From assembly GCA_013360395.1 (NCBI GenBank), contig JABWBQ010000014.1:1-56033 (forward strand): a stretch of DNA of 56,033 bases. Reading direction: 5' to 3'. This stretch comes from Flavobacteriales bacterium (GTDB taxonomy: Bacteria; Bacteroidota; Bacteroidia; Flavobacteriales_F; PHOS-HE28). A program made the position numbers and the translations under genes. Every line of letters starts with the position of its first letter. The first letter of the stretch is position 1. Under the pieces are notes generated by a model. The model had not been told where the DNA came from. It did not search any database and saw only the letters and a program-made list of their open reading frames with translations. Below are positions 1 to 56,033 of this stretch, one piece after another.

Positions 1-126
1 AGCGCCTATGTCTTCCGTACCTTGAGCGAGGTGCGCGAGAAAGCCGATGAGTGGATGACCGACTACAACCATCACCGCCCACACAAGGCGCTCGGCTACC
101 GGCCGTCAGCGCCTATCCAACCCTAA
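1..126 (+). CDS. IS3-family transposase, C-terminal 41 residues (partial)
   Basis: Frame 1 is open from the window edge to TAA at 124-126. The peptide contains WMTDYNHHRPHKALGYRPS, the typical end of the integrase core (rve_3-type) of IS3-family transposases, where the YN..RPH..LGY pattern follows the last catalytic Glu. The catalytic domain lies upstream of the window, so it cannot be said whether the copy is complete or active. Its stop is 56 bases before the putative right end of the element. Confidence 0.85.
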   Translation, partial: SAYVFRTLSEVREKADEWMTDYNHHRPHKALGYRPSAPIQP

Positions 127-182
127 CACAATGCCCCTGGAGCCTCTCGTTATGATCGGCCCGAAAACAGGGAAAGCTTACA
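1..182 (+). mobile_element. Right end of an IS3-like insertion sequence (partial)
   Basis: The first 126 bases encode the C-terminus of an IS3-type DDE transposase. About 50 bases beyond its stop lies GGGAAAGCTTACA, ending near 182. Read from outside inwards this gives TGTAAGC..., which fits the terminal TGT of IS3-family inverted repeats. The left end is outside the window, so the repeat cannot be paired and the boundary at 182 is an inference. Confidence 0.55.
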
Positions 183-805
183 CTATCGCTCTGCACCAGC
201 AGTACCCGGTAGAAGGCAGTGCCGAACAGATCATGCTCCTGCACCTGGCCAACAACGACCTGGCCAGCGCCCGCGCCTGTGTCAACGCTGCATTGCCCGT
301 CGATCACACCGCCTGGTGGGAGGTGCAGGACCATTACCTGTACCAACTAGAGAATGGCCTCGATATGGAGGCTCTGGATCCCGGGCTGGAAGCGCAGTTG
401 AGCGCGATCGCAACGGGTAGCGGGCCTGGTACCAGCGCCGCGAATGCCTGGTTGGCCGCTGCGAACGGCATACAGCCCGAAGCCAACGTAGAGCTTCCCA
501 ACATGAACCGATCGCTACAGCTATTGCCACAAGCAGTAGCGCAGATGACCGAGCCGGAATACTTGGAAGTATTCCCCAACCCCAGCCAAGGGGAGACCTA
601 CCTCACCTACACGCTGCCCGAAGGGATGGACGTTGCCGAAGTGGAAGTGTTCGATGCCACTGGGCGGATGATCTGGCAGCAGGTGACCGGCCAGATCAGC
701 GGCATTGTAGGAATACCCATTGCACTGCGTGCCGGTTTGTACCAAGGTGTCCTCCGGAGTAATGGCTCTTTGGTCGGTTCGACCAAGTTCACTGTGGTTC
801 ACTGA
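131..805 (+). pseudogene. 5'-truncated T9SS substrate (type A sorting domain), probably beheaded by the upstream IS
   Basis: An open frame from ATG 131 to TGA 803-805 (224 aa). It has no signal peptide, yet its last ~80 residues form a type A T9SS sorting domain (VFPNPSQGETYLTY, then VEVFDATGRMIWQ, and a final strand near STKFTVV). A sorting domain without a signal peptide is non-functional. The first ~17 codons lie inside the inferred right end of the IS element, so the ATG is probably fortuitous and host coding begins near 183 (ALHQQYPVEGSAEQ). The middle is helical and unassigned. Most likely it is the 3' remnant of a large secreted protein gene. An intact upstream exon outside the window cannot be excluded. 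The stop overlaps the next start by one base. Confidence 0.7.
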
Positions 806-2349
806 TGTGCTCAGCCATGGTCCGTGCGGGCTTTGTGCTTGCACTGCATGGGAGCATCTGCTCCCATGCAGTAGCACAGGGCTTCCACCTGCGCCTTGAC
901 ACCATTGGCCCCGGCTGGGCGCAAACTGGCAGGGCCATCCTTGAGATGGACAATGGGGATTTTGCGATCTCAAGCAATGGTGCTTGGATACACGACTCCC
1001 TTTACTGGAGTTCCACTACTAGCTTGATCATTCTGAACAGCGCAGGGGGTTACGTCTCTGTCTCTAACATAGACGTGCCCGATAAACTGACCTACAATGG
1101 GCGAAGTCGATCAATGGTGCAATTGAGTGATGGCCGTTTCGTGATCGGCGGGAATGCGGTGGACACGAGTTTGGTCGGCCTACCGGCCTTGTACTGGTTC
1201 GATGTCTATGGACACGCACTTTCCTACGCTGAGATAGCCACCTTAACGCAATACATCGTCAGGCAGATGAACAAGGCCCACGACGATGGGTTCATGCTGG
1301 TCGGCGATGTTCGAGTTGGCCCGGACATTCAAGCCTTCTTGCTGAAGACGGACAGCGCCGGTCAACTGGAATGGTCGCAACTGTTCGGTACCACTACCTA
1401 CGACGATTACTTCTGGAGCATCGAACGTGCACCCGACGGCACCTACTACATCGGCGGGGTAAAGGGGGTGGGCAACAACTCCTGGGATCCCTGGCTGCTC
1501 CGTGTGGACAGTTTGGGCAATGAGATCTGGTCCTTCACCAACGGTACCCCTTTCGATGATCTTGGACAGGCTCACCTGGTCACCTTGCCAGATGGCAACT
1601 TCGTGTACGGCAGTGGCGAACCCACGGGTAACAGCACGGATCAGCGACCGCAGCTGGTCAAAGTGGATACTGCGGGTACCATATTGTGGTCGAAGACCTA
1701 CGACGTGGCTACCCATGGCGCTACCATATTGGGTGTCAAGGACGTCCAGCCTAGCGGCGACCTGATAGCTTGCGGAACCAGTGTGCCGATCACACCCTAT
1801 ATCGATGGCTTCCTATTGCGCACCAACAGCCAGGGGGATAGCCTGTGGTTGAGGCATTACTGGTACACCGACAGTATCATGAACGATGGCACGGGCCTCT
1901 TCTACGATGTGACCCCAACCAACGATGGCGGCTTCGTGGCCGTGGGTGCGGCCTATGGCAGCGTCAGTGGCAACAACCCACCCGGCCTCAGTCAGGATGT
2001 GTGGGTGCTCAAGGTGGACAGCCTGGGCTGCGTGGAGCCGGGTTGCGACCTGGTCACCGGCATCACCGCACAGGTCACCAACCTGAAGGATGCCCTCCGT
2101 GTGTGGCCCAACCCGGTGGCCGGCGGCTGCAGCGTTACCGTAGAGATCGCCCTGCCGGAGGGCTTGCGCAAGAGAGCGCTGCGCCTCAGCCTCATCAGCG
2201 CCGATGGCCGGCTGGTGATGGAGGAACCGATCCCTGCATCGGCGTCCAGTTCCAGCTTTCCTATCTCCGCTCTTCCTGCGGGGCTCTATTTCCTGCACCT
2301 CAGCACCCCGGACACCTGGTTGAGCGGAACTAAATTGGTGGTGGAATGA
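805..2349 (+). CDS. Secreted protein with propeller-like repeats and T9SS type A sorting domain
   Basis: 514 aa. It starts at ATG 805, overlapping the preceding TGA by one base; ATG 817 is also possible. An N-terminal signal peptide ends near AVAQG (residue 25). The body has repeats of the type DGGFVAVGAA...WVLKVDSLG, DGTYYIGGVKG...WLLRVDSLG and GNFVYGSGE...LVKVDTAG. These resemble the blades of delta-60/WD40-like secreted proteins common in Bacteroidota, with no catalytic motif visible. The last ~85 residues (VWPNPVAGGCSV, then LSLISADGRLV, then GLYFLHLS) form a type A T9SS sorting domain, so the product should cross the outer membrane via T9SS and be anchored or released. The ligand is unknown. 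A hairpin lies 53 nt after the stop. Confidence 0.8.
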   Translation: MCSAMVRAGFVLALHGSICSHAVAQGFHLRLDTIGPGWAQTGRAILEMDNGDFAISSNGAWIHDSLYWSSTTSLIILNSAGGYVSVSNIDVPDKLTYNGRSRSMVQLSDGRFVIGGNAVDTSLVGLPALYWFDVYGHALSYAEIATLTQYIVRQMNKAHDDGFMLVGDVRVGPDIQAFLLKTDSAGQLEWSQLFGTTTYDDYFWSIERAPDGTYYIGGVKGVGNNSWDPWLLRVDSLGNEIWSFTNGTPFDDLGQAHLVTLPDGNFVYGSGEPTGNSTDQRPQLVKVDTAGTILWSKTYDVATHGATILGVKDVQPSGDLIACGTSVPITPYIDGFLLRTNSQGDSLWLRHYWYTDSIMNDGTGLFYDVTPTNDGGFVAVGAAYGSVSGNNPPGLSQDVWVLKVDSLGCVEPGCDLVTGITAQVTNLKDALRVWPNPVAGGCSVTVEIALPEGLRKRALRLSLISADGRLVMEEPIPASASSSSFPISALPAGLYFLHLSTPDTWLSGTKLVVE

Positions 2350-2386
2350 GCTGGTGGGCCTGCCGTCATGCGTGACAGGCAAGGGA

Positions 2387-2451
2387 GGCCCAACAACGCG
2401 AAGCCCCGCTCATCGCGGGGCTCCGGACTTCAGCGTTGGCCGACCAGGGCT
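2387..2451. repeat. Copy of tRNA-Gln 3' end plus terminator hairpin (copy A)
   Basis: Bases 2387-2429 are identical to 2563-2605 (43 bp). They include an 8-bp stem hairpin (2402-2409 with 2415-2422, loop TCATC). The match continues through GTTGGCCGACCAGGGCT, which on the minus strand is the T-arm 3' strand and acceptor end of tRNA-Gln. So the tRNA end and its terminator are present a second time, 176 bp away. The hairpin may also end transcription of the gene stopping at 2349, but there is no T-tract on the plus strand. Confidence 0.75.
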
Positions 2452-2462
2452 TCCCGCCTACC
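2435..2462. repeat. 28-bp direct repeat, first copy (tRNA-Gln 3'-end-like)
   Basis: Identical to 2490-2517. It begins with the 17 bases that form the 3' end of tRNA-Gln at 2610-2626 and continues with TCCCGCCTACC, which is not in the tRNA. The rest of 2350-2919 contains no protein gene that I can support. Confidence 0.8.
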
Positions 2463-2489
2463 CCAGCACCGAACCGCCCCGTGCGCAGC

Positions 2490-2517
2490 GTTGGCCGACC
2501 AGGGCTTCCCGCCTACC
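2490..2517. repeat. 28-bp direct repeat, second copy (tRNA-Gln 3'-end-like)
   Basis: Identical to 2435-2462 and spaced 55 bp from it start to start. It is preceded by GCAGC like the first copy, but has no adjacent terminator hairpin. It is the third occurrence of the tRNA-Gln acceptor/T-arm sequence within 200 bp. Confidence 0.8.
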
Positions 2518-2577
2518 GCGGCACCGCCACGCCCCGCGCGGGATGAACTTCTCGCCCTGTCCGGCCCAACAACGCGA

Positions 2578-2598
2578 AGCCCCGCTCATCGCGGGGCT
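2578..2598 (-). terminator. Hairpin downstream of tRNA-Gln
   Basis: A perfect 8-bp GC-rich stem (2578-2585 with 2591-2598) and a 5-nt loop begin 13 nt after the mature tRNA 3' end. On the minus strand it is followed by TCGCGTTGTTGG, which is only weakly T-rich. It is probably a terminator or 3'-processing barrier. Confidence 0.6.
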
Positions 2599-2610
2599 CC
2601 GGACTCAGAG

Positions 2611-2683
2611 TTGGCCGACCAGGGCTCGAACCTGGACTCTTCTGAACCAAAATCAGACGTGTTGCCAGTTACACCATCGGCCA
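2611..2683 (-). tRNA. tRNA-Gln (anticodon UUG)
   Basis: On the minus strand the cloverleaf closes well. The acceptor stem TGGCCGA (2683-2677) pairs with TCGGCCA (2618-2612), and the discriminator A is at 2611. The anticodon stem is TCTGA/TCAGA around loop TTTTGGT, giving anticodon TTG. The T-stem is CCAGG/CCTGG around TTCGAGC. CCA is not encoded, so it must be added after transcription. An exact Bacteroidota -7 box lies 44 bp upstream and a hairpin lies just downstream, so it looks like a single-gene transcript. Confidence 0.95.
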
Positions 2684-2726
2684 TCGGTGCACCTGGGCTT
2701 CGGGGTGGGGTTCCGCCAAAGCGCGG

Positions 2727-2734
2727 CAAAAGTA
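2727..2734 (-). promoter_or_regulatory. -7 element TACTTTTG for tRNA-Gln
   Basis: An exact match to the Bacteroidota -7 consensus TAnnTTTG on the minus strand, 44 bp upstream of the tRNA. A TTG that could serve as the -33 element lies at 2759-2757. Confidence 0.7.
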
Positions 2735-2841
2735 GGCATTGGTGGGCAACCCCGCGCAAGGGTGGTCCCGGGGCGGCGGTGCGCACGCGGGCCGGATCGC
2801 CCGGAAGGGCCCCCGGACCATCCCCTCCCGCCGCCTTTCGG

Positions 2842-2849
2842 TACTTTCG
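2842..2849 (+). promoter_or_regulatory. -7-like element TACTTTCG for the DUF2723 gene
   Basis: TAnnTTTG with one mismatch, 70 bp before ATG 2920. The same variant octamer lies upstream of the T9SS operon at 31139-31146, so it is probably an accepted variant in this genome. Confidence 0.5.
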
Positions 2850-2919
2850 CCCTCGCCTTGCCGGAACCCCCTGATCCCGTGGCGGGTAGGCAGGCCTCAT
2901 TCCCCGGACCATTCCCCGC

Positions 2920-5900
2920 ATGGACTTCAAGCGCCTCAACATCATCACCGGCTGGCTCGTGTTCCTGGTGGCCGCCTACACCTACATCGCCACCATCGAG
3001 CCCACCAGCAGCTTCTGGGACTGCGGGGAGTTCATCGCCACGGCCTACAAGCTGGAGGTGGGCCACCCGCCCGGCGCCCCCCTGTTCATGATCCTGGCCC
3101 GGGCCTTCAGCGCCTTCGTGAGCCCCGCGCAGGTGCCGGTGGCCATCAACGTGCTCAGCGCCCTGGCCAGCGCCTTCACCATCCTGTTCCTCTTCTGGAG
3201 CATCACCCACATGGCCCACAAGCTGGCCACGCGCGACGGCGAAACCCTCTCCGCCGGCCGCAGCATCGCCGTGCTGGGCAGCGGCCTGGTGGGCAGCCTG
3301 GCCTACACCTGGAGCGACAGCTTCTGGTTCAGCGCCGTGGAAGGCGAGGTGTACGCCCTGTCGAGCTTTTTCACGGCCATCGTGTTCTGGGCCATCCTGA
3401 AGTGGGAGAGCGAGGCCGACCAGCCCCACAACAAACGCTGGCTCATCCTGATCGCCTACCTCATGGGCCTGAGCATCGGCGTGCACCTGCTCAACCTGCT
3501 CTGCATCCCGGCCATCGCCTTCGTGTACTACTTCAAGAAGCACAAGGTGACCCCCCTGGGCGTGCTGTGGACCCTGGTGATCAGCGCCCTGATCCTGGGC
3601 GCCATCCAGGCGGTGATCATCCCCGGCCTGGTGAAGATGGCCGGATGGTTCGAACTGCGCTTCGTGAACGGCATGGGCCTGCCCTTCAACACCGGCAACC
3701 TGGTGTACGGCCTGCTGCTGCTGGGCCTGATCGTGTGGGGCCTGCTGTGGAGCCAGCGCCAGGGCCGCGACATCCTCAACACCATCATCCTGGGCGTGGC
3801 CGTGATCATCACCGGCTACAGCACCTACGCCCTGATCGTGATCCGCAGCACCGCCAACCCGCCCATCGACGAGAACAACCCGGAGAACGTCTTCAACCTG
3901 CTGAGCTACCTGAACCGCGAGCAGTACGGCGACCGCCCCCTGCTGCTCGGCCAGTTCTGGGACAGTGAGCTGAGCAATGAGCGCGAGGACGGCACCCCGG
4001 TGTACACCGCCACCTGGCAGGCCACCAAGAACGGCCGCCCGGTGAAGCAGTTCTACGACCGGTGGACCGCCCAGCACTGGCTGGAGGCCAACCCCGGCCA
4101 CGAGATCGACCACGCCTACGTGGTGACCGACCCGCGCAAGGGCACCGAACCGGTGTACGACCCGCGCTTCACCATGCTCTTCCCCCGCATGTACAGCAAC
4201 CAGCGCGGCCACGTGCAGGAGTACAAGACCTGGAGCCGCTTCAAGGGCACCCCCATCCGCACCACCGACCGCGAGGGCAAGCCCACCATCATCCACAAGC
4301 CCACCTTCGGGGAGAACATGCGCTTCTTCGTGGATTACCAGCTCAACTGGATGTACTGGCGCTACTTCATGTGGAACTTCGCCGGCCGCCAGAACGATGT
4401 GCAGGGCCACGGCAACATCATCGACGGCAACTGGCTCACCGGCATCGACATGATCGATGCGCAGCGCCTGGGCGACCAGAAGGACCTGCCCGGCAGCATG
4501 ACCTGGAACAAGGCCTACAACCGCCTTTACCTGCTGCCGCTGCTGCTGGGCGTGATCGGCCTGGTGTACCAGCTGTTCCGCCACCTGCGCGACTGGACCG
4601 TGGTGATGCTGCTGTTCTTCTTCACGGGCATCGCCATCGTGATCTACCTGAACCAGACCCCGCTGCAGCCGCGTGAGCGCGATTACGCCTACGTGGGCAG
4701 CTTCTACGCCTTCGCCATCTGGATCGGCCTGGGCGTGTACGCCCTGTTCGATGCGGCCCGCTCGCTCACCCGCCGCGACCTCACCTACGCCGTGGGCGGG
4801 GGCCTGGGCCTGGGCCTGCTGAAGTACCTGGTGGAGTCCCTCGGCGGCGACGACCACGCCGTGAGCTACTCCCTCTTCTTCCTCGCGGCCGGCGGCGGTG
4901 CGGCGCTCGGCCTCTTCCACCTGCTGGGCAGGGCCACGCGCGGCGAACGGGTGCCTGCCCTGCTCGCCACCGCCCTGGGCCTGCTGGTGCCCCTGCACAT
5001 GCTCAGCGAGGAATGGAACGACCACGACCGCTCCATCCGCACCCCGGCACGCGACCTGGCCAGCGACTACCTCAACAGCTGCGCCCCCAACGCCATCCTG
5101 TTCACCAACGGCGACAACGACACCTTCCCGCTGTGGTACGCCCAGGAGGTCGAGGGCATCCGCACCGACATCCGCATCGTGAACCTCAGCCTGCTCAACA
5201 CCGACTGGTACATCGACCAGATGCGGCGGCGTGCCTACGAGAGCGCCCCGGTACCCTTCGGCCTGGCCCCCGAGAAATACCGCCAGGGCACGCGCGACAT
5301 CGTGGCCGTGCTCCCCGGCCAGAACAAGAAGGGCGTGTATGTGGACGTGAAGGCCGCCATGGACTTCGTGGCCAACGACCGCAACATGCAGCCCCTCTTC
5401 CAGCGCGGCACCAAGGATGCCTACTTCCCCACCAACCGGTTCCGCATCCCGGTGGACAGCGCCAAGGTGGTGAACAACGGCACCGTGTCCCTCAAGGACA
5501 CCGCCCTCATCGTGGACAACGTGGACTGGCAGATCAACAAGCAGGTGCTGCTCAAGAACCAACTGATGGTGCTGGACCTGCTGGCCAACTTCAACTGGGA
5601 CCGCCCCATCTACTTCGCCGTCACCACCGGCCCCGACAGCTACCTGAGCCTGCAGGACCATTTCCAGCTGGAGGGCCTCACCTACCGCCTGGTGCCCATC
5701 CTCGCCAAGAACGACAACCCCAACCTGAGCGGCCGCGTGGGCACCGACGTCATGTTCGACAACGTGATGAACAAGTTCGTCTGGGGCAACATGGACAGCC
5801 CCAAGGACATCTACCTGGACGAGAACATCCTGCGCATGACCACCAACCTGCGCCTGCAGCTGAGCAGCCTGGCCGACGCCCTCACCGATGAGGGGCGCAA

Positions 5901-6297
5901 GGAGGACGCCCTCAAGGTGCTGGACCTCGCCATGGAGAAGATGCCCGAGCGCAACGTACCCTTCGACCGCATCATGCTGCCGGTGATCGAATCCTTCTAC
6001 AAGGCCGGCGGAACGGAGAAAGCCAATGTGCTGGCCGAACGCCTGTTCACCATCATGGAGGAGAACCTGCGCTGGTACACCAGCCTGGAGCCGCGCTTCG
6101 CCGAGAAGCTGAGCAACGAGATGGCCATCACGCACGCCGTGATGGACCGCCTGGTGACCGCCGCCAAGGTGATGCACAAGCAGCAGGCGCTGGCCGACCG
6201 CCTGCAGCCGCGCCTGGAGGCCGCCGAACAGGCCTACGAGCAGAAGCTGATGGAGCTGGAGAGCGGAGATCGCAAGACCAGCAAGATCCGTTTCTGA
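2920..6297 (+). CDS. DUF2723 / GT117-family membrane glycosyltransferase
   Basis: 1125 aa. It has an N-terminal multi-helix membrane region (roughly residues 5-330, with further helices around 540-690) and a large soluble C-terminus. The first loop has SSFWDCGEFIATAYKLEVGHPPGAP. The acidic D-x-x-E in this loop and the HPPGAP segment are hallmarks of DUF2723 (glycosyltransferase family 117), a GT-C-fold family widespread in Bacteroidota. The C-terminal part carries YAQEVEGIRTDIRIVNLSLL and FDNVMNKFVWGNMDSP, also typical of full-length members. A role in transferring sugar from a lipid carrier to secreted protein or glycan on the periplasmic side is inferred from the fold. Substrate and acceptor are unknown. 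The stop is 5 nt before the deacetylase start, indicating co-transcription. Confidence 0.88.
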   Translation: MDFKRLNIITGWLVFLVAAYTYIATIEPTSSFWDCGEFIATAYKLEVGHPPGAPLFMILARAFSAFVSPAQVPVAINVLSALASAFTILFLFWSITHMAHKLATRDGETLSAGRSIAVLGSGLVGSLAYTWSDSFWFSAVEGEVYALSSFFTAIVFWAILKWESEADQPHNKRWLILIAYLMGLSIGVHLLNLLCIPAIAFVYYFKKHKVTPLGVLWTLVISALILGAIQAVIIPGLVKMAGWFELRFVNGMGLPFNTGNLVYGLLLLGLIVWGLLWSQRQGRDILNTIILGVAVIITGYSTYALIVIRSTANPPIDENNPENVFNLLSYLNREQYGDRPLLLGQFWDSELSNEREDGTPVYTATWQATKNGRPVKQFYDRWTAQHWLEANPGHEIDHAYVVTDPRKGTEPVYDPRFTMLFPRMYSNQRGHVQEYKTWSRFKGTPIRTTDREGKPTIIHKPTFGENMRFFVDYQLNWMYWRYFMWNFAGRQNDVQGHGNIIDGNWLTGIDMIDAQRLGDQKDLPGSMTWNKAYNRLYLLPLLLGVIGLVYQLFRHLRDWTVVMLLFFFTGIAIVIYLNQTPLQPRERDYAYVGSFYAFAIWIGLGVYALFDAARSLTRRDLTYAVGGGLGLGLLKYLVESLGGDDHAVSYSLFFLAAGGGAALGLFHLLGRATRGERVPALLATALGLLVPLHMLSEEWNDHDRSIRTPARDLASDYLNSCAPNAILFTNGDNDTFPLWYAQEVEGIRTDIRIVNLSLLNTDWYIDQMRRRAYESAPVPFGLAPEKYRQGTRDIVAVLPGQNKKGVYVDVKAAMDFVANDRNMQPLFQRGTKDAYFPTNRFRIPVDSAKVVNNGTVSLKDTALIVDNVDWQINKQVLLKNQLMVLDLLANFNWDRPIYFAVTTGPDSYLSLQDHFQLEGLTYRLVPILAKNDNPNLSGRVGTDVMFDNVMNKFVWGNMDSPKDIYLDENILRMTTNLRLQLSSLADALTDEGRKEDALKVLDLAMEKMPERNVPFDRIMLPVIESFYKAGGTEKANVLAERLFTIMEENLRWYTSLEPRFAEKLSNEMAITHAVMDRLVTAAKVMHKQQALADRLQPRLEAAEQAYEQKLMELESGDRKTSKIRF

Positions 6298-6302
6298 CCG
6301 CC

Positions 6303-6914
6303 GTGGTGCCGGCCCGCCCACCCTGGCTGCTGCGCGTGCTGATGCCGGGGGCCCTGTGGCGCGTGCCCACCCCCGAGCGGGTGCTCTACCTCACCTTCGA
6401 CGACGGGCCCGACCCGGACCTCACCCCCTGGGTGCTGGAGCAACTGGCCGCAGCCGATGCCCGGGCCACCTTCTTCTGCCGTGGCGACCGCGCCGCGGCC
6501 CGCCCGGACCTGGTGGCACGGATGCACGCCGCCGGCCATGCCGTGGGCGGCCACACCTGGGACCACCCCGACGGCTGGCGCACCCGCCTGCGGCCCTACC
6601 TGCGCAACGTGCTACGCGGCCAGCGGACCTTGGGCGGCACCCTCTTCCGCCCGCCCTACGGCCGCCTCACTCCGGCCCAATACACCGCCCTGGGCAGGCG
6701 CTACCGCCTGGTGATGTGGGATGTGCTCACCGGCGACTGGGACCACCGCCTGAGCCCGCAACGCTGCCTGCTGCGCACCCTCCGCGCCACACGGCCCGGC
6801 TCCATCGTGGTCTTCCACGACGCCCCGAAGGCCGCCGAACGGTTGCGGTCGGTGCTGCCCGCGGCACTGGAGCGCTGGCGCCGCGAAGGCTATCGCTTCG
6901 CGTCCCTGGCGTAG
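6303..6914 (+). CDS. Polysaccharide deacetylase family protein (NodB homology)
   Basis: 203 aa. The NodB motifs appear in order: TFDDGPDP (motif 1, catalytic Asp and metal Asp), GHTWDH (motif 2, the two metal His), RPPYGR (motif 3), DVLTGDWD (motif 4) and VFHDAP (motif 5). It should hydrolyse N- or O-acetyl groups from a polysaccharide in a metal-dependent way. The exact glycan is unknown. No signal peptide is obvious; the start LLRVLMPGALWRVPT is typical of the short Bacteroidota members. It uses GTG at 6303 (GTG 6306 is an alternative); the first ATG at 6342 would remove conserved sequence. The 3' end overlaps the convergent rhodanese gene by 25 bp. Confidence 0.88.
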   Translation: MVPARPPWLLRVLMPGALWRVPTPERVLYLTFDDGPDPDLTPWVLEQLAAADARATFFCRGDRAAARPDLVARMHAAGHAVGGHTWDHPDGWRTRLRPYLRNVLRGQRTLGGTLFRPPYGRLTPAQYTALGRRYRLVMWDVLTGDWDHRLSPQRCLLRTLRATRPGSIVVFHDAPKAAERLRSVLPAALERWRREGYRFASLA

Positions 6915-7300
6915 GGCACCGTCGGCAGGCCCGCCTCCTTCCACGCCTCCATGCCGCCCACCAGGTCGTACACCTCGGTGAAGCCGAGCTCCTTGAGCTG
7001 TTTGCCGGCACGGTAGCTGCGGCCACCGGCCGCGCAATAGACGTACACCGGCCGGGCCTTGTCCAACTGGGCCGGGGCGGCGGCCTTGAACCCGCCGGCG
7101 TTGAAGTCGATGAACCGCGCGCCGGCGATCACCCCGGTGGCCCATTCCTCGGGCGTGCGCACATCGAGCACCTGCCCCGGCTTCTCGGCCATGAGCTTGG
7201 CGAAACGGGCGGGGTCGCACTCCACGGCGGCTTCCTGGGCGCAGGCGCCCACGGTGAAGAGCACGGACAGGGTCAGGAACAGGCGGCTGATGGTCTTCAT
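6890..7300 (-). CDS. Rhodanese-like domain lipoprotein
   Basis: 136 aa. The N-terminus is a lipoprotein signal with lipobox V17-G18-A19-C20, so export and lipid anchoring in the envelope are expected. The rest is one rhodanese domain: DVRTPEEWATG, then the active loop YCAAGGRS with catalytic Cys89, then LVGGMEAWKEAGLP. Such single-domain proteins transfer sulfane sulfur to thiophilic acceptors or act as persulfide carriers; the partner is not known. It starts 3 nt after the PorE-like gene stop, so it is the last gene of the long T9SS operon. That setting, beside very cysteine-rich secreted proteins, is suggestive only. TAG at 6890-6892 lies inside the convergent deacetylase gene. Confidence 0.88.
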   Translation of the reverse strand: MKTISRLFLTLSVLFTVGACAQEAAVECDPARFAKLMAEKPGQVLDVRTPEEWATGVIAGARFIDFNAGGFKAAAPAQLDKARPVYVYCAAGGRSYRAGKQLKELGFTEVYDLVGGMEAWKEAGLPTVPYARDAKR

Positions 7301-7303
7301 GGG

Positions 7304-9502
7304 TCAGGGACGGATCTCGGTGACGGTGTATTCCACGCGGCGGTTCTCGGCGTGCTCGGCCTCGGTGCACTGCACCCCGGGCACACAATGGTTCACAAGG
7401 CGTGTGCCACCATAACCCTTCGCCACCAGGCGGTCCTTGGGCACGCCCTTGGCCACCAGGTGGTCCACCACGGCCTGGGCCCGCCGTTGGGTGAGCTTCA
7501 GCCGGGCCTCGCCGTCGCCGCGCGCATCGTCATGCACGGCCAGCTCCACACGCAGGGCGGGGTTCACCTTGAGCCGTTCGGCCAGCTGGTCCAGCTCGGT
7601 GCGCGCCAGGGGGTCCAAGGTGGTGCTCCGGTCATCGGCCCACTTGACGAACTTGAGCCGCACCGGCCGGCCCAGCTCCACGGGCTCGAAGCTCAGGTCG
7701 AAGGCCCCGTTGAGGTCGATGACCCCATTGCGGATACCGATGGAGGACACCGGCAGACTGCGGCTGTAATACCCGGCCTTCTCGAACAGCACCTCGAACT
7801 CCTCGTTGGCCTGCAGCCGGAAACTGAAGTCCCCGCCCTCGCCGGTGACCTGGCTCTCGGAATAGAAACTGCTGAGGTTCACGACGCTCACCGTCATGCC
7901 CTGGATGAAGCCCAGCCGGTCCTTGTAGCGCACCGCACCGCGCAGCCACACGCCCGCATCGGGCACCAGGTGGATGTCCCGCGCCGCGATCTGCTGGTCC
8001 TCGATGCGCTCGGTGCTCAGGTGCTGGCTGCCTTCGTAGCGGCCCTTCATGCGCACCACCACCCGGTATTCCTTGTCCTTCTGCACGCCGAAGGAGTACT
8101 CGCCACGGGCGTCGGTGGTGGTGGTGGCCAGTACGGCGCCGCCCATGTCCTGCAACTCCACGGCCACCTCGGGCACGGGCGTGCCGCTCTCGTCATCGAT
8201 CACGGTGCCGGTGCACAGGAAGCGCTGCTCCAGCGGTCGGTGCATGGTGAAGGCGTAGATGTCGTCGTCGCCCTGGCCACCGGGCCGGTTGCTGCTGAAA
8301 TAGCCGTGCTTGCCCGCCGCATCGATGATGAAGGAGTGGTCGTCCTTGGGGCCGTTGAGCGGCGCCCCCACGTTGATGGCGGTGGTGAAACGGTCGCCCG
8401 CAGCGGGCGGCGCCGCGAAAACGTCCAGCCCCCCCAGCCCGGGATGGCCGTCGCTGCTGAAGTACAGCGTGCCGTCGGCGGCGATGAAGGGCGTCATCTC
8501 GTTGTACGGCGTGTTGACCGACGGCCCCAGGTTCTCGGGCTCGCCCCATTGGCCGCCCAGGTCACGGCACACGTAGATGTCGCTGCCGCCCAGGCCTCCG
8601 GGCATGTCGCTCACGAAGTAGAGGCGTTTCCCGTCCGGGCTCAGCGCCGGATGGCCCACCGAGCACTCGCTGTTGTTGTACAGGAAGGGGTCCACCCCGC
8701 TCCAGGACGAACCGTCCCGACGCGCCCGGTAGATGCCCAGGCGGGTGATGCCCTTGCGGCTGCGCGTGGCGCTGTTGCGCGTGAGGTACAGGGTGCTACC
8801 GTCGGCGCTGCACACCGCAGGGCCGTCGTGCAGCGGGCTGTTGGCCTTGCCCTCGAGCCGCACCGGGGTGCCCAGTGTGCCGTCAGGGTCCCGGGATGCA
8901 CGGTACAGGTCCAGGAAAGGCTGGTCGTTCCACGCCGCGTGCCGCCGGATGCCCACCTTCTCGTTGCGGCTGCTGGTGAAGATCACCTGGTCGGTGCCGC
9001 ACCAAGTGGCGCCCATGTCCGTGTACGGCGTGTTGATGGGCAGCGCGGTGATGGTGAAACGGTCCTGTTCCTCGGTGAACTTGCGCGCGAAGCTGGTGAT
9101 GTTGCTGCGCTGGGGCCCGCCCTCCTGCGGCCGCGTGGCCAGGTAGCGGTCCATCCACTCCTCGGCCAGTTCGTACTTGCCGTTGCTCTTCAGGGCCTGG
9201 GCATAGGCGTAGAGGTCGCGTGGTTCGCGGTTGAGGAATTTCACCACCAAGGCGTACCAGCGCTCGGCCTCCTCGGTATCGCCCAGCTTCATGCTGCATT
9301 CGGCCAGACGTTTGGACACATGCTCGTTCACCGCCCCCAGGTCGGCGGCGGTACGATACTCCTGCATCGCCGGTGCGTAAGCCAGCTGCGCGAAGTGCTG
9401 GTCGCCCGCCCGGATGTGCGCATCGGCGCTGCCCTGCGCCAGCACCCCGCCCGCCAGCAGCAGCGCCAGGAACAGCGGAAGGAGCGAGCGAAGGGTGCGC
9501 AT
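7304..9502 (-). CDS. PorE-like T9SS-associated OmpA-family protein (TPR, PD40 propeller, CRD, OmpA)
   Basis: 732 aa with a signal peptide ending near GVLAQ (residue 23). Domains in order: TPR-like helices (~25-125, EAERWYALVVKFL and YELAEEWMDRYL); a PD40/WD40-like propeller (~145-400, HPALSPDGKRLYFVSD, MTPFIAADGTLYFSSD, HGYFSSNRPGG); a carboxypeptidase-regulatory-like domain (~415-490, SGTPVPEVAVELQD); a second beta region; and a C-terminal OmpA domain (~620-730, LKLTQRRAQAVVDHLVAKGV). This is the domain order reported for PorE of Porphyromonas gingivalis, which links the T9SS PorK/N ring to peptidoglycan. Unlike PorE it has no lipobox Cys. It follows a sprF gene by 4 nt, and an operon-specific anchoring role is inferred. 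Confidence 0.85.
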   Translation of the reverse strand: MRTLRSLLPLFLALLLAGGVLAQGSADAHIRAGDQHFAQLAYAPAMQEYRTAADLGAVNEHVSKRLAECSMKLGDTEEAERWYALVVKFLNREPRDLYAYAQALKSNGKYELAEEWMDRYLATRPQEGGPQRSNITSFARKFTEEQDRFTITALPINTPYTDMGATWCGTDQVIFTSSRNEKVGIRRHAAWNDQPFLDLYRASRDPDGTLGTPVRLEGKANSPLHDGPAVCSADGSTLYLTRNSATRSRKGITRLGIYRARRDGSSWSGVDPFLYNNSECSVGHPALSPDGKRLYFVSDMPGGLGGSDIYVCRDLGGQWGEPENLGPSVNTPYNEMTPFIAADGTLYFSSDGHPGLGGLDVFAAPPAAGDRFTTAINVGAPLNGPKDDHSFIIDAAGKHGYFSSNRPGGQGDDDIYAFTMHRPLEQRFLCTGTVIDDESGTPVPEVAVELQDMGGAVLATTTTDARGEYSFGVQKDKEYRVVVRMKGRYEGSQHLSTERIEDQQIAARDIHLVPDAGVWLRGAVRYKDRLGFIQGMTVSVVNLSSFYSESQVTGEGGDFSFRLQANEEFEVLFEKAGYYSRSLPVSSIGIRNGVIDLNGAFDLSFEPVELGRPVRLKFVKWADDRSTTLDPLARTELDQLAERLKVNPALRVELAVHDDARGDGEARLKLTQRRAQAVVDHLVAKGVPKDRLVAKGYGGTRLVNHCVPGVQCTEAEHAENRRVEYTVTEIRP

Positions 9503-9506
9503 GGCC

Positions 9507-10439
9507 TCAGAAGTAGCGCGGGGAGATGGTGCGCCCCTTGGTGAACTGCAGATCGTAGCTCAGCATCACCTCGTGCGTACCGGCGTTATAGGCGCCCACA
9601 CGGGTGGTGGTGAGGTCGAAGGCGTAGCCGGCGCTCAGCTGCTCGTTGAACCGGTACTGCGCCATCACCCCGAAGGCGTTGCCCACGCGGTACATGCCGC
9701 CCAGCCAGATGCGCTCGCGCAGTAGCACGTTGAGGTTCACGTCCAGCGAGAGCGGCGCACCGGCCACCGCACGCAGCATCACCGACGGTTTGAGCTTGGC
9801 ATCGCGCCCCAGGTCGATCACCGCGCCGCCCAGGAGGAAATAGTGGCGGTCCTCCTTGGCGGTGGTCACCACGGCGCTCTGCGCCTCGGTGAGGGTGTTC
9901 TCCAGCAGCTTGGGCGCCGAAAGGCCCACATACCAGCGCGGGGCGTGCCAGAAGATGCCGAAGCCGAAGTTGGGCAGCAGCTTGCTGCTGATGCTGGTGG
10001 CCGAGGGGTCGGTCTCCACGGTGCTGAGGCCCGCCAGATCGGCCTGGAAGATGTTCGCCCCGCCCTTGAGGCCGAAGGCCAGCCGGGTGTGCGCGCCGGT
10101 GCGGATGCGGTAGGCCAGGTCCAGGAAGGCGCCCGTCTGTCGCACCGGCCCCACACGGTCGTGCAGCACCGTGCCGCCCAGGGCCAGCCCGCCCGCAGGC
10201 AGAGGCGAGTGCAGGGTGAGGGTCTGTGTGCTGGGTGCGCCTTCGAAACCCACCCACTGGTGGCGTGTCAGGGCCATCACCGTGAACACATCGCCGCTGC
10301 CCGCATAGCCCGGGTTGAAGGCCAGCGTGTTGAACATGTACTGGCTGTACAGCGGGTCCTGCTGGGCACGCGCCCGCCCGCCCGCTGCTCCCAGCAGGAG
10401 CAGCAACGGCAGTGCCCGGGTGAAGAAGTGCGCGCTCAT
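9507..10439 (-). CDS. PorP/SprF family type IX secretion system membrane protein
   Basis: 310 aa. Start at ATG 10439 within an ATGA overlap with the upstream giant gene; a longer in-frame extension would have no signal peptide. The signal peptide ends at ARAQQ and is followed by the family signature DPLYSQYMFNTLAFNPGYAGS. The rest alternates short beta-strands as expected for an outer-membrane barrel, ending with GTHEVMLSYDL. PorP/SprF proteins sit in the outer membrane; SprF of Flavobacterium is needed for secretion or attachment of SprB, and family members assist type B CTD substrates. Translational coupling to the 2755-aa substrate suggests it serves that protein. The PorE-like gene follows 4 nt later. 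Confidence 0.92.
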   Translation of the reverse strand: MSAHFFTRALPLLLLLGAAGGRARAQQDPLYSQYMFNTLAFNPGYAGSGDVFTVMALTRHQWVGFEGAPSTQTLTLHSPLPAGGLALGGTVLHDRVGPVRQTGAFLDLAYRIRTGAHTRLAFGLKGGANIFQADLAGLSTVETDPSATSISSKLLPNFGFGIFWHAPRWYVGLSAPKLLENTLTEAQSAVVTTAKEDRHYFLLGGAVIDLGRDAKLKPSVMLRAVAGAPLSLDVNLNVLLRERIWLGGMYRVGNAFGVMAQYRFNEQLSAGYAFDLTTTRVGAYNAGTHEVMLSYDLQFTKGRTISPRYF

Positions 10440-13400
10440 CGGTTCAGGTACACGTAGCCCTTCAACGGTGGGCGGCCGGCGCCAAGCTCGATCACATAGT
10501 AGTAGGTGCCGCTCGGCAACGGACCCGCCAGGCCGGCGCGTTGCGAGGTGCCGTCCCACACCACCGCATGGTTGTCGTAACCTGCGGCACTGTACACCTC
10601 ATCGCCCCAGCGATTGAACACCGCCACGGTGTTCCCCGGCCACCCTTCGATGCCCGGCAGCTGGAAGGTCTCGTTCACCCCGTCGCCGTTCGGGGAGAAC
10701 AGCTCCGGCACGAACACGTCGTCCTCGAACACGCAGGGGCTCTCCCCTTCCACCAGCCGCGGCGCGCAGTCGTTCCCGTCGGTCACGGTGCAGCTGAAGC
10801 CCTGGCTGGTCAGGATGGGCACGCTGGTGAAGACATGGGGTGCGGTGCCGGACAGCACACCCTCCAGCCCGGTGACGGTGTAGGTGGCCGCATCGCCGCC
10901 GCTGACGGTGAACTGGACGACATAGGTGCGGTCCTGCTCGTTGCAGAGGCGCGTCACTTCACCCACGCTCACACCTTCCTGCAGGGTGATCGTGACGATG
11001 GCCGCGGTGGGCGCGCAACCCGGCACCTGCACCGCGTACTGGAACCCATAGGTGCCGGGGCCCAGCAGGGTGCTGTTCAGGGCACCGTCCGCCACCGTGC
11101 CGGTGGAGTTCAGCTCGGTCCAGGTGCCGCCCACCGCGGGGTCGCCGCCAAGGGCCTCGAACAGCGCGAAGGCGGTGTCGGTGTTGCACATGGTGGTGCT
11201 GCTGTCCACGCCGGCACTGAGCGGCTGGTTCACGCTGACGTTCACCGTGGCCGTGGCGACGGGGCACGGGGCCACGCCCGGGACCGTGTAGGTGTAAGTG
11301 CCCGGCGGATCGGTCGCCGGCTCGAAGCTGCCGTCGTGGGCGGCACCCAGCGGGCCCGTCCAGGTACCGCCGGCCTGTGGGCTTCCCGTGAGCGCGGCGA
11401 AAAGGTCCACCGATGCGGCATTGGCGCAGGTCTGCACCGTACCGGGGCCTCCGGCGTCCGGGGCGGGGGCCACGTGGATGATCACACCCACCGACACCAG
11501 CCCGCAGGCCACGGTCTGCACTTCATAGCTGAACGGATAGTTGACACCGGTGGGCAACTGACCGGCCTGGAGGATCGATCCGCTCAACTGACCCGTGCCC
11601 GAGCCATCGGTCCAGGTGCCCGTTTGCACCGTGCCCGCCGGCAGGGAGTTGAACAGGTCGTACGGCCCGTTGCCGCAGATGGTGTCGATGGCCCCCGTGC
11701 CGATGTCGATGCCGGCGGAGACCTCCACGGTGACCGTGGCCTGGTCGTTCGGGCAGGGGCTGGTACCGGCCACGGTGTACACGAAGGTGTAGGTGCCCAA
11801 CCCGGTGAGGGTGGCATTGAAGAGGCTGTCGGTGAGCGCACCGGTGCCACCCGGGTCGGACCAGACACCACCCGGGTCGTACGGGGCTTGCAGGCCCTCG
11901 AAGAGGTCCTGGGCCATCTCGGTCACGCATACCGGCAGGGTGAGGCCGGTGCCTGCGTTGGGTTCCTGCACTTCGTTCACCTGGAGGGTGGCCGTATCGT
12001 TGGCACAGGCACCAGCCCCTTCGATCACGTACTGGTAGTCACCGGGGCCGTTCAACGCCGGATCGTACATGGCGGTGCCGAGCGGCAGCTGGTCGGGACC
12101 GAGCCAGTAGCCGCCCTGTCCCGGGGTACCGCCCAACTGCCCGGTCATATCGAAGGGCGCCTGGGAGGAACACACATCCACGGCATTATCCCAGCCCGCG
12201 TTCACCGCCTGGTTCTCGGTGATGGTCACCGTGGCCTGATCGGGGAAGCAGAACAACGACCCCTGCACGTTGTACACGTAGAGCCCGGGGTTGTGGATCG
12301 CCGGGTTGTAGATGCCGCTGTAGGGCACATTGCCCGGGGCCAGCCATGCCCCGTCCGTGTCGGCGCCCGGCAGCAGGCCGATCAGCGCCACCAGGCCACC
12401 GTCGCTGCACACACTGAGGCTGGTGTCCGGCCCGGCATACGGCGCCTCCTCCACCGTCATGGTCACGGTGGCCTGTGCCTGGGGACAGTTGCCGATGGCA
12501 GGCACCGTGTAGGTGTAAACCCCCGAGCTGTCCACCGCCGGGTTGAACTGGCCGCTGTGGACCTGCCCGCCCGGCCCCGTCCAGGTGCCGTTGGCGTCGG
12601 GGTCGCAGCCGTTGCCCAGGAACTGCACCAACAGGAACGGATTGGCATTGTCGCACACCGTCTGGGCGCTGGAACAGCCCGCGTTGGGCCCCTCCAGCAC
12701 GGACACCACCAGGTTCGCCGTATCGCCCTCGCAGGTGGACGACGGTGCCAGGATGTACGCAAAGGGCCACTGGCCCACCCCCGCCAGTGTAGCGTTGAAC
12801 ACCCCGTTGGCCATGGCCCCCGAACCGCCCAGGTCCATCCAGGTACCTCCGGGTTGCGGTGTGCCTTGCAGCAGATCGAAGAGCAACACCAGGCTTTCGC
12901 TCTCGCACACGTCGGCGGCGCTGTCATCACCGGCGTCCAACCCCTGCACCACCTGCACGGTGACGGTGGCCGATGCCGGGGCGCATGGGGTCGTGCCGGC
13001 CACCGTGTAGGTGAACGTGTAGCTGCCCGTGGGCACACCCGTGGCGTTCCAGGTGCCTCCGTTCAGGGTTCCCTGGCCGCTGTTGTTGGTCCAGCTGCCG
13101 CCCGGTTGGGGCGAACCACCAAGGCCGGTGATGAGGTCCACCGACGGGGCATCCACACAAACAGGCAGCGCACCGGATTGGCCGGCGTTCGGGGCGGGCA
13201 CGATGACGATCTGCACCGTGGCGCTCACCGTGGTGCAGGGCGCTGCCGCCTGGATGGTGTACACGTACGCACCGGGCGGATCGCTGTTCGGATCGAAGTT
13301 GCCGGTGGGCACCGGGCCGTTGGGGCCGCTCCACGTGCCGCCGGGGTCCGGGGTGCCGTTCAGCAGGGTGGCCAATGCGACCACCGGACCGTTGCTGCAC

Positions 13401-16400
13401 AAGGTGCGCGCCGCATCCACCCCCGGGGTGGGCTGTTCGTTCTCGAAGATGGTCACCCGTGCCGTGTCGTTCACGCAGGGGCTGTTGCCGTACAGGATAT
13501 AGCTGTACGTGCCTTCGGCCGAAACGCCCGGCACATAGGTGCCCGAGAAGGGCCCGAGGTTGGGGTCCCGCCAGGTGCCGCCTGGTTCCGCGCCCCCTTG
13601 CAACAGGGCGAAGAGGCTGAACGATGGTTCGGTGCTGCAGACCTCATCCACCCCATCGGTGCCCGCCCAAGGCTGGTGGTTCTCGATCACGGTCACCGTG
13701 CTCGAGTCGGCAGGGCAGGCCTGCACACCTCCCACGCGGTAGGTGTACACCCCTGCGGGACTTGTTCCGGGGAAATAGATGCCCACCACCACGGTCCCGT
13801 TGGGGTCCCGCCAGGTGCCGTTCAGGTCCGGGCCACCGGTGAGCAGACCGATCAGGCCGAAGGGGTCCTCATCGTCGCACACGATCGCCACCCCATTCCC
13901 CCCTGCATCGGGTGCGTCGTTCACCACCACCGTCACCCGTGCCGTATCGTTCGGACAAGGCGCCTGGGCCGTGCGGATGTACTTGTACACGCCGGCCGCA
14001 TCGAGGCTCGGCTGGAAGAGCCCGTTGTGCGGGAGGTTCACGGGGTTGAGCCAGTTGCCCCCAGGCTGCGGGCCACCGGTGATCTGGTTGAACAGGTTGA
14101 TCGTGGGGCCCGGACGGCAGACCACCGTGGTGACGTCGTTGCCGGCATTCACGCTGGCGCTCACCCCCACGGTGACGGTGGCCGATACCGCCGGGCAGGG
14201 TGCCGGGCCGGTCACCGTGTACACGTAAACCCCGGGCGGGTCCTGGCCGGGGCAGAAGACCCCGTCGTCCGTCCCGAGCGGCCCGCTCCAGCTGCCCCCC
14301 GGCGAAGGCGTTCCGCCCAGTTGGGTGAAGAGCGAGAAACAGGGCTGGGTGGAACACACCGATCGCGTGACGCTGACGCCAGGACTGAGCGGTGTGCTCA
14401 CCGATACGATGACGGAGGCCGAATCGGCCGGGCATGGCGCCGTTCCCTGCACCTTGTACTTGTACGCCCCCGGCGGGTCGGTCGCAGGGTTGAACAGGCC
14501 GCCGTGCACCTGCCCCAGCGGGTTGGTCCACACCCCGGTGTTGTCCGCACCGCCCAACAAGGGGAACAAGTTCACCGTGCCACCCGTGGCACAGACCGTG
14601 GTGGAGGTGCTGACGCCGGCATTGGCGTGGGTGTTCACGAACACACTGGCCACGGCGCTGTCGGCCGCACACGCCCCAGTGGAAGGCACCACGTAGGTGT
14701 AATCACCGTCGGGGTCCACCAGGGGGTCGAACAGCACATCGGTGGGCAGCCCGCCGGGGTCCAACCAGAAGCCACCCGGATCAGGCGTGCCGGTGAGGAC
14801 CGTGCTCAGCAGGAAGGAGCCCGCATCGTCACAGACCGAGATCTGGCCGTTGCCACCGGCATCGGGCTCCAGGTCCTTGGTGACCGTGAGGACAGCGAAG
14901 GCGTTGCTGCACGGGAAACTCCCCGCCACGGTGTACACATAGGCCCCTGCGGGATCGACGCCCGGCACGAACAGGTTGGCCTGGGGCAGGTTCCCCGGGT
15001 CGGTCCAGGTCCCGGTGAGTTGAGGCGTACCACCCAGGCTATCGGTCATCACGAACGGCGCATCGCTCTCGCACACGCTGGCCGACCCTCCCAAGCCCGC
15101 GTTGGGCGGTGCCGTTTCACTTACCGTCACCGTGGCGATCGCGTCCTGGCACGGTGTATTGCCATTCACATGGTATTGATAGACACCGGGCTGGTCGACC
15201 AGGGGGTTGTAGCTGGGCGAATGGGGCTGGTTGTTGAACTTCCAGGAACCGCCCCCGTCCGGCGAACCGCCCAGGACACCGAAGAGCTGGAAGGAACTGC
15301 CGTTGCCACAGACCACGGTGTCGGCGCTCAACCCGGCATCCGGAGCACCCACCACGTTCACGGTGAGCACCGCCTGATCGTCCGGACAGAAACCACCCCC
15401 GTCCAGGAAATAGGTGAAGGTGTAACTGCCCGGGGCCACCAAGGTGGCGTTGAACAGCCCGTTGGTCACCGCGTTGGTGTTGTCGTTGTCGATCCAGTTC
15501 CCGCCCGGATCGGGGCCGCCGTTCAGGTGCGCGAACAGGTCATAGGCCACCGTGTTGCCGCACACCGACCGGAACGTGTTGTTCCCGGCGTCCAGCTGGG
15601 GCACGATGGTGACCGTCACCTCGGCCGTGTCATTGGGACATTGGCCCGAACCGGGCACCACATACAGGAGATCGTAGTCGTCGTTCGGCAGGCCGTTGGT
15701 CTGGAGCACACTGCCGGTCAACTGTCCGGTGCCGTCCACATCGATCCATGTGCCGCCAGCGGTGTACGGCGGCTGCAACAGGGTGAACAGGTCCAGCGCA
15801 CCCGAGTTGGTGCACACGGTCGCGTCCCCATCACCGCCGGCCACGGGCGCATTGTTCACCACCACCGTCACGGTGGCCGAGGCCGCCGCGCACGGTGGCG
15901 TCCCGCTCACGGTATAGGTGTATTGACCGGCCGGGCTGGTGCCCGGGGTGAAGGTGCCGTTCATCGCACCCCCGGGACCGCTCCACGAACCGCCCGGGGC
16001 CGGCGCGCCTGCGAGCGCCTCGAAGAGCGCGAACGCCGGTGCGTTGCTGCAGACGGTGATGGTGCTGTCGCCACCGGCATCGGGCGGTGCCACCTCCTGC
16101 ACGACCACCGACGCGGTGGCGTTCGCACAAGGCGGGGTCCCGGTCACGGTGTATGTGTACACGCCGGCCACATCCACCTGCGGGTCGTAGATGGGGCCAT
16201 GCGGGTCGGTGCCCGGTCCGGTCCAGCTTCCATTCCCATCAAAGGGGCCCACCAGCACCAGGCTCAAGGCGAACGAGGAGCCGTTGCCGCACACCAGGGT
16301 GTCGCCGGTGATGCCCGCGTTCGGGGCCTGGACCACGCTCACCGTGGCGAAGGCCGTGTCGTTGACGCAGGGTGCGATGCCGCTCACCACGTAGCGGTAG

Positions 16401-18703
16401 GCGCCCGGCGGGCTCTGGCCGGGGACAAAATCGCCCGAAGGCACGGGCACACCGTTGGGGTCGGTCCAGGCACCCGTGGCCATGGGCGCGCCGCCCAGCA
16501 CCGACAGCAGGGCGAAGCTGCCGGTGTTGCTGCAGACCGTGGTGCTGCCATCGTTCCCCGCGCGCGGGGCGATGCGTCGCGTGATCTGCACGGTGGCCGT
16601 CGCATCCGCACAGGGAGGCGTGCCGACCACGGTGTACGTGTAGGTGCCGCCCACATCGGTGGCCGGGTCGTACTGCCCGGAATGCGGTTGGCTGCCCGGG
16701 TCGGTCCAGGTCCCACCGGGGTCGGCTCCCGTCAACAACGCCAGCAGGTCCACCACCGGATCATCGCTGCACACGGTGAGCGTCGTGCTGGTCCCGGCGT
16801 GCGGTGCCGTGGATTGGTCCACATCCACCGTGGCGACGGCATTGGCGCAGGGGGCCAGCCCCGTCACCGTGTACGTGTACAGACCGGGCGGTGAGGTGCC
16901 CGGGACATAGTTGCCGGACGGCACCGCCTGCCCGTTGGGGTCGGTCCAGGTCCCGTTCACCGCCGGCGAGCCCCCCAGGCTGTCCACCAAGGCGAACACC
17001 GCGTCGGTGCTGCACACCAGGGCCGAGCCCGGGCTGCCGGCGTTCGGTGCGGGCGTCACCCCGATGGTCACCGTGGAACTGGCATCGGCGCACGGTGCCT
17101 GCCCCTGGACCGTGTAGGTATAGATCCCCGGCGTATCGGTGCCCGGATCGAAGGTCCCGGCGAAGGGCTGCGCGTTCGGATCGGTCCAGCTGCCGCCCGC
17201 ATCCGGGGTGCCGCCCAGCACCGTGAACAAGGACACGGGGCCATCCGTGGAACAAAGCTGCAGGGTGGCGTTGGTGCCCGCATCGGGCGCCATCACCAAC
17301 TGCACGGTGACCGTGGCGGTGGCCGGAACGCACGGGGCCTGTCCGGTCACGGTGTAGGTGTACGTGCCGGGCGCGCTGGTGCCCGGGATGAAGGTGCCGC
17401 TGAAGGCCGCGTTGCCCGGATCGGTCCACGACCCGGTGAGGTCCGGTGATCCGCCCAGGGAGTCCACCAGGGCGAAGGAGCCGTGCGTACTGCACACCAC
17501 CACCGTGCGCGAGCTGCCGGCATCCGGGGCCTGGCGGATGGTGATGGTGAGCTGCGCGGAAGCGTCCGCGCAGGGCGGGACCCCGGCGACGGTGTATGTC
17601 CAAACCCCGGCTGGCCCGGCGGCCGGGTCGAACTGGTCTCCGGGGATCGGACCGTTCGGACCCGTCCATTGGCCTCCGGCATCGGGGTTTCCGTTCAACT
17701 GCCCGGTGAGGGAGAACGGCGCATCGTCGCTGCACACGGTGATGCTGCGGTCACCGCCAGCATCGGGCGCGGCCTGCTCGTTGACCGTCACCGTGGCCGT
17801 GGCGTCCACGCAGGGGGGCGCGCCGGGAATGGTGTAGGTGTAGAGTCCCGCAGGCGACACGCCGGGGGTGTAGGTCGGCGGGTGCGGCCCTCCGGGACCG
17901 GTCCATGTGCCTCCCGGGTCCGCGGTGGGGCCGAGCAGGGCGAACAGGCTGAAGGGTGCATCACTGCTGCAGACCCCGGTGGAGGTGCTCACCCCGGCCA
18001 CAGGCTGTTGGTTCACGGTCATGGTGACGGTGGCCGAGGCCACCGGGCACCCCCCCCCCGCGCTCACCGTGTAGGTGTAGGCACCGGGAGGGTCCACGGC
18101 GGGGTCGAAGGAGGAGCCGTGCGGCGCGCTGGTCGGGTCGGTCCAGGAACCGCCCGGATCGGGGGTGCCGCCCAAGGCGGCGAACAGGTCCACCGGCCCG
18201 TCGGTGTCGCACACGGTGACCCCGGTGGAGCTGCCTGCATCGGGCGCCGGGCCGATGCTGGCCGCCCAACCGGCCAGGTGGTCCGCCCCATCGCTCACCC
18301 AGTGGAAGGTGAGACAGCCGCTGGGGCCGCTGGCCGTGATCGTCTGGCCCAGCAGGGAGTTGTTCCCGTTGCCCGTGGCCAGCAGGGGGTCCGCCGTGCT
18401 GGTCCCGTCATGGATGAACAGCTGGTCCGCCGTTCCCGGCGCGACGGCCCAGGCCGTGAAGGTCACCGACACGTTGGAGCCTGAACCGGCCCCGTTGGCC
18501 GGGCAAAGGGTGGCCGTCAGGTCCTCGTTGTCGCCATACGGCCCACCGGCCCCGCCGCTGTCCAGGAACTCGCCGCTGCACGCCTGCCAGGCGGCGTTGC
18601 CCATCACGAAAGTCTGGGCCTGGAGCGGTGCCGGATGGAGCAACGCCCAACCCAGGGCCGCGCCGAGCGCGAGGACGGGAAATGGGGTGCTGCTACGGAT
18701 CAC
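10436..18703 (-). CDS. Giant secreted repeat protein with 30 two-cysteine repeats and T9SS type B C-terminus
   Basis: About 2755 aa. The preferred start is GTG 18703, giving the signal peptide VIRSSTPFPVLALGAALGW...LQA cleaved after residue 29. An in-frame ATG at 18784 would add 27 residues that spoil the signal. Residues ~30-150 look CUB-like (acidic, with YGDNEDLTATLCP and FIHDGTSTADPLL). Residues ~151-2577 are 30 tandem repeats of ~80 aa with the pattern AG(x7)VC, then FxLFxxLGG, GGxWTDP, YTYTVxGxxPC and ATVTV. Nearly every unit carries two cysteines. The end (from ~2660) is a type B, gliding-motility-associated domain with FSPNGDGVNETF and VFNRWGDEVY. It is a likely filamentous adhesin. 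The repeat is not the SprB unit of the neighbouring gene and I do not recognise a named family. Confidence 0.88.
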   Translation of the reverse strand: MIRSSTPFPVLALGAALGWALLHPAPLQAQTFVMGNAAWQACSGEFLDSGGAGGPYGDNEDLTATLCPANGAGSGSNVSVTFTAWAVAPGTADQLFIHDGTSTADPLLATGNGNNSLLGQTITASGPSGCLTFHWVSDGADHLAGWAASIGPAPDAGSSTGVTVCDTDGPVDLFAALGGTPDPGGSWTDPTSAPHGSSFDPAVDPPGAYTYTVSAGGGCPVASATVTMTVNQQPVAGVSTSTGVCSSDAPFSLFALLGPTADPGGTWTGPGGPHPPTYTPGVSPAGLYTYTIPGAPPCVDATATVTVNEQAAPDAGGDRSITVCSDDAPFSLTGQLNGNPDAGGQWTGPNGPIPGDQFDPAAGPAGVWTYTVAGVPPCADASAQLTITIRQAPDAGSSRTVVVCSTHGSFALVDSLGGSPDLTGSWTDPGNAAFSGTFIPGTSAPGTYTYTVTGQAPCVPATATVTVQLVMAPDAGTNATLQLCSTDGPVSLFTVLGGTPDAGGSWTDPNAQPFAGTFDPGTDTPGIYTYTVQGQAPCADASSTVTIGVTPAPNAGSPGSALVCSTDAVFALVDSLGGSPAVNGTWTDPNGQAVPSGNYVPGTSPPGLYTYTVTGLAPCANAVATVDVDQSTAPHAGTSTTLTVCSDDPVVDLLALLTGADPGGTWTDPGSQPHSGQYDPATDVGGTYTYTVVGTPPCADATATVQITRRIAPRAGNDGSTTVCSNTGSFALLSVLGGAPMATGAWTDPNGVPVPSGDFVPGQSPPGAYRYVVSGIAPCVNDTAFATVSVVQAPNAGITGDTLVCGNGSSFALSLVLVGPFDGNGSWTGPGTDPHGPIYDPQVDVAGVYTYTVTGTPPCANATASVVVQEVAPPDAGGDSTITVCSNAPAFALFEALAGAPAPGGSWSGPGGAMNGTFTPGTSPAGQYTYTVSGTPPCAAASATVTVVVNNAPVAGGDGDATVCTNSGALDLFTLLQPPYTAGGTWIDVDGTGQLTGSVLQTNGLPNDDYDLLYVVPGSGQCPNDTAEVTVTIVPQLDAGNNTFRSVCGNTVAYDLFAHLNGGPDPGGNWIDNDNTNAVTNGLFNATLVAPGSYTFTYFLDGGGFCPDDQAVLTVNVVGAPDAGLSADTVVCGNGSSFQLFGVLGGSPDGGGSWKFNNQPHSPSYNPLVDQPGVYQYHVNGNTPCQDAIATVTVSETAPPNAGLGGSASVCESDAPFVMTDSLGGTPQLTGTWTDPGNLPQANLFVPGVDPAGAYVYTVAGSFPCSNAFAVLTVTKDLEPDAGGNGQISVCDDAGSFLLSTVLTGTPDPGGFWLDPGGLPTDVLFDPLVDPDGDYTYVVPSTGACAADSAVASVFVNTHANAGVSTSTTVCATGGTVNLFPLLGGADNTGVWTNPLGQVHGGLFNPATDPPGAYKYKVQGTAPCPADSASVIVSVSTPLSPGVSVTRSVCSTQPCFSLFTQLGGTPSPGGSWSGPLGTDDGVFCPGQDPPGVYVYTVTGPAPCPAVSATVTVGVSASVNAGNDVTTVVCRPGPTINLFNQITGGPQPGGNWLNPVNLPHNGLFQPSLDAAGVYKYIRTAQAPCPNDTARVTVVVNDAPDAGGNGVAIVCDDEDPFGLIGLLTGGPDLNGTWRDPNGTVVVGIYFPGTSPAGVYTYRVGGVQACPADSSTVTVIENHQPWAGTDGVDEVCSTEPSFSLFALLQGGAEPGGTWRDPNLGPFSGTYVPGVSAEGTYSYILYGNSPCVNDTARVTIFENEQPTPGVDAARTLCSNGPVVALATLLNGTPDPGGTWSGPNGPVPTGNFDPNSDPPGAYVYTIQAAAPCTTVSATVQIVIVPAPNAGQSGALPVCVDAPSVDLITGLGGSPQPGGSWTNNSGQGTLNGGTWNATGVPTGSYTFTYTVAGTTPCAPASATVTVQVVQGLDAGDDSAADVCESESLVLLFDLLQGTPQPGGTWMDLGGSGAMANGVFNATLAGVGQWPFAYILAPSSTCEGDTANLVVSVLEGPNAGCSSAQTVCDNANPFLLVQFLGNGCDPDANGTWTGPGGQVHSGQFNPAVDSSGVYTYTVPAIGNCPQAQATVTMTVEEAPYAGPDTSLSVCSDGGLVALIGLLPGADTDGAWLAPGNVPYSGIYNPAIHNPGLYVYNVQGSLFCFPDQATVTITENQAVNAGWDNAVDVCSSQAPFDMTGQLGGTPGQGGYWLGPDQLPLGTAMYDPALNGPGDYQYVIEGAGACANDTATLQVNEVQEPNAGTGLTLPVCVTEMAQDLFEGLQAPYDPGGVWSDPGGTGALTDSLFNATLTGLGTYTFVYTVAGTSPCPNDQATVTVEVSAGIDIGTGAIDTICGNGPYDLFNSLPAGTVQTGTWTDGSGTGQLSGSILQAGQLPTGVNYPFSYEVQTVACGLVSVGVIIHVAPAPDAGGPGTVQTCANAASVDLFAALTGSPQAGGTWTGPLGAAHDGSFEPATDPPGTYTYTVPGVAPCPVATATVNVSVNQPLSAGVDSSTTMCNTDTAFALFEALGGDPAVGGTWTELNSTGTVADGALNSTLLGPGTYGFQYAVQVPGCAPTAAIVTITLQEGVSVGEVTRLCNEQDRTYVVQFTVSGGDAATYTVTGLEGVLSGTAPHVFTSVPILTSQGFSCTVTDGNDCAPRLVEGESPCVFEDDVFVPELFSPNGDGVNETFQLPGIEGWPGNTVAVFNRWGDEVYSAAGYDNHAVVWDGTSQRAGLAGPLPSGTYYYVIELGAGRPPLKGYVYLNR

Positions 18704-18838
18704 GTTCGGGCGCGAGGGGGTGCAAGGTAACCAAAACACCCCTTGGAGGTCCAGCCCAGCGCGGGTTTTCGGCCGGTCGCACACCGTTGCCGATGAAGGG
18801 TCCCAACGTCCGGATACCGCATGACCGGGAGCCTGGGA

Positions 18839-19774
18839 TCAAGGCGTGGGGGCCGCGGCGGGGACCGCAGGCACCTTGGCCGCAGGTCGTTCCTTGCCGA
18901 AGGTGATGGCCAGCATCACCTCGTGCGTACCCTGGCTGTAGCGGCTCAGGCCGGTGGTGGTCAGGTCGAAGGAATAGCCGAACTGGAACATCTTCTTCAG
19001 CCAGCAGCCCACCATGAGCGGAATCGCATCGTTGGAGCGCCAACCGCCACCGATCCACAGGATGTCCTTGTAGTTCAAGGTCAGGTTGAGGTCGAGCTTC
19101 GGAGGCACCGGGTTCACGTACTTCACCAGGAAACTTGGTTCCAGGCGAAGATCCTCCGAGAACCGGATGCGGTATCCACCGGTGGCGAAGTAGTGCCTTT
19201 CCAACCGGCTGAGCGCCTGTTCCTGCGTATCGAAGAACCAGATGCGGTTGTTGAACAACTGCGGGGCCGTGGCGCCGAACCAATAGTTCGGGTGGTGCAG
19301 CAGGAAGGCGAAGGTGGCGTCGGGCAGCACGTCCCCGCGTAACTGGTCGTCCATCACCGGATCGCTGCCGTCGTGGAAGGTGATCTTCGATCCGTCGATG
19401 AGGAACTGCACCAGCCCCCCGCTGATCGAGAGGCCCAGGCGGAGCTTTTCGGTGAGCTGCAGATGGTAGGCGTAGGTGAGCTGGAAACCGGTGCGCCGCG
19501 TGGGGCCCACGTTGTCGGTGAACAGGAAGCCGCCCAACCCCATGTGCCGGCCCACGGGCGTGGTGGCGCTCAGCATGAAGGTGCGCGGCGCATCCTGTAC
19601 GCCCACCCACTGGTAGCGGTGCGCGCTGCGCAGCTCGAACCAGGGCCGTGATCCCGCCACGGACGGGTTGTAGAGGTAGTCCTGGCTCACATACTGGCTG
19701 AGCTGCGGCAGTTGCTGTGCGCTCGCCGTGCCGGCGACCATCAGCAGCGAAAGAACTTGGTGGCGCAGGTTCAT
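18839..19774 (-). CDS. PorP/SprF family type IX secretion system membrane protein
   Basis: 311 aa. Signal peptide MNLRHQVLSLLMVAGTASA, then the family N-terminal motif QLSQYVSQDYLYNPSVAGSRPW and RYQWVGVQDAPRTF. Repeated short beta-strands and a terminal GTHEVMLAITFG suggest an outer-membrane barrel. ATG 19774 lies 4 nt after the stop of the 3127-aa SprB-repeat gene, so it is the presumptive partner for that substrate. It ends 135 nt before the start of the next giant gene, the longest gap in the array. The gap shows only a weak -7-like TACCTTGC about 20 nt before the GTG start. Confidence 0.92.
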   Translation of the reverse strand: MNLRHQVLSLLMVAGTASAQQLPQLSQYVSQDYLYNPSVAGSRPWFELRSAHRYQWVGVQDAPRTFMLSATTPVGRHMGLGGFLFTDNVGPTRRTGFQLTYAYHLQLTEKLRLGLSISGGLVQFLIDGSKITFHDGSDPVMDDQLRGDVLPDATFAFLLHHPNYWFGATAPQLFNNRIWFFDTQEQALSRLERHYFATGGYRIRFSEDLRLEPSFLVKYVNPVPPKLDLNLTLNYKDILWIGGGWRSNDAIPLMVGCWLKKMFQFGYSFDLTTTGLSRYSQGTHEVMLAITFGKERPAAKVPAVPAAAPTP

Positions 19775-19778
19775 GGCG

Positions 19779-22700
19779 TCAGCGGATGACGGTCAGCGGA
19801 CCGGTGAAGGGCTCGGGATAGTCCGGATGGTTGAGGCGGATGGCGTAGTAGTAGGTGCCCACCGGTACGAGGCCTCCGTGGTACCGGCCGTCCCACGGCT
19901 CCTTGTAACCCACGCTTTGGAACAGCAGCTCGCCCCAGCGGTTGTAAACCTCCACCTCGCATTCGGGGAAGAGCTCGATCAGGTCGATCTGCCAGGTGTC
20001 GTTCCACCCGTCGCCGTTGGGCGTGAAGCCCGAGGGGATCACCACTTCCGGCAGGACCGTCACCAGCACCGAATCGACGGCCGTACAACCGTCGGGCATG
20101 GTCACCGTGAGCACGAACCAGGTCGTCTCCTCCGGCGTGGTCACCGGCGCACCGGACGAGGCATTGTCCAGCAGCGAATCCGGCTGCCAGCTGAAGGTGG
20201 CGCCCGGCGGACCGCTGGGATCCCCGCCGAGCGTGGTCTGGCCATGCAGGAAGATGGTCCGGTCCGCACCTGCATCCGCCGTGGGCGTGGACAACACCAC
20301 CACGGTCACCTGGTCCTGCGCCGAGCAGGGGCCGTCCGTCACGGTGAGTGTGAAGCTGTATGTGCCCGGCGGCAAGCCGGTGAGCACCACCGTGGCTTGT
20401 TCACCCACCGTGCTGCCCTGCCCGTCGGTCCACAGCCAGGTCACCGCGCCCGTGCTTCCGCCACCGTCCAGCGTCACCACGGAGCCGCCGCAGAGCTGCT
20501 GATCGGGGCCCGCATCGGCGGTCACTGTCGCCAGCGCATCCACCTGGGCGTTCGCGCTGGCCGAACAGCCGTTGGCATCGGTGACCGTCACCGTGTACGG
20601 TCCGGGGAGCAGTTGCACAAGGTCCTCCTGGTTGCTGGTGAAGCCGCCCGGGCCCGCCCACATCACCACGTAGCCGCCCACACCGCCGGTGACCGTGATG
20701 GCGATGGAGCCATCGGCCGCCGTGTTGCAGCTGGCCGCCACCACCGCGTCCACCGTCACCTGCATGGGCGCAGGCTCCTGGATGGTGAAGGAGGCCGTGG
20801 TGTCGCAACCAATGCCGTCGGTGATGCTCACCGTCCAGGTTCCCGGGCACAGGCCCGTGACGGAGGCGGTGCCCTGACCGTTGGGCGGTGCGGGGGACCA
20901 GACGTAGCTGAAGTTGCCGAACCCGCCCGTGGGCGCCAGGGTGATGGTGCCGTTGCAGGCCCCGCTGCAATGCACATCGGCCACCACGGCGTTGGGCACG
21001 ATCGGCGTGAAGGGCAGCACGGTGAAGGCCACCGTGGTGTCGCAACCCAGGCTGTCGGTGATGGTGATCGACCAGTTGCCGGCGCACAATCCGGTGGCGT
21101 TCGGCGTGCCCTGGCCGGCCCCCGGTGCGGGTTGCCACAGGTAGGTGAACCCGCCCATGCCACCAGTGGGGCTCACGCTCGCCGTGCCGTCGCATGGCCC
21201 GAAGCAGGTCTCGTTGGTGAAGAGCAGCCCCGCATTGATGGCGTTGCCCTGCGTGATGGTGAAGGGCAGGGCCACCGTGCACCCGGCGGCATCGGTGACG
21301 GTGAGCGTATGGTCCCCCGCGCACAGACCACCCACGAAGGTGGTGTCCTGCGCCAGCGGGACCCCGCCGGCATCGGTCCACGTCAAGGTGTACGGTGGAA
21401 CACCGCCGTTGAGAGCGGCCGTGGCCGTGCCGATGCAGGTGCCGTGGCACGTGTTGTGCGTCAGGGCCACCTGCACTTCGAGGACGGGCGGTTCGTCCAC
21501 GATGAAGCTGAGCGTGGTGTCGCAGCCGTTGGCATCGGCCACCAGCACGGTGTACGTGCCGGAACAGAGCCCGAAGGCCGCATTGGTGCCGTCACCGTTC
21601 GGGGGGTCGGGCGTCCAATCGAAGCTGTGGCCCGGGGTGCCGCCCGTCACGGCGAGCACGATGCTGGCGTCACACGTCCCGTTGCAGGTCACCGGCTCCA
21701 CCACGGCCGTCACCACCAGCGGTGGCGGCTCCAGGATGAGCACCGCCAGGGTGTTGCTGCATCCGCTGGCATCGGTGGCGGTGACCGCATAGGTGCCCGC
21801 GCACAGGTCGGTGACCTGCGGTGTTCCATCCCCGTTGATCGGATCGGGCGACCAATCGATGATGTACGGGGCCACCCCACCGCTGACGCCCACCGTGGCC
21901 GTTCCGTCGCACACGCCGCTGCAGGTCGCCGGCGTGGTGCTGAGCTGGAGCACGATGGGGTCGGGTTCCGCCACACTGGCCGTGTCGATGGTGATGCAGC
22001 CCGATCCGTTGGTGACGGTGATGTAATACGCCCCTGCGCACAAGCTGTCCAGGGTGGTCCCCGGCTCGTTCAGATCGATGCCGAAGGCGTCCGTCCACAC
22101 CACGGTGCAGGGCGGATCGCTGCAGGCGAAGGTGGCCGACACCTGTCCGTCGCATGCGCCCGGGCAGCTCGTCAGGCCGTCGGTGGTGGCGACCGCCTCG
22201 CCGTTGCTGTCGGTGATGGGGACCGCCAACTGGGCCGTGCATCCGTTGGCATCCTGCACCGTCACCAGGTACAAGCCTGCGCAGAGGTTCGACGCGGTGC
22301 TGTCGGTCCCGATGGGCATGCCGTTGAGCGTCCAGCTGTAGGCATAGGGCGCCGAGCCGCCCATGGCCTCCACGGTGGCCGCGCCGATGCACAGGCCGCA
22401 CTCGCTCGGTGTGGCGCTTGCCGTCAACACCAGGGGCGGCGGCTCGGTGATGGTGAAGGTGAGCAGGGTGTCGCAACCGTTCGCGTCGGTGATCAGCAGG
22501 TCGTAACTCCCCGCGCACAGGCCGAACGCGGCGTTGGTGCCGTCGCCGTTGGCGGGCACCGGGGTCCAGGCATAGGTGTAGGCGCCCGACCCGCCCTGCA
22601 CGGCCACCACGATGCTTCCGTTGCAGAGCCCCTCACAGCCGGCGGCCTCCACCACCGCCGTTGCGGCCAGCGGCTGCGGTTGTGTGATCAGCAGGTTCAC

Positions 22701-25700
22701 GAGCGTGTCGCAACCGGTGCCCTGGTCGGTGATCTGCACACTGTACACCCCGGCGCAGAGGCCGGTCACCTGCGGCCCGCCGTCCCCGCTGATCGGGTCG
22801 GGCGACCAGTCGAAGGTGTACGGACCCACACCGCCCGTCGGGCCCACGGTGGCGGTACCGTCACAGACGCCCGCACAGCTCGCCGGCGTGGTGGACAGGC
22901 CGGGAACAAGCGCGGTGCCCGGTGTCACCACGGCAGTGTCGATGCGGATGCAGCCCGCACCGTTCCCCACCGCCACGAAGTAGCTGCCCGCGCAAAGGCC
23001 GGACAGCACGTTGCTGTTCTGCGCCAGCGTGTCGCCCAACGCGTTCGTCCAGGTGACCGTACAGGGCGGCACCGCGCAGGTGAACTGCACCTCCACGGTG
23101 CCGTCGCACGTGTTGCCGCACGAAGTGCTGCCGTCCAGGACCGTCAGCACCTCCCCGTTCGCATCGGTCACCGGCACCACCTGGCTGGCGCTGCAGCCCC
23201 CGGCATCGGTCACGGTCACCGTGTAGAGCCCGGCGCAGAGGCCGGCGATGGCAGGCGCATTGCCCACGGGCAGCCCGTTGCCGTCGGTCCACTGGATGGT
23301 GTACCCGGGCGTACCACCGGCGATCGCCACTTCCGCAGTGCCGTTGCACACCTGGCATTGGCTCGAGGTGCTGTTGGTGGTGAGCACCAGGGCGGCCGGC
23401 TCCGCGATGGTGTAAACCACCGTGGTGTCGCAGCCGTTGGCATCGGCGATGGTCACCGTCCAATCACCCGGACAGAGGTCCAGCGCGGAGGCCGTGCCCT
23501 GACCGTTGGGCGGCACGGGCTGCCAGAAGAAGGTGTATCCTGGCGTTCCGCCGGTGGGGTTCAGGACGATGGCGGCATCGCAACTGCCCGGGCATCCTTC
23601 CGGGGTCACGGTCGCACCCGGGTCGAGCGGTACCGGAGCCAGGATCAGCGCATTGACCAGAAGCGTGCATCCGCCTTGGTCGGTGATCAGCAGTTCGTAG
23701 GTGCCCGCGCACAGACCGGTGGCCTGCGGGGTGCCGTCCCCGCCCGGCGGGTCGGGCGTCCAGTCGTAGGTGTAGGGCGGCACGCCACCCACCGGGCCCA
23801 CTGTGGCCGTGCCGTCGCAGCTTCCCGCACAGGTCACCGCCGTGGTGCTCAGGTTGGCCGTGATCGGCGGCGGCGATGCCACCACCGCGGTGTCGAGGCT
23901 GATGCAGCCCGAGGCGTTGGTCACCTGCACCAGGTAGGTTCCCGCGCAGAGGTTGGAGGCCGTGTCCGTCGGCTGTCCCAGGTCCACACCGAGGGCATCG
24001 GTCCAAAGCACCGTGCAGGGGGGGTCGGAGCATACGTACTGCACGCTCACCGTCCCGTCGCATCCGCCGGGGCAGCTGGTGAGGCCGTCGGTGGTGGCCA
24101 GCACCTCGCCGTTGCTGTCGGCCACGGGCACCGGCAGGGAGAAGAGGCACCCGTTGGCATCGCTCACCAGCACGGTGTACATGCCGGCACAGAGGTTGGC
24201 CACCAGGCTGTCCGTGCCGATGATCACGCCGCCCTGGCCGGTCCACTGGTAGGAATACGGGGGCGTTCCGCCGACCGGCACCACGGAAGCCGTGCCGATG
24301 CACTGCTGGCACTGGCTCGGCGTGGTGCTCAGGACGGCCGTCAGCGGGTCAGGCGCATCGAGGACGAAGGTGACCGTGGTGTCGCAGCCGTTGGCATCGG
24401 CGATCGATACCGCATAGGTGCCCGGGCAGAGGCCGAAGGCGCTGTTGGTGCCGTCGCCGTTGGGCGGATCGGGGGTCCAGTCGAAACTGTAACCCGCGGT
24501 GCCGCCGGTCACGTTCAGCACGATGCTGCCGTCACATTGGCCCGCACAGGTGATGGGCTGGACGGAAGCGCCCGGGTCCAACGGCTGCGGCCCCGTGATG
24601 AGCACCTGCACGGTGGTGTCGCAGTTGAAGAAGTCGGCGATGGTCACCGTGTACACGCCCGCGCACAGACCCGTGGCCTGCGGCGTGCCCTGGCCGCCGC
24701 CGGGTGCCGGGGCCCACACGTAGGTGTAAGGCGCCTCACCGCCCGTGGGCCCCACGGTGGCCGAACCATCGCAAGCGCCCGCGCAACTCGCCGGCGTGGT
24801 GCTCAGGTTGGGCACGATGGATTGGAACGGCAGGATGGTGTGGCTCTCGGTGGTGTCGCAGCCCAGCGCGTCGGTGATGGTGAGGCTGTAGGTGACCCCG
24901 GCGCAGAGCCCGGTGGCGATGTTGGTGCCCTGTCCACCGCCCGGCGCAGGCGTCCACACGTAGGTGTAGGGGCCGCCGTTCCCGCCCGTGGGGAAGGCCG
25001 CCGCACTGCCGGTGCAGGGCCCGTCGCAGGTCTCATCGCCCCACTGCAGGCTCGACACGATGGGCGGTGGCTTCACCACGTTGAAGGTCACCGTGGTGTC
25101 GCAACCGTTGGCATCCGTCACCGTGAGGGAATAGATCCCGTCGCACAGGCCGGTGACACTGTCCGTGCCCTGCCCACCGCCGGGTGCCGGCGACCACAGG
25201 AAGGTGTACGGACCGGTCCCCCCGCTCGGGGTGGAGGTCGCCGACCCGCTGCAGGTGAGCGCGCAGATGCCATCCACCACCACCAGGCCCACGTCGATGG
25301 GCTGTTCCGGAAGGATGTCGAAGGTGAGGGTGCTGTCGCAGCCCCCGGCATCGGTGACGACCAGGGCGTAGGTGCCGGCACACAGACCCGTGGCGTTGGG
25401 CGTGCCCTGCCCGCCGCCCGGGGTCGGCGTCCAGAGGTATTGATACCCGGGCTGCCCACCGCTCACGGCCACGCTCGCCGTGCCGTCGCAGGGCCCGTTG
25501 CAGCTCTCGTTGGTCACGGTGAGCACGGCGTTGAGCGACGGCGGGGCCGGCACGTTGATCACCAGCACCGTATCACATTGCGCCTGGTCGCTCACCACCA
25601 CGGTCCAGTCGCCGGCGCACAGCCCGCTAACGTTCGCGGTGCCCGCGCCCACAGGCGGGGTCGGCGTCCAGCCGAACGTGTACGGACCCACACCGCCGCT

Positions 25701-28700
25701 CACCGTCAGGCCGATGGCCCCATCGCATACATCGGCACAGCTCGCCGGGGTCACTTGGGGCACGGCCTGGATCCCGCTGGGGGTACTGATCGTGAAGCTG
25801 ATCGTGGTGTCGCAGCCGCTGGTGTCGACCACTTCCAGCACATAGGCCCCCGGGCACAGGCCCGTCGCCGTCGGAGTGCCCTGTCCGCCACCAGGAGCGG
25901 GGGTCCAGGTGAACGAGTAACCCGGTGTTCCGCCGTTCACCACGGCACTGGCCGATCCGTCACACGAGCCGCCGCAGCCGGCAGGAACGACCGTCAGTTG
26001 CACGTCCAGCGGGGCCGGCGCATCGATCGTGAAGGCCAGCGTGGTGTCGCAACCCGCCGCATCGGTCACCGTCAGGCTGTGTGGACCCGCACAAAGACCG
26101 GTGGCGGTGGGCGTGCCCTGTCCGCCGCCCGGCGCGGGGGTCCACAGGTAGGTGTGACCCGGGGTGCCACCAACCACGGTGGCCGTGGCCGTGGCATCGC
26201 AGGCATCGGCACAGGTGGCTCCGGTCATGGCCAGTTGCACGTTCAGGGCCGGTGGTGCCTGCAGATCGATCGTGAGGGTGCTGTCGCAGCCGCCGGAGCT
26301 GATCGTCACCGTCCATAGGCCGGCGCAAAGGCCCGTGGCCTGCGGTTGGCCCTGGCCGTTGGGCGGCTGCGGCGTCCAGGAGTAGGTGAAGGTCCCACTG
26401 CCTCCCGTGGGCGCCAGGGTGATGCTCCCGCTGCATGCGCCGGCACAGGTCGGGGCCACCACCGTCTCGTTGGGCAGGATGTCCGGCGGGGCGGTCACCG
26501 TGAAGGCGATGGTGCTGTCGCAGCCGAGCGCATCGGTCACGGTGAGCTGATAGGCACCGGCGCAGAGGCCGGTGGCCGTCGGCGTGCCCTGGCCCGCACC
26601 CGGGGCCGGGGACCACAGGTAGGTGTAGCCCGGCGTGCCGCCGGTGACGATCACCCCGGCCTCACCATCGCACATACCCGGGCAGGATGCGTCCTGGACG
26701 TTGAGCGAGAACTGCAGGGGCACCGCGTCCAGGATGGTGTGGTCCACCGTGGTGGTGCATCCGTTCGCATCGGTGATGAGCACGCTGTATGCGCCCGGGC
26801 AGAGGCCGGTGGCATCGGGGGTCCCCTGTCCACCGCCCGGAGCCGGGGACCACAGGTAGGTGTAGCCCGGGGTGCCGCCGCTCACCACCACGGAGGCCGT
26901 GCCATCGCACTGTCCACCGCAGGAGACGTCCGTGTGGGAGGAGGAGGCGTCCAGCGGCGGAGGTGCGGTGAGCGCGAAGGTCAACGTGGTGTCGCAGCCG
27001 TTGGCGTCCATCACCGTCACGCTGTACGGACCGGCGCACAAAGCGGTCGCCGAGGGCCCGCCCTGTCCGTTGGACCAGTTGATGGTGTAGCCCGGGGCGC
27101 CGCCGGAAACCTGCAGCGTGGCCGCACCGTCGCAAAGACCGGCACAGCTCACCGAGGTGGTGTCCAGGGCGACGACGAGCGGGGGCGGTGCGGCGATGGT
27201 GAAGGCGATCAGGGTGTCGCAACCCGCCGCATCGGTCACCAACAGGGTGTGGTTGCCGGCGCAGAGCCCGGTGGCGTTCGCCGTCCCCTGTCCCGCGCCG
27301 GGTGCGGGGTCCCAGAGGTAGATATAGCCCGGGGTGCCGCCGCTCACCACCACACCGGCACTGCCGTCACACGCGTTGGCGCAGGTGGCATCCACCGCGG
27401 TCAACGTGGCCAGCAGCACGGGCGGCGAGCCGATGCTGAAGGGTACGAGCGTGTCGCAACCCGTGGCCTGGTCGGTGATCAGCACCGTACCACTGCCGGC
27501 GCACAGGCCGGTGGCCGTGGCGGTGCCCTGCCCGCCCGCCGGCGCCGGCGTCCACTGGAAGGTGAACGGGCCCGCCGCACCGGTGGGGGCGACCGTGGCC
27601 GTGCCGTCGCAGGCATCGGCGCAGGTGGCCGGAGCGGTCACCAGGTTCGGCACGATCGGCGCAGGCGCCACCAGGTTGAAGGTGATCAGCGTATCGCACC
27701 CGTTCGCATCGGTGACAAGCACGCTGTGGCCACCACCGCACAGGCCGGTCACTTGGGGTGTGCCGTCGCCCGCCGGCGTACCGGGCTCCCAGTCGTAGGT
27801 GTAACCCGGCGTGCCGCCTGTGACGGTCACCTGGGCCGTTCCGTCACAATCGCCGGCACAACTCGGCGGGGCGCTCTGCAGGGTGGCCTCCAGGGGCAGC
27901 AGGGCGATGGTGAAGGTGGTGTCGAACACACAGCCGTTGGCGTCCGTGATGCGCAGGGTGTTCGTGCCGGCGCAGAGCTGCACGGGGTTGGGGTCCGTCT
28001 CGGCCCCGTTGTTCCAGTCGTACTGATAACCGAAGCCGGTGCCACCACCGGGGAAGGTGATCGCCGTACCGTTGCACACGTTGGCGCAGGCCGGCGGGTT
28101 GAGCCCGAAGAACACCACGCTCAAGGGCGGTGGCGGGGATACCAGCACCGAGGCGAAGCAGCCCACGTTCTGCCCCAGGTCGGTGACGATCACCAGCTTG
28201 TTGCCCGAACAGATGTTGGTCCACGGCAACGCGGTGCCCGTTCCACTGGGGCCGCCCTGCCACTGGATGGCGAAGGGCCCGATGCCGCCCTGCACGGACA
28301 CGTTCACCGCACCGTCGCACGCCCCGCTGCAGCTCACCCCGAAGCCGTTGTAGTCGCTGGTCAGCAACGCGTTCACCTGGAAGGGCGTCTGCCCGGCCCC
28401 GGTGCCGCAGTTCACGGCCTGGCGCATCAGTTCCTCCTGCCCCACCGGGGTGCCGTCCCAGTGTTGCGCGTTGCCGTTCACCAGCAGCACGGTGGACGGG
28501 GACCAGGTCACGTGTGCGGCACCAGCACCCTCCAGCCGCCCCACGAGCAACGTGGCTCCCTGGGCTTCCAGCCCGCTTGCGGCCTTGGGGCCCACCGAGA
28601 GAGCGCCGGCCTTCAGCACACCGCCGTTCATCCGAAGGGCGCCGCGCTCCAACCGCAAGGTGTGCGCATCGTCGATGGCCAGGGCGCTCAGCACGTCCCA

Positions 28701-29162
28701 TCGTCCGCCACCGTCCAGCACCACATCGCTCGCCACCTCCGTCCCGTGCAGGTCCAGCACCGCGTCGCCCGCCCGTCCGCTCAGCCGCACACCGCCCGGC
28801 ACGGCCACGTGCGCATCACCGGCCATCACCCATCCGCCGGCGATCACCAGGTGCGCGCCCTGCGCACCCACCACGCGCACCCGTGCCGCGCGACCGTCCA
28901 CATGCAGCGTGCGACAGTGCGCCGTACCTCCCAGGTGCACAGCGGCCTCGCCCGTCCCACCGATCCGCACTTCGGTGCCCTCCCGGGGCACGCCCGCACC
29001 GCCCGCACCGCCCGGCATGGCCGCCCACATGCGCGCATCGCTCCAGCTGCCCGTGCCGCCGGTCCAGTACAGGACCTCCTGCGCACCGGAAGCGCCCCAG
29101 GCCAGAAGCGCCAGGAGCAACAGTACCGGTCGGAAGTAAGGGCGGGGTCCGTGGTGATTCAT
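19779..29162 (-). CDS. Giant SprB-repeat adhesin-like protein with T9SS type B C-terminus
   Basis: 3127 aa. Signal peptide to ~residue 27 (LLLALLAWGASGA). Residues 28-266 resemble the N-terminal beta module of Bacteroidota adhesins (VLYWTGGTGSWSDARMW). Residues ~267-2880 contain 33 SprB-type repeats of ~79 aa: SCAGxCDGTAxV, GGTPGYTYxWTPAPGGGQGT, ATGLCAGxYxVTVTDANGCDTT. Most have four cysteines; unit 33 lacks the first pair. Two PKD-like stretches (TADAGPDQQLC and TADAGADRTI) precede the type B sorting domain (from ~3042: FTPNGDGWNDTW, VYNRWGELLFQS). Residues 1450-2403 are three tandem 318-aa blocks of four repeats. SprB of F. johnsoniae is the mobile gliding adhesin, so an adhesin role is inferred by repeat type. 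Gliding itself cannot be judged here. Confidence 0.93.
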   Translation of the reverse strand: MNHHGPRPYFRPVLLLLALLAWGASGAQEVLYWTGGTGSWSDARMWAAMPGGAGGAGVPREGTEVRIGGTGEAAVHLGGTAHCRTLHVDGRAARVRVVGAQGAHLVIAGGWVMAGDAHVAVPGGVRLSGRAGDAVLDLHGTEVASDVVLDGGGRWDVLSALAIDDAHTLRLERGALRMNGGVLKAGALSVGPKAASGLEAQGATLLVGRLEGAGAAHVTWSPSTVLLVNGNAQHWDGTPVGQEELMRQAVNCGTGAGQTPFQVNALLTSDYNGFGVSCSGACDGAVNVSVQGGIGPFAIQWQGGPSGTGTALPWTNICSGNKLVIVTDLGQNVGCFASVLVSPPPPLSVVFFGLNPPACANVCNGTAITFPGGGTGFGYQYDWNNGAETDPNPVQLCAGTNTLRITDANGCVFDTTFTIALLPLEATLQSAPPSCAGDCDGTAQVTVTGGTPGYTYDWEPGTPAGDGTPQVTGLCGGGHSVLVTDANGCDTLITFNLVAPAPIVPNLVTAPATCADACDGTATVAPTGAAGPFTFQWTPAPAGGQGTATATGLCAGSGTVLITDQATGCDTLVPFSIGSPPVLLATLTAVDATCANACDGSAGVVVSGGTPGYIYLWDPAPGAGQGTANATGLCAGNHTLLVTDAAGCDTLIAFTIAAPPPLVVALDTTSVSCAGLCDGAATLQVSGGAPGYTINWSNGQGGPSATALCAGPYSVTVMDANGCDTTLTFALTAPPPLDASSSHTDVSCGGQCDGTASVVVSGGTPGYTYLWSPAPGGGQGTPDATGLCPGAYSVLITDANGCTTTVDHTILDAVPLQFSLNVQDASCPGMCDGEAGVIVTGGTPGYTYLWSPAPGAGQGTPTATGLCAGAYQLTVTDALGCDSTIAFTVTAPPDILPNETVVAPTCAGACSGSITLAPTGGSGTFTYSWTPQPPNGQGQPQATGLCAGLWTVTISSGGCDSTLTIDLQAPPALNVQLAMTGATCADACDATATATVVGGTPGHTYLWTPAPGGGQGTPTATGLCAGPHSLTVTDAAGCDTTLAFTIDAPAPLDVQLTVVPAGCGGSCDGSASAVVNGGTPGYSFTWTPAPGGGQGTPTATGLCPGAYVLEVVDTSGCDTTISFTISTPSGIQAVPQVTPASCADVCDGAIGLTVSGGVGPYTFGWTPTPPVGAGTANVSGLCAGDWTVVVSDQAQCDTVLVINVPAPPSLNAVLTVTNESCNGPCDGTASVAVSGGQPGYQYLWTPTPGGGQGTPNATGLCAGTYALVVTDAGGCDSTLTFDILPEQPIDVGLVVVDGICALTCSGSATSTPSGGTGPYTFLWSPAPGGGQGTDSVTGLCDGIYSLTVTDANGCDTTVTFNVVKPPPIVSSLQWGDETCDGPCTGSAAAFPTGGNGGPYTYVWTPAPGGGQGTNIATGLCAGVTYSLTITDALGCDTTESHTILPFQSIVPNLSTTPASCAGACDGSATVGPTGGEAPYTYVWAPAPGGGQGTPQATGLCAGVYTVTIADFFNCDTTVQVLITGPQPLDPGASVQPITCAGQCDGSIVLNVTGGTAGYSFDWTPDPPNGDGTNSAFGLCPGTYAVSIADANGCDTTVTFVLDAPDPLTAVLSTTPSQCQQCIGTASVVPVGGTPPYSYQWTGQGGVIIGTDSLVANLCAGMYTVLVSDANGCLFSLPVPVADSNGEVLATTDGLTSCPGGCDGTVSVQYVCSDPPCTVLWTDALGVDLGQPTDTASNLCAGTYLVQVTNASGCISLDTAVVASPPPITANLSTTAVTCAGSCDGTATVGPVGGVPPYTYDWTPDPPGGDGTPQATGLCAGTYELLITDQGGCTLLVNALILAPVPLDPGATVTPEGCPGSCDAAIVLNPTGGTPGYTFFWQPVPPNGQGTASALDLCPGDWTVTIADANGCDTTVVYTIAEPAALVLTTNSTSSQCQVCNGTAEVAIAGGTPGYTIQWTDGNGLPVGNAPAIAGLCAGLYTVTVTDAGGCSASQVVPVTDANGEVLTVLDGSTSCGNTCDGTVEVQFTCAVPPCTVTWTNALGDTLAQNSNVLSGLCAGSYFVAVGNGAGCIRIDTAVVTPGTALVPGLSTTPASCAGVCDGTATVGPTGGVGPYTFDWSPDPISGDGGPQVTGLCAGVYSVQITDQGTGCDTLVNLLITQPQPLAATAVVEAAGCEGLCNGSIVVAVQGGSGAYTYAWTPVPANGDGTNAAFGLCAGSYDLLITDANGCDTLLTFTITEPPPLVLTASATPSECGLCIGAATVEAMGGSAPYAYSWTLNGMPIGTDSTASNLCAGLYLVTVQDANGCTAQLAVPITDSNGEAVATTDGLTSCPGACDGQVSATFACSDPPCTVVWTDAFGIDLNEPGTTLDSLCAGAYYITVTNGSGCITIDTASVAEPDPIVLQLSTTPATCSGVCDGTATVGVSGGVAPYIIDWSPDPINGDGTPQVTDLCAGTYAVTATDASGCSNTLAVLILEPPPLVVTAVVEPVTCNGTCDASIVLAVTGGTPGHSFDWTPDPPNGDGTNAAFGLCSGTYTVLVADANGCDTTLSFIVDEPPVLEVQVALTHNTCHGTCIGTATAALNGGVPPYTLTWTDAGGVPLAQDTTFVGGLCAGDHTLTVTDAAGCTVALPFTITQGNAINAGLLFTNETCFGPCDGTASVSPTGGMGGFTYLWQPAPGAGQGTPNATGLCAGNWSITITDSLGCDTTVAFTVLPFTPIVPNAVVADVHCSGACNGTITLAPTGGFGNFSYVWSPAPPNGQGTASVTGLCPGTWTVSITDGIGCDTTASFTIQEPAPMQVTVDAVVAASCNTAADGSIAITVTGGVGGYVVMWAGPGGFTSNQEDLVQLLPGPYTVTVTDANGCSASANAQVDALATVTADAGPDQQLCGGSVVTLDGGGSTGAVTWLWTDGQGSTVGEQATVVLTGLPPGTYSFTLTVTDGPCSAQDQVTVVVLSTPTADAGADRTIFLHGQTTLGGDPSGPPGATFSWQPDSLLDNASSGAPVTTPEETTWFVLTVTMPDGCTAVDSVLVTVLPEVVIPSGFTPNGDGWNDTWQIDLIELFPECEVEVYNRWGELLFQSVGYKEPWDGRYHGGLVPVGTYYYAIRLNHPDYPEPFTGPLTVIR
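21954..24815 (-). repeat. Three tandem 954-nt blocks inside the SprB-like gene
   Basis: Block boundaries fall at the same codon position in each copy: 24815-23862, 23861-22908 and 22907-21954, each exactly 954 nt (318 codons). Each block is four repeats starting with (V/T)xxLSTTxxTCxG. The third repeat has a shortened CxxC and ends DxNGE; the fourth begins xxATTDGLTSCPG-like. A fourth, incomplete block follows (units 28-30). Blocks have diverged in sequence but not in length. Confidence 0.85.
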
Positions 29163-29168
29163 GGGGTC

Positions 29169-30107
29169 CTATTCGAAGATGGGGCAGCTCACGATGCGCT
29201 TGCTGGGATCGATCGGGATGCAGGGCGTGATGCCCAGGATCACCTCGTGGGTGTTGCTGCTCGCCGCCTTGAGCTTCGAGGTGGTGATGTCGTAAGCGTA
29301 GCCCAGGGTGAAGAACTTCAGGAAGCCGAACTTCACCATGGCCACCAGTGCGTCCTGGTTGCGGTAGCTCGCCCCGATACCGAACACGCGGTTCCACTCC
29401 AGCATGGCGTTGATGTCCATGGCCATCGGCGATCCCGGCGAGAGCTTGATCAGCGCACTGGGCGTCACCGAGGTCTTGCGGCCGATGCGCCAGCGGTAAC
29501 CCGCGCTCACCATGTAGTGCGGGCTCAAGCGCGAGTCCACCCCGATGCCGGGAACACGGTTGTTCAGCAGTTGATGCACGCTGAGGCCCGCCCAGTAGGT
29601 CTTGCTGTACAACCAGATCCCCGGGGTGATGATCGGAAAGACGAAGGCGGAATTGCGGCTGGCCAGCACCGGGTCCGTATTGTCGGCCACCAGCGTCTGG
29701 CCTACATCGAACTTCTGCTGCTTGACCCCCAGGAAGGTGCCCATGGCCAGGTAATGGTCCATGTTCATCCGCACGTGGTAGGCGTAAGCAAGGTTGATCA
29801 GGGTGTAGCCCAGCGGACCCGTGTCGTCGGCCTCCATGTAACCGCCGATGCCGTGCTTGCCCTTGAGGTAGGGTTTGCGCTTGTTGCGGATGGTGGCGTG
29901 CACACTGGCCCAGCCCGTGGTGGGTGCGTTCTCGAAGCCCACCCACTGCTTGCGGAAACCCAGGCGCACGTCGATGCAGTCCTTGCTGCCCGCCACCGCT
30001 GGGTTGATGTTGAAGTAGTTGAGGACGTTCTGTGAGTACTGCGGCACCTGCTGGGCCCGCACCGTGGCGGTGCAAAGCACGACCGGCAGCAGCAGCAGCG
30101 CCCTCAT
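29169..30107 (-). CDS. PorP/SprF family type IX secretion system membrane protein
   Basis: 312 aa. ATG 30107 is in an ATGA overlap with the stop of the preceding T9SS substrate gene. An upstream extension of this frame runs through that gene and is not credible. Signal peptide MRALLLLPVVLCTATVRA, then QQVPQYSQNVLNYFNINPAVAGS, the PorP/SprF signature, with RKQWVGFENAP and a late NTHEVILGI strand. Translational coupling assigns it to the 336-aa type B substrate upstream. It ends 6 nt before the start of the SprB-repeat giant gene, keeping the operon continuous. Confidence 0.92.
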   Translation of the reverse strand: MRALLLLPVVLCTATVRAQQVPQYSQNVLNYFNINPAVAGSKDCIDVRLGFRKQWVGFENAPTTGWASVHATIRNKRKPYLKGKHGIGGYMEADDTGPLGYTLINLAYAYHVRMNMDHYLAMGTFLGVKQQKFDVGQTLVADNTDPVLASRNSAFVFPIITPGIWLYSKTYWAGLSVHQLLNNRVPGIGVDSRLSPHYMVSAGYRWRIGRKTSVTPSALIKLSPGSPMAMDINAMLEWNRVFGIGASYRNQDALVAMVKFGFLKFFTLGYAYDITTSKLKAASSNTHEVILGITPCIPIDPSKRIVSCPIFE

Positions 30108-31114
30108 CGCACGATGGTGATCGAGCCGGTGTAGGCCGCCGCCGAGCCGCCCTCCCGGGTGTTGAGCACGATGTGGTAGTAGTAGGTGGCCATCGGCAGT
30201 CGCGCCCCACCGTTGGTGCCGTCCCACGGCTCGTCATACCCCACGCTGCGGTGCACGCGCTGGCCCCACCGGTCGTAGATGGTCACCTCGCACGATGGGT
30301 AGTCCGAGATCCCGAAGATGGTCCAGGTGTCGTTGTGGCCGTCGCCGTTCGGGGTGAAGGTGTTGGTGGGCTGGATCCTCCGGATCACCTCCACCACCAC
30401 TTCGTCGCTGTACGTGCAGCCGTTCAGTTGCGTGGTCACCGTGTAGGTGGTGGTCTCCGACGGGTTGGCCACCGGATCGGCAATGGCGTCGCCGCTCAGC
30501 CCCGCGTTCGGGGTCCAGGTGTAGGTGGTGCCCCCCGTGGCCTCCAGCTGCGCGTACTCGCCCTCGCCGATCTCCACGTCGTCACCCGCACTGAAGTCCA
30601 CCCCCACGATGTCCGCCCCGGGGCCTCCGATGGTGACGCCGAACTCGCACTGTGCATTGATCGTGGCGCCGTTGTCCGCCACCCCGCTCACCAGCACCCA
30701 GTACTGCGTGTTGGGCGCCAGGCTGTCGGTGATCATGGTGAAGTCCACTGAATCCTGCGTACAGTCGCCCACCGCCGTGAAACTGCCCGGCAGGCAGCTG
30801 CCATCGCCGCTCAGGACGATCACGTTCATCTCATTGTCCATGCCGGCCACCGCCGGACAGTCGAGCCCGTTGATGGCCACGTTCACCGCGCCGCCCTGCG
30901 AGTTGGTGGTGAAGCTGTACCACAACACGTTGTTGGTGCCGGGGCAGAAACCCGGGATGCCCACCGCGCCCGTGTTGTTGCCCGCCAGCGGCTGCTGGGC
31001 ACAGAGCGTCAAGGCCGATGCACAATCGTCGTTCACCGGTTGCGCCCAGCACAGGAGCGCATGCACCAGAAGGGGCGGCAGCAGGGCGGTTCGGAGCGGG
31101 TTGTGCACGGTCAT
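30104..31114 (-). CDS. Secreted protein with T9SS type B (gliding-motility-associated) C-terminal domain
   Basis: 336 aa from ATG 31114; ATG 31126 would add four residues before the signal peptide. The signal peptide ends near LLCWAQ, and mature PVNDDCASALTLCAQQPLAGNNTGA opens a ~130-aa beta domain seen at the N-termini of many Bacteroidota secreted proteins. A short PKD-like region (AGDDVEIGEGEYAQLEATGG) leads to the type B sorting domain with FTPNGDGHNDTW, VTIYDRWGQRVH and YYYHIVLN. It is the first gene of the operon and the smallest of three substrates. With one module and no repeats it might be an adhesin tip or minor subunit (inference). Confidence 0.88.
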   Translation of the reverse strand: MTVHNPLRTALLPPLLVHALLCWAQPVNDDCASALTLCAQQPLAGNNTGAVGIPGFCPGTNNVLWYSFTTNSQGGAVNVAINGLDCPAVAGMDNEMNVIVLSGDGSCLPGSFTAVGDCTQDSVDFTMITDSLAPNTQYWVLVSGVADNGATINAQCEFGVTIGGPGADIVGVDFSAGDDVEIGEGEYAQLEATGGTTYTWTPNAGLSGDAIADPVANPSETTTYTVTTQLNGCTYSDEVVVEVIRRIQPTNTFTPNGDGHNDTWTIFGISDYPSCEVTIYDRWGQRVHRSVGYDEPWDGTNGGARLPMATYYYHIVLNTREGGSAAAYTGSITIVR

Positions 31115-31138
31115 GGCCGGACACACGGGCGGCCGTGC

Positions 31139-31146
31139 CGAAAGTA
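31139..31146 (-). promoter_or_regulatory. -7-like element TACTTTCG for the T9SS adhesin operon
   Basis: One mismatch to TAnnTTTG, 24 nt upstream of ATG 31114. It is the only promoter-like site ahead of the ~24-kb minus-strand gene run. No clear -33 TTG was found at normal spacing. Confidence 0.45.
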
Positions 31147-31367
31147 CCCGGGCGACCTGCGGAGCACGCCCGTGCCCATGTTCAAGTTGCGCACACGGGC
31201 GTGTTGACGGGCCGCACGACCGTTGGCGCGCTCCATGCCGCGGGTTCCGACCACCCCGGATGCCCTCCGGACGCGATCCGTTCGGAAAGCCCTGCGGAAG
31301 TGGCCCTGCGCGGACCTGATGTCAGGGCCTGGCGACGATGGGACGGCGGCCCCGGGCAGGCCCTTGG

Positions 31368-32438
31368 TCACAGGCCCAGCATCACCTTCAACTGCAGCTG
31401 CAGCACCGCCCCCATGGTGGTACACCGCTTGAAATCCGGGCAGCCGTGGTAGGCGGCCAGCTCGCTGCGCAGCAGGGCCACATGCTCCGGCAGGCTGATC
31501 ACCTCGGTGTGCATCACCTCCAGCAATGCCTCCACCTGCTCGGCACCAACCTGGTAACGCTTGCGCAGCAGCGAACGCTCCTCCTCGGCATATTGCTCGG
31601 CCGTGGCCGGACCGATGTGCGTGCGCGCCAGCGCCACAAAGGGCAGGTTCTCCTTGTAGAACTGCGGCAGATAGATGCGGTGCCGGCCTTCGAAGCATTG
31701 CTGGTCGAAATCGATGCTGCGCAGGCGGTACTGCACCTGGTCGAAGTCCTGCACCACGTCCACCACGAAGTTGTACGCCCGCATGTCGCCCAGCAGGCGC
31801 ACGAAGCAGCGCTCGTTGAACTTCACGAACTCCTTGCACAAGCGCACCGGATTGAGGTGGCCGCCGTAGCGCCCGGGATCCTTGATGAAATCATCGCCCG
31901 GGATGCCGATGATGTGCTCCTCCACCAGCGTGCCCGCCGAATGGATGTAGTTGATCTTGTTGGGGCTCAACAGGTGCTCCAGCTCCAACCCGTACACCCG
32001 GCTGGCATCGGCCTTCTTGATGTAGAAATAGTCGTGGTTGTCGTTCAGCTGGTTGAGGATCTTCACCCGGAAGGGCTGGCTGTTGCCGAAACCACAGAAG
32101 TCGATACCGGCCACGGCCAGATGCGGCAGCGGCCTGCCGTCGCCGGTGAGCATGCGGTAGAGCTCCACCAGCCTCCGGTGGGTGTCCTCCATCTCGGCGG
32201 GGCGCAGCAGCACCGTGGTCCACAAGGTCTCCCGGCCGTTGGCATCGTGGTGCGCCATCAGCCCGTCGTGGCGCAGCAGGTCCTCGTAGGCGATGGGGAT
32301 CCGGTCGCTTCGGCCATGCCGCTCCAGGTAGCCCGACAGGCCGGGGCCCACGGCATAGCCGGGCTTGCGCAGGGCGATGTGGTTGCCCGGGCGCCTTTCG
32401 GCCCGCTGCGACCGGAAACTGTGTGCACTGGAACGCAT
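31368..32438 (-). CDS. Conserved-looking protein of unknown function (356 aa)
   Basis: I do not recognise a family. ATG 32438 is chosen because a -7-like box at 32489-32496 would place the transcript start near ATG 32480, leaving that alternative without a leader. It is a soluble mixed alpha/beta protein without signal peptide or membrane segments. Notable stretches: LWTTVLLRPAEMEDTHRRL, AGIDFCGFGNSQPFRVKIL, DYFYIKKADASRVYGLELEHL, INYIHSAGTLVEEHIIGIPGD and YNFVVDVVQDFDQVQYRLRSIDFDQQ. The late D-x-D-x2 motif (RSIDFDQQ) with upstream His/Lys-rich segments is vaguely reminiscent of kinase-like folds, but I would not assign one. It is a single-gene unit between the T9SS operon and divergent PEP synthase. 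Confidence 0.75.
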   Translation of the reverse strand: MRSSAHSFRSQRAERRPGNHIALRKPGYAVGPGLSGYLERHGRSDRIPIAYEDLLRHDGLMAHHDANGRETLWTTVLLRPAEMEDTHRRLVELYRMLTGDGRPLPHLAVAGIDFCGFGNSQPFRVKILNQLNDNHDYFYIKKADASRVYGLELEHLLSPNKINYIHSAGTLVEEHIIGIPGDDFIKDPGRYGGHLNPVRLCKEFVKFNERCFVRLLGDMRAYNFVVDVVQDFDQVQYRLRSIDFDQQCFEGRHRIYLPQFYKENLPFVALARTHIGPATAEQYAEEERSLLRKRYQVGAEQVEALLEVMHTEVISLPEHVALLRSELAAYHGCPDFKRCTTMGAVLQLQLKVMLGL

Positions 32439-32488
32439 GGGCGCGCGTTGCACGGTCCACGGATGCAGGGAACGCCGCATCCGGGTGC

Positions 32489-32496
32489 GGAAGGTA
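32489..32496 (-). promoter_or_regulatory. -7-like element TACCTTCC
   Basis: Weak match to TAnnTTTG on the minus strand, about 50 nt before ATG 32438. Confidence 0.35.
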
Positions 32497-32579
32497 GGGC
32501 ATCCGCAAGCGCACACGGGGCCGGTCCCGCCGGAAGCCCGCTCCCCGCCGGCACGGGCAACCTCTCGCACGCCGTCCGT

Positions 32580-32587
32580 CACCTTTG
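32580..32587 (+). promoter_or_regulatory. -7-like element CACCTTTG for PEP synthase
   Basis: TAnnTTTG with a T-to-C change at the first position, 62 nt before ATG 32650. Confidence 0.4.
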
Positions 32588-32649
32588 TACCAACCCTCGC
32601 GCGGCCCGTCCCGTAAAAGGCACCTCTTCCCCCAGCACACCCCCGCACC

Positions 32650-35100
32650 ATGGCCGATCAAGCCTACCTCAAGTGGCTCCACGATGTTGAACTGAAGGAC
32701 ATTCCCACCGTGGGTGGCAAGAACGCCAGCCTGGGGGAGATGATCCAGCACCTCGCCCCCCTGGGGGTGAACGTGCCCGGCGGCTTCGTGGTGACGGTGG
32801 CCAGCTACACGGCCTTCATCGCGCACAACGAACTGGACCAGAAGATCCGCGACATCGTGGCCGGGCTGGACACCGATGACGTGGAGAACATCCGCCGCAC
32901 CGGCCTGGCCGTGCGCAACCTGATCAAGAACGGCAAGTTCCCCGAGCCCATCTGGAAGGGCATCATGGCCCACTACGATGAGCTCAGCGCCAAGTACGGC
33001 CAGGAGGCCACCGACGTGGCCGTGCGTTCCTCCGCCACGGCCGAGGACCTGCCCGATGCCAGCTTCGCCGGCCAGCAGGAGACCTTCCTCAACATCCGCG
33101 GCCACCAGGACCTGATCGCCGCCGTGCGCAACTGCTTCGCCAGCCTGTGGACCGACCGCGCCATCGTGTACCGCCAGAGCCTGGGCTACGACCATTTCGA
33201 CGTGGGCCTCAGCGTGGGCGTGCAGAAGATGGTGCGCTCCGACCTGGGCGCCAGCGGCGTGGCCTTCAGCCTCGACACCGAGAGCGGCTTCAAGGACGTG
33301 GTGCTGATCAACGGCAGCTATGGCCTGGGCGAGATGGTGGTGCAGGGGGCGGTGAGCCCCGATGAGTTCATCGTCTTCAAACCCACCCTGGCCAAGGGCT
33401 ACAGCGCCATCATCGAGAAGAAGATCGGCATCAAGGACCGCAAGATGATCTACGGTGTGGAGCCCGGCAAGCCCACCCTCACCATCCCCACCGAACGCGC
33501 CCAGCGCAACCGCTTCTGCATCTCCGACGAACAGGCCCTGGAGGTCGCCCGCAACGTGGTGGCCATCGAGAAGTACTACAGCGACAAGAAGGGCCACTGG
33601 TGCCCCATGGACGTGGAATGGGCCGTGGACGGCCTCACCGGCGGCCTGTTCATCGTGCAGGCCCGGCCCGAGACCATCCACAGCCGCAAGGCCGACGACC
33701 GCGTGGTGGAATACCGGCTCGAGCACCCCGAGGGCGCTGCGGCCCCGCAGGTGATCACCAAGGGCATCGCCATCGGCGACCGCGTGGGCGCCGGCACCGT
33801 GCGCATCCTGTACAGCCTCGACGGCCGCGGCGGCGGCATGGACGGCAAGGACTTCCAGCAGGGCGATGTGCTGGTCACCGACATGACCGACCCCGACTGG
33901 GAGCCGATCATGAAGAAGGCCAGCGCCATCATCACCAACAAGGGCGGCCGCACCTGCCACGCCGCCATCGTGGCGCGCGAGATGGGCGTGCCCGCCATCG
34001 TGGGTTGCGGCAACGCCACCGAACTGCTGGACACCGGCATGCAGGTGACCGCCAGTTGCTGCGAGGGCGACAACGGCGTGATCTACGCGGGCATCATCCC
34101 CTTCCGCAAGGAGGAGACCCTGCTCACCGACCTGCCCGAGGTGCGCACCCCCATCATGCTCAACGTGGCCAGTCCCGACCTGGCCTTCAAGTTCGCCGCA
34201 CTGCCCAACGCCGGCGTGGGCCTGGCCCGCGAGGAGTTCATCATCAACAACTACATCCAGGCCCACCCGCTGGCCCTGCTGCAGCACAAGGAGCTCGGCG
34301 ATGTCACCCTCAGCGGCAAGATCAGCTACCTGATCCACGGCTACGAGGACGAGGAGACCTACTTCGTGAAGCGCCTGAGCTACGGCATCGCCAAGATCGC
34401 CGCCGCCTTCCACCCCAACCGGGTCATCGTGCGCTTCAGCGACTTCAAGAGCAACGAGTACCGCAACCTGCTGGGCGGCGAGCACTACGAACCGCACGAG
34501 GAGAACCCCATGATCGGCTGGCGCGGCGCCTCGCGCTATTACAGCGACACGTACAAGGAGGCCTTCGGCCTGGAGTGCAAGGCCATCAAACGCGTCCGCG
34601 AGAAAATGGGCCTCAAGAACGTGGTGGTGATGATCCCCTTCTGCCGCACCGTGGAGGAACTGCTCGCCGTGAAGAAGGTGATGAAGGAGTACGGGCTCGA
34701 ACGCGGCAAGGAGGGCCTTGAGCTCTACCTCATGGCCGAGATCCCCAGCAACATCCTCATGGCCGAGGAGTTCGCGCAGCACATCGACGGCTTCTCCATC
34801 GGCAGCAACGACCTCACCCAGCTCACCCTCGGCCTGGACCGCGACAGCGCCCTGGTCTCACACCTGTACGACGAGCGCAACCCCGCCGTGAAGCGCATGC
34901 TGGAACAGCTGATCCGCACGGCCAAACGCACGGGCACCAAGGTGGGCATCTGCGGCCAGGGCCCCAGCGACCACCCCGATTTCGCGCAATTCCTCGTGGA
35001 GCTCGGCATCGACTCCATCAGCGTGACGCCTGACAGCCTGCTGAAGACACGGCGCGCCATCGCCGAGGTGGAACAGGCCGTGCTGGTCAAAGGGGCGTGA
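32650..35100 (+). CDS. ppsA: Phosphoenolpyruvate synthase
   Basis: 816 aa, the usual length. It converts pyruvate, ATP and water to PEP, AMP and phosphate in the cytoplasm, feeding gluconeogenesis. The N-terminal ATP-grasp domain begins VGGKNASLGEM and contains AVRSSATAEDLPDASFAGQQ and FVVQARPETIHS-like sequence (IVQARPETIHS). The swivelling phosphohistidine domain has GGRTCHAAIVAREMG with catalytic His437. The C-terminal PEP-utilising barrel has GIGSNDLTQ-like SIGSNDLTQLTLGLDRD and CGQGPSDHPD with catalytic Cys768. It is monocistronic here, diverging from the unknown 356-aa gene. The family could include pyruvate, phosphate dikinase, but length and N-terminus fit PpsA. Confidence 0.95.
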   Translation: MADQAYLKWLHDVELKDIPTVGGKNASLGEMIQHLAPLGVNVPGGFVVTVASYTAFIAHNELDQKIRDIVAGLDTDDVENIRRTGLAVRNLIKNGKFPEPIWKGIMAHYDELSAKYGQEATDVAVRSSATAEDLPDASFAGQQETFLNIRGHQDLIAAVRNCFASLWTDRAIVYRQSLGYDHFDVGLSVGVQKMVRSDLGASGVAFSLDTESGFKDVVLINGSYGLGEMVVQGAVSPDEFIVFKPTLAKGYSAIIEKKIGIKDRKMIYGVEPGKPTLTIPTERAQRNRFCISDEQALEVARNVVAIEKYYSDKKGHWCPMDVEWAVDGLTGGLFIVQARPETIHSRKADDRVVEYRLEHPEGAAAPQVITKGIAIGDRVGAGTVRILYSLDGRGGGMDGKDFQQGDVLVTDMTDPDWEPIMKKASAIITNKGGRTCHAAIVAREMGVPAIVGCGNATELLDTGMQVTASCCEGDNGVIYAGIIPFRKEETLLTDLPEVRTPIMLNVASPDLAFKFAALPNAGVGLAREEFIINNYIQAHPLALLQHKELGDVTLSGKISYLIHGYEDEETYFVKRLSYGIAKIAAAFHPNRVIVRFSDFKSNEYRNLLGGEHYEPHEENPMIGWRGASRYYSDTYKEAFGLECKAIKRVREKMGLKNVVVMIPFCRTVEELLAVKKVMKEYGLERGKEGLELYLMAEIPSNILMAEEFAQHIDGFSIGSNDLTQLTLGLDRDSALVSHLYDERNPAVKRMLEQLIRTAKRTGTKVGICGQGPSDHPDFAQFLVELGIDSISVTPDSLLKTRRAIAEVEQAVLVKGA

Positions 35101-35405
35101 GCGGCGGCGGGGCGCATCGCCCATCGCCATACCACGGGACCGGTCCGGCACTGGCGCCTCATACCATTTCGCAGTAAGGCGCAGGGGTGCCTCAAAGATC
35201 CTCGAACGCATGGCGCGCCGCTCTCATTCGTCCGGACGAGGCGCTCCGAAGAGAGGCTACTGGATCGAAGTAACCGACTGAGGAGCGACAAAGTATGGGC
35301 GCATGAGCGCAAGCGTTGACCGCTGTGCTCCTTGCTCATGTACGCCGCACGCCGTCGCTGAAGCTATGGCTCAAGCGACGGGAACGAGGTTCTTCGAGGT
35401 ACCGA
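35101..35405. other. Gene-free gap with lower GC than its surroundings
   Basis: No supported gene in about 305 bp. The section from about 35160 to 35400 is visibly less GC-rich than flanking genes. It carries a short open stretch on the plus strand (…RSHSSGRGAPKRGYWIEVTD, stop near 35281) without a start or a family I can name. It may be the remnant of a decayed gene. Confidence 0.4.
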
Positions 35406-35954
35406 TCAGCCCATCACCGGGGCCATGTAGCCTTGGTGCGCAAGCCTCTCGCCGATGGCCATGTACGCCTCCTTCGGCTCGGGCCGCCAGGTGGCCAGGC
35501 CGTCCACGTAACGGTTGTACATGCAGAAGGCGGCGGCGATCAGCACCGTGTCGTGGATCTCCACGTCGGTGGCCCCGGCGGCGCGTGCGGCCGCCACATC
35601 GGCGTCGGTCACCTTCAGACCCCCCTCCTGCACGTGCCGGGCCACGACCAGCAGGGCGCGCATCTTCGGGCTCAACGGCTCATCGGGCAGGCCGGCCTTG
35701 ATGGCGTCGATGAACGCGGGGCCGCGTCCCAGGTGCGCGGCCGCGGCGGCGCCATGGCTGCTGTGGCAGAAGTGGCAGTTGTTCCACCAGCTCACCGAGG
35801 AGGCGATGATCTCTCGCTCGCCGCTCGTCAACGTGGAAGGGCCGCGCAGCAGCACCTCGGCCAGAGCGTTCAAGGGCCCGGCGGTCTCCGGGCGGAAATC
35901 CATGAGGCCGGTGATACCCGGCAGTGCGTCGTTCTGCAGTGTGATGTGTGCCAT
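35406..35954 (-). CDS. AhpD-like / carboxymuconolactone decarboxylase family protein
   Basis: 182 aa, all-helical. The core motif is SWWNNCHFCHSSH with Cys60, Cys63 and His67, plus upstream Glu46/Glu48. This is the C-x2-C-x3-H redox motif of AhpD-like peroxidases within the carboxymuconolactone decarboxylase superfamily. It would act as a cytoplasmic thiol-dependent peroxidase or disulfide reductase; the substrate is not determined by sequence. DLKVTDADVAAARAAG-like sequence (GLKVTDADVAAARAAG) and the C-terminal AAAFCMYNRYVDGLATW are typical of the uncharacterised peroxidase-related subfamily. It stands alone. A weak -7-like TACTTGTC lies 19 nt upstream of ATG 35954. Confidence 0.85.
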   Translation of the reverse strand: MAHITLQNDALPGITGLMDFRPETAGPLNALAEVLLRGPSTLTSGEREIIASSVSWWNNCHFCHSSHGAAAAAHLGRGPAFIDAIKAGLPDEPLSPKMRALLVVARHVQEGGLKVTDADVAAARAAGATDVEIHDTVLIAAAFCMYNRYVDGLATWRPEPKEAYMAIGERLAHQGYMAPVMG

Positions 35955-36074
35955 GAGGGATGCTTGAGGTCGGACAAGTATCCGCGATCGGCAGGCGGGC
36001 CCGGGTGCGGTCCGTGCCGGATACCGGGTGCCGCGGTGCGGATCGGCCGCGCGCGGGTGTGGAAGCCGCCGATG

Positions 36075-36992
36075 CTACCTCCCTCCGGCCGCCCACACCG
36101 TGTCGATCACCGCACGTTGCGCGTCGGTGGTGAGGTGCAGCGGGTCGCGCCAAAGGGCCTTGTCCGCAGCAAAGAGCCCGGGGCGGTCCAGGTCGATGAC
36201 CGGCGCCAGCCGCCGCAGGCGCTCGAGATAGGCCGTGCGTTGCGGCTCCAGACCGGCCTCGGCATAGATGCGCTGCACATCCGGGTGCGTGGGGTATTCC
36301 ACGAAACGCAGCGCACAACCCATCGCGCGGCACCGGGCGGCGATACGCTCCAGGCGGCCGAAGGCGGCGCTGTCCGGGGTGAAGTCCGTTGCATTGGCCC
36401 GTTCCATGTCCAGCACACGCTGCCATTGGTCGGGCGGCAGCACATCGTACCGCACGGTGGCGGGCAGCAACGCGCTGCACAGGTTCAGTACGGTGGCCTC
36501 CAGCACGCGCCGGTTGCTCAGGTACAGGAAGGGCTGGTCCAGCAACAGGCGCGGCTCACCGTACAGGTCCCAGTCCATGCCGCGGTTCATGCCGCGGAAG
36601 GAGACCTGCACCAGCACCTCCTTGAGCGGGGCCTGCGCCGCGTAGGTGAACAGGTCCGCCATGGTGCGCGTGTTGCCGCCAGGTACGCCCAGGTTGTACC
36701 AGCGGTGGCCGCTCACCCGCTCCAGATGATCCAGGTCGAAATGCGAGAGACGCGAATCGCCCAGGAGGATGCGGTCCTGCGGGGTGTGCCGCAGTTCGAT
36801 CAGCTTCCACAGCAGGTTGCTGAAGGGCATGGTACGTCCGTCGTGGTACAGGTTCTTCCGCTTGAGCGTGTCCGGGATGGCGTGGAACAGCCCGAAGTAG
36901 TTGTACGGGTCCACCACCAGCACAGTGCCGAAGACCAGCGCGAAAGGCAGGGCCAGTGCGGCGATCCAGCGGAAGAGTCGGCGGGTGCCCAT
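36075..36992 (-). CDS. SGNH-hydrolase-like membrane-anchored protein paired with MBOAT (second pair)
   Basis: 305 aa. One N-terminal membrane segment (residues ~5-28, FRWIAALALPFALVFGTVLVV), then a periplasmic domain. ILLGDSRLSHFD gives the GDS block, and DPLHLTTDAQRAVI near the C-terminus gives the catalytic Asp-x-x-His arrangement of SGNH esterases/acetyltransferases. Similar proteins (AlgJ/AlgX, DltD, PatB types) accept an acyl group delivered across the membrane by an MBOAT partner and pass it to a polymer. ATG 36992 directly abuts the MBOAT stop, so the two are coupled. The acceptor polymer is unknown. Last gene of the four-gene operon. Confidence 0.75.
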   Translation of the reverse strand: MGTRRLFRWIAALALPFALVFGTVLVVDPYNYFGLFHAIPDTLKRKNLYHDGRTMPFSNLLWKLIELRHTPQDRILLGDSRLSHFDLDHLERVSGHRWYNLGVPGGNTRTMADLFTYAAQAPLKEVLVQVSFRGMNRGMDWDLYGEPRLLLDQPFLYLSNRRVLEATVLNLCSALLPATVRYDVLPPDQWQRVLDMERANATDFTPDSAAFGRLERIAARCRAMGCALRFVEYPTHPDVQRIYAEAGLEPQRTAYLERLRRLAPVIDLDRPGLFAADKALWRDPLHLTTDAQRAVIDTVWAAGGR

Positions 36993-38462
36993 TCAGAACT
37001 GGAAGTAGATGAAGGGCGAGGTGTGGTAGTAGCTGCCCAGGAAGATGATGCTGCCGATGAGGCCGGTGTACAACGCCCAGCGCTGCCAGGGACTGCGCTC
37101 GGCCAGCCAGACGACGGCGCCCTTGCGGCGGTCCAGCCATTGCACCGCCTCCATGGCGACGATGCCGGCCACGGCCAGGAACATGTCGCTGCGCCCCGCC
37201 CCCACCAACGGCGCCCACAGGCTGAAGGCGTCGGTGGTGAGGAAGCCGCCCAGGCCGGTGAAAAGGTTGCCGGTGATGTGGAAGGCGTCCTGCACGCTGT
37301 TGGCCCGGAAGAAGATCCACGCCAGGTCCACCAGCAGGAAGGTGGTGAGCACCTGCTGGGCCGCATGCAGCCGCGGCCAACGGTGCAGACCGAGCCACCG
37401 GCCCAGGCGCCCCCGCCCGCCTTCGGTGACGATGGCGCCGATGAGGAACAGGCCGTGCAGCCCGCCCCAGATGATGTACGTCCAGGCCGCGCCATGCCAC
37501 AGGCCGCTCAGCAGGAAGGTGATCAGCAGGTTGTAGTAGCGGCGCCAGCGCACCACGCGGTTGCCGCCCAGCGGGATGTACACGTAGTCGCGGAACCAGG
37601 TGCTGAGGCTGATGTGCCAGCGGCGCCAGAACTCGCTGATGCTGGTGCTGGCGTAAGGCGTGCGGAAATTGCGCATCAGGTCGATGCCCAGGCAGCGCGC
37701 GGCCCCCAGGGCGATGTCCGTGTAACCGCTGAAGTCGCAATAGATCTGCACGGCGAAGAGCAGCGAGGCCAGGATCAGCGCCGGCCCGTCGTGCAGGTGG
37801 GGCGCATCGTACACATGGTCCACCATGGCGCCCACACGGTCGGCGATCATGATCTTCTTGAAGAAGCCCCAGGCCATCAGGCGCAGGCCGCTGGCCAGCA
37901 GGCCGGGGTCGAAGACCTTGGGCTCGTGCAGCTGCCGCAACAGGTTGCCGGGGCGCTCGATGGGACCGGCCACCAGCTGGGGGTAGAACATCACGTAGAG
38001 GCTGAAGATGCCCAGGTGGCGCTCGGCGCGCTGACGGCCGTAGTACACTTCGATGGTGTAGCTCAGGCTTTGGAAGGTGTGGAAGCTCAGCCCGATGGGC
38101 AGGATGATGCCCAGGTCGGGGATGGTATAACCCGTCCATCCGGCGGCCCGCACCACCGCCTCGATGTTCTCGGTGAGGAAGCCGTAGTACTTGAAGATGG
38201 CCAGCACACCCACGTTGGCCACGATGCTGGCGGTGAGCCAGCGCCGGCGTGCGGCACCGCCGCTGCGTTCGATCAGCAGCCCCGCGCCATAGTCCACCAC
38301 GATGGTGAAGGCCAGGATCAGGATGTACACCGGCACGAAGGCCATGTAGAACCAGCAGCTGGCCGCCAGCAGCATGGGCCAGCGCCAGCGGTGCGGCAGC
38401 AGGTGGTACGTGGTGGTGACCACCACGAAGAAGACCAGGAAGGCGATCGAGTTGAAGATCAT
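36993..38462 (-). CDS. MBOAT family O-acyltransferase (second pair)
   Basis: 489 aa with about 10-12 hydrophobic helices. Signature segments: LPIGLSFHTFQSLSYTIEVYYG, YPQLVAGPIERP, IYCDFSGYTDIALGAARCLG, SEFWRRWHISLSTWFRDYVYIP and the catalytic-His region SGLWHGAAWTYIIWG (His323). These mark the AlgI/DltB/PatA branch of membrane-bound O-acyltransferases, which move acyl groups from the cytoplasm for O-acylation of exopolysaccharide or wall polymers. ATG 38462 overlaps the upstream SGNH gene stop as ATGA. It is clearly related to the MBOAT at 39394-40842, suggesting an old duplication of the whole pair. Confidence 0.93.
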   Translation of the reverse strand: MIFNSIAFLVFFVVVTTTYHLLPHRWRWPMLLAASCWFYMAFVPVYILILAFTIVVDYGAGLLIERSGGAARRRWLTASIVANVGVLAIFKYYGFLTENIEAVVRAAGWTGYTIPDLGIILPIGLSFHTFQSLSYTIEVYYGRQRAERHLGIFSLYVMFYPQLVAGPIERPGNLLRQLHEPKVFDPGLLASGLRLMAWGFFKKIMIADRVGAMVDHVYDAPHLHDGPALILASLLFAVQIYCDFSGYTDIALGAARCLGIDLMRNFRTPYASTSISEFWRRWHISLSTWFRDYVYIPLGGNRVVRWRRYYNLLITFLLSGLWHGAAWTYIIWGGLHGLFLIGAIVTEGGRGRLGRWLGLHRWPRLHAAQQVLTTFLLVDLAWIFFRANSVQDAFHITGNLFTGLGGFLTTDAFSLWAPLVGAGRSDMFLAVAGIVAMEAVQWLDRRKGAVVWLAERSPWQRWALYTGLIGSIIFLGSYYHTSPFIYFQF

Positions 38463-39394
38463 CGGCCCCCCGCGCCCCGCGGCGGGAGGCAAATGTCGGT
38501 GAACCGCGCCGCACCGGCACGCCCCAGGTGGCTCCCATCCACGTACAGGCTGTCCGGCCAGCGGTGCGCGTTGGCGTCGATCACCGTGTGGCCCAGGGGT
38601 TCCAGAAGGTCCCGCAACCGCCCGGTGTGCGCCCGCTGCAGGGCATCGACGGCCGGGGTGCGCAGGCCGTCGCGGTAGGCGCATTGCAGCACCACCAGCC
38701 TCACCCCGCGGTCGTGCAGCCAGCGGGCGAACCCGGCGAAGGCCGCGTAACGGGCCTCGTCCAGCTGGTCGGCCGAAGGCGGCGCTTCGTTGAAGCGCGC
38801 ACGGTCGATGCGTGCGGCGGGCACATCGAGCGTGGCCCCGCCATGCCCGTCGAAGCCGAGGTATTCGTAATTGCCCGGGTCGTGGAAGCGGATGCGGTTG
38901 GCCTCGGCCTGGCGCAGCAGGTAGGGCGCGTCCCAATGGCGCAGATGGCCCGCCCAGCGGGACCCGCCGTCCAGGTAGCGCGCCATGGCCGCACTGTCGG
39001 TCCCCAGCTGGCGGCCCGCGCTGCGGAAGTCCATCAGGTTGGTGGCCACCAGCACCGTGTGCGGCCGCAACCGGTCGGTGAGCAGCGTGCCCAGCACCGG
39101 CAGCTCGGCCGCGCCCAGCCCCCATGCGGCGGCGTTCACGTAGCGCTCCGTGCCGAAGTGCGCCACCACCCCCGCGCTGGCCAGGTTGTTCAACGTCATC
39201 GAGGAGCCTACCGCCAGCACGTCCACCCCGTCCGGGAAGCGCTCGCGCACGAAGGCGAGCTTCTCGTTCAGGGCGATGTTGTTGGTGATGCGCGGTGCAG
39301 GCACGGTCTCGCGCAGCGTCCACAGGTAGGCACCGGGGATCGCCAGGGCCGGAAGGCCCAGCAGCAGGCAGCGACGGATGAAGCGGCCCACCAT
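38459..39394 (-). CDS. SGNH-like periplasmic protein paired with MBOAT (first pair)
   Basis: 311 aa. An N-terminal membrane segment (FIRRCLLLGLPALAIPGAYLW) precedes a periplasmic domain with VLAVGSSMTLNNLASAG, where the GDS block is GSS (Ser retained, Asp not), and YVDGSHLGRAGAARF carrying the C-terminal Asp and His. This fits the SGNH-like partners of MBOAT acyltransferases. It is more divergent than the 36075-36992 protein, so activity is uncertain. Its ATG shares one base with the stop of the upstream MBOAT (TGATG) and its stop overlaps the next MBOAT start, so all four genes are translationally coupled. Confidence 0.65.
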   Translation of the reverse strand: MVGRFIRRCLLLGLPALAIPGAYLWTLRETVPAPRITNNIALNEKLAFVRERFPDGVDVLAVGSSMTLNNLASAGVVAHFGTERYVNAAAWGLGAAELPVLGTLLTDRLRPHTVLVATNLMDFRSAGRQLGTDSAAMARYLDGGSRWAGHLRHWDAPYLLRQAEANRIRFHDPGNYEYLGFDGHGGATLDVPAARIDRARFNEAPPSADQLDEARYAAFAGFARWLHDRGVRLVVLQCAYRDGLRTPAVDALQRAHTGRLRDLLEPLGHTVIDANAHRWPDSLYVDGSHLGRAGAARFTDICLPPRGAGGR

Positions 39395-40842
39395 CAGAAC
39401 TGGAAATAGATGAACTCGCCACCACCGAGCGGGGCGGCCAGGGTGAGCACGACGATCAGCCCGTAGTACACCAGGCGGCGCACGGGCATGGGCAGCAGGC
39501 CGTCCAGCTGCAGCCCGTACTGCCGCTCGCGGGCCAGCCACTCCAGCGCCAGGGTGAGGCCGATGCCCAGCACGGCGAAGGCCAGACCCTTGCGGTCGCC
39601 CAAGGCCGGCGCCTCCAACAGGCCAGGCGAGGCGATGGCGCCCAGGATGTCGAAGGCCTGGCCCATGCTCTCGGCGCGGAAGAAGGTCCATGCGAAGCAG
39701 GCCAGCAGGAAGGTGGTCAGCATCTGCACCGCCTCCCGGGCGTTGGGCAGCGCGCGGCCCGCGGCCACCGTGTCGCTCATGGCGTGGTGCGTGTCGCGCA
39801 GCAGCAGCGGCAGGAAGAGCAGCCCGTTCACCGCGCCCCAGGCCACGAAGGTCCAGTTGGCCCCGTGCCAGAAACCGCTCACCAGGAAGATGATGAGCAC
39901 GTTGCGCACGGTGCGGGCCCTGCCGCCACGGCTTCCGCCCAGGGGGATGTACAGATAGTCGCGGAACCAGGTGCTGAGGCTGATGTGCCAGCGGCGCCAG
40001 AACTCGGCGATGTCCCGGCTGAAGTAGGGATAGGCGAAGTTGCGCATCAGCTCGAAGCCGAACAGACGCGCACACCCGATGGCGATGTCGCTGTACCCGC
40101 TGAAGTCGCCGTAGATCTGGAAGGCGAACAGCAGCACGGCCAGGGCCAGGGTGCTGCCCGCCTGCGCCTCGTGGTCGCCGAACACGGGGTTCACGAAGGC
40201 CGCGCAGTTGTCGGCCACCACCACTTTCTTGAAGAGGCCCCACAGCATCTGCCGTACCCCGTCGTAGGCCGCCGCCTCGTCGAAGCGCCGTTCGGTGCCG
40301 AACTGTGGCAGCATGTGGCGCGCGCGCTCGATGGGGCCGGCCAGCAGCTGGGGGAAGAAGCTCACGAAGGCGAAGAAGGTGGTGGCCTCCCGCACCGCGG
40401 GCAGCTGCCGGCGGTACACGTCGAAGGTGTAGCTCAGGCTCTGGAAGGTGTAGAAGCTGATGCCCACCGGCAGCACCAGGCCCAGCGGGCGTGCATCGAT
40501 GGGCCGGCCCAGCAGGGTGAAAGCGTCCACGAAGCTCTGCAGGAAGAAGTCGTAGTACTTGAAGAAACCCAGCAACCCCAGGTTGGCCGTCAGGCTCAGG
40601 CCCATCAGCACCTTGCGCCGGGCGGGGGCCTCGGTGCGGGCCAGGCCCAGCGCCACCAGGTAGTCCACCCCCGCCGTGAAGAGCCAGAGCCCCAGGAAAC
40701 GCCAGTCCCACCAGCCGTAGAACACGCAGCCGGCCACGATGAGGAAGGCGTTGCGCCAGGCCACCGACCGCCGGAACACGCCCCAGTACAGCAGGAACAC
40801 GATCGGCAGGAAGACCGCGAAGTCGATCGAGTTGAACAGCAT
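39394..40842 (-). CDS. MBOAT family O-acyltransferase (first pair)
   Basis: 482 aa, polytopic. Conserved blocks: GWWDWRFLGLWLF, LPVGISFYTFQSLSYTFDVY, FPQLLAGPIERARH, GLFKKVVVADNCA, YGDFSGYSDIAIGCARLFG, AEFWRRWHISLSTWFRDYLY and SGFWHGANWTFVAWG with the catalytic His326. It is closest in type to AlgI-like enzymes that acetylate extracellular polysaccharides. It heads a minus-strand operon of two MBOAT-SGNH pairs, behind an exact TAGCTTTG -7 box at 40919-40926. Substrate unknown; the nearby O-antigen ligase and glycosyltransferases make surface glycan a reasonable guess. Confidence 0.93.
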   Translation of the reverse strand: MLFNSIDFAVFLPIVFLLYWGVFRRSVAWRNAFLIVAGCVFYGWWDWRFLGLWLFTAGVDYLVALGLARTEAPARRKVLMGLSLTANLGLLGFFKYYDFFLQSFVDAFTLLGRPIDARPLGLVLPVGISFYTFQSLSYTFDVYRRQLPAVREATTFFAFVSFFPQLLAGPIERARHMLPQFGTERRFDEAAAYDGVRQMLWGLFKKVVVADNCAAFVNPVFGDHEAQAGSTLALAVLLFAFQIYGDFSGYSDIAIGCARLFGFELMRNFAYPYFSRDIAEFWRRWHISLSTWFRDYLYIPLGGSRGGRARTVRNVLIIFLVSGFWHGANWTFVAWGAVNGLLFLPLLLRDTHHAMSDTVAAGRALPNAREAVQMLTTFLLACFAWTFFRAESMGQAFDILGAIASPGLLEAPALGDRKGLAFAVLGIGLTLALEWLARERQYGLQLDGLLPMPVRRLVYYGLIVVLTLAAPLGGGEFIYFQF

Positions 40843-40918
40843 GCGGGTGTGCGGAACGGCTTCTACGCGCCGGCCCTCGTGCGGGTTCGGACGGGCGCAG
40901 GCGGCGACGGGTGCGGGT

Positions 40919-40926
40919 CAAAGCTA
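40919..40926 (-). promoter_or_regulatory. -7 element TAGCTTTG for the MBOAT operon
   Basis: Exact TAnnTTTG on the minus strand, 76 nt before ATG 40842. It is back to back with the promoter of the plus-strand gene at 40968. Confidence 0.55.
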
Positions 40927-40952
40927 TCGGTCCCGACCCGGGCCGGCAGGCT

Positions 40953-40960
40953 TATCTTTC
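40953..40960 (+). promoter_or_regulatory. -7-like element TATCTTTC close to a start codon
   Basis: One mismatch to TAnnTTTG, ending only 7 nt before ATG 40968, which implies a nearly leaderless transcript. Confidence 0.5.
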
Positions 40961-40967
40961 GTAAGCC

Positions 40968-41399
40968 ATGTCCTTCCAGCCGCGCAGCATCGCGACCCGC
41001 ATCGCCACCATCACCCTGGTGCGCCCGGGCTTCCTGGAACAACGCTACCACCCCGGCGAACGCATCGACCTGCCGGGCTTCGCGGAGAACAAGCGGGCAC
41101 GGCTCGAACTGACGCAGGGCATGCCCTGCGTCATGCTCAGCATCATCCCGCGGGACATGGACTTCGACATGGAGGTCACCGCGGTGGACCACTTCGGACC
41201 GGAACGTGGGCAGGACACCCTGCGCGCCCTGGCCGTGGTGGTGCACGACAGCATGGCCGAAATGGTCACCAAGTTGTTCTTCACGTATTTCCCCACCGTG
41301 TTCCGCACGCAGGTGTTCAACCAGGAGACGGAGGCGCGGCGCTGGCTGGAACAACAGCTGGCGGAGATGCGCCAGGAGGCCGGGGAACTGGGGCCGTGA
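40968..41399 (+). CDS. Small protein of unknown function (143 aa)
   Basis: Family not recognised. No signal peptide or membrane segment; predicted soluble and cytoplasmic. The N-terminal half is strand-rich (IATRIATITLVRPGFLEQRYH, MPCVMLSIIPRDMDFDMEV), the middle has LAVVVHDSMAEMVTKLFFTYFP, and the C-terminus is a charged helix (ETEARRWLEQQLAEMRQEAG). The layout of alternating strands followed by helices is loosely like STAS/SpoIIAA-type domains, but this is only an impression. Coding is supported by a -7-like box immediately upstream and by codon usage matching neighbours. It is divergent from the MBOAT operon and convergent with the acyl-CoA dehydrogenase. Confidence 0.75.
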   Translation: MSFQPRSIATRIATITLVRPGFLEQRYHPGERIDLPGFAENKRARLELTQGMPCVMLSIIPRDMDFDMEVTAVDHFGPERGQDTLRALAVVVHDSMAEMVTKLFFTYFPTVFRTQVFNQETEARRWLEQQLAEMRQEAGELGP

Positions 41400-41447
41400 G
41401 GGCCGCCACGGTTCCAGGGAAGCGGCAACGTGCCGGCCGGTGCCCCG

Positions 41448-42665
41448 TTACTTGAACGCGGGGATCCCCGTCACCTCGTGGCCGGTGATCAGCAGGTGGA
41501 TGTCGTGCGTGCCTTCGTAGGTCACCACGCTCTCCAGGTTCATCATGTGGCGCATGATGGGATACTCGTTGGTGATCCCCATGCCGCCGAGCATCTGCCG
41601 CGCCTCGCGGGCCACGGTGAGGGCCAGGTGCACGTTGTTGCGCTTGGCCATGCTGATCTGCTGGGTGGTGGCCCGGCCCTCGTTGCGCAGCACGCCCAGC
41701 CGCCAGGTGAGCAGCTGGGCCTTGGTGATCTCGGTGATCATCTCGGCCAGCTTCTTCTGCTGCAGCTGGAAGGCCCCGATGGGCTTGCCGAACTGGATGC
41801 GCTCCTTGCTGTAGCGCAGGGCCACGTCGTAGCATTCCATGGCCACGCCCAGCGTGCCCCAGGCGATGCCGTAGCGCGCGCTGTCCAGGCAGCCCATGGG
41901 GGCGCCCAGCCCGTTCCTGCCCGGCAGCAGGTTGGCCTTGGGCACCTTCACGTTGTCGAACACCAGCTCGCCGGTGGGGCTGGCGCGCAGGCTCAGCTTG
42001 CCGTGCGTGGTGGGCGTGGTGAAGCCCTCCATGCCCCGCTCCACGATGAGGCCATGGATCCGGCCCTCGGTGTTCTCGGCCTTGGCCCACACGATGGCCA
42101 GGTCCGCGAAAGGAGCATTGCTGATCCACATCTTGGCGCCGTTCAGCAGGTAGTGGTCGCCCTTGTCCTTGAAGGTGGTGACCATGCCGCCGGGGTTGCT
42201 GCCGAAGTCGGGCTCGGTCAGGCCGAAGCAGCCGATCTTCCTTCCCTGCACCATGTCCGGCAGCCACTTCTTCTTCTGCTCCTCGCTGCCGTACTTCCAG
42301 ATGGGGTACATGGCCAGCGAACCCTGCACGCTGCACAGGCTGCGCAGGCCGCTGTCGCAGCGCTCGATCTCCTGCATGATCAGGCCGTAGCTCATCTGGT
42401 CCAGGCCGGGGCCTCCGTACGCCTCGGGCACGAAAGGCCCGAACGCGCCGATCTCGGCCAGGCCGGGAATGATGTCCTTGCTGAACTCGGCCTTCTCGAA
42501 ACGCTCCTCGATGATGGGCTTGAGGTGCTTGCTCACGTGCTTGCGCGCCGTGTCGCGGATCAACTTCTGCTCGTCGGTGAGCAGTTCGTCCATCAGGTAG
42601 TGGTCGTGGTGCTGGAAAAGGTCGGTGGCGGCCTTGGCCTTGCCGAGGGTGGTGGTGGAGGACAT
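41448..42665 (-). CDS. Acyl-CoA dehydrogenase, glutaryl-CoA dehydrogenase-like
   Basis: 405 aa. An FAD enzyme of acyl-CoA oxidation. Segments: FVPEAYGGPGLDQMSYGLI, RSLCSVQGSLAMYPI, CFGLTEPDFGSNPGGM (FAD/substrate loop), RIQFGKPIGAFQLQQ and VVTYEGTHDIHLLITGHEVTG with the catalytic base Glu384 in YEGTH. The RS.xSVQ segment and the YEGTHDIH..LITGxxxTGI ending are characteristic of glutaryl-CoA dehydrogenase (lysine/tryptophan catabolism), so glutaryl-CoA to crotonyl-CoA is the likeliest reaction; other short-chain substrates are possible. ATG 42665 is preferred over an upstream extension, because a TACTTTTG promoter lies at 42709-42716. Confidence 0.88.
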   Translation of the reverse strand: MSSTTTLGKAKAATDLFQHHDHYLMDELLTDEQKLIRDTARKHVSKHLKPIIEERFEKAEFSKDIIPGLAEIGAFGPFVPEAYGGPGLDQMSYGLIMQEIERCDSGLRSLCSVQGSLAMYPIWKYGSEEQKKKWLPDMVQGRKIGCFGLTEPDFGSNPGGMVTTFKDKGDHYLLNGAKMWISNAPFADLAIVWAKAENTEGRIHGLIVERGMEGFTTPTTHGKLSLRASPTGELVFDNVKVPKANLLPGRNGLGAPMGCLDSARYGIAWGTLGVAMECYDVALRYSKERIQFGKPIGAFQLQQKKLAEMITEITKAQLLTWRLGVLRNEGRATTQQISMAKRNNVHLALTVAREARQMLGGMGITNEYPIMRHMMNLESVVTYEGTHDIHLLITGHEVTGIPAFK

Positions 42666-42708
42666 GCGGTGGGGTTCTCGCCGGCGTGGCCTGGCCGCGC
42701 CGGGGCGG

Positions 42709-42716
42709 CAAAAGTA
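42709..42716 (-). promoter_or_regulatory. -7 element TACTTTTG for the acyl-CoA dehydrogenase
   Basis: Exact TAnnTTTG, 43 nt before ATG 42665. It lies 26 bp from the oppositely oriented -7 box at 42743-42750, forming a compact divergent promoter region. Confidence 0.65.
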
Positions 42717-42742
42717 GCACGGCCTACCCGGCGCCGCCCCGA

Positions 42743-42750
42743 TACCTTTG
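42743..42750 (+). promoter_or_regulatory. -7 element TACCTTTG for the DUF4271 gene
   Basis: Exact TAnnTTTG ending 9 nt before ATG 42760, so the transcript should start within a few bases of the start codon. Confidence 0.65.
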
Positions 42751-42759
42751 CCCGCCACC

Positions 42760-43440
42760 ATGGGCGAACCCCGGACCATCGACCCCCTGAGCCCGGACTG
42801 GGTGGTGGTGCTGCTGCTCGTCGTGGTGGCCCTGCTGGCCTGGACCAACGTGGCCTCGCCCCGCAAGTGGGGGCTGGTGCTGGAGGGCGCGTTCCGCACC
42901 CGCGTGAGCCGCCGCAGCCTGCGCGAGGACATCGACCTACAGGCCCGCTCCATGCTGGGGCTGCTGCTGGCCCTGCTGGCGGGCATGGCCCTGTTCGTGC
43001 AACAGGCCCTGGTGATGCGCGGGACCCTGGGCGCGGGCCCCGGCGCCTACGCCCTGGTGATGGCGGCCCTGGTGCTGCTGTTGGTGCTGCAGGTGCTGCT
43101 GCTGCGCGCCCTGGCCTGGTTCTTCCAGGGCGACGGCGGCCTGCAGGAGTACGCGTACGCCCTGGTCCTCAACCATCTGGTGCTGGGCGCCGTGCTCCTG
43201 CCCCTGGCCGTGCTGGTGGCCTACCGCCCCGCCCTGCGACCCGCGCTTTTGTCGACCGGTGCGGTGCTCGCGGTGCTTATCGTCGTGCTGCGCTGGGGGC
43301 GGGCGGTCTTCATCGGCCGTTCCTCGGGGATGCCCTTCAGGCACATTTTCCTGTACCTTTGCGCCGCCGAGATCCTGCCGGTGCTCCTGGCCCTGCGCAC
43401 CTTGCAGCACCACGGCCCACCTGCGTTCCACCTTCCCTAA
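42760..43440 (+). CDS. DUF4271 family membrane protein
   Basis: 226 aa from ATG 42760; an in-frame TTG four codons earlier would fall upstream of the likely transcript start. Seven or so hydrophobic segments begin at DWVVVLLLVVVALLAWTN. ALAWFFQGDGGLQEYAYALVLNHLVLG and GRSSGMPFRHIFLYLCAAEILPVLLAL are typical of DUF4271 proteins. These are found in Bacteroidota next to the HemD-like gene; no biochemical function is established to my knowledge. The stop is 10 nt before the HemD TTG start, so the two genes are almost certainly one operon, and a role connected with tetrapyrrole synthesis or the envelope is only inferred. Confidence 0.88.
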   Translation: MGEPRTIDPLSPDWVVVLLLVVVALLAWTNVASPRKWGLVLEGAFRTRVSRRSLREDIDLQARSMLGLLLALLAGMALFVQQALVMRGTLGAGPGAYALVMAALVLLLVLQVLLLRALAWFFQGDGGLQEYAYALVLNHLVLGAVLLPLAVLVAYRPALRPALLSTGAVLAVLIVVLRWGRAVFIGRSSGMPFRHIFLYLCAAEILPVLLALRTLQHHGPPAFHLP

Positions 43441-43450
43441 CCGAGCGGCC

Positions 43451-44200
43451 TTGAAGATCAAGACCATCCTCGTTTCGCAACCGGAGCCCACGGACGTCAA
43501 GTCCCCCTACCACGAGCTGGGCCGCAAGTACGGCCTGAAGATCGACTTCAAGGCCTTCATCAAGGTGGAGTCCGTTCCCGCTCAGGACTTCCGCCAGGAG
43601 CGCATCAACATCCTGGACCACACGGCCATCGTGCTCACCAGCCGCAATGCGGTGGACCACTTCTTCCGCATGTGCAAGGAGCTGCGGATCACGGTGCCCG
43701 AATCGATGAAGTACTTCTGCGTGAGCGAAAGCGTGGCCTACTACGTGCAGAAGTACATCGTGTACCGCAAGCGCAAGGTGTTCATCGGCAAGAACACCTT
43801 CCAGGACCTGCTGGACGTGATCAAGAAGCACAAGGAGGAGACCTACCTGGTGCCCTGCTCCGACATCCAGAAGGCCGAGATCCCCGCCCTGCTGGACAAG
43901 GCCGGCGTGAAGTACACCAACGCGGTCTTCTACCGCACGGTGGCCAGCGACCTCAGCGACCTCAAGGACCTGAAGTACGACATGCTGGTGTTCTTCAGCC
44001 CGGCGGGCATCGAGAGCCTCTTCCGCAACTTCCCCAAGTACGACCAGAACGGCACGGTGATCGCCGCCTTCGGGCCCACCACCAGCAAGGCCGCCCGCGA
44101 TGCCGGCCTGCGTCTGGACATCGAGGCCCCGCTGCCGGAAGCTCCCAGCATGACGGGCGCCATCGAACTGTACATCAAGAAGCTCGGCAAGAAGAAGTAG
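43451..44200 (+). CDS. hemD: Uroporphyrinogen-III synthase
   Basis: 249 aa. Start TTG 43451 gives MKIKTILVSQPEPTDVKSPY; IKTILVSQPEP is the conserved beginning of Bacteroidota HemD-like proteins, so the rare start is well supported, and no ATG lies nearby in frame. It should close and invert ring D of hydroxymethylbilane to give uroporphyrinogen III in haem/sirohaem synthesis. Two alpha/beta Rossmann-like halves are visible: ILDHTAIVLTSRNAVDHFF, KRKVFIGKNTFQDLLDVI, TYLVPCSDIQKAEIPALL, YDMLVFFSPAGIESLF and TVIAAFGPTTSKAARDAGL. HemD sequences vary greatly, so the name rests on pattern and context. Confidence 0.85.
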   Translation: MKIKTILVSQPEPTDVKSPYHELGRKYGLKIDFKAFIKVESVPAQDFRQERINILDHTAIVLTSRNAVDHFFRMCKELRITVPESMKYFCVSESVAYYVQKYIVYRKRKVFIGKNTFQDLLDVIKKHKEETYLVPCSDIQKAEIPALLDKAGVKYTNAVFYRTVASDLSDLKDLKYDMLVFFSPAGIESLFRNFPKYDQNGTVIAAFGPTTSKAARDAGLRLDIEAPLPEAPSMTGAIELYIKKLGKKK

Positions 44201-44253
44201 GCCCCGCACATCACGGGACCAACCTCCCGGACCTCCGGGCCACACCGGTCGGC

Positions 44254-44637
44254 ATGGAGCGCCATACCTTCCCCAAGCAGGAGCGCCTCTGCGGCCGTCC
44301 ACGCATCCAACGGCTCATGGACCAGGGGCGCTCGGTGCATGTGCCCCCCTTCCGCCTCACAGGCCTGTTCATGGAGCTCGACCAGCCCGTCCCCGCCCAG
44401 GTGGCCTTCGCCGTGCCCAAGCGCAACCTGCCCCGGGCCGTGGACCGCAACCGCGCCCGACGCCGCATGCGCGAAGCCTACCGCCTGCACAAGCACAGCT
44501 ACCACCCCCTGCTGCGCGACCTCGGCCGCCAATGCGCCTGGCTCTTCGTGCTCCAGGGCCGCACCGTGCCCGGCTTCCAGGAGGTGGAAAGCAAAATGAT
44601 CCGCGCCCTCGACCGTTGGTTCAAGGAACATGCGTAA
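44254..44637 (+). CDS. rnpA: Ribonuclease P protein component
   Basis: 127 aa. It begins [22 protein letters not shown] and contains [28 protein letters not shown], which includes the RNR motif ([13 protein letters not shown]) that contacts the P RNA. With the catalytic RNA it removes the 5' leader of pre-tRNAs. The C-terminus runs [25 protein letters not shown]. It is slightly longer than many homologues because of a basic N-terminal extension. It overlaps yidD by 8 nt, the usual rnpA-yidD arrangement, and follows hemD by 53 nt. Confidence 0.95.
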
Positions 44638-44851
44638 GCCCCTCACCGCAGCCCTGGTCGCCCTGGTGCGTCTGTACCAGTACGCCATCTCCCCGCTGCT
44701 GCCGGGCGCATGCCGCTTCACGCCGACCTGCAGTGCCTACGGCGTGGAGGCCCTCGAACGGCACGGCCCCTGGCGCGGAGGCCTGCTCACCCTCAAGCGC
44801 TTCCTATCTTGTCATCCATGGGGCGGCCACGGCCACGACCCCGTCCCTTAG
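44630..44851 (+). CDS. yidD: Membrane protein insertion efficiency factor YidD
   Basis: 73 aa. [29 protein letters not shown] and [19 protein letters not shown] are the diagnostic YidD sequences, including the conserved cysteines in CRFTPTCS and SCHPW and the terminal DPVP. It is a small peripheral membrane protein with an amphipathic N-terminus that helps YidC-dependent insertion. ATG 44630 overlaps rnpA. The gene contains a -7-like TATCTTGT at 44805-44812 that might drive the downstream protease. Confidence 0.95.
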
Positions 44852-44865
44852 CCCTTTTCCCCGCC

Positions 44866-46533
44866 ATGCAAGCACCCCGCACACCCCGCCTGCGCACCTG
44901 GATCATCGGTGGCGCCCTGGCCGCCTCCGGCGCCCTCACCCTCGCGGCGGGCGACAACTACTTCGAGATCTCCAAGAACCTGGAGATCTTCACCGAGCTC
45001 TACAAGGAGCTCAACGTGTACTACGTCGAGGACACCAAGCCCGGCACGCTGATGAAGACGGGCATCGACGCGATGCTCACCTCCCTGGACCCCTACACGC
45101 AGTACATCCCCGAGAGCGACATCGAGGAGTACCGCTTCCAGACCACCGGCCAGTACGGCGGCATCGGTGCGCTCATCAAGCGCCAGGGCGAGGGCATGGT
45201 CATCAGCGAACCGTACGAGGGCTTCCCCGCGGCCAAGGCCGGCATCTGGGCGGGCGACGAGATCCTGGAGGTGGACGGGCGCAAGGTGCGCGGCCTCGAC
45301 ACCGAGGAGGTGAGCAAGCTGCTGAAGGGACAGGCCGGCACCCCCGTGCGCGTACTGCTGAAACGCGGGGAGGAGGCTCCCCGGGAAATGCTGCTGACCC
45401 GCGAGGAGATCAAGATCCCCGATGTGCCCTACAAAGGCATCGTGGACGCCACCCACATGGTGGGCTACATCAAGCTCAACAGCTTCACCCAGACCGCCAG
45501 CACCGACGTGCGCAACGCCATGAAACAGCTCAAGCAGGAAGGTGCGCGCCACCTGATCCTCGACCTGCGCGGCAACGGCGGCGGCCTGCTGCGCGAGGCG
45601 GTGAACATCGTCAACCTCTACGTGCCCAAGAACGAGCCCGTGGTGGAGACCAAGGGGCGCATCGCCGAATGGGACAAGAGCTACCGCACCCTGAGCGACC
45701 CGGAGGACGCCACCATGCCGCTGGTGGTGCTGGTGGACGGCGGCTCGGCCAGCGCCAGCGAGATCGTCAGCGGCGCACTCCAGGACCTGGACCGCGCGGT
45801 GATCATCGGTGAACGCACCTTCGGCAAAGGGCTGGTGCAGCAGACCCGCGACCTGTTCTACAACAGCAAGCTCAAGGTCACGGTGGCCAAGTACTACATC
45901 CCCAGCGGGCGGTGCATCCAGAAGCTCGATTACGCGCACCGCGACAGCAGCGGCAAGGCCACCGTGCGCACCGACACCGGCCTGGTGGCCTTCAAGACCC
46001 GCAACGGCCGCACGGTGTACGACGGCCGTGGTATCCTGCCCGACGTGCTCGTCGAAGAACCCGAGCTGGCCAAGGTGGTCGGCGGTCTCTACGCCGAGGA
46101 CATCCTGTTCGACTTCGCCACCAACTACCGGCGCACGCACGACAGCATCGGGCCGCCCGAACGGTTCCGCATCAGCGACGATCTCTACCACGAGTTCACC
46201 GCCTTCGCCCGCGAACGCGGCTTCAGCTACGACACCGAGAGCATGGAGGCCTATGCCGCACTGGAGAAGGTGGCCCGCAAGGAACGGTACTACGACCACG
46301 CACAGAAGGCCTTCGAAGAGCTCCGCAAGGAGCTGGCACCCGACCCGGCCGAGGAGCTGGACCTGTTCCGCAGCGATGTGGAGGAGATGCTGCGCAACGA
46401 GATCGTGGCCCGCTACGACCTGCAGACCGGCAGGGCCAAGGCGGCGCTGGTCACCGACCCCTACGTGCAAGCCGCGGTGAGGACGCTCACCGACGGCAGC
46501 TACCCGGGCATCCTCGCCGGCACCAAGCCCTGA
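44866..46533 (+). CDS. S41 family C-terminal processing peptidase
   Basis: 555 aa from ATG 44866, 14 nt after yidD. An N-terminal hydrophobic segment (WIIGGALAASGALTLAAG) directs it to the periplasm, as an anchor or cleaved signal. A cap region (YYVEDTKPGTLMKTGIDAMLTSLDPYTQYI) is followed by a PDZ domain (~95-180, YEGFPAAKAGIWAGDEILEVDG) and the S41 core. GGSASASEI and TFGKGLVQ carry the Ser296/Lys321 dyad, spaced 25 residues as in known CTPs. RGILPDVLVEEPE and the helical C-terminal extension (~420-555) match Bacteroidota homologues. It would cleave C-terminal tails of envelope proteins; the targets are unknown. Confidence 0.93.
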   Translation: MQAPRTPRLRTWIIGGALAASGALTLAAGDNYFEISKNLEIFTELYKELNVYYVEDTKPGTLMKTGIDAMLTSLDPYTQYIPESDIEEYRFQTTGQYGGIGALIKRQGEGMVISEPYEGFPAAKAGIWAGDEILEVDGRKVRGLDTEEVSKLLKGQAGTPVRVLLKRGEEAPREMLLTREEIKIPDVPYKGIVDATHMVGYIKLNSFTQTASTDVRNAMKQLKQEGARHLILDLRGNGGGLLREAVNIVNLYVPKNEPVVETKGRIAEWDKSYRTLSDPEDATMPLVVLVDGGSASASEIVSGALQDLDRAVIIGERTFGKGLVQQTRDLFYNSKLKVTVAKYYIPSGRCIQKLDYAHRDSSGKATVRTDTGLVAFKTRNGRTVYDGRGILPDVLVEEPELAKVVGGLYAEDILFDFATNYRRTHDSIGPPERFRISDDLYHEFTAFARERGFSYDTESMEAYAALEKVARKERYYDHAQKAFEELRKELAPDPAEELDLFRSDVEEMLRNEIVARYDLQTGRAKAALVTDPYVQAAVRTLTDGSYPGILAGTKP

Positions 46534-46545
46534 GCCGCCCGGCAG

Positions 46546-48168
46546 ATGGCCGCCGCAAGCCCGGCCGGGAACTGGGCCCGTCGCTTCGGCCAGGTCCGCA
46601 TGGCGGGCCTGTTCCTGGCGGCCGCGGCCCTGCCGTGGAACAACGTGGTGCTCAGCAACGCCCAGATCCTGATGCTGATCGGGTGGCTGGGCGAAGGTCT
46701 GGCCGCACGCACCTTGCTGCCCGACCTGCGGCGCGCGTTCACCGGCCCGTGGGCCCCGGCCTTCATCGCCCCCTTCCTGCTGCACGCCGCCGGCATCGCC
46801 TGGTCCGAGGACCTCGCCTGGGCCACGGACCTCACGCGCATCCTGCTGCCGGTACCGGTGTTCGGCATCGTGCTTTCCTCCTCACCCCCCTTGGGCGAAA
46901 GGGCCATCCGCGATGTGCTGCGCACCGGGGCCTGGAGCGTGGTGGCCAGCACGGTGGCCTGCCTGCTGGTGGCCGGTGGGCAGCTCCAGAGCGGCGACCA
47001 CCGCGCACTGAGCATCTTCATCAGCCACGTGCGCCTCGGTCTGCTGCTGGCGCTGGCCGCTTGTGTGTTCTTGCGCGACCGGCCGCAACAGCGGTGGCTC
47101 CGTTGGGTCCATGCCCTGGCGGCTCTCTGGGCGGCGGGCTTCCTGGTGGGCATCGGCAGCCTGAGCGGGCTGGGGGCCCTGATCGTTGCCCTGCTGGCCC
47201 TGGCCTGGCGCGGGCTGGGAGGGACACGGCCCCTGGTGCGATGGACCCTGCGGGCCGCCCTGCTGCTGCTGCCCGCGCTCGCCCTGGCCGGCCTCGCGGG
47301 CCTGCTCCGACCCGGGACCAAGCGTACGGTCCGGGCCCAGGACCTGGCGTCACGCAGCGCCGGGGGCGAACCGTACTACCATGATCTGCACGACCCCCAG
47401 TGGGAGAACGGGAACCCGGTCTGGGTGCATGTGGCCGACGAGGAACTGCGGCGCGGCTGGGCCCGGCGGAGCCGGCTCGAGTTCCACGGGAACGATGAAC
47501 GAGGCCAACCCCTGCGCGGCACCCTGGTGCGGTACATGGCCAGCATGGGCCTGCGAAAGGATTCCGTCGGCCTGATGGCCCTGACGCACGAGGATGTGCG
47601 CCGCATCGAACAGGGCATGCCCAGCATGCGCACCGGCCACCAGCCCTTGCTCGCGGCCCGCATGGAGCAGTTGCGCATGGAACTGGACCGCTACCGCGCC
47701 ACCGGCGATGCCGACGGGCACAGCCTCACCATGCGCCTCACCTATTGGCGCACGGGTTGGTGGATCGCCCGGCAGCACCTGTGGACCGGCGTGGGCACGG
47801 GGGATACGCGACCGGCCTTCGCACAAGCCTATGCCGCGCTGAGCAGCCCGCTGGCACCACGCTGGCGCAACCGCGCGCACAACGAGTACCTCACCCTGCT
47901 CATCACCTTCGGCCTGCCAGGCTTGTTGTTCATCCTGGCCTGCTGGGCGGCGCCGGTGGTGGCCTACCGTGCCTGGCGCCATCCGGTGTTCGTGGCCTGG
48001 GCCGCCATCCTGCTGGTGTCCTGCCTCACCGAGGACACGCTGGAAACGCAGACCGGTGCGACCTTCTTCGCGTTGTATTACGCCCTGTTCGTGTTCGGTG
48101 GCCGCTGGCTCAACGCACAGGCGGGGCTGCCAACAGGGCCGCCACCCGCGCCGGGGCGATCCGTGTGA
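46546..48168 (+). CDS. O-antigen ligase family membrane protein
   Basis: 540 aa, about 12 hydrophobic segments, with a long loop (~270-420) rich in charged residues. The helices around VRMAGLFLAAAALPWNNVVLS, HVRLGLLLALAACVFL and SLSGLGALIVALLALAWRGL precede the loop. The loop closes with LTYWRTGWWIARQHLWTGVGTGD and RAHNEYLTLLITFGLPGLLFIL. The HNEYL motif with following glycine-rich helix is the Wzy_C/O-antigen ligase (WaaL-like) signature. It would transfer undecaprenyl-linked polysaccharide to lipid A-core or, alternatively, polymerise or transfer glycan to protein. It starts 12 nt after the protease stop, and its 3' end overlaps the convergent glycosyltransferase by 59 bp. Confidence 0.87.
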   Translation: MAAASPAGNWARRFGQVRMAGLFLAAAALPWNNVVLSNAQILMLIGWLGEGLAARTLLPDLRRAFTGPWAPAFIAPFLLHAAGIAWSEDLAWATDLTRILLPVPVFGIVLSSSPPLGERAIRDVLRTGAWSVVASTVACLLVAGGQLQSGDHRALSIFISHVRLGLLLALAACVFLRDRPQQRWLRWVHALAALWAAGFLVGIGSLSGLGALIVALLALAWRGLGGTRPLVRWTLRAALLLLPALALAGLAGLLRPGTKRTVRAQDLASRSAGGEPYYHDLHDPQWENGNPVWVHVADEELRRGWARRSRLEFHGNDERGQPLRGTLVRYMASMGLRKDSVGLMALTHEDVRRIEQGMPSMRTGHQPLLAARMEQLRMELDRYRATGDADGHSLTMRLTYWRTGWWIARQHLWTGVGTGDTRPAFAQAYAALSSPLAPRWRNRAHNEYLTLLITFGLPGLLFILACWAAPVVAYRAWRHPVFVAWAAILLVSCLTEDTLETQTGATFFALYYALFVFGGRWLNAQAGLPTGPPPAPGRSV

Positions 48169-49117
48169 TGCAATCGCAGGGCCGGCCCGCCGCGCAGGCG
48201 ACGCAGGCCGGATCGTACACCAGGGCATGCGCATCGCGCCCCAGCGGGGCCCAGCGGCCCGGATGGATGGGACGCCGCGGAGCGAACAGGCCCACGGCGC
48301 GGATGCCGCTGGCCGCCGCCAGGTGCAGCGGTCCGGTGCTGGCGGCCACCAAGGCCTGGGCGCTCCCGATCAAGGCCATCAACTGTTCCAGCGAAAGCCG
48401 CCCGCCTGCATCCACCGCCCGCGCATGATCCCACGGCAGGTGCGGCCGGTAACGTTCCGCCTCGGTCGCCGTGCCGGTGACCACCGTGCGCACACCCCCG
48501 GCATGCAGCAGCCGCATCAGCGCCGCGTAGTTCCCGAAGCCCCACTCCACCGCACTGCCCTGCGAACCCGGATGAAGCACCACCGTGCGGCCTGCGGTGG
48601 CCAGCAGATCGGCGGGCACGAGGGACGCCGGCGGCACCCGGTAGCCCGTCAGCGACGCCAGCTCCGGCAGCGTCGGGGGGTCCCCCGGCCCCAAGGGGCG
48701 CAGCAGCAGTGTGTTCAACTGGGCCTCGTGCAGATCGCTGCGCCGACGGCTGAAGGACACCCGGTGGGTGCAGGTGGTCCAATGCCACCAGCGGTGGGAG
48801 GTGCCGATCCGCATCGGGATGCCGGCCGCCCGGGCCCAGCGCGCCACCGAACGGTGCGGGAACACATGCACAAGGGCATCGGCACCCAAGGACCGCAGCA
48901 CGGCGGGCGCATCGCCTTCGGCCAGGTCCTCCACGGTGAGCACCCGGTCCACATGGACGCAACGTTCCAGCACGGGCGCCGTGTAGCGGCGACCGATGAA
49001 GGTGATGCGGGTACCGGGGTAACGTTCCTTGAGCAACCCGGCCATCGGCAGGGTGAGCATCACGTCGCCGATGCTGTCGGGACGGCTCAGGACGATGTGC
49101 TCAAGCCTTCGCCGCAT
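48110..49117 (-). CDS. Glycosyltransferase family 9 (heptosyltransferase-like)
   Basis: 335 aa from ATG 49117, overlapping the end of the upstream GT2 gene by 17 nt. GT-B fold: RPDSIGDVMLTLPMAGLLKERYPG at the N-terminus (the GD motif of heptosyltransferases), VVLHPGSQGSAVEWGFGNYAALM in the donor-binding domain, then VAASTGPLHLAAASGIRAVGLF. Family members add heptose or other sugars to the lipopolysaccharide core in the cytoplasm. A CVACAAGRPCDC cluster near the C-terminus is common in the family. Whether it uses ADP-heptose cannot be told. With the GT2 and the O-antigen ligase it forms an LPS/glycan assembly cluster. Confidence 0.9.
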   Translation of the reverse strand: MRRRLEHIVLSRPDSIGDVMLTLPMAGLLKERYPGTRITFIGRRYTAPVLERCVHVDRVLTVEDLAEGDAPAVLRSLGADALVHVFPHRSVARWARAAGIPMRIGTSHRWWHWTTCTHRVSFSRRRSDLHEAQLNTLLLRPLGPGDPPTLPELASLTGYRVPPASLVPADLLATAGRTVVLHPGSQGSAVEWGFGNYAALMRLLHAGGVRTVVTGTATEAERYRPHLPWDHARAVDAGGRLSLEQLMALIGSAQALVAASTGPLHLAAASGIRAVGLFAPRRPIHPGRWAPLGRDAHALVYDPACVACAAGRPCDCITRIAPARVAALLAAPPVR

Positions 49118-49859
49118 GGTGGAGCGCGTGCAGCTTGGCATACTTCAACCGGACGGCCCGGGCGCTGAGCACGGCGATGTGCCAGCCGGCCTTCCCGTCC
49201 AGAAAACCCGCCTGCAACAGGTAGCCCTGCATGAACTTGGCCAAAGGGGAAAGCCACCGCTTGAGGACACCCGCCCGACGACCCGCCCGGAACATGGCCT
49301 GCGCATGCAGATCGCTGTACCGTTCGATGCGCTCCTGGTGGTCCTCCAGCGAGTTGTAGCTGTAGTGCAGCAGATCGCCCCGAAGCAGGGTCTCGGGCAA
49401 ACCGGGCGCCGGTTCGAGCACCTCATGCACATGGTCCCCGCTCCAATGCGCGCCCCCCTTGGGGAACAAGCGGGTCTTGGTGTCCGGATACCACCCGCCG
49501 TGGCGTACCCAGTGGCCGCAATAGTTGGTGAGGCGGTGCATGCGGTAGGTCCCGTGCAACCCTGCGGCCGCCGCCGCCCGGATGGAACGGGCCAGTTCCG
49601 CGGAGGGAACCTCGTCGGCGTCCACGCTCAGGATGTAGGCCTGGGTGGCCAGCCCGTTGGCGTAGTTCTTCTGGTCGCTGTAGTTGGTCCAGGCCCGCTC
49701 CACCACGCGGGCACCGTGCGCCTCGGCGATCCGCCGGGTGTTGTCGGTGCTCCCGGAGTCCACCACCACCACTTCCTGCACCAGGCCCTTCAAGCCCTCC
49801 AGGCAGCGGGCGATGTTGGCCTCCTCATTGCGCGTGATGATGACCGCCGAAATGCCCAT
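49101..49859 (-). CDS. Glycosyltransferase family 2, WaaE/LgtF-like
   Basis: 252 aa. GT-A fold: ISAVIITRNEEANIARCLEGL, EVVVVDSGSTDNT, SDQKNYANGLATQAYILSVDADEVPS (the Asp-x-Asp metal site), TYRMHRLTNYCGHWVRHGGW and KTRLFPKGGAHWSGDHVHE. This combination matches the LPS-core beta-glucosyltransferases of the WaaE/LgtF (KdtX) type. It probably adds hexose to an inner-core or glycolipid acceptor at the inner face of the membrane. A -7-like TAACTTCA at 49872-49865 ends 5 nt before ATG 49859, suggesting an almost leaderless transcript. The GT9 gene overlaps its 3' end. Confidence 0.92.
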   Translation of the reverse strand: MGISAVIITRNEEANIARCLEGLKGLVQEVVVVDSGSTDNTRRIAEAHGARVVERAWTNYSDQKNYANGLATQAYILSVDADEVPSAELARSIRAAAAAGLHGTYRMHRLTNYCGHWVRHGGWYPDTKTRLFPKGGAHWSGDHVHEVLEPAPGLPETLLRGDLLHYSYNSLEDHQERIERYSDLHAQAMFRAGRRAGVLKRWLSPLAKFMQGYLLQAGFLDGKAGWHIAVLSARAVRLKYAKLHALHHAAKA

Positions 49860-49895
49860 CGGGCTGAAGTTAGCCGGCCGGTCGTCGCAGCGCGC

Positions 49896-52526
49896 TCAGT
49901 GGGCCACCATCAGCTTGCCCCGGCCCAGCTCCACGCCGTTCTGCACCACCCGGTAGAAGTACAGCCCATCGGCCAGCCAGGCGGTGGTGAGGGTGATGCG
50001 CCCGTTGCCGGAACTGCGCCGCTCGATCACCTGCCCCGCGTTGTCCATCAGGTCCACCGTTACGGGCCCCTGCCCGTTGGCGCCGAAGACGTTGAAGAAC
50101 ACGTCGCGATCGGCCGGGTCCGGGAAGTGCACCACCCGCACACCGGCGGTCGCCTCGCCGATGCCGGTGCCGGGGTCCTCCAGGGTCACACAATAGTCCT
50201 CGGTCTCCCCGTAATCATAGCCATTCTCGCACCCCGAACCTGCGGCCGCGTCGTACACCATGATCACCCGCATCCGGGTGCTGCCCGGTGCCGCCCAGGT
50301 GGGGATCGCGATGGTACCGTTCATCGTGGTCGTGGCCGCAGGGGAAGTGTACAGCAGCTCGCCCGTCGTGCCGAAGGTCCCGTCCTGGTCCAGGTCCACC
50401 CATACGGTGAAGTACTCCTCGTAGGCCAGGCCCGAATAGCCCGGGGTGAGGGCGATGGGATAGCTGTTGCCCAGGCTCAGCACGGTGCTCTGACCGGTGT
50501 GGTCGCCATAACCCCCGTCGCTGCCGGTGCTGTGGTTGAGGGTGCCCACGGTCACGTTGGCGATCCACTCCTCGCTGGCATTATTGCTCTGCGATGCGCA
50601 GTACGTGTTGTCCAGGCAGGCCCCGCATCCCGTGGTTTGAACACTGATCGTGTCGCCCCAGGCGGTGGGGGCCCCGTTGCACAGGCAGCGCACACGAACA
50701 TCGTAAGCCATGCAGGCCGTGAGGCCGGTGACCACGTAGCTGGTGTCCAGGATGCCCGTGTAGGCCGTCCAGTTGCCCGCACCGGCAGGGCTCACTTCCA
50801 CTTCGTAGGAGGTGGCCGCGAGCACGGGGCTCCAGGTCAGGCCGGCCTCGTTCGCCCCGGTGGTCGCGACCTCCAGATCGTCCGGCGGCGCACAGCAGCC
50901 CTCGGTGGTCCAGGTGTACACGTCGCTCGTATCGCTGGTGAGGGTGTCGCAGGTGGCGACGACCACGAACTCGTACGGGGTGCAGGGGGTCAGGCCCGAA
51001 GCCATGAACATGGTGTTCACCAGGCCGCCCTGGGTGGTCCAGCTGCTGGTGCCCACCGGGCGGTAGAGCAACGTGAAGGGCCCGGCGGCGGTGCTCCCCC
51101 AGGTGAACTCCACCTGGCCGATGGCCGTGTTCTCCGCATCCAGGTCGTACGGCGGCGGGCAGGGGCCGCAGTTGGCCATGATGGCCTGCAGGCTGTTGTG
51201 GGCATTGATACGACCACCGGTGACGGTGTTGCCCGGCAGGTTGCCCACTTGGTCCACCCCTTCGAACAGCTTGTCGCGCACATACAGGGCGGCCGCCTCC
51301 GGATCGGCCTGGGCCAGGGCACCAAGCGTCGCACAGGGTGCGCTGTACAACAAACCGATGACCCCGGCGGTGAGCGGGCTGGCGAAGCTCGTGCCGCTGG
51401 TACTGCCCGTCCCACCGCCCATGCTGGTGGTCACCACGTCCTCGCCCGGCGCACCCACATCAATGGTCGTGGCACCGTACCCGCTGAAGGTCCGCATGTC
51501 GTTGTCGTTGGTGGCCGTCACGCTCACCATGAAGGGGCTGGGGCAGGCCGTGGGCAGGTCGCCCTCCACGTCGATGTTGATGTTGAGGTTGGCCGTGGCC
51601 CCGCAGTTCAGCACCCCCGCCGCACCCAGGGTGTCGTACATCGCGCACCACAGCGGTGCATCGGCCGGATCCCCGTAGTTGATGCCCCAGCTGGCGTTGG
51701 TGGCCACCACGAAGGCGCCCTTGCTGCCCCCGGTCTGGTTGTACTGGCGGCGCATCACCAAGGGATAGGTGTAGCTGGCCAGCACCTCGGCTTCGCCCAC
51801 CCCCTGGCGGGTCACCACCATCATCTTCACGTTCCAGTTGGCCCCGGCCACGGCCGTGCCGTTGTTGCCCTTGGCCCCGATCATGCCGGCCACCTGGGTG
51901 CCATGCCCTCCCCCGTACACGTCGTCGTCGTTGTTCGCAGGGTTCCAACCGCGATAGTCGTCCACATAGCCGTTGGCGTCGTTGTCCAACCCGTCGTTGG
52001 GGATCTCCAGATGGTTGAACCAGGCGTTGCCGATCAGGTCCGGATGAGGCAGGTCAGCGTTCTCGATGATGCACACCACGATGGTATCGCCTGCGGCCGT
52101 CACGCCCCCGGTGGTGATGTCCCAGGCCAGGTCGCTGTCGATGTCCGCATCGTTGGGGTTCACATGGTGCCACTGCTGGCCGAACTGCGGATCGTTGGGC
52201 ACGATGCGGTCGGTGACCACGTGGTTGTTCTGGGCGAGCTGCGCGGCCGGATGGCGCTGCACGGCACGCAGCATCACCCCCTGCGGCAGGGCCGGCTGGT
52301 CGTAGTGCAGCAGCCAGGTGCGCAGGGGCGCGCTCACCTCCTTCACCGCACGCAGGCCGGTGGGAAGGCCGTTCACCACGCGCAGGTCCCCGGTGATGGC
52401 CGCCACATCGGCTCCCGGCTGCAGCATCACCAGCACGTCGCCGGCGAGGTAGGCGGGTCGACCGCTCTGGGCCGGCAGCAGGACCGGGAACAACAACGCC
52501 AGGACGAAGGGCAGCACGTGCTTCAT
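49896..52526 (-). CDS. Subtilase (S8) family protein with Fn3-like and GEVED domains and T9SS type A sorting domain
   Basis: 876 aa from ATG 52526; signal peptide to ~residue 19 (LLFPVLLPA). A prodomain-like region (~25-110) precedes the S8 domain. His208 (YGGGHGTQVAGM), Asn277 (VATNASWG) and Ser380 (GTSGTSFASP) are present. At the usual catalytic Asp position (D-T/S-G) the sequence reads VCIIENADLPHPDL, with Glu155-Asn156 instead. Two Fn3-like modules (~445-620), a GEVED domain (EYFTVWVDLDQDGTFG...YGETEDYC) and a type A sorting domain follow (VVHFPDPADRDVFFNV, MDNAGQVIE). It should be exported by T9SS as a surface or secreted protease-like protein; activity is uncertain. Confidence 0.9.
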   Translation of the reverse strand: MKHVLPFVLALLFPVLLPAQSGRPAYLAGDVLVMLQPGADVAAITGDLRVVNGLPTGLRAVKEVSAPLRTWLLHYDQPALPQGVMLRAVQRHPAAQLAQNNHVVTDRIVPNDPQFGQQWHHVNPNDADIDSDLAWDITTGGVTAAGDTIVVCIIENADLPHPDLIGNAWFNHLEIPNDGLDNDANGYVDDYRGWNPANNDDDVYGGGHGTQVAGMIGAKGNNGTAVAGANWNVKMMVVTRQGVGEAEVLASYTYPLVMRRQYNQTGGSKGAFVVATNASWGINYGDPADAPLWCAMYDTLGAAGVLNCGATANLNINIDVEGDLPTACPSPFMVSVTATNDNDMRTFSGYGATTIDVGAPGEDVVTTSMGGGTGSTSGTSFASPLTAGVIGLLYSAPCATLGALAQADPEAAALYVRDKLFEGVDQVGNLPGNTVTGGRINAHNSLQAIMANCGPCPPPYDLDAENTAIGQVEFTWGSTAAGPFTLLYRPVGTSSWTTQGGLVNTMFMASGLTPCTPYEFVVVATCDTLTSDTSDVYTWTTEGCCAPPDDLEVATTGANEAGLTWSPVLAATSYEVEVSPAGAGNWTAYTGILDTSYVVTGLTACMAYDVRVRCLCNGAPTAWGDTISVQTTGCGACLDNTYCASQSNNASEEWIANVTVGTLNHSTGSDGGYGDHTGQSTVLSLGNSYPIALTPGYSGLAYEEYFTVWVDLDQDGTFGTTGELLYTSPAATTTMNGTIAIPTWAAPGSTRMRVIMVYDAAAGSGCENGYDYGETEDYCVTLEDPGTGIGEATAGVRVVHFPDPADRDVFFNVFGANGQGPVTVDLMDNAGQVIERRSSGNGRITLTTAWLADGLYFYRVVQNGVELGRGKLMVAH

Positions 52527-52550
52527 GGTCGGGGGCTTGGTTTCGGGCCG

Positions 52551-52558
52551 CAAAGGTA
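52551..52558 (-). promoter_or_regulatory. -7 element TACCTTTG for the S8 gene
   Basis: Exact TAnnTTTG, 24 nt before ATG 52526. It supports that start rather than an upstream extension of the frame. Confidence 0.65.
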
Positions 52559-52635
52559 CCCTCCGGACGCATGCGACCGGCCGATGGGCTGCCTGTTCCA
52601 CAGGCATGCTGAACCGCTGCCTTGGAAGCCTGCCG

Positions 52636-55107
52636 TCACCCGTGCACGAACACGCGCTTCACCCGCTGGCTGATGGCCGTGAGCGCCTCGTACGGGATGG
52701 TGCCCATATCCCGGGCATGGTCCTCCAGCGGCCGCCCGGGGCCGAACACCGTGACCGCATCGCCGGGCGCGCAAGGAATGTCCGTGACGTCCACCATGCA
52801 CATGTCCATGCATATGCTGCCCGTGAACGGGGCCCGCCGGCCGTGGACGAGCACATGGCCGACGCCATGACCCAGGCTGCGGAACAGGCCGTCGGCATAC
52901 CCGATGGGCAGCACCGCGATGCGCTGCGCGGCCTGCACGCGGTGACGGCGTCCGTAGCCCACGCTGTCACCGGGCGGCACCGCCTTCACCTGGGCGATGG
53001 TGGTGCGCAGCCGGGCCGCGGGCCGCAGCAGGGCGGTCTCGGCGGCATCGTGCCCCACGCCGTGCAGACCGATGCCCGGCCGCACCAGGTCCAGATGCGC
53101 TTCCGGGAAGCGGCTGATGCCCGCCGAGTTGGCGATGTGCCGCGTTGGTCGGCCGGCCAGCACGGCCTCCAGGCGGTCGGCCGCAGCGTTGAAGCGCGCC
53201 AGCTGTTCCCGGGTGAAGGCATCGTGCGCCGGGTCCTCGCTGGCCGCCAGGTGGCTGAACACGGTGGCCACCCGCAGGAAGGGTGCCCGGCGGAGGGCCG
53301 TGATCACGGTGTCCAGATGACCAGGGTCGAAGCCCAGCCGGTGCATCCCGGTGTCGATCTTCAGGTGCACGGGGGGCGCATCGGCGTGCGACCGTGCGTG
53401 GTCGATGGCCGCTTCCAGCGAACGCAGGTCGTACACCACGGCCTCCAGCCGGAAGCGGTGCAGCACTTCCTGGGGCACCGGCTCGGGGTTCATCACCAGG
53501 ATGGGCAGGGTGATGCCGTCCTGTCGCAGGGCGATGCCCTCGTCGGCATAGGCCACGCCCAACATGTCCACCCGTTCGTAGGCGAACAGGCGTGCCAGCT
53601 CGGTGGCACCGCTGCCATACCCGAAGGCCTTCACCATGGCCAGCACCCCGGTGCCCGGACGCAACAAGCCCCGGAAGTGGTTCAGGTTGTGGCGCACGGC
53701 GTCCAGGTCGATCTCCAGCACCGTGCCGTGCACCTGCCGCTGCCAGCGCTCCACCACCCGCTCCAGGCCCAGGCTGCGCGCACCCTTCACCAGCACCGCC
53801 GCATCGCGCAGCTCCTCAGGTGCCACCCCGCGCAACAGGTCCTCCGCGCCGGGGAAGAAGCGTGCCCTGCCGCCGAACAGCGCGGCGTGGGCGGCGATCC
53901 GTGGGCCCACCCCCAGCAGGCGCTCCACACCCGCGCGGCGCAGCAGGCCTGCCACCCGGCCGTACAGCACGTCCTGCGCCTCGCCGCTGTCGTGGATGTC
54001 GCCCAGCACCACGACGCGCTCGCGGTCGGTGGCATGGGCCGCCAGGTGGTCCAGGGCGATGGCGAGCGAGGCCGTGTCGTTGCTGTACGCGTCGTTGATC
54101 AGCAGGCTGCCGTTCACCCCGTCCAGCAGCTCCAGGCGCATGGCCACCGCATGCAGCTGCGGCAGGCGCTCCTGCACCCACGCCGGGGTGCGCCCCAGGT
54201 GCAGCAGCAGCGTGATGCACGTCATCGCATTGGCCACGCTCGCGTGGTCGTCGAAGGGCAGTTGCACGGCGAAGTCGTCGGCACCGTGGCCGATGGTGAG
54301 CCGCAGCCCGCCCTCCACCCGTTCCTCGCGCAGCAGATGCACGAAGGCCGATCCCTCGCGCGACCACGTGCGGGTCAGCAGGTGCCGGTCCAGTCCCAGG
54401 GACTTCACCGCCGCATGCAGCGGCGCGATGTCGCCGGGATACACCAGCACCTGGGCATCGCGGAACAGCTCGAGCTTCTCGCGGGCCTTGGTCCCCTCAT
54501 CGGGGAAGTTCTCGCCGTGGGCCGGACCGAGGCTGGTGAACACCCCGATCGTGGGCCGGATGATCGGGCGCAGGCGTGCCATCTCACCGGGCCGGCTGAT
54601 GCCGGCCTCGAAGATCCCCATGGTGTGGCCGCGGTGCAGGCCCCACACGCTCAGCGGCACGCCCACCTGGCTGTTCCAGCTGCCCGGGCTGCGGGCAATG
54701 TGCTCCTCGCGGCCCAGGAGCTGGGCGAGCCACTCTTTCACCACGGTCTTGCCGTTGCTGCCGGTGATGCCCACCACGGGCCCGTGGAAGTGGCCGCGGT
54801 GCCAGGCGGCCAGGCGTTGCAGCGCGTCCAACGTGTCGGGCACCACGATCGTGTTCAGGCGGTCGTGCAACGCCGGGGGCGGGGGCTCGCTCACCAGGGC
54901 GTTGCGCACGCCGCGCGCCACCAGCTCGTGCAGGAAACGATGCCCGTCATGCCGCTCGCCCCGCAGGGCCACGAACAGCGTGTCGGGCTGTACCTGCGAC
55001 CGGCGCGTGTCCAACAGCAGGTCCACCACCGGCCCATCGCCCAGCGGCATGTGGAGCGCACCGCCCACGGCTTCGGCGATGCGGCTCAACGGATGCGGCT
55101 CGTTCAT
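52636..55107 (-). CDS. Bifunctional MurF ligase / alanine racemase
   Basis: 823 aa, a fusion known in Bacteroidota. Residues ~1-450 are MurF-like: [14 protein letters not shown], the ATP loop [28 protein letters not shown] and [17 protein letters not shown]. Residues ~455-823 are a PLP fold-type III alanine racemase: [25 protein letters not shown] with the PLP Lys near residue 490, [22 protein letters not shown] with the second catalytic Tyr, and [14 protein letters not shown]. It makes D-Ala and joins D-Ala-D-Ala to UDP-MurNAc-tripeptide in the cytoplasm. ATG 55107 overlaps the thymidine kinase stop (ATGA), so expression is coupled. The MurF ATP loop is intact. Confidence 0.95.
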
Positions 55108-55718
55108 CGCTGCATGGCCGCATCACGGGCCGCGGTGACCTGCTCCTGGCGGGCGGCACCGAAGCAGCCCCGGCACAGCGGCACGTAGCTGTCGGTCTCC
55201 CCCAGGTGGATCAGGTCGGTGCTGGCGTGCGTGCGGTGGCTGAAGGAGGCCAGCTGGCCGCAATGCACGCAAATGGCGTGGACCTTGGTGACATGCTCGG
55301 CCATGGCCATCAATTGGGGCATGGGGCCGAAGGGCCGCCCCTGGAAGTCCATGTCCAGCCCGGCGGCGATCACCCGCACCCCGTTGTCGGCCAGCTGGGC
55401 GCACACCTGCGCCAGGCCCTCGTCGAAGAACTGCGCCTCGTCGATGCCCACCACATCGATATCGCTGGCCAGCAACAGCAGGTTGTTGCTGCCGGGCACG
55501 GGCGTGCTGCGGATGCTCGTGGCATCGTGGCTCACCACCTCGTGCTCCGCATAGCGCGTATCCACGGCGGGCTTGAAGATCTCCACCTTCTGGCGGGCGA
55601 ACTCGGCCCGTCGCAGCCTGCGGATCAGCTCCTCGGTCTTGCCGCTGAACATCGACCCGCAGATCACCTCGATCCAGCCCTTGCCGGGGGCTTGGCTGCG
55701 GACGCGCTCCAGGAACAT
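55104..55718 (-). CDS. tdk: Thymidine kinase
   Basis: 204 aa, the usual size of type II (TK1-like) thymidine kinases. P-loop GSMFSGKT at residues 21-28, the lasso-region and Walker B-like [13 protein letters not shown] with the catalytic Glu, [16 protein letters not shown], and zinc ligands CVHCG and CRGC. It phosphorylates thymidine in the salvage pathway. It is coupled to murF-alr by an ATGA overlap, an arrangement without obvious metabolic logic. A -7-like TATTTTCG lies at 55768-55775, 50 nt upstream. Confidence 0.96.
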
Positions 55719-55767
55719 CGCGGCGGTGCCTTGGGGGGCGGGACGGCATCGATTTTGCGCCCCGGCA

Positions 55768-55775
55768 CGAAAATA
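55768..55775 (-). promoter_or_regulatory. -7-like element TATTTTCG for the tdk-murF/alr operon
   Basis: One mismatch to TAnnTTTG. It adjoins a plus-strand CATCTTCG (55778-55785) ahead of the next gene, giving a divergent promoter region. Confidence 0.45.
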
Positions 55776-55801
55776 GGCATCTTCGCGTTGGAGCAGAGGC
55801 C

Positions 55802-56033
55802 ATGCAGAAGGTGGGCGACAAGCCGTACAAGCGGGTCCAGGACCTGCTGAAAGCGCTGAACGAGGCCGAGCGCGCGCTGGGAGGCGGCGCGCTCAACGTG
55901 GCCGGCCTGGAGCAGGCGTGCGACGATGCACGCGAGCTGTACGAAAGGCTCGTGGTGCTTCGCCACAAGGCCCGCGAAGGGGAGCGCCCCCATCCGCCGG
56001 CCGCCGCCATGGCCCTGGCCGCCGAACCACCCG
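55802..56033 (+). CDS. Unknown protein, N-terminal 77 residues (truncated by window end)
   Basis: ATG 55802 opens a frame that runs off the window. The first ~60 residues are strongly helical and charged ([44 protein letters not shown]), probably a coiled coil. A proline/alanine-rich linker ([14 protein letters not shown]) follows. No family can be assigned from this fragment. It diverges from thymidine kinase and has a -7-like CATCTTCG 16 nt upstream. Confidence 0.6.

Follow-up and report, generated by a model that had tools for sequence, protein, structure and literature searches.

Shuttle tails in a composite Flavobacteriales gene block point to different inner partners for three T9SS adhesins

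Introduction

Whether an adhesin exported by the T9SS glides or stays in place is a question that recent papers answer by gene neighbourhood only. Modules made of a CTD-bearing substrate, SprF and PorE, the distinction between static and mobile adhesins, and a C-x-C disulfide are already published (PMC9143113, PMC12618676, PMC12635249): a PorP-PorE-substrate complex has been demonstrated (PMC9143113), and in F. johnsoniae the periplasmic tail of SprF carries a C-x-C motif that is disulfide-bonded to GldK, a component of the moving track (Liu et al., PMC12635249). Here we ask which partner would hold each of three adhesins whose genes, each followed by a PorP/SprF shuttle gene, lie ahead of a single PorE-like gene in a Flavobacteriales bacterium. 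A sequence-only reading of this locus had proposed one continuous operon encoding a self-contained adhesin system, in which every substrate has a dedicated shuttle and a private peptidoglycan anchor.

Results

Organization of the gene block

The window, a 56,033-nt contig (JABWBQ010000014.1; C97) of a 3.68-Mb genome, contains a block of eight minus-strand genes spaced from 4-nt overlaps to 6-nt gaps, with one gap of 135 nt (Table 1). The proposed order of three substrate/SprF pairs, a PorE-like gene and a rhodanese gene, and the gaps between them, were confirmed on this strand: the sub1/SprF1 and sub3/SprF3 junctions are ATGA overlaps, and the genes are otherwise separated by 6 nt (SprF1-sub2), 4 nt (sub2-SprF2 and SprF3-PorE-like) or 3 nt (PorE-like-rhodanese). 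Given the 4-nt overlaps, translational coupling is plausible. The block has a G+C content of about 68% and is flanked upstream by a PEP synthase-like gene on the plus strand and downstream by a convergent TMEM260-like gene. Profile searches placed a TIGR04131/PF13585 CTD, above cut-off, at the protein end of all three substrates, and TIGR03519/PF11751 covered the whole length of all three SprFs (235-255 bits against a cut-off of 90.55).

Table 1. Features of the gene block, with positions in the window
Feature	Position	Strand	Evidence
sub1, T9SS substrate with type B CTD, 336 aa	30104..31114	-	TIGR04131 72.4 bits, PF13585 81.9 bits; congener orthologue 5' of SprF1
SprF1, PorP/SprF shuttle, C-tail C-x11-C-P-I-F-E (twin Cys)	29169..30107	-	TIGR03519 234.5 bits
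sub2, SprB-repeat giant with type B CTD, 3127 aa	19779..29162	-	25 PF13573 stretches, CHU_C, TIGR04131
SprF2, PorP/SprF shuttle, without Cys or PRYF tail motif	18839..19774	-	TIGR03519 249.3 bits
SprF2-sub3 gap, 135 nt, probable border of two modules	18704..18838	-	wide in most congeners
sub3, repeat giant with type B CTD, 2755 aa, GTG start	10436..18703	-	PF13585 84.4 bits, TIGR04131 51 bits
SprF3, PorP/SprF shuttle, C-tail ...RTISPRYF	9507..10439	-	TIGR03519 254.6 bits
PorE-like protein, 732 aa; TPR, TolB-like propeller, CRD/Ig, OmpA domain	7304..9502	-	NF052230 339.6 bits, Pfam, model pLDDT 88.9, PorE C-terminal domain 6top
Rhodanese-domain lipoprotein, outside core, lineage-specific neighbour	6890..7300	-	PF00581; only in G000, G005, G007, G008

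In the host genome we counted 11 PorP/SprF genes and 33 matches to the type B CTD, along with several PorE-like genes; its C21, C100 and C57 loci are single CTD-SprF-PorE modules. By SprF3, the nearest named relatives are Flavobacteriales MAGs. Elsewhere in the window, the plus strand encodes at 805-2349 a protein whose CTD is of type A (TIGR04183), so that both CTD types occur in this stretch, and a 97-nt tRNA-Ala(agc) called by ARAGORN at 49566-49662, under long ORFs, is probably spurious given its odd length and anticodon.

Parts of the block resemble known systems. The order sub3-SprF3-PorE is that of the F. johnsoniae substrate, shuttle and PorE-like genes Fjoh_3952-Fjoh_3951-Fjoh_3950, for which static anchoring was proposed (PMC12618676); there, however, a single pair is found, whereas the present block adds a two-pair module upstream. 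P. gingivalis PG1035-PorP-PorE (PMC9143113) likewise combines a substrate, a PorP-family shuttle and a peptidoglycan-binding PorE with four domains alike, but the block's protein has no lipobox Cys, falls below the PorE cut-off and has three pairs ahead of it. As in F. johnsoniae SprB-SprF (PMC12635249), the SprB-repeat giant sub2 is followed by an SprF with no PorE directly next; SprF2, in contrast, has no Cys in its tail and thus lacks the C-x-C that ties F. johnsoniae SprF to GldK. The block's Cys tail is instead found on SprF1, with the spacing C-x11-C rather than the experimentally tested C-x-C.

Each shuttle co-varies with the neighbouring substrate

Comparing CTD and SprF distances over 137 adjacent pairs gave r = 0.82, the highest value in 1000 within-genome permutations being 0.21. 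Neighbours also matched among same-genome paralogues (r = 0.826; permuted maximum 0.465 in 1000 within-genome trials); a lack of matching between neighbours had been set beforehand as grounds for rejecting the proposal. In addition, in 910 of 1757 between-family comparisons the best partner was the same for CTD and for SprF, as compared with 395 expected by chance. Cognate pairing of each SprF with the neighbouring CTD is therefore supported by co-variation, in line with the published shuttle specificity (PMC12618676), and on both counts the idea of a dedicated shuttle for each substrate is supported.

Shuttle tails correlate with the adjacent gene

We took a census of shuttle tails covering 205 proteins in 48 genomes and 18 family groups, leaving out P. 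gingivalis PorP and F. johnsoniae. All shuttles ending in PR[YF]F (71/71) lay directly 5' of a PorE-like gene, and this ending occurred in none of the 125 shuttles without a downstream PorE. In a second sample of named genomes, which was drawn with PRYF-type queries and so tests only the direction from PR[YF]F to PorE, PorE followed in 68 of 73 cases; of the five exceptions, two are stacks of two PR[YF]F pairs with a single PorE at the end (L286/L288 in a Bacteroidales MAG, as judged from contig positions, and L343 in Flavobacterium sp. 7A). In two Flavobacterium genomes, 14 of 15 PRFF shuttles precede PorE, and five shuttles with a CxC tail have none. The gene following orphan C-x11-CPxF shuttles was gldJ in 17/17 cases, and that following V/P-R-F-L shuttles was gldK in 16/18, the other two consisting of one shuttle that precedes PorE and one without a visible partner.

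The make-up of the PorE-like neighbour also varied with the tail: a Cys-tail shuttle accompanied 14 of 15 PorE-like proteins lacking OmpA and 3 of 63 bearing it, and a Pfam scan of eight of the OmpA-less proteins found no OmpA domain. Exceptions to the correspondence of tail and partner are the second pair of the host C57 locus, L266, L263, L351, L345/L346 and L386. Across some 50 genomes, the last residues of a shuttle predict whether its neighbour is a wall anchor, gliding track or secretion motor gene. In the literature searched, which may be incomplete, we found no mention of a PR[YF]F tail, of its connection with OmpA-bearing PorE or of the tail/neighbour classes.

Several related arrangements were seen in the same collection. 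One orphan C-x11-C-P-x-F shuttle lies directly 5' of gldJ at G000:C134:383-1273 (L151). A variant module carries an OmpA-less PorE-like gene upstream of an SprF with a V-P-C-[AP]-K-F tail (L155, L100, L107, L192 and others). The PorP/SprF barrel also occurs in natural C-terminal fusions to OmpA, SPOR (weak) or TPR domains (L264, L407, L412; L171, L177; L196).

Kinship limits what these counts can say, and since Fisher tests on them ignore it we do not take such tests as evidence of independence. On a tree built without the tail residues, PR[YF]F required 7 changes and PorE linkage 5, only 3 independent contrasts fell on supported branches, and PR[YF]F formed nearly one clade; the tail/PorE association could mostly reflect one old event or inherited linkage. 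The tails might thus be no more than markers of old paralogue clades that kept different neighbours by chance, and the few changes, with contrasts too few for significance, are what such a history would leave. We nevertheless consider it unlikely. Over deep divergence, the tail has stayed as constant as the core of the barrel, and in SprF3, P307, R308 and F310 do not vary across 24 homologues with a mean column identity of 51%; Cys tails are found in three or more separated lineages; whether the neighbour has OmpA goes with tail type; and Cys in the SprF C-tail is experimentally required for track attachment (PMC12635249). The invariant residues and the repeated Cys-tail lineages, together with the OmpA/SPOR fusions at the same end, speak for selection on the tail.

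The block appears to join two modules

In five congeners (G002, G004, G007, G008 and G010), sub1-SprF1-sub2-SprF2-sub3-SprF3-PorE and the convergent TMEM260-like gene form one uninterrupted stretch, and the broken contigs of the remaining ones are compatible with the same seven-gene order. The expectation that the order would recur in other genomes thus held for these seven genes and failed for the rhodanese gene, which is not kept with the core. The tight gene order is real but does not by itself establish one continuous operon, since in most congeners the SprF2-sub3 gap is wide, at about 100 nt or above. Around this gap and at the 3' end of the block, a scan with a promoter consensus that leaves out Bacteroidota promoters found no promoter-like site, and a terminator scan gave one weak terminator-like site in the 135-nt gap, close to the shuffled background.

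In a genome of another family (G063, locus L254), a CTD-bearing frame of 336 residues, an SprF1-like shuttle, a CTD-bearing giant of 3509 residues and an SprF2-like shuttle are followed by an unrelated gene, with no sub3, SprF3 or PorE at that locus. Because half of the block thus stands alone there, and because the SprF2-sub3 gap is wide, the sequences suggest a composite of two joined modules, sub1-SprF1-sub2-SprF2 and a standard sub3-SprF3-PorE module, a type also present elsewhere in the host genome. Recent tandem duplication of one pair was considered and rejected, as SprF1-3 are mutually just 30-34% identical and SprF3 is nearer to another locus (44%). Both halves occur separately and the block contains neither translocon nor motor, which does not fit a self-contained adhesin system.

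Alternatively, the genes could form one operon and one machine, with all three shuttles converging on the single PorE and the tail differences neutral. The order conserved in the genus and the two other stacks with a common terminal PorE would agree with this. However, both shuttles of each of those stacks carry PR[YF]F, unlike this block and its congeners, in which SprF3 alone does, and the first half of the block occurs without PorE in L254; we regard convergence of all three shuttles as distinctly improbable. Across orthologues, the PRYF of SprF3 is kept in congeners, the SprF1 tail motif is kept in 10/10, and SprF2 lacks a motif in 10/10 of those counted.

The SprF3 tail and the PorE-like protein

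In the structural model of SprF3, which matches FadL (a FadL-type barrel) and chain F of the T9SS translocon entries 8gl6 and 6h3i, the last barrel strand ends at residue 297 and the tail (298-310) is disordered. We take chain F of both entries to be PorV. A PDB sequence search with SprF3 returned chance matches only. An aromatic last residue is common among outer-membrane proteins, and the terminal aromatic of PRYF could serve as an outer-membrane assembly (BAM) signal instead of a docking peptide, but this is very improbable, as PRYF lies beyond the last modelled strand in the disordered tail and the same barrel family also has members that end in C-P-x-F or V-R-F-L or lack a motif.

The NF052230 score of the partner protein lies under the curated 600-bit cut-off, and we therefore call it PorE-like rather than PorE. 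Its TPR, propeller, CRD and OmpA domains follow the PorE order (Pfam, model and Foldseek, the latter matching a TolB propeller and 6top), and peptidoglycan binding is predicted purely by homology to 6top. Outside OmpA, conservation is highest in the propeller (42/276 positions, as compared with 2/146 in the TPR); for this reason we do not claim the TPR groove as a docking site. Peptide binding is known for TolB propellers (PDB entries 4jml and 2ivz), so that docking of the SprF3 tail on the PorE propeller is a reasonable guess by analogy. Group-specific PorE positions were also listed, but the OmpA-less sequences in this comparison are too few for an interpretation.

Discussion

We propose, with a probability of about 0.6, that the block joins two modules and that the tail of each shuttle decides the inner anchor of its adhesin. 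Each of the three adhesins would be secreted and then held at the surface by the adjacent PorP/SprF shuttle, whose short periplasmic tail past the last barrel strand would determine its inner holding partner. A SPRYF tail would dock on PorE, the OmpA domain of which would grip peptidoglycan and keep the adhesin static; a Cys-P-x-F tail would bond through a disulfide to the GldJ/GldK track, whose movement would make the adhesin mobile; and a shuttle with neither tail would have no such link.

On this proposal, sub3 would be wall-anchored via SprF3, sub1 possibly track-linked via SprF1, and sub2 held by SprF2 alone. Judging by the associations of tail with neighbour and of OmpA with Cys tails, the PorE-like protein most likely serves SprF3 only. 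There is one such gene for three pairs, and a PRYF tail on SprF3 only; the private peptidoglycan anchor suggested for each substrate is therefore not supported. SprF1 is a candidate for track linkage: its Cys spacing is that of the gldJ-linked class, but it belongs to a different clade. GldJ and GldK are both present in the host genome, and the reactive GldK Cys is conserved, RQGCF aligning with the RGCF of PorK. Because SprF2 is untagged in every orthologue counted, we infer that, of the three adhesins, it is the SprB-repeat protein sub2 for which no link is predicted, contrary to what its name suggests.

More broadly, the tails may act as an address code, in which PR[YF]F, C-P-x-F, V-R-F-L or a fused OmpA/SPOR domain would send an adhesin to the wall (PorE), the track or the motor ring, the block carrying three tail types; we give this generalization even odds. 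If true, such a code would let the destination of an adhesin be read from the last residues of its shuttle in any Bacteroidota genome, and a short tail swap would change that destination, so that whether an adhesin glides or stays would be directly testable in F. johnsoniae.
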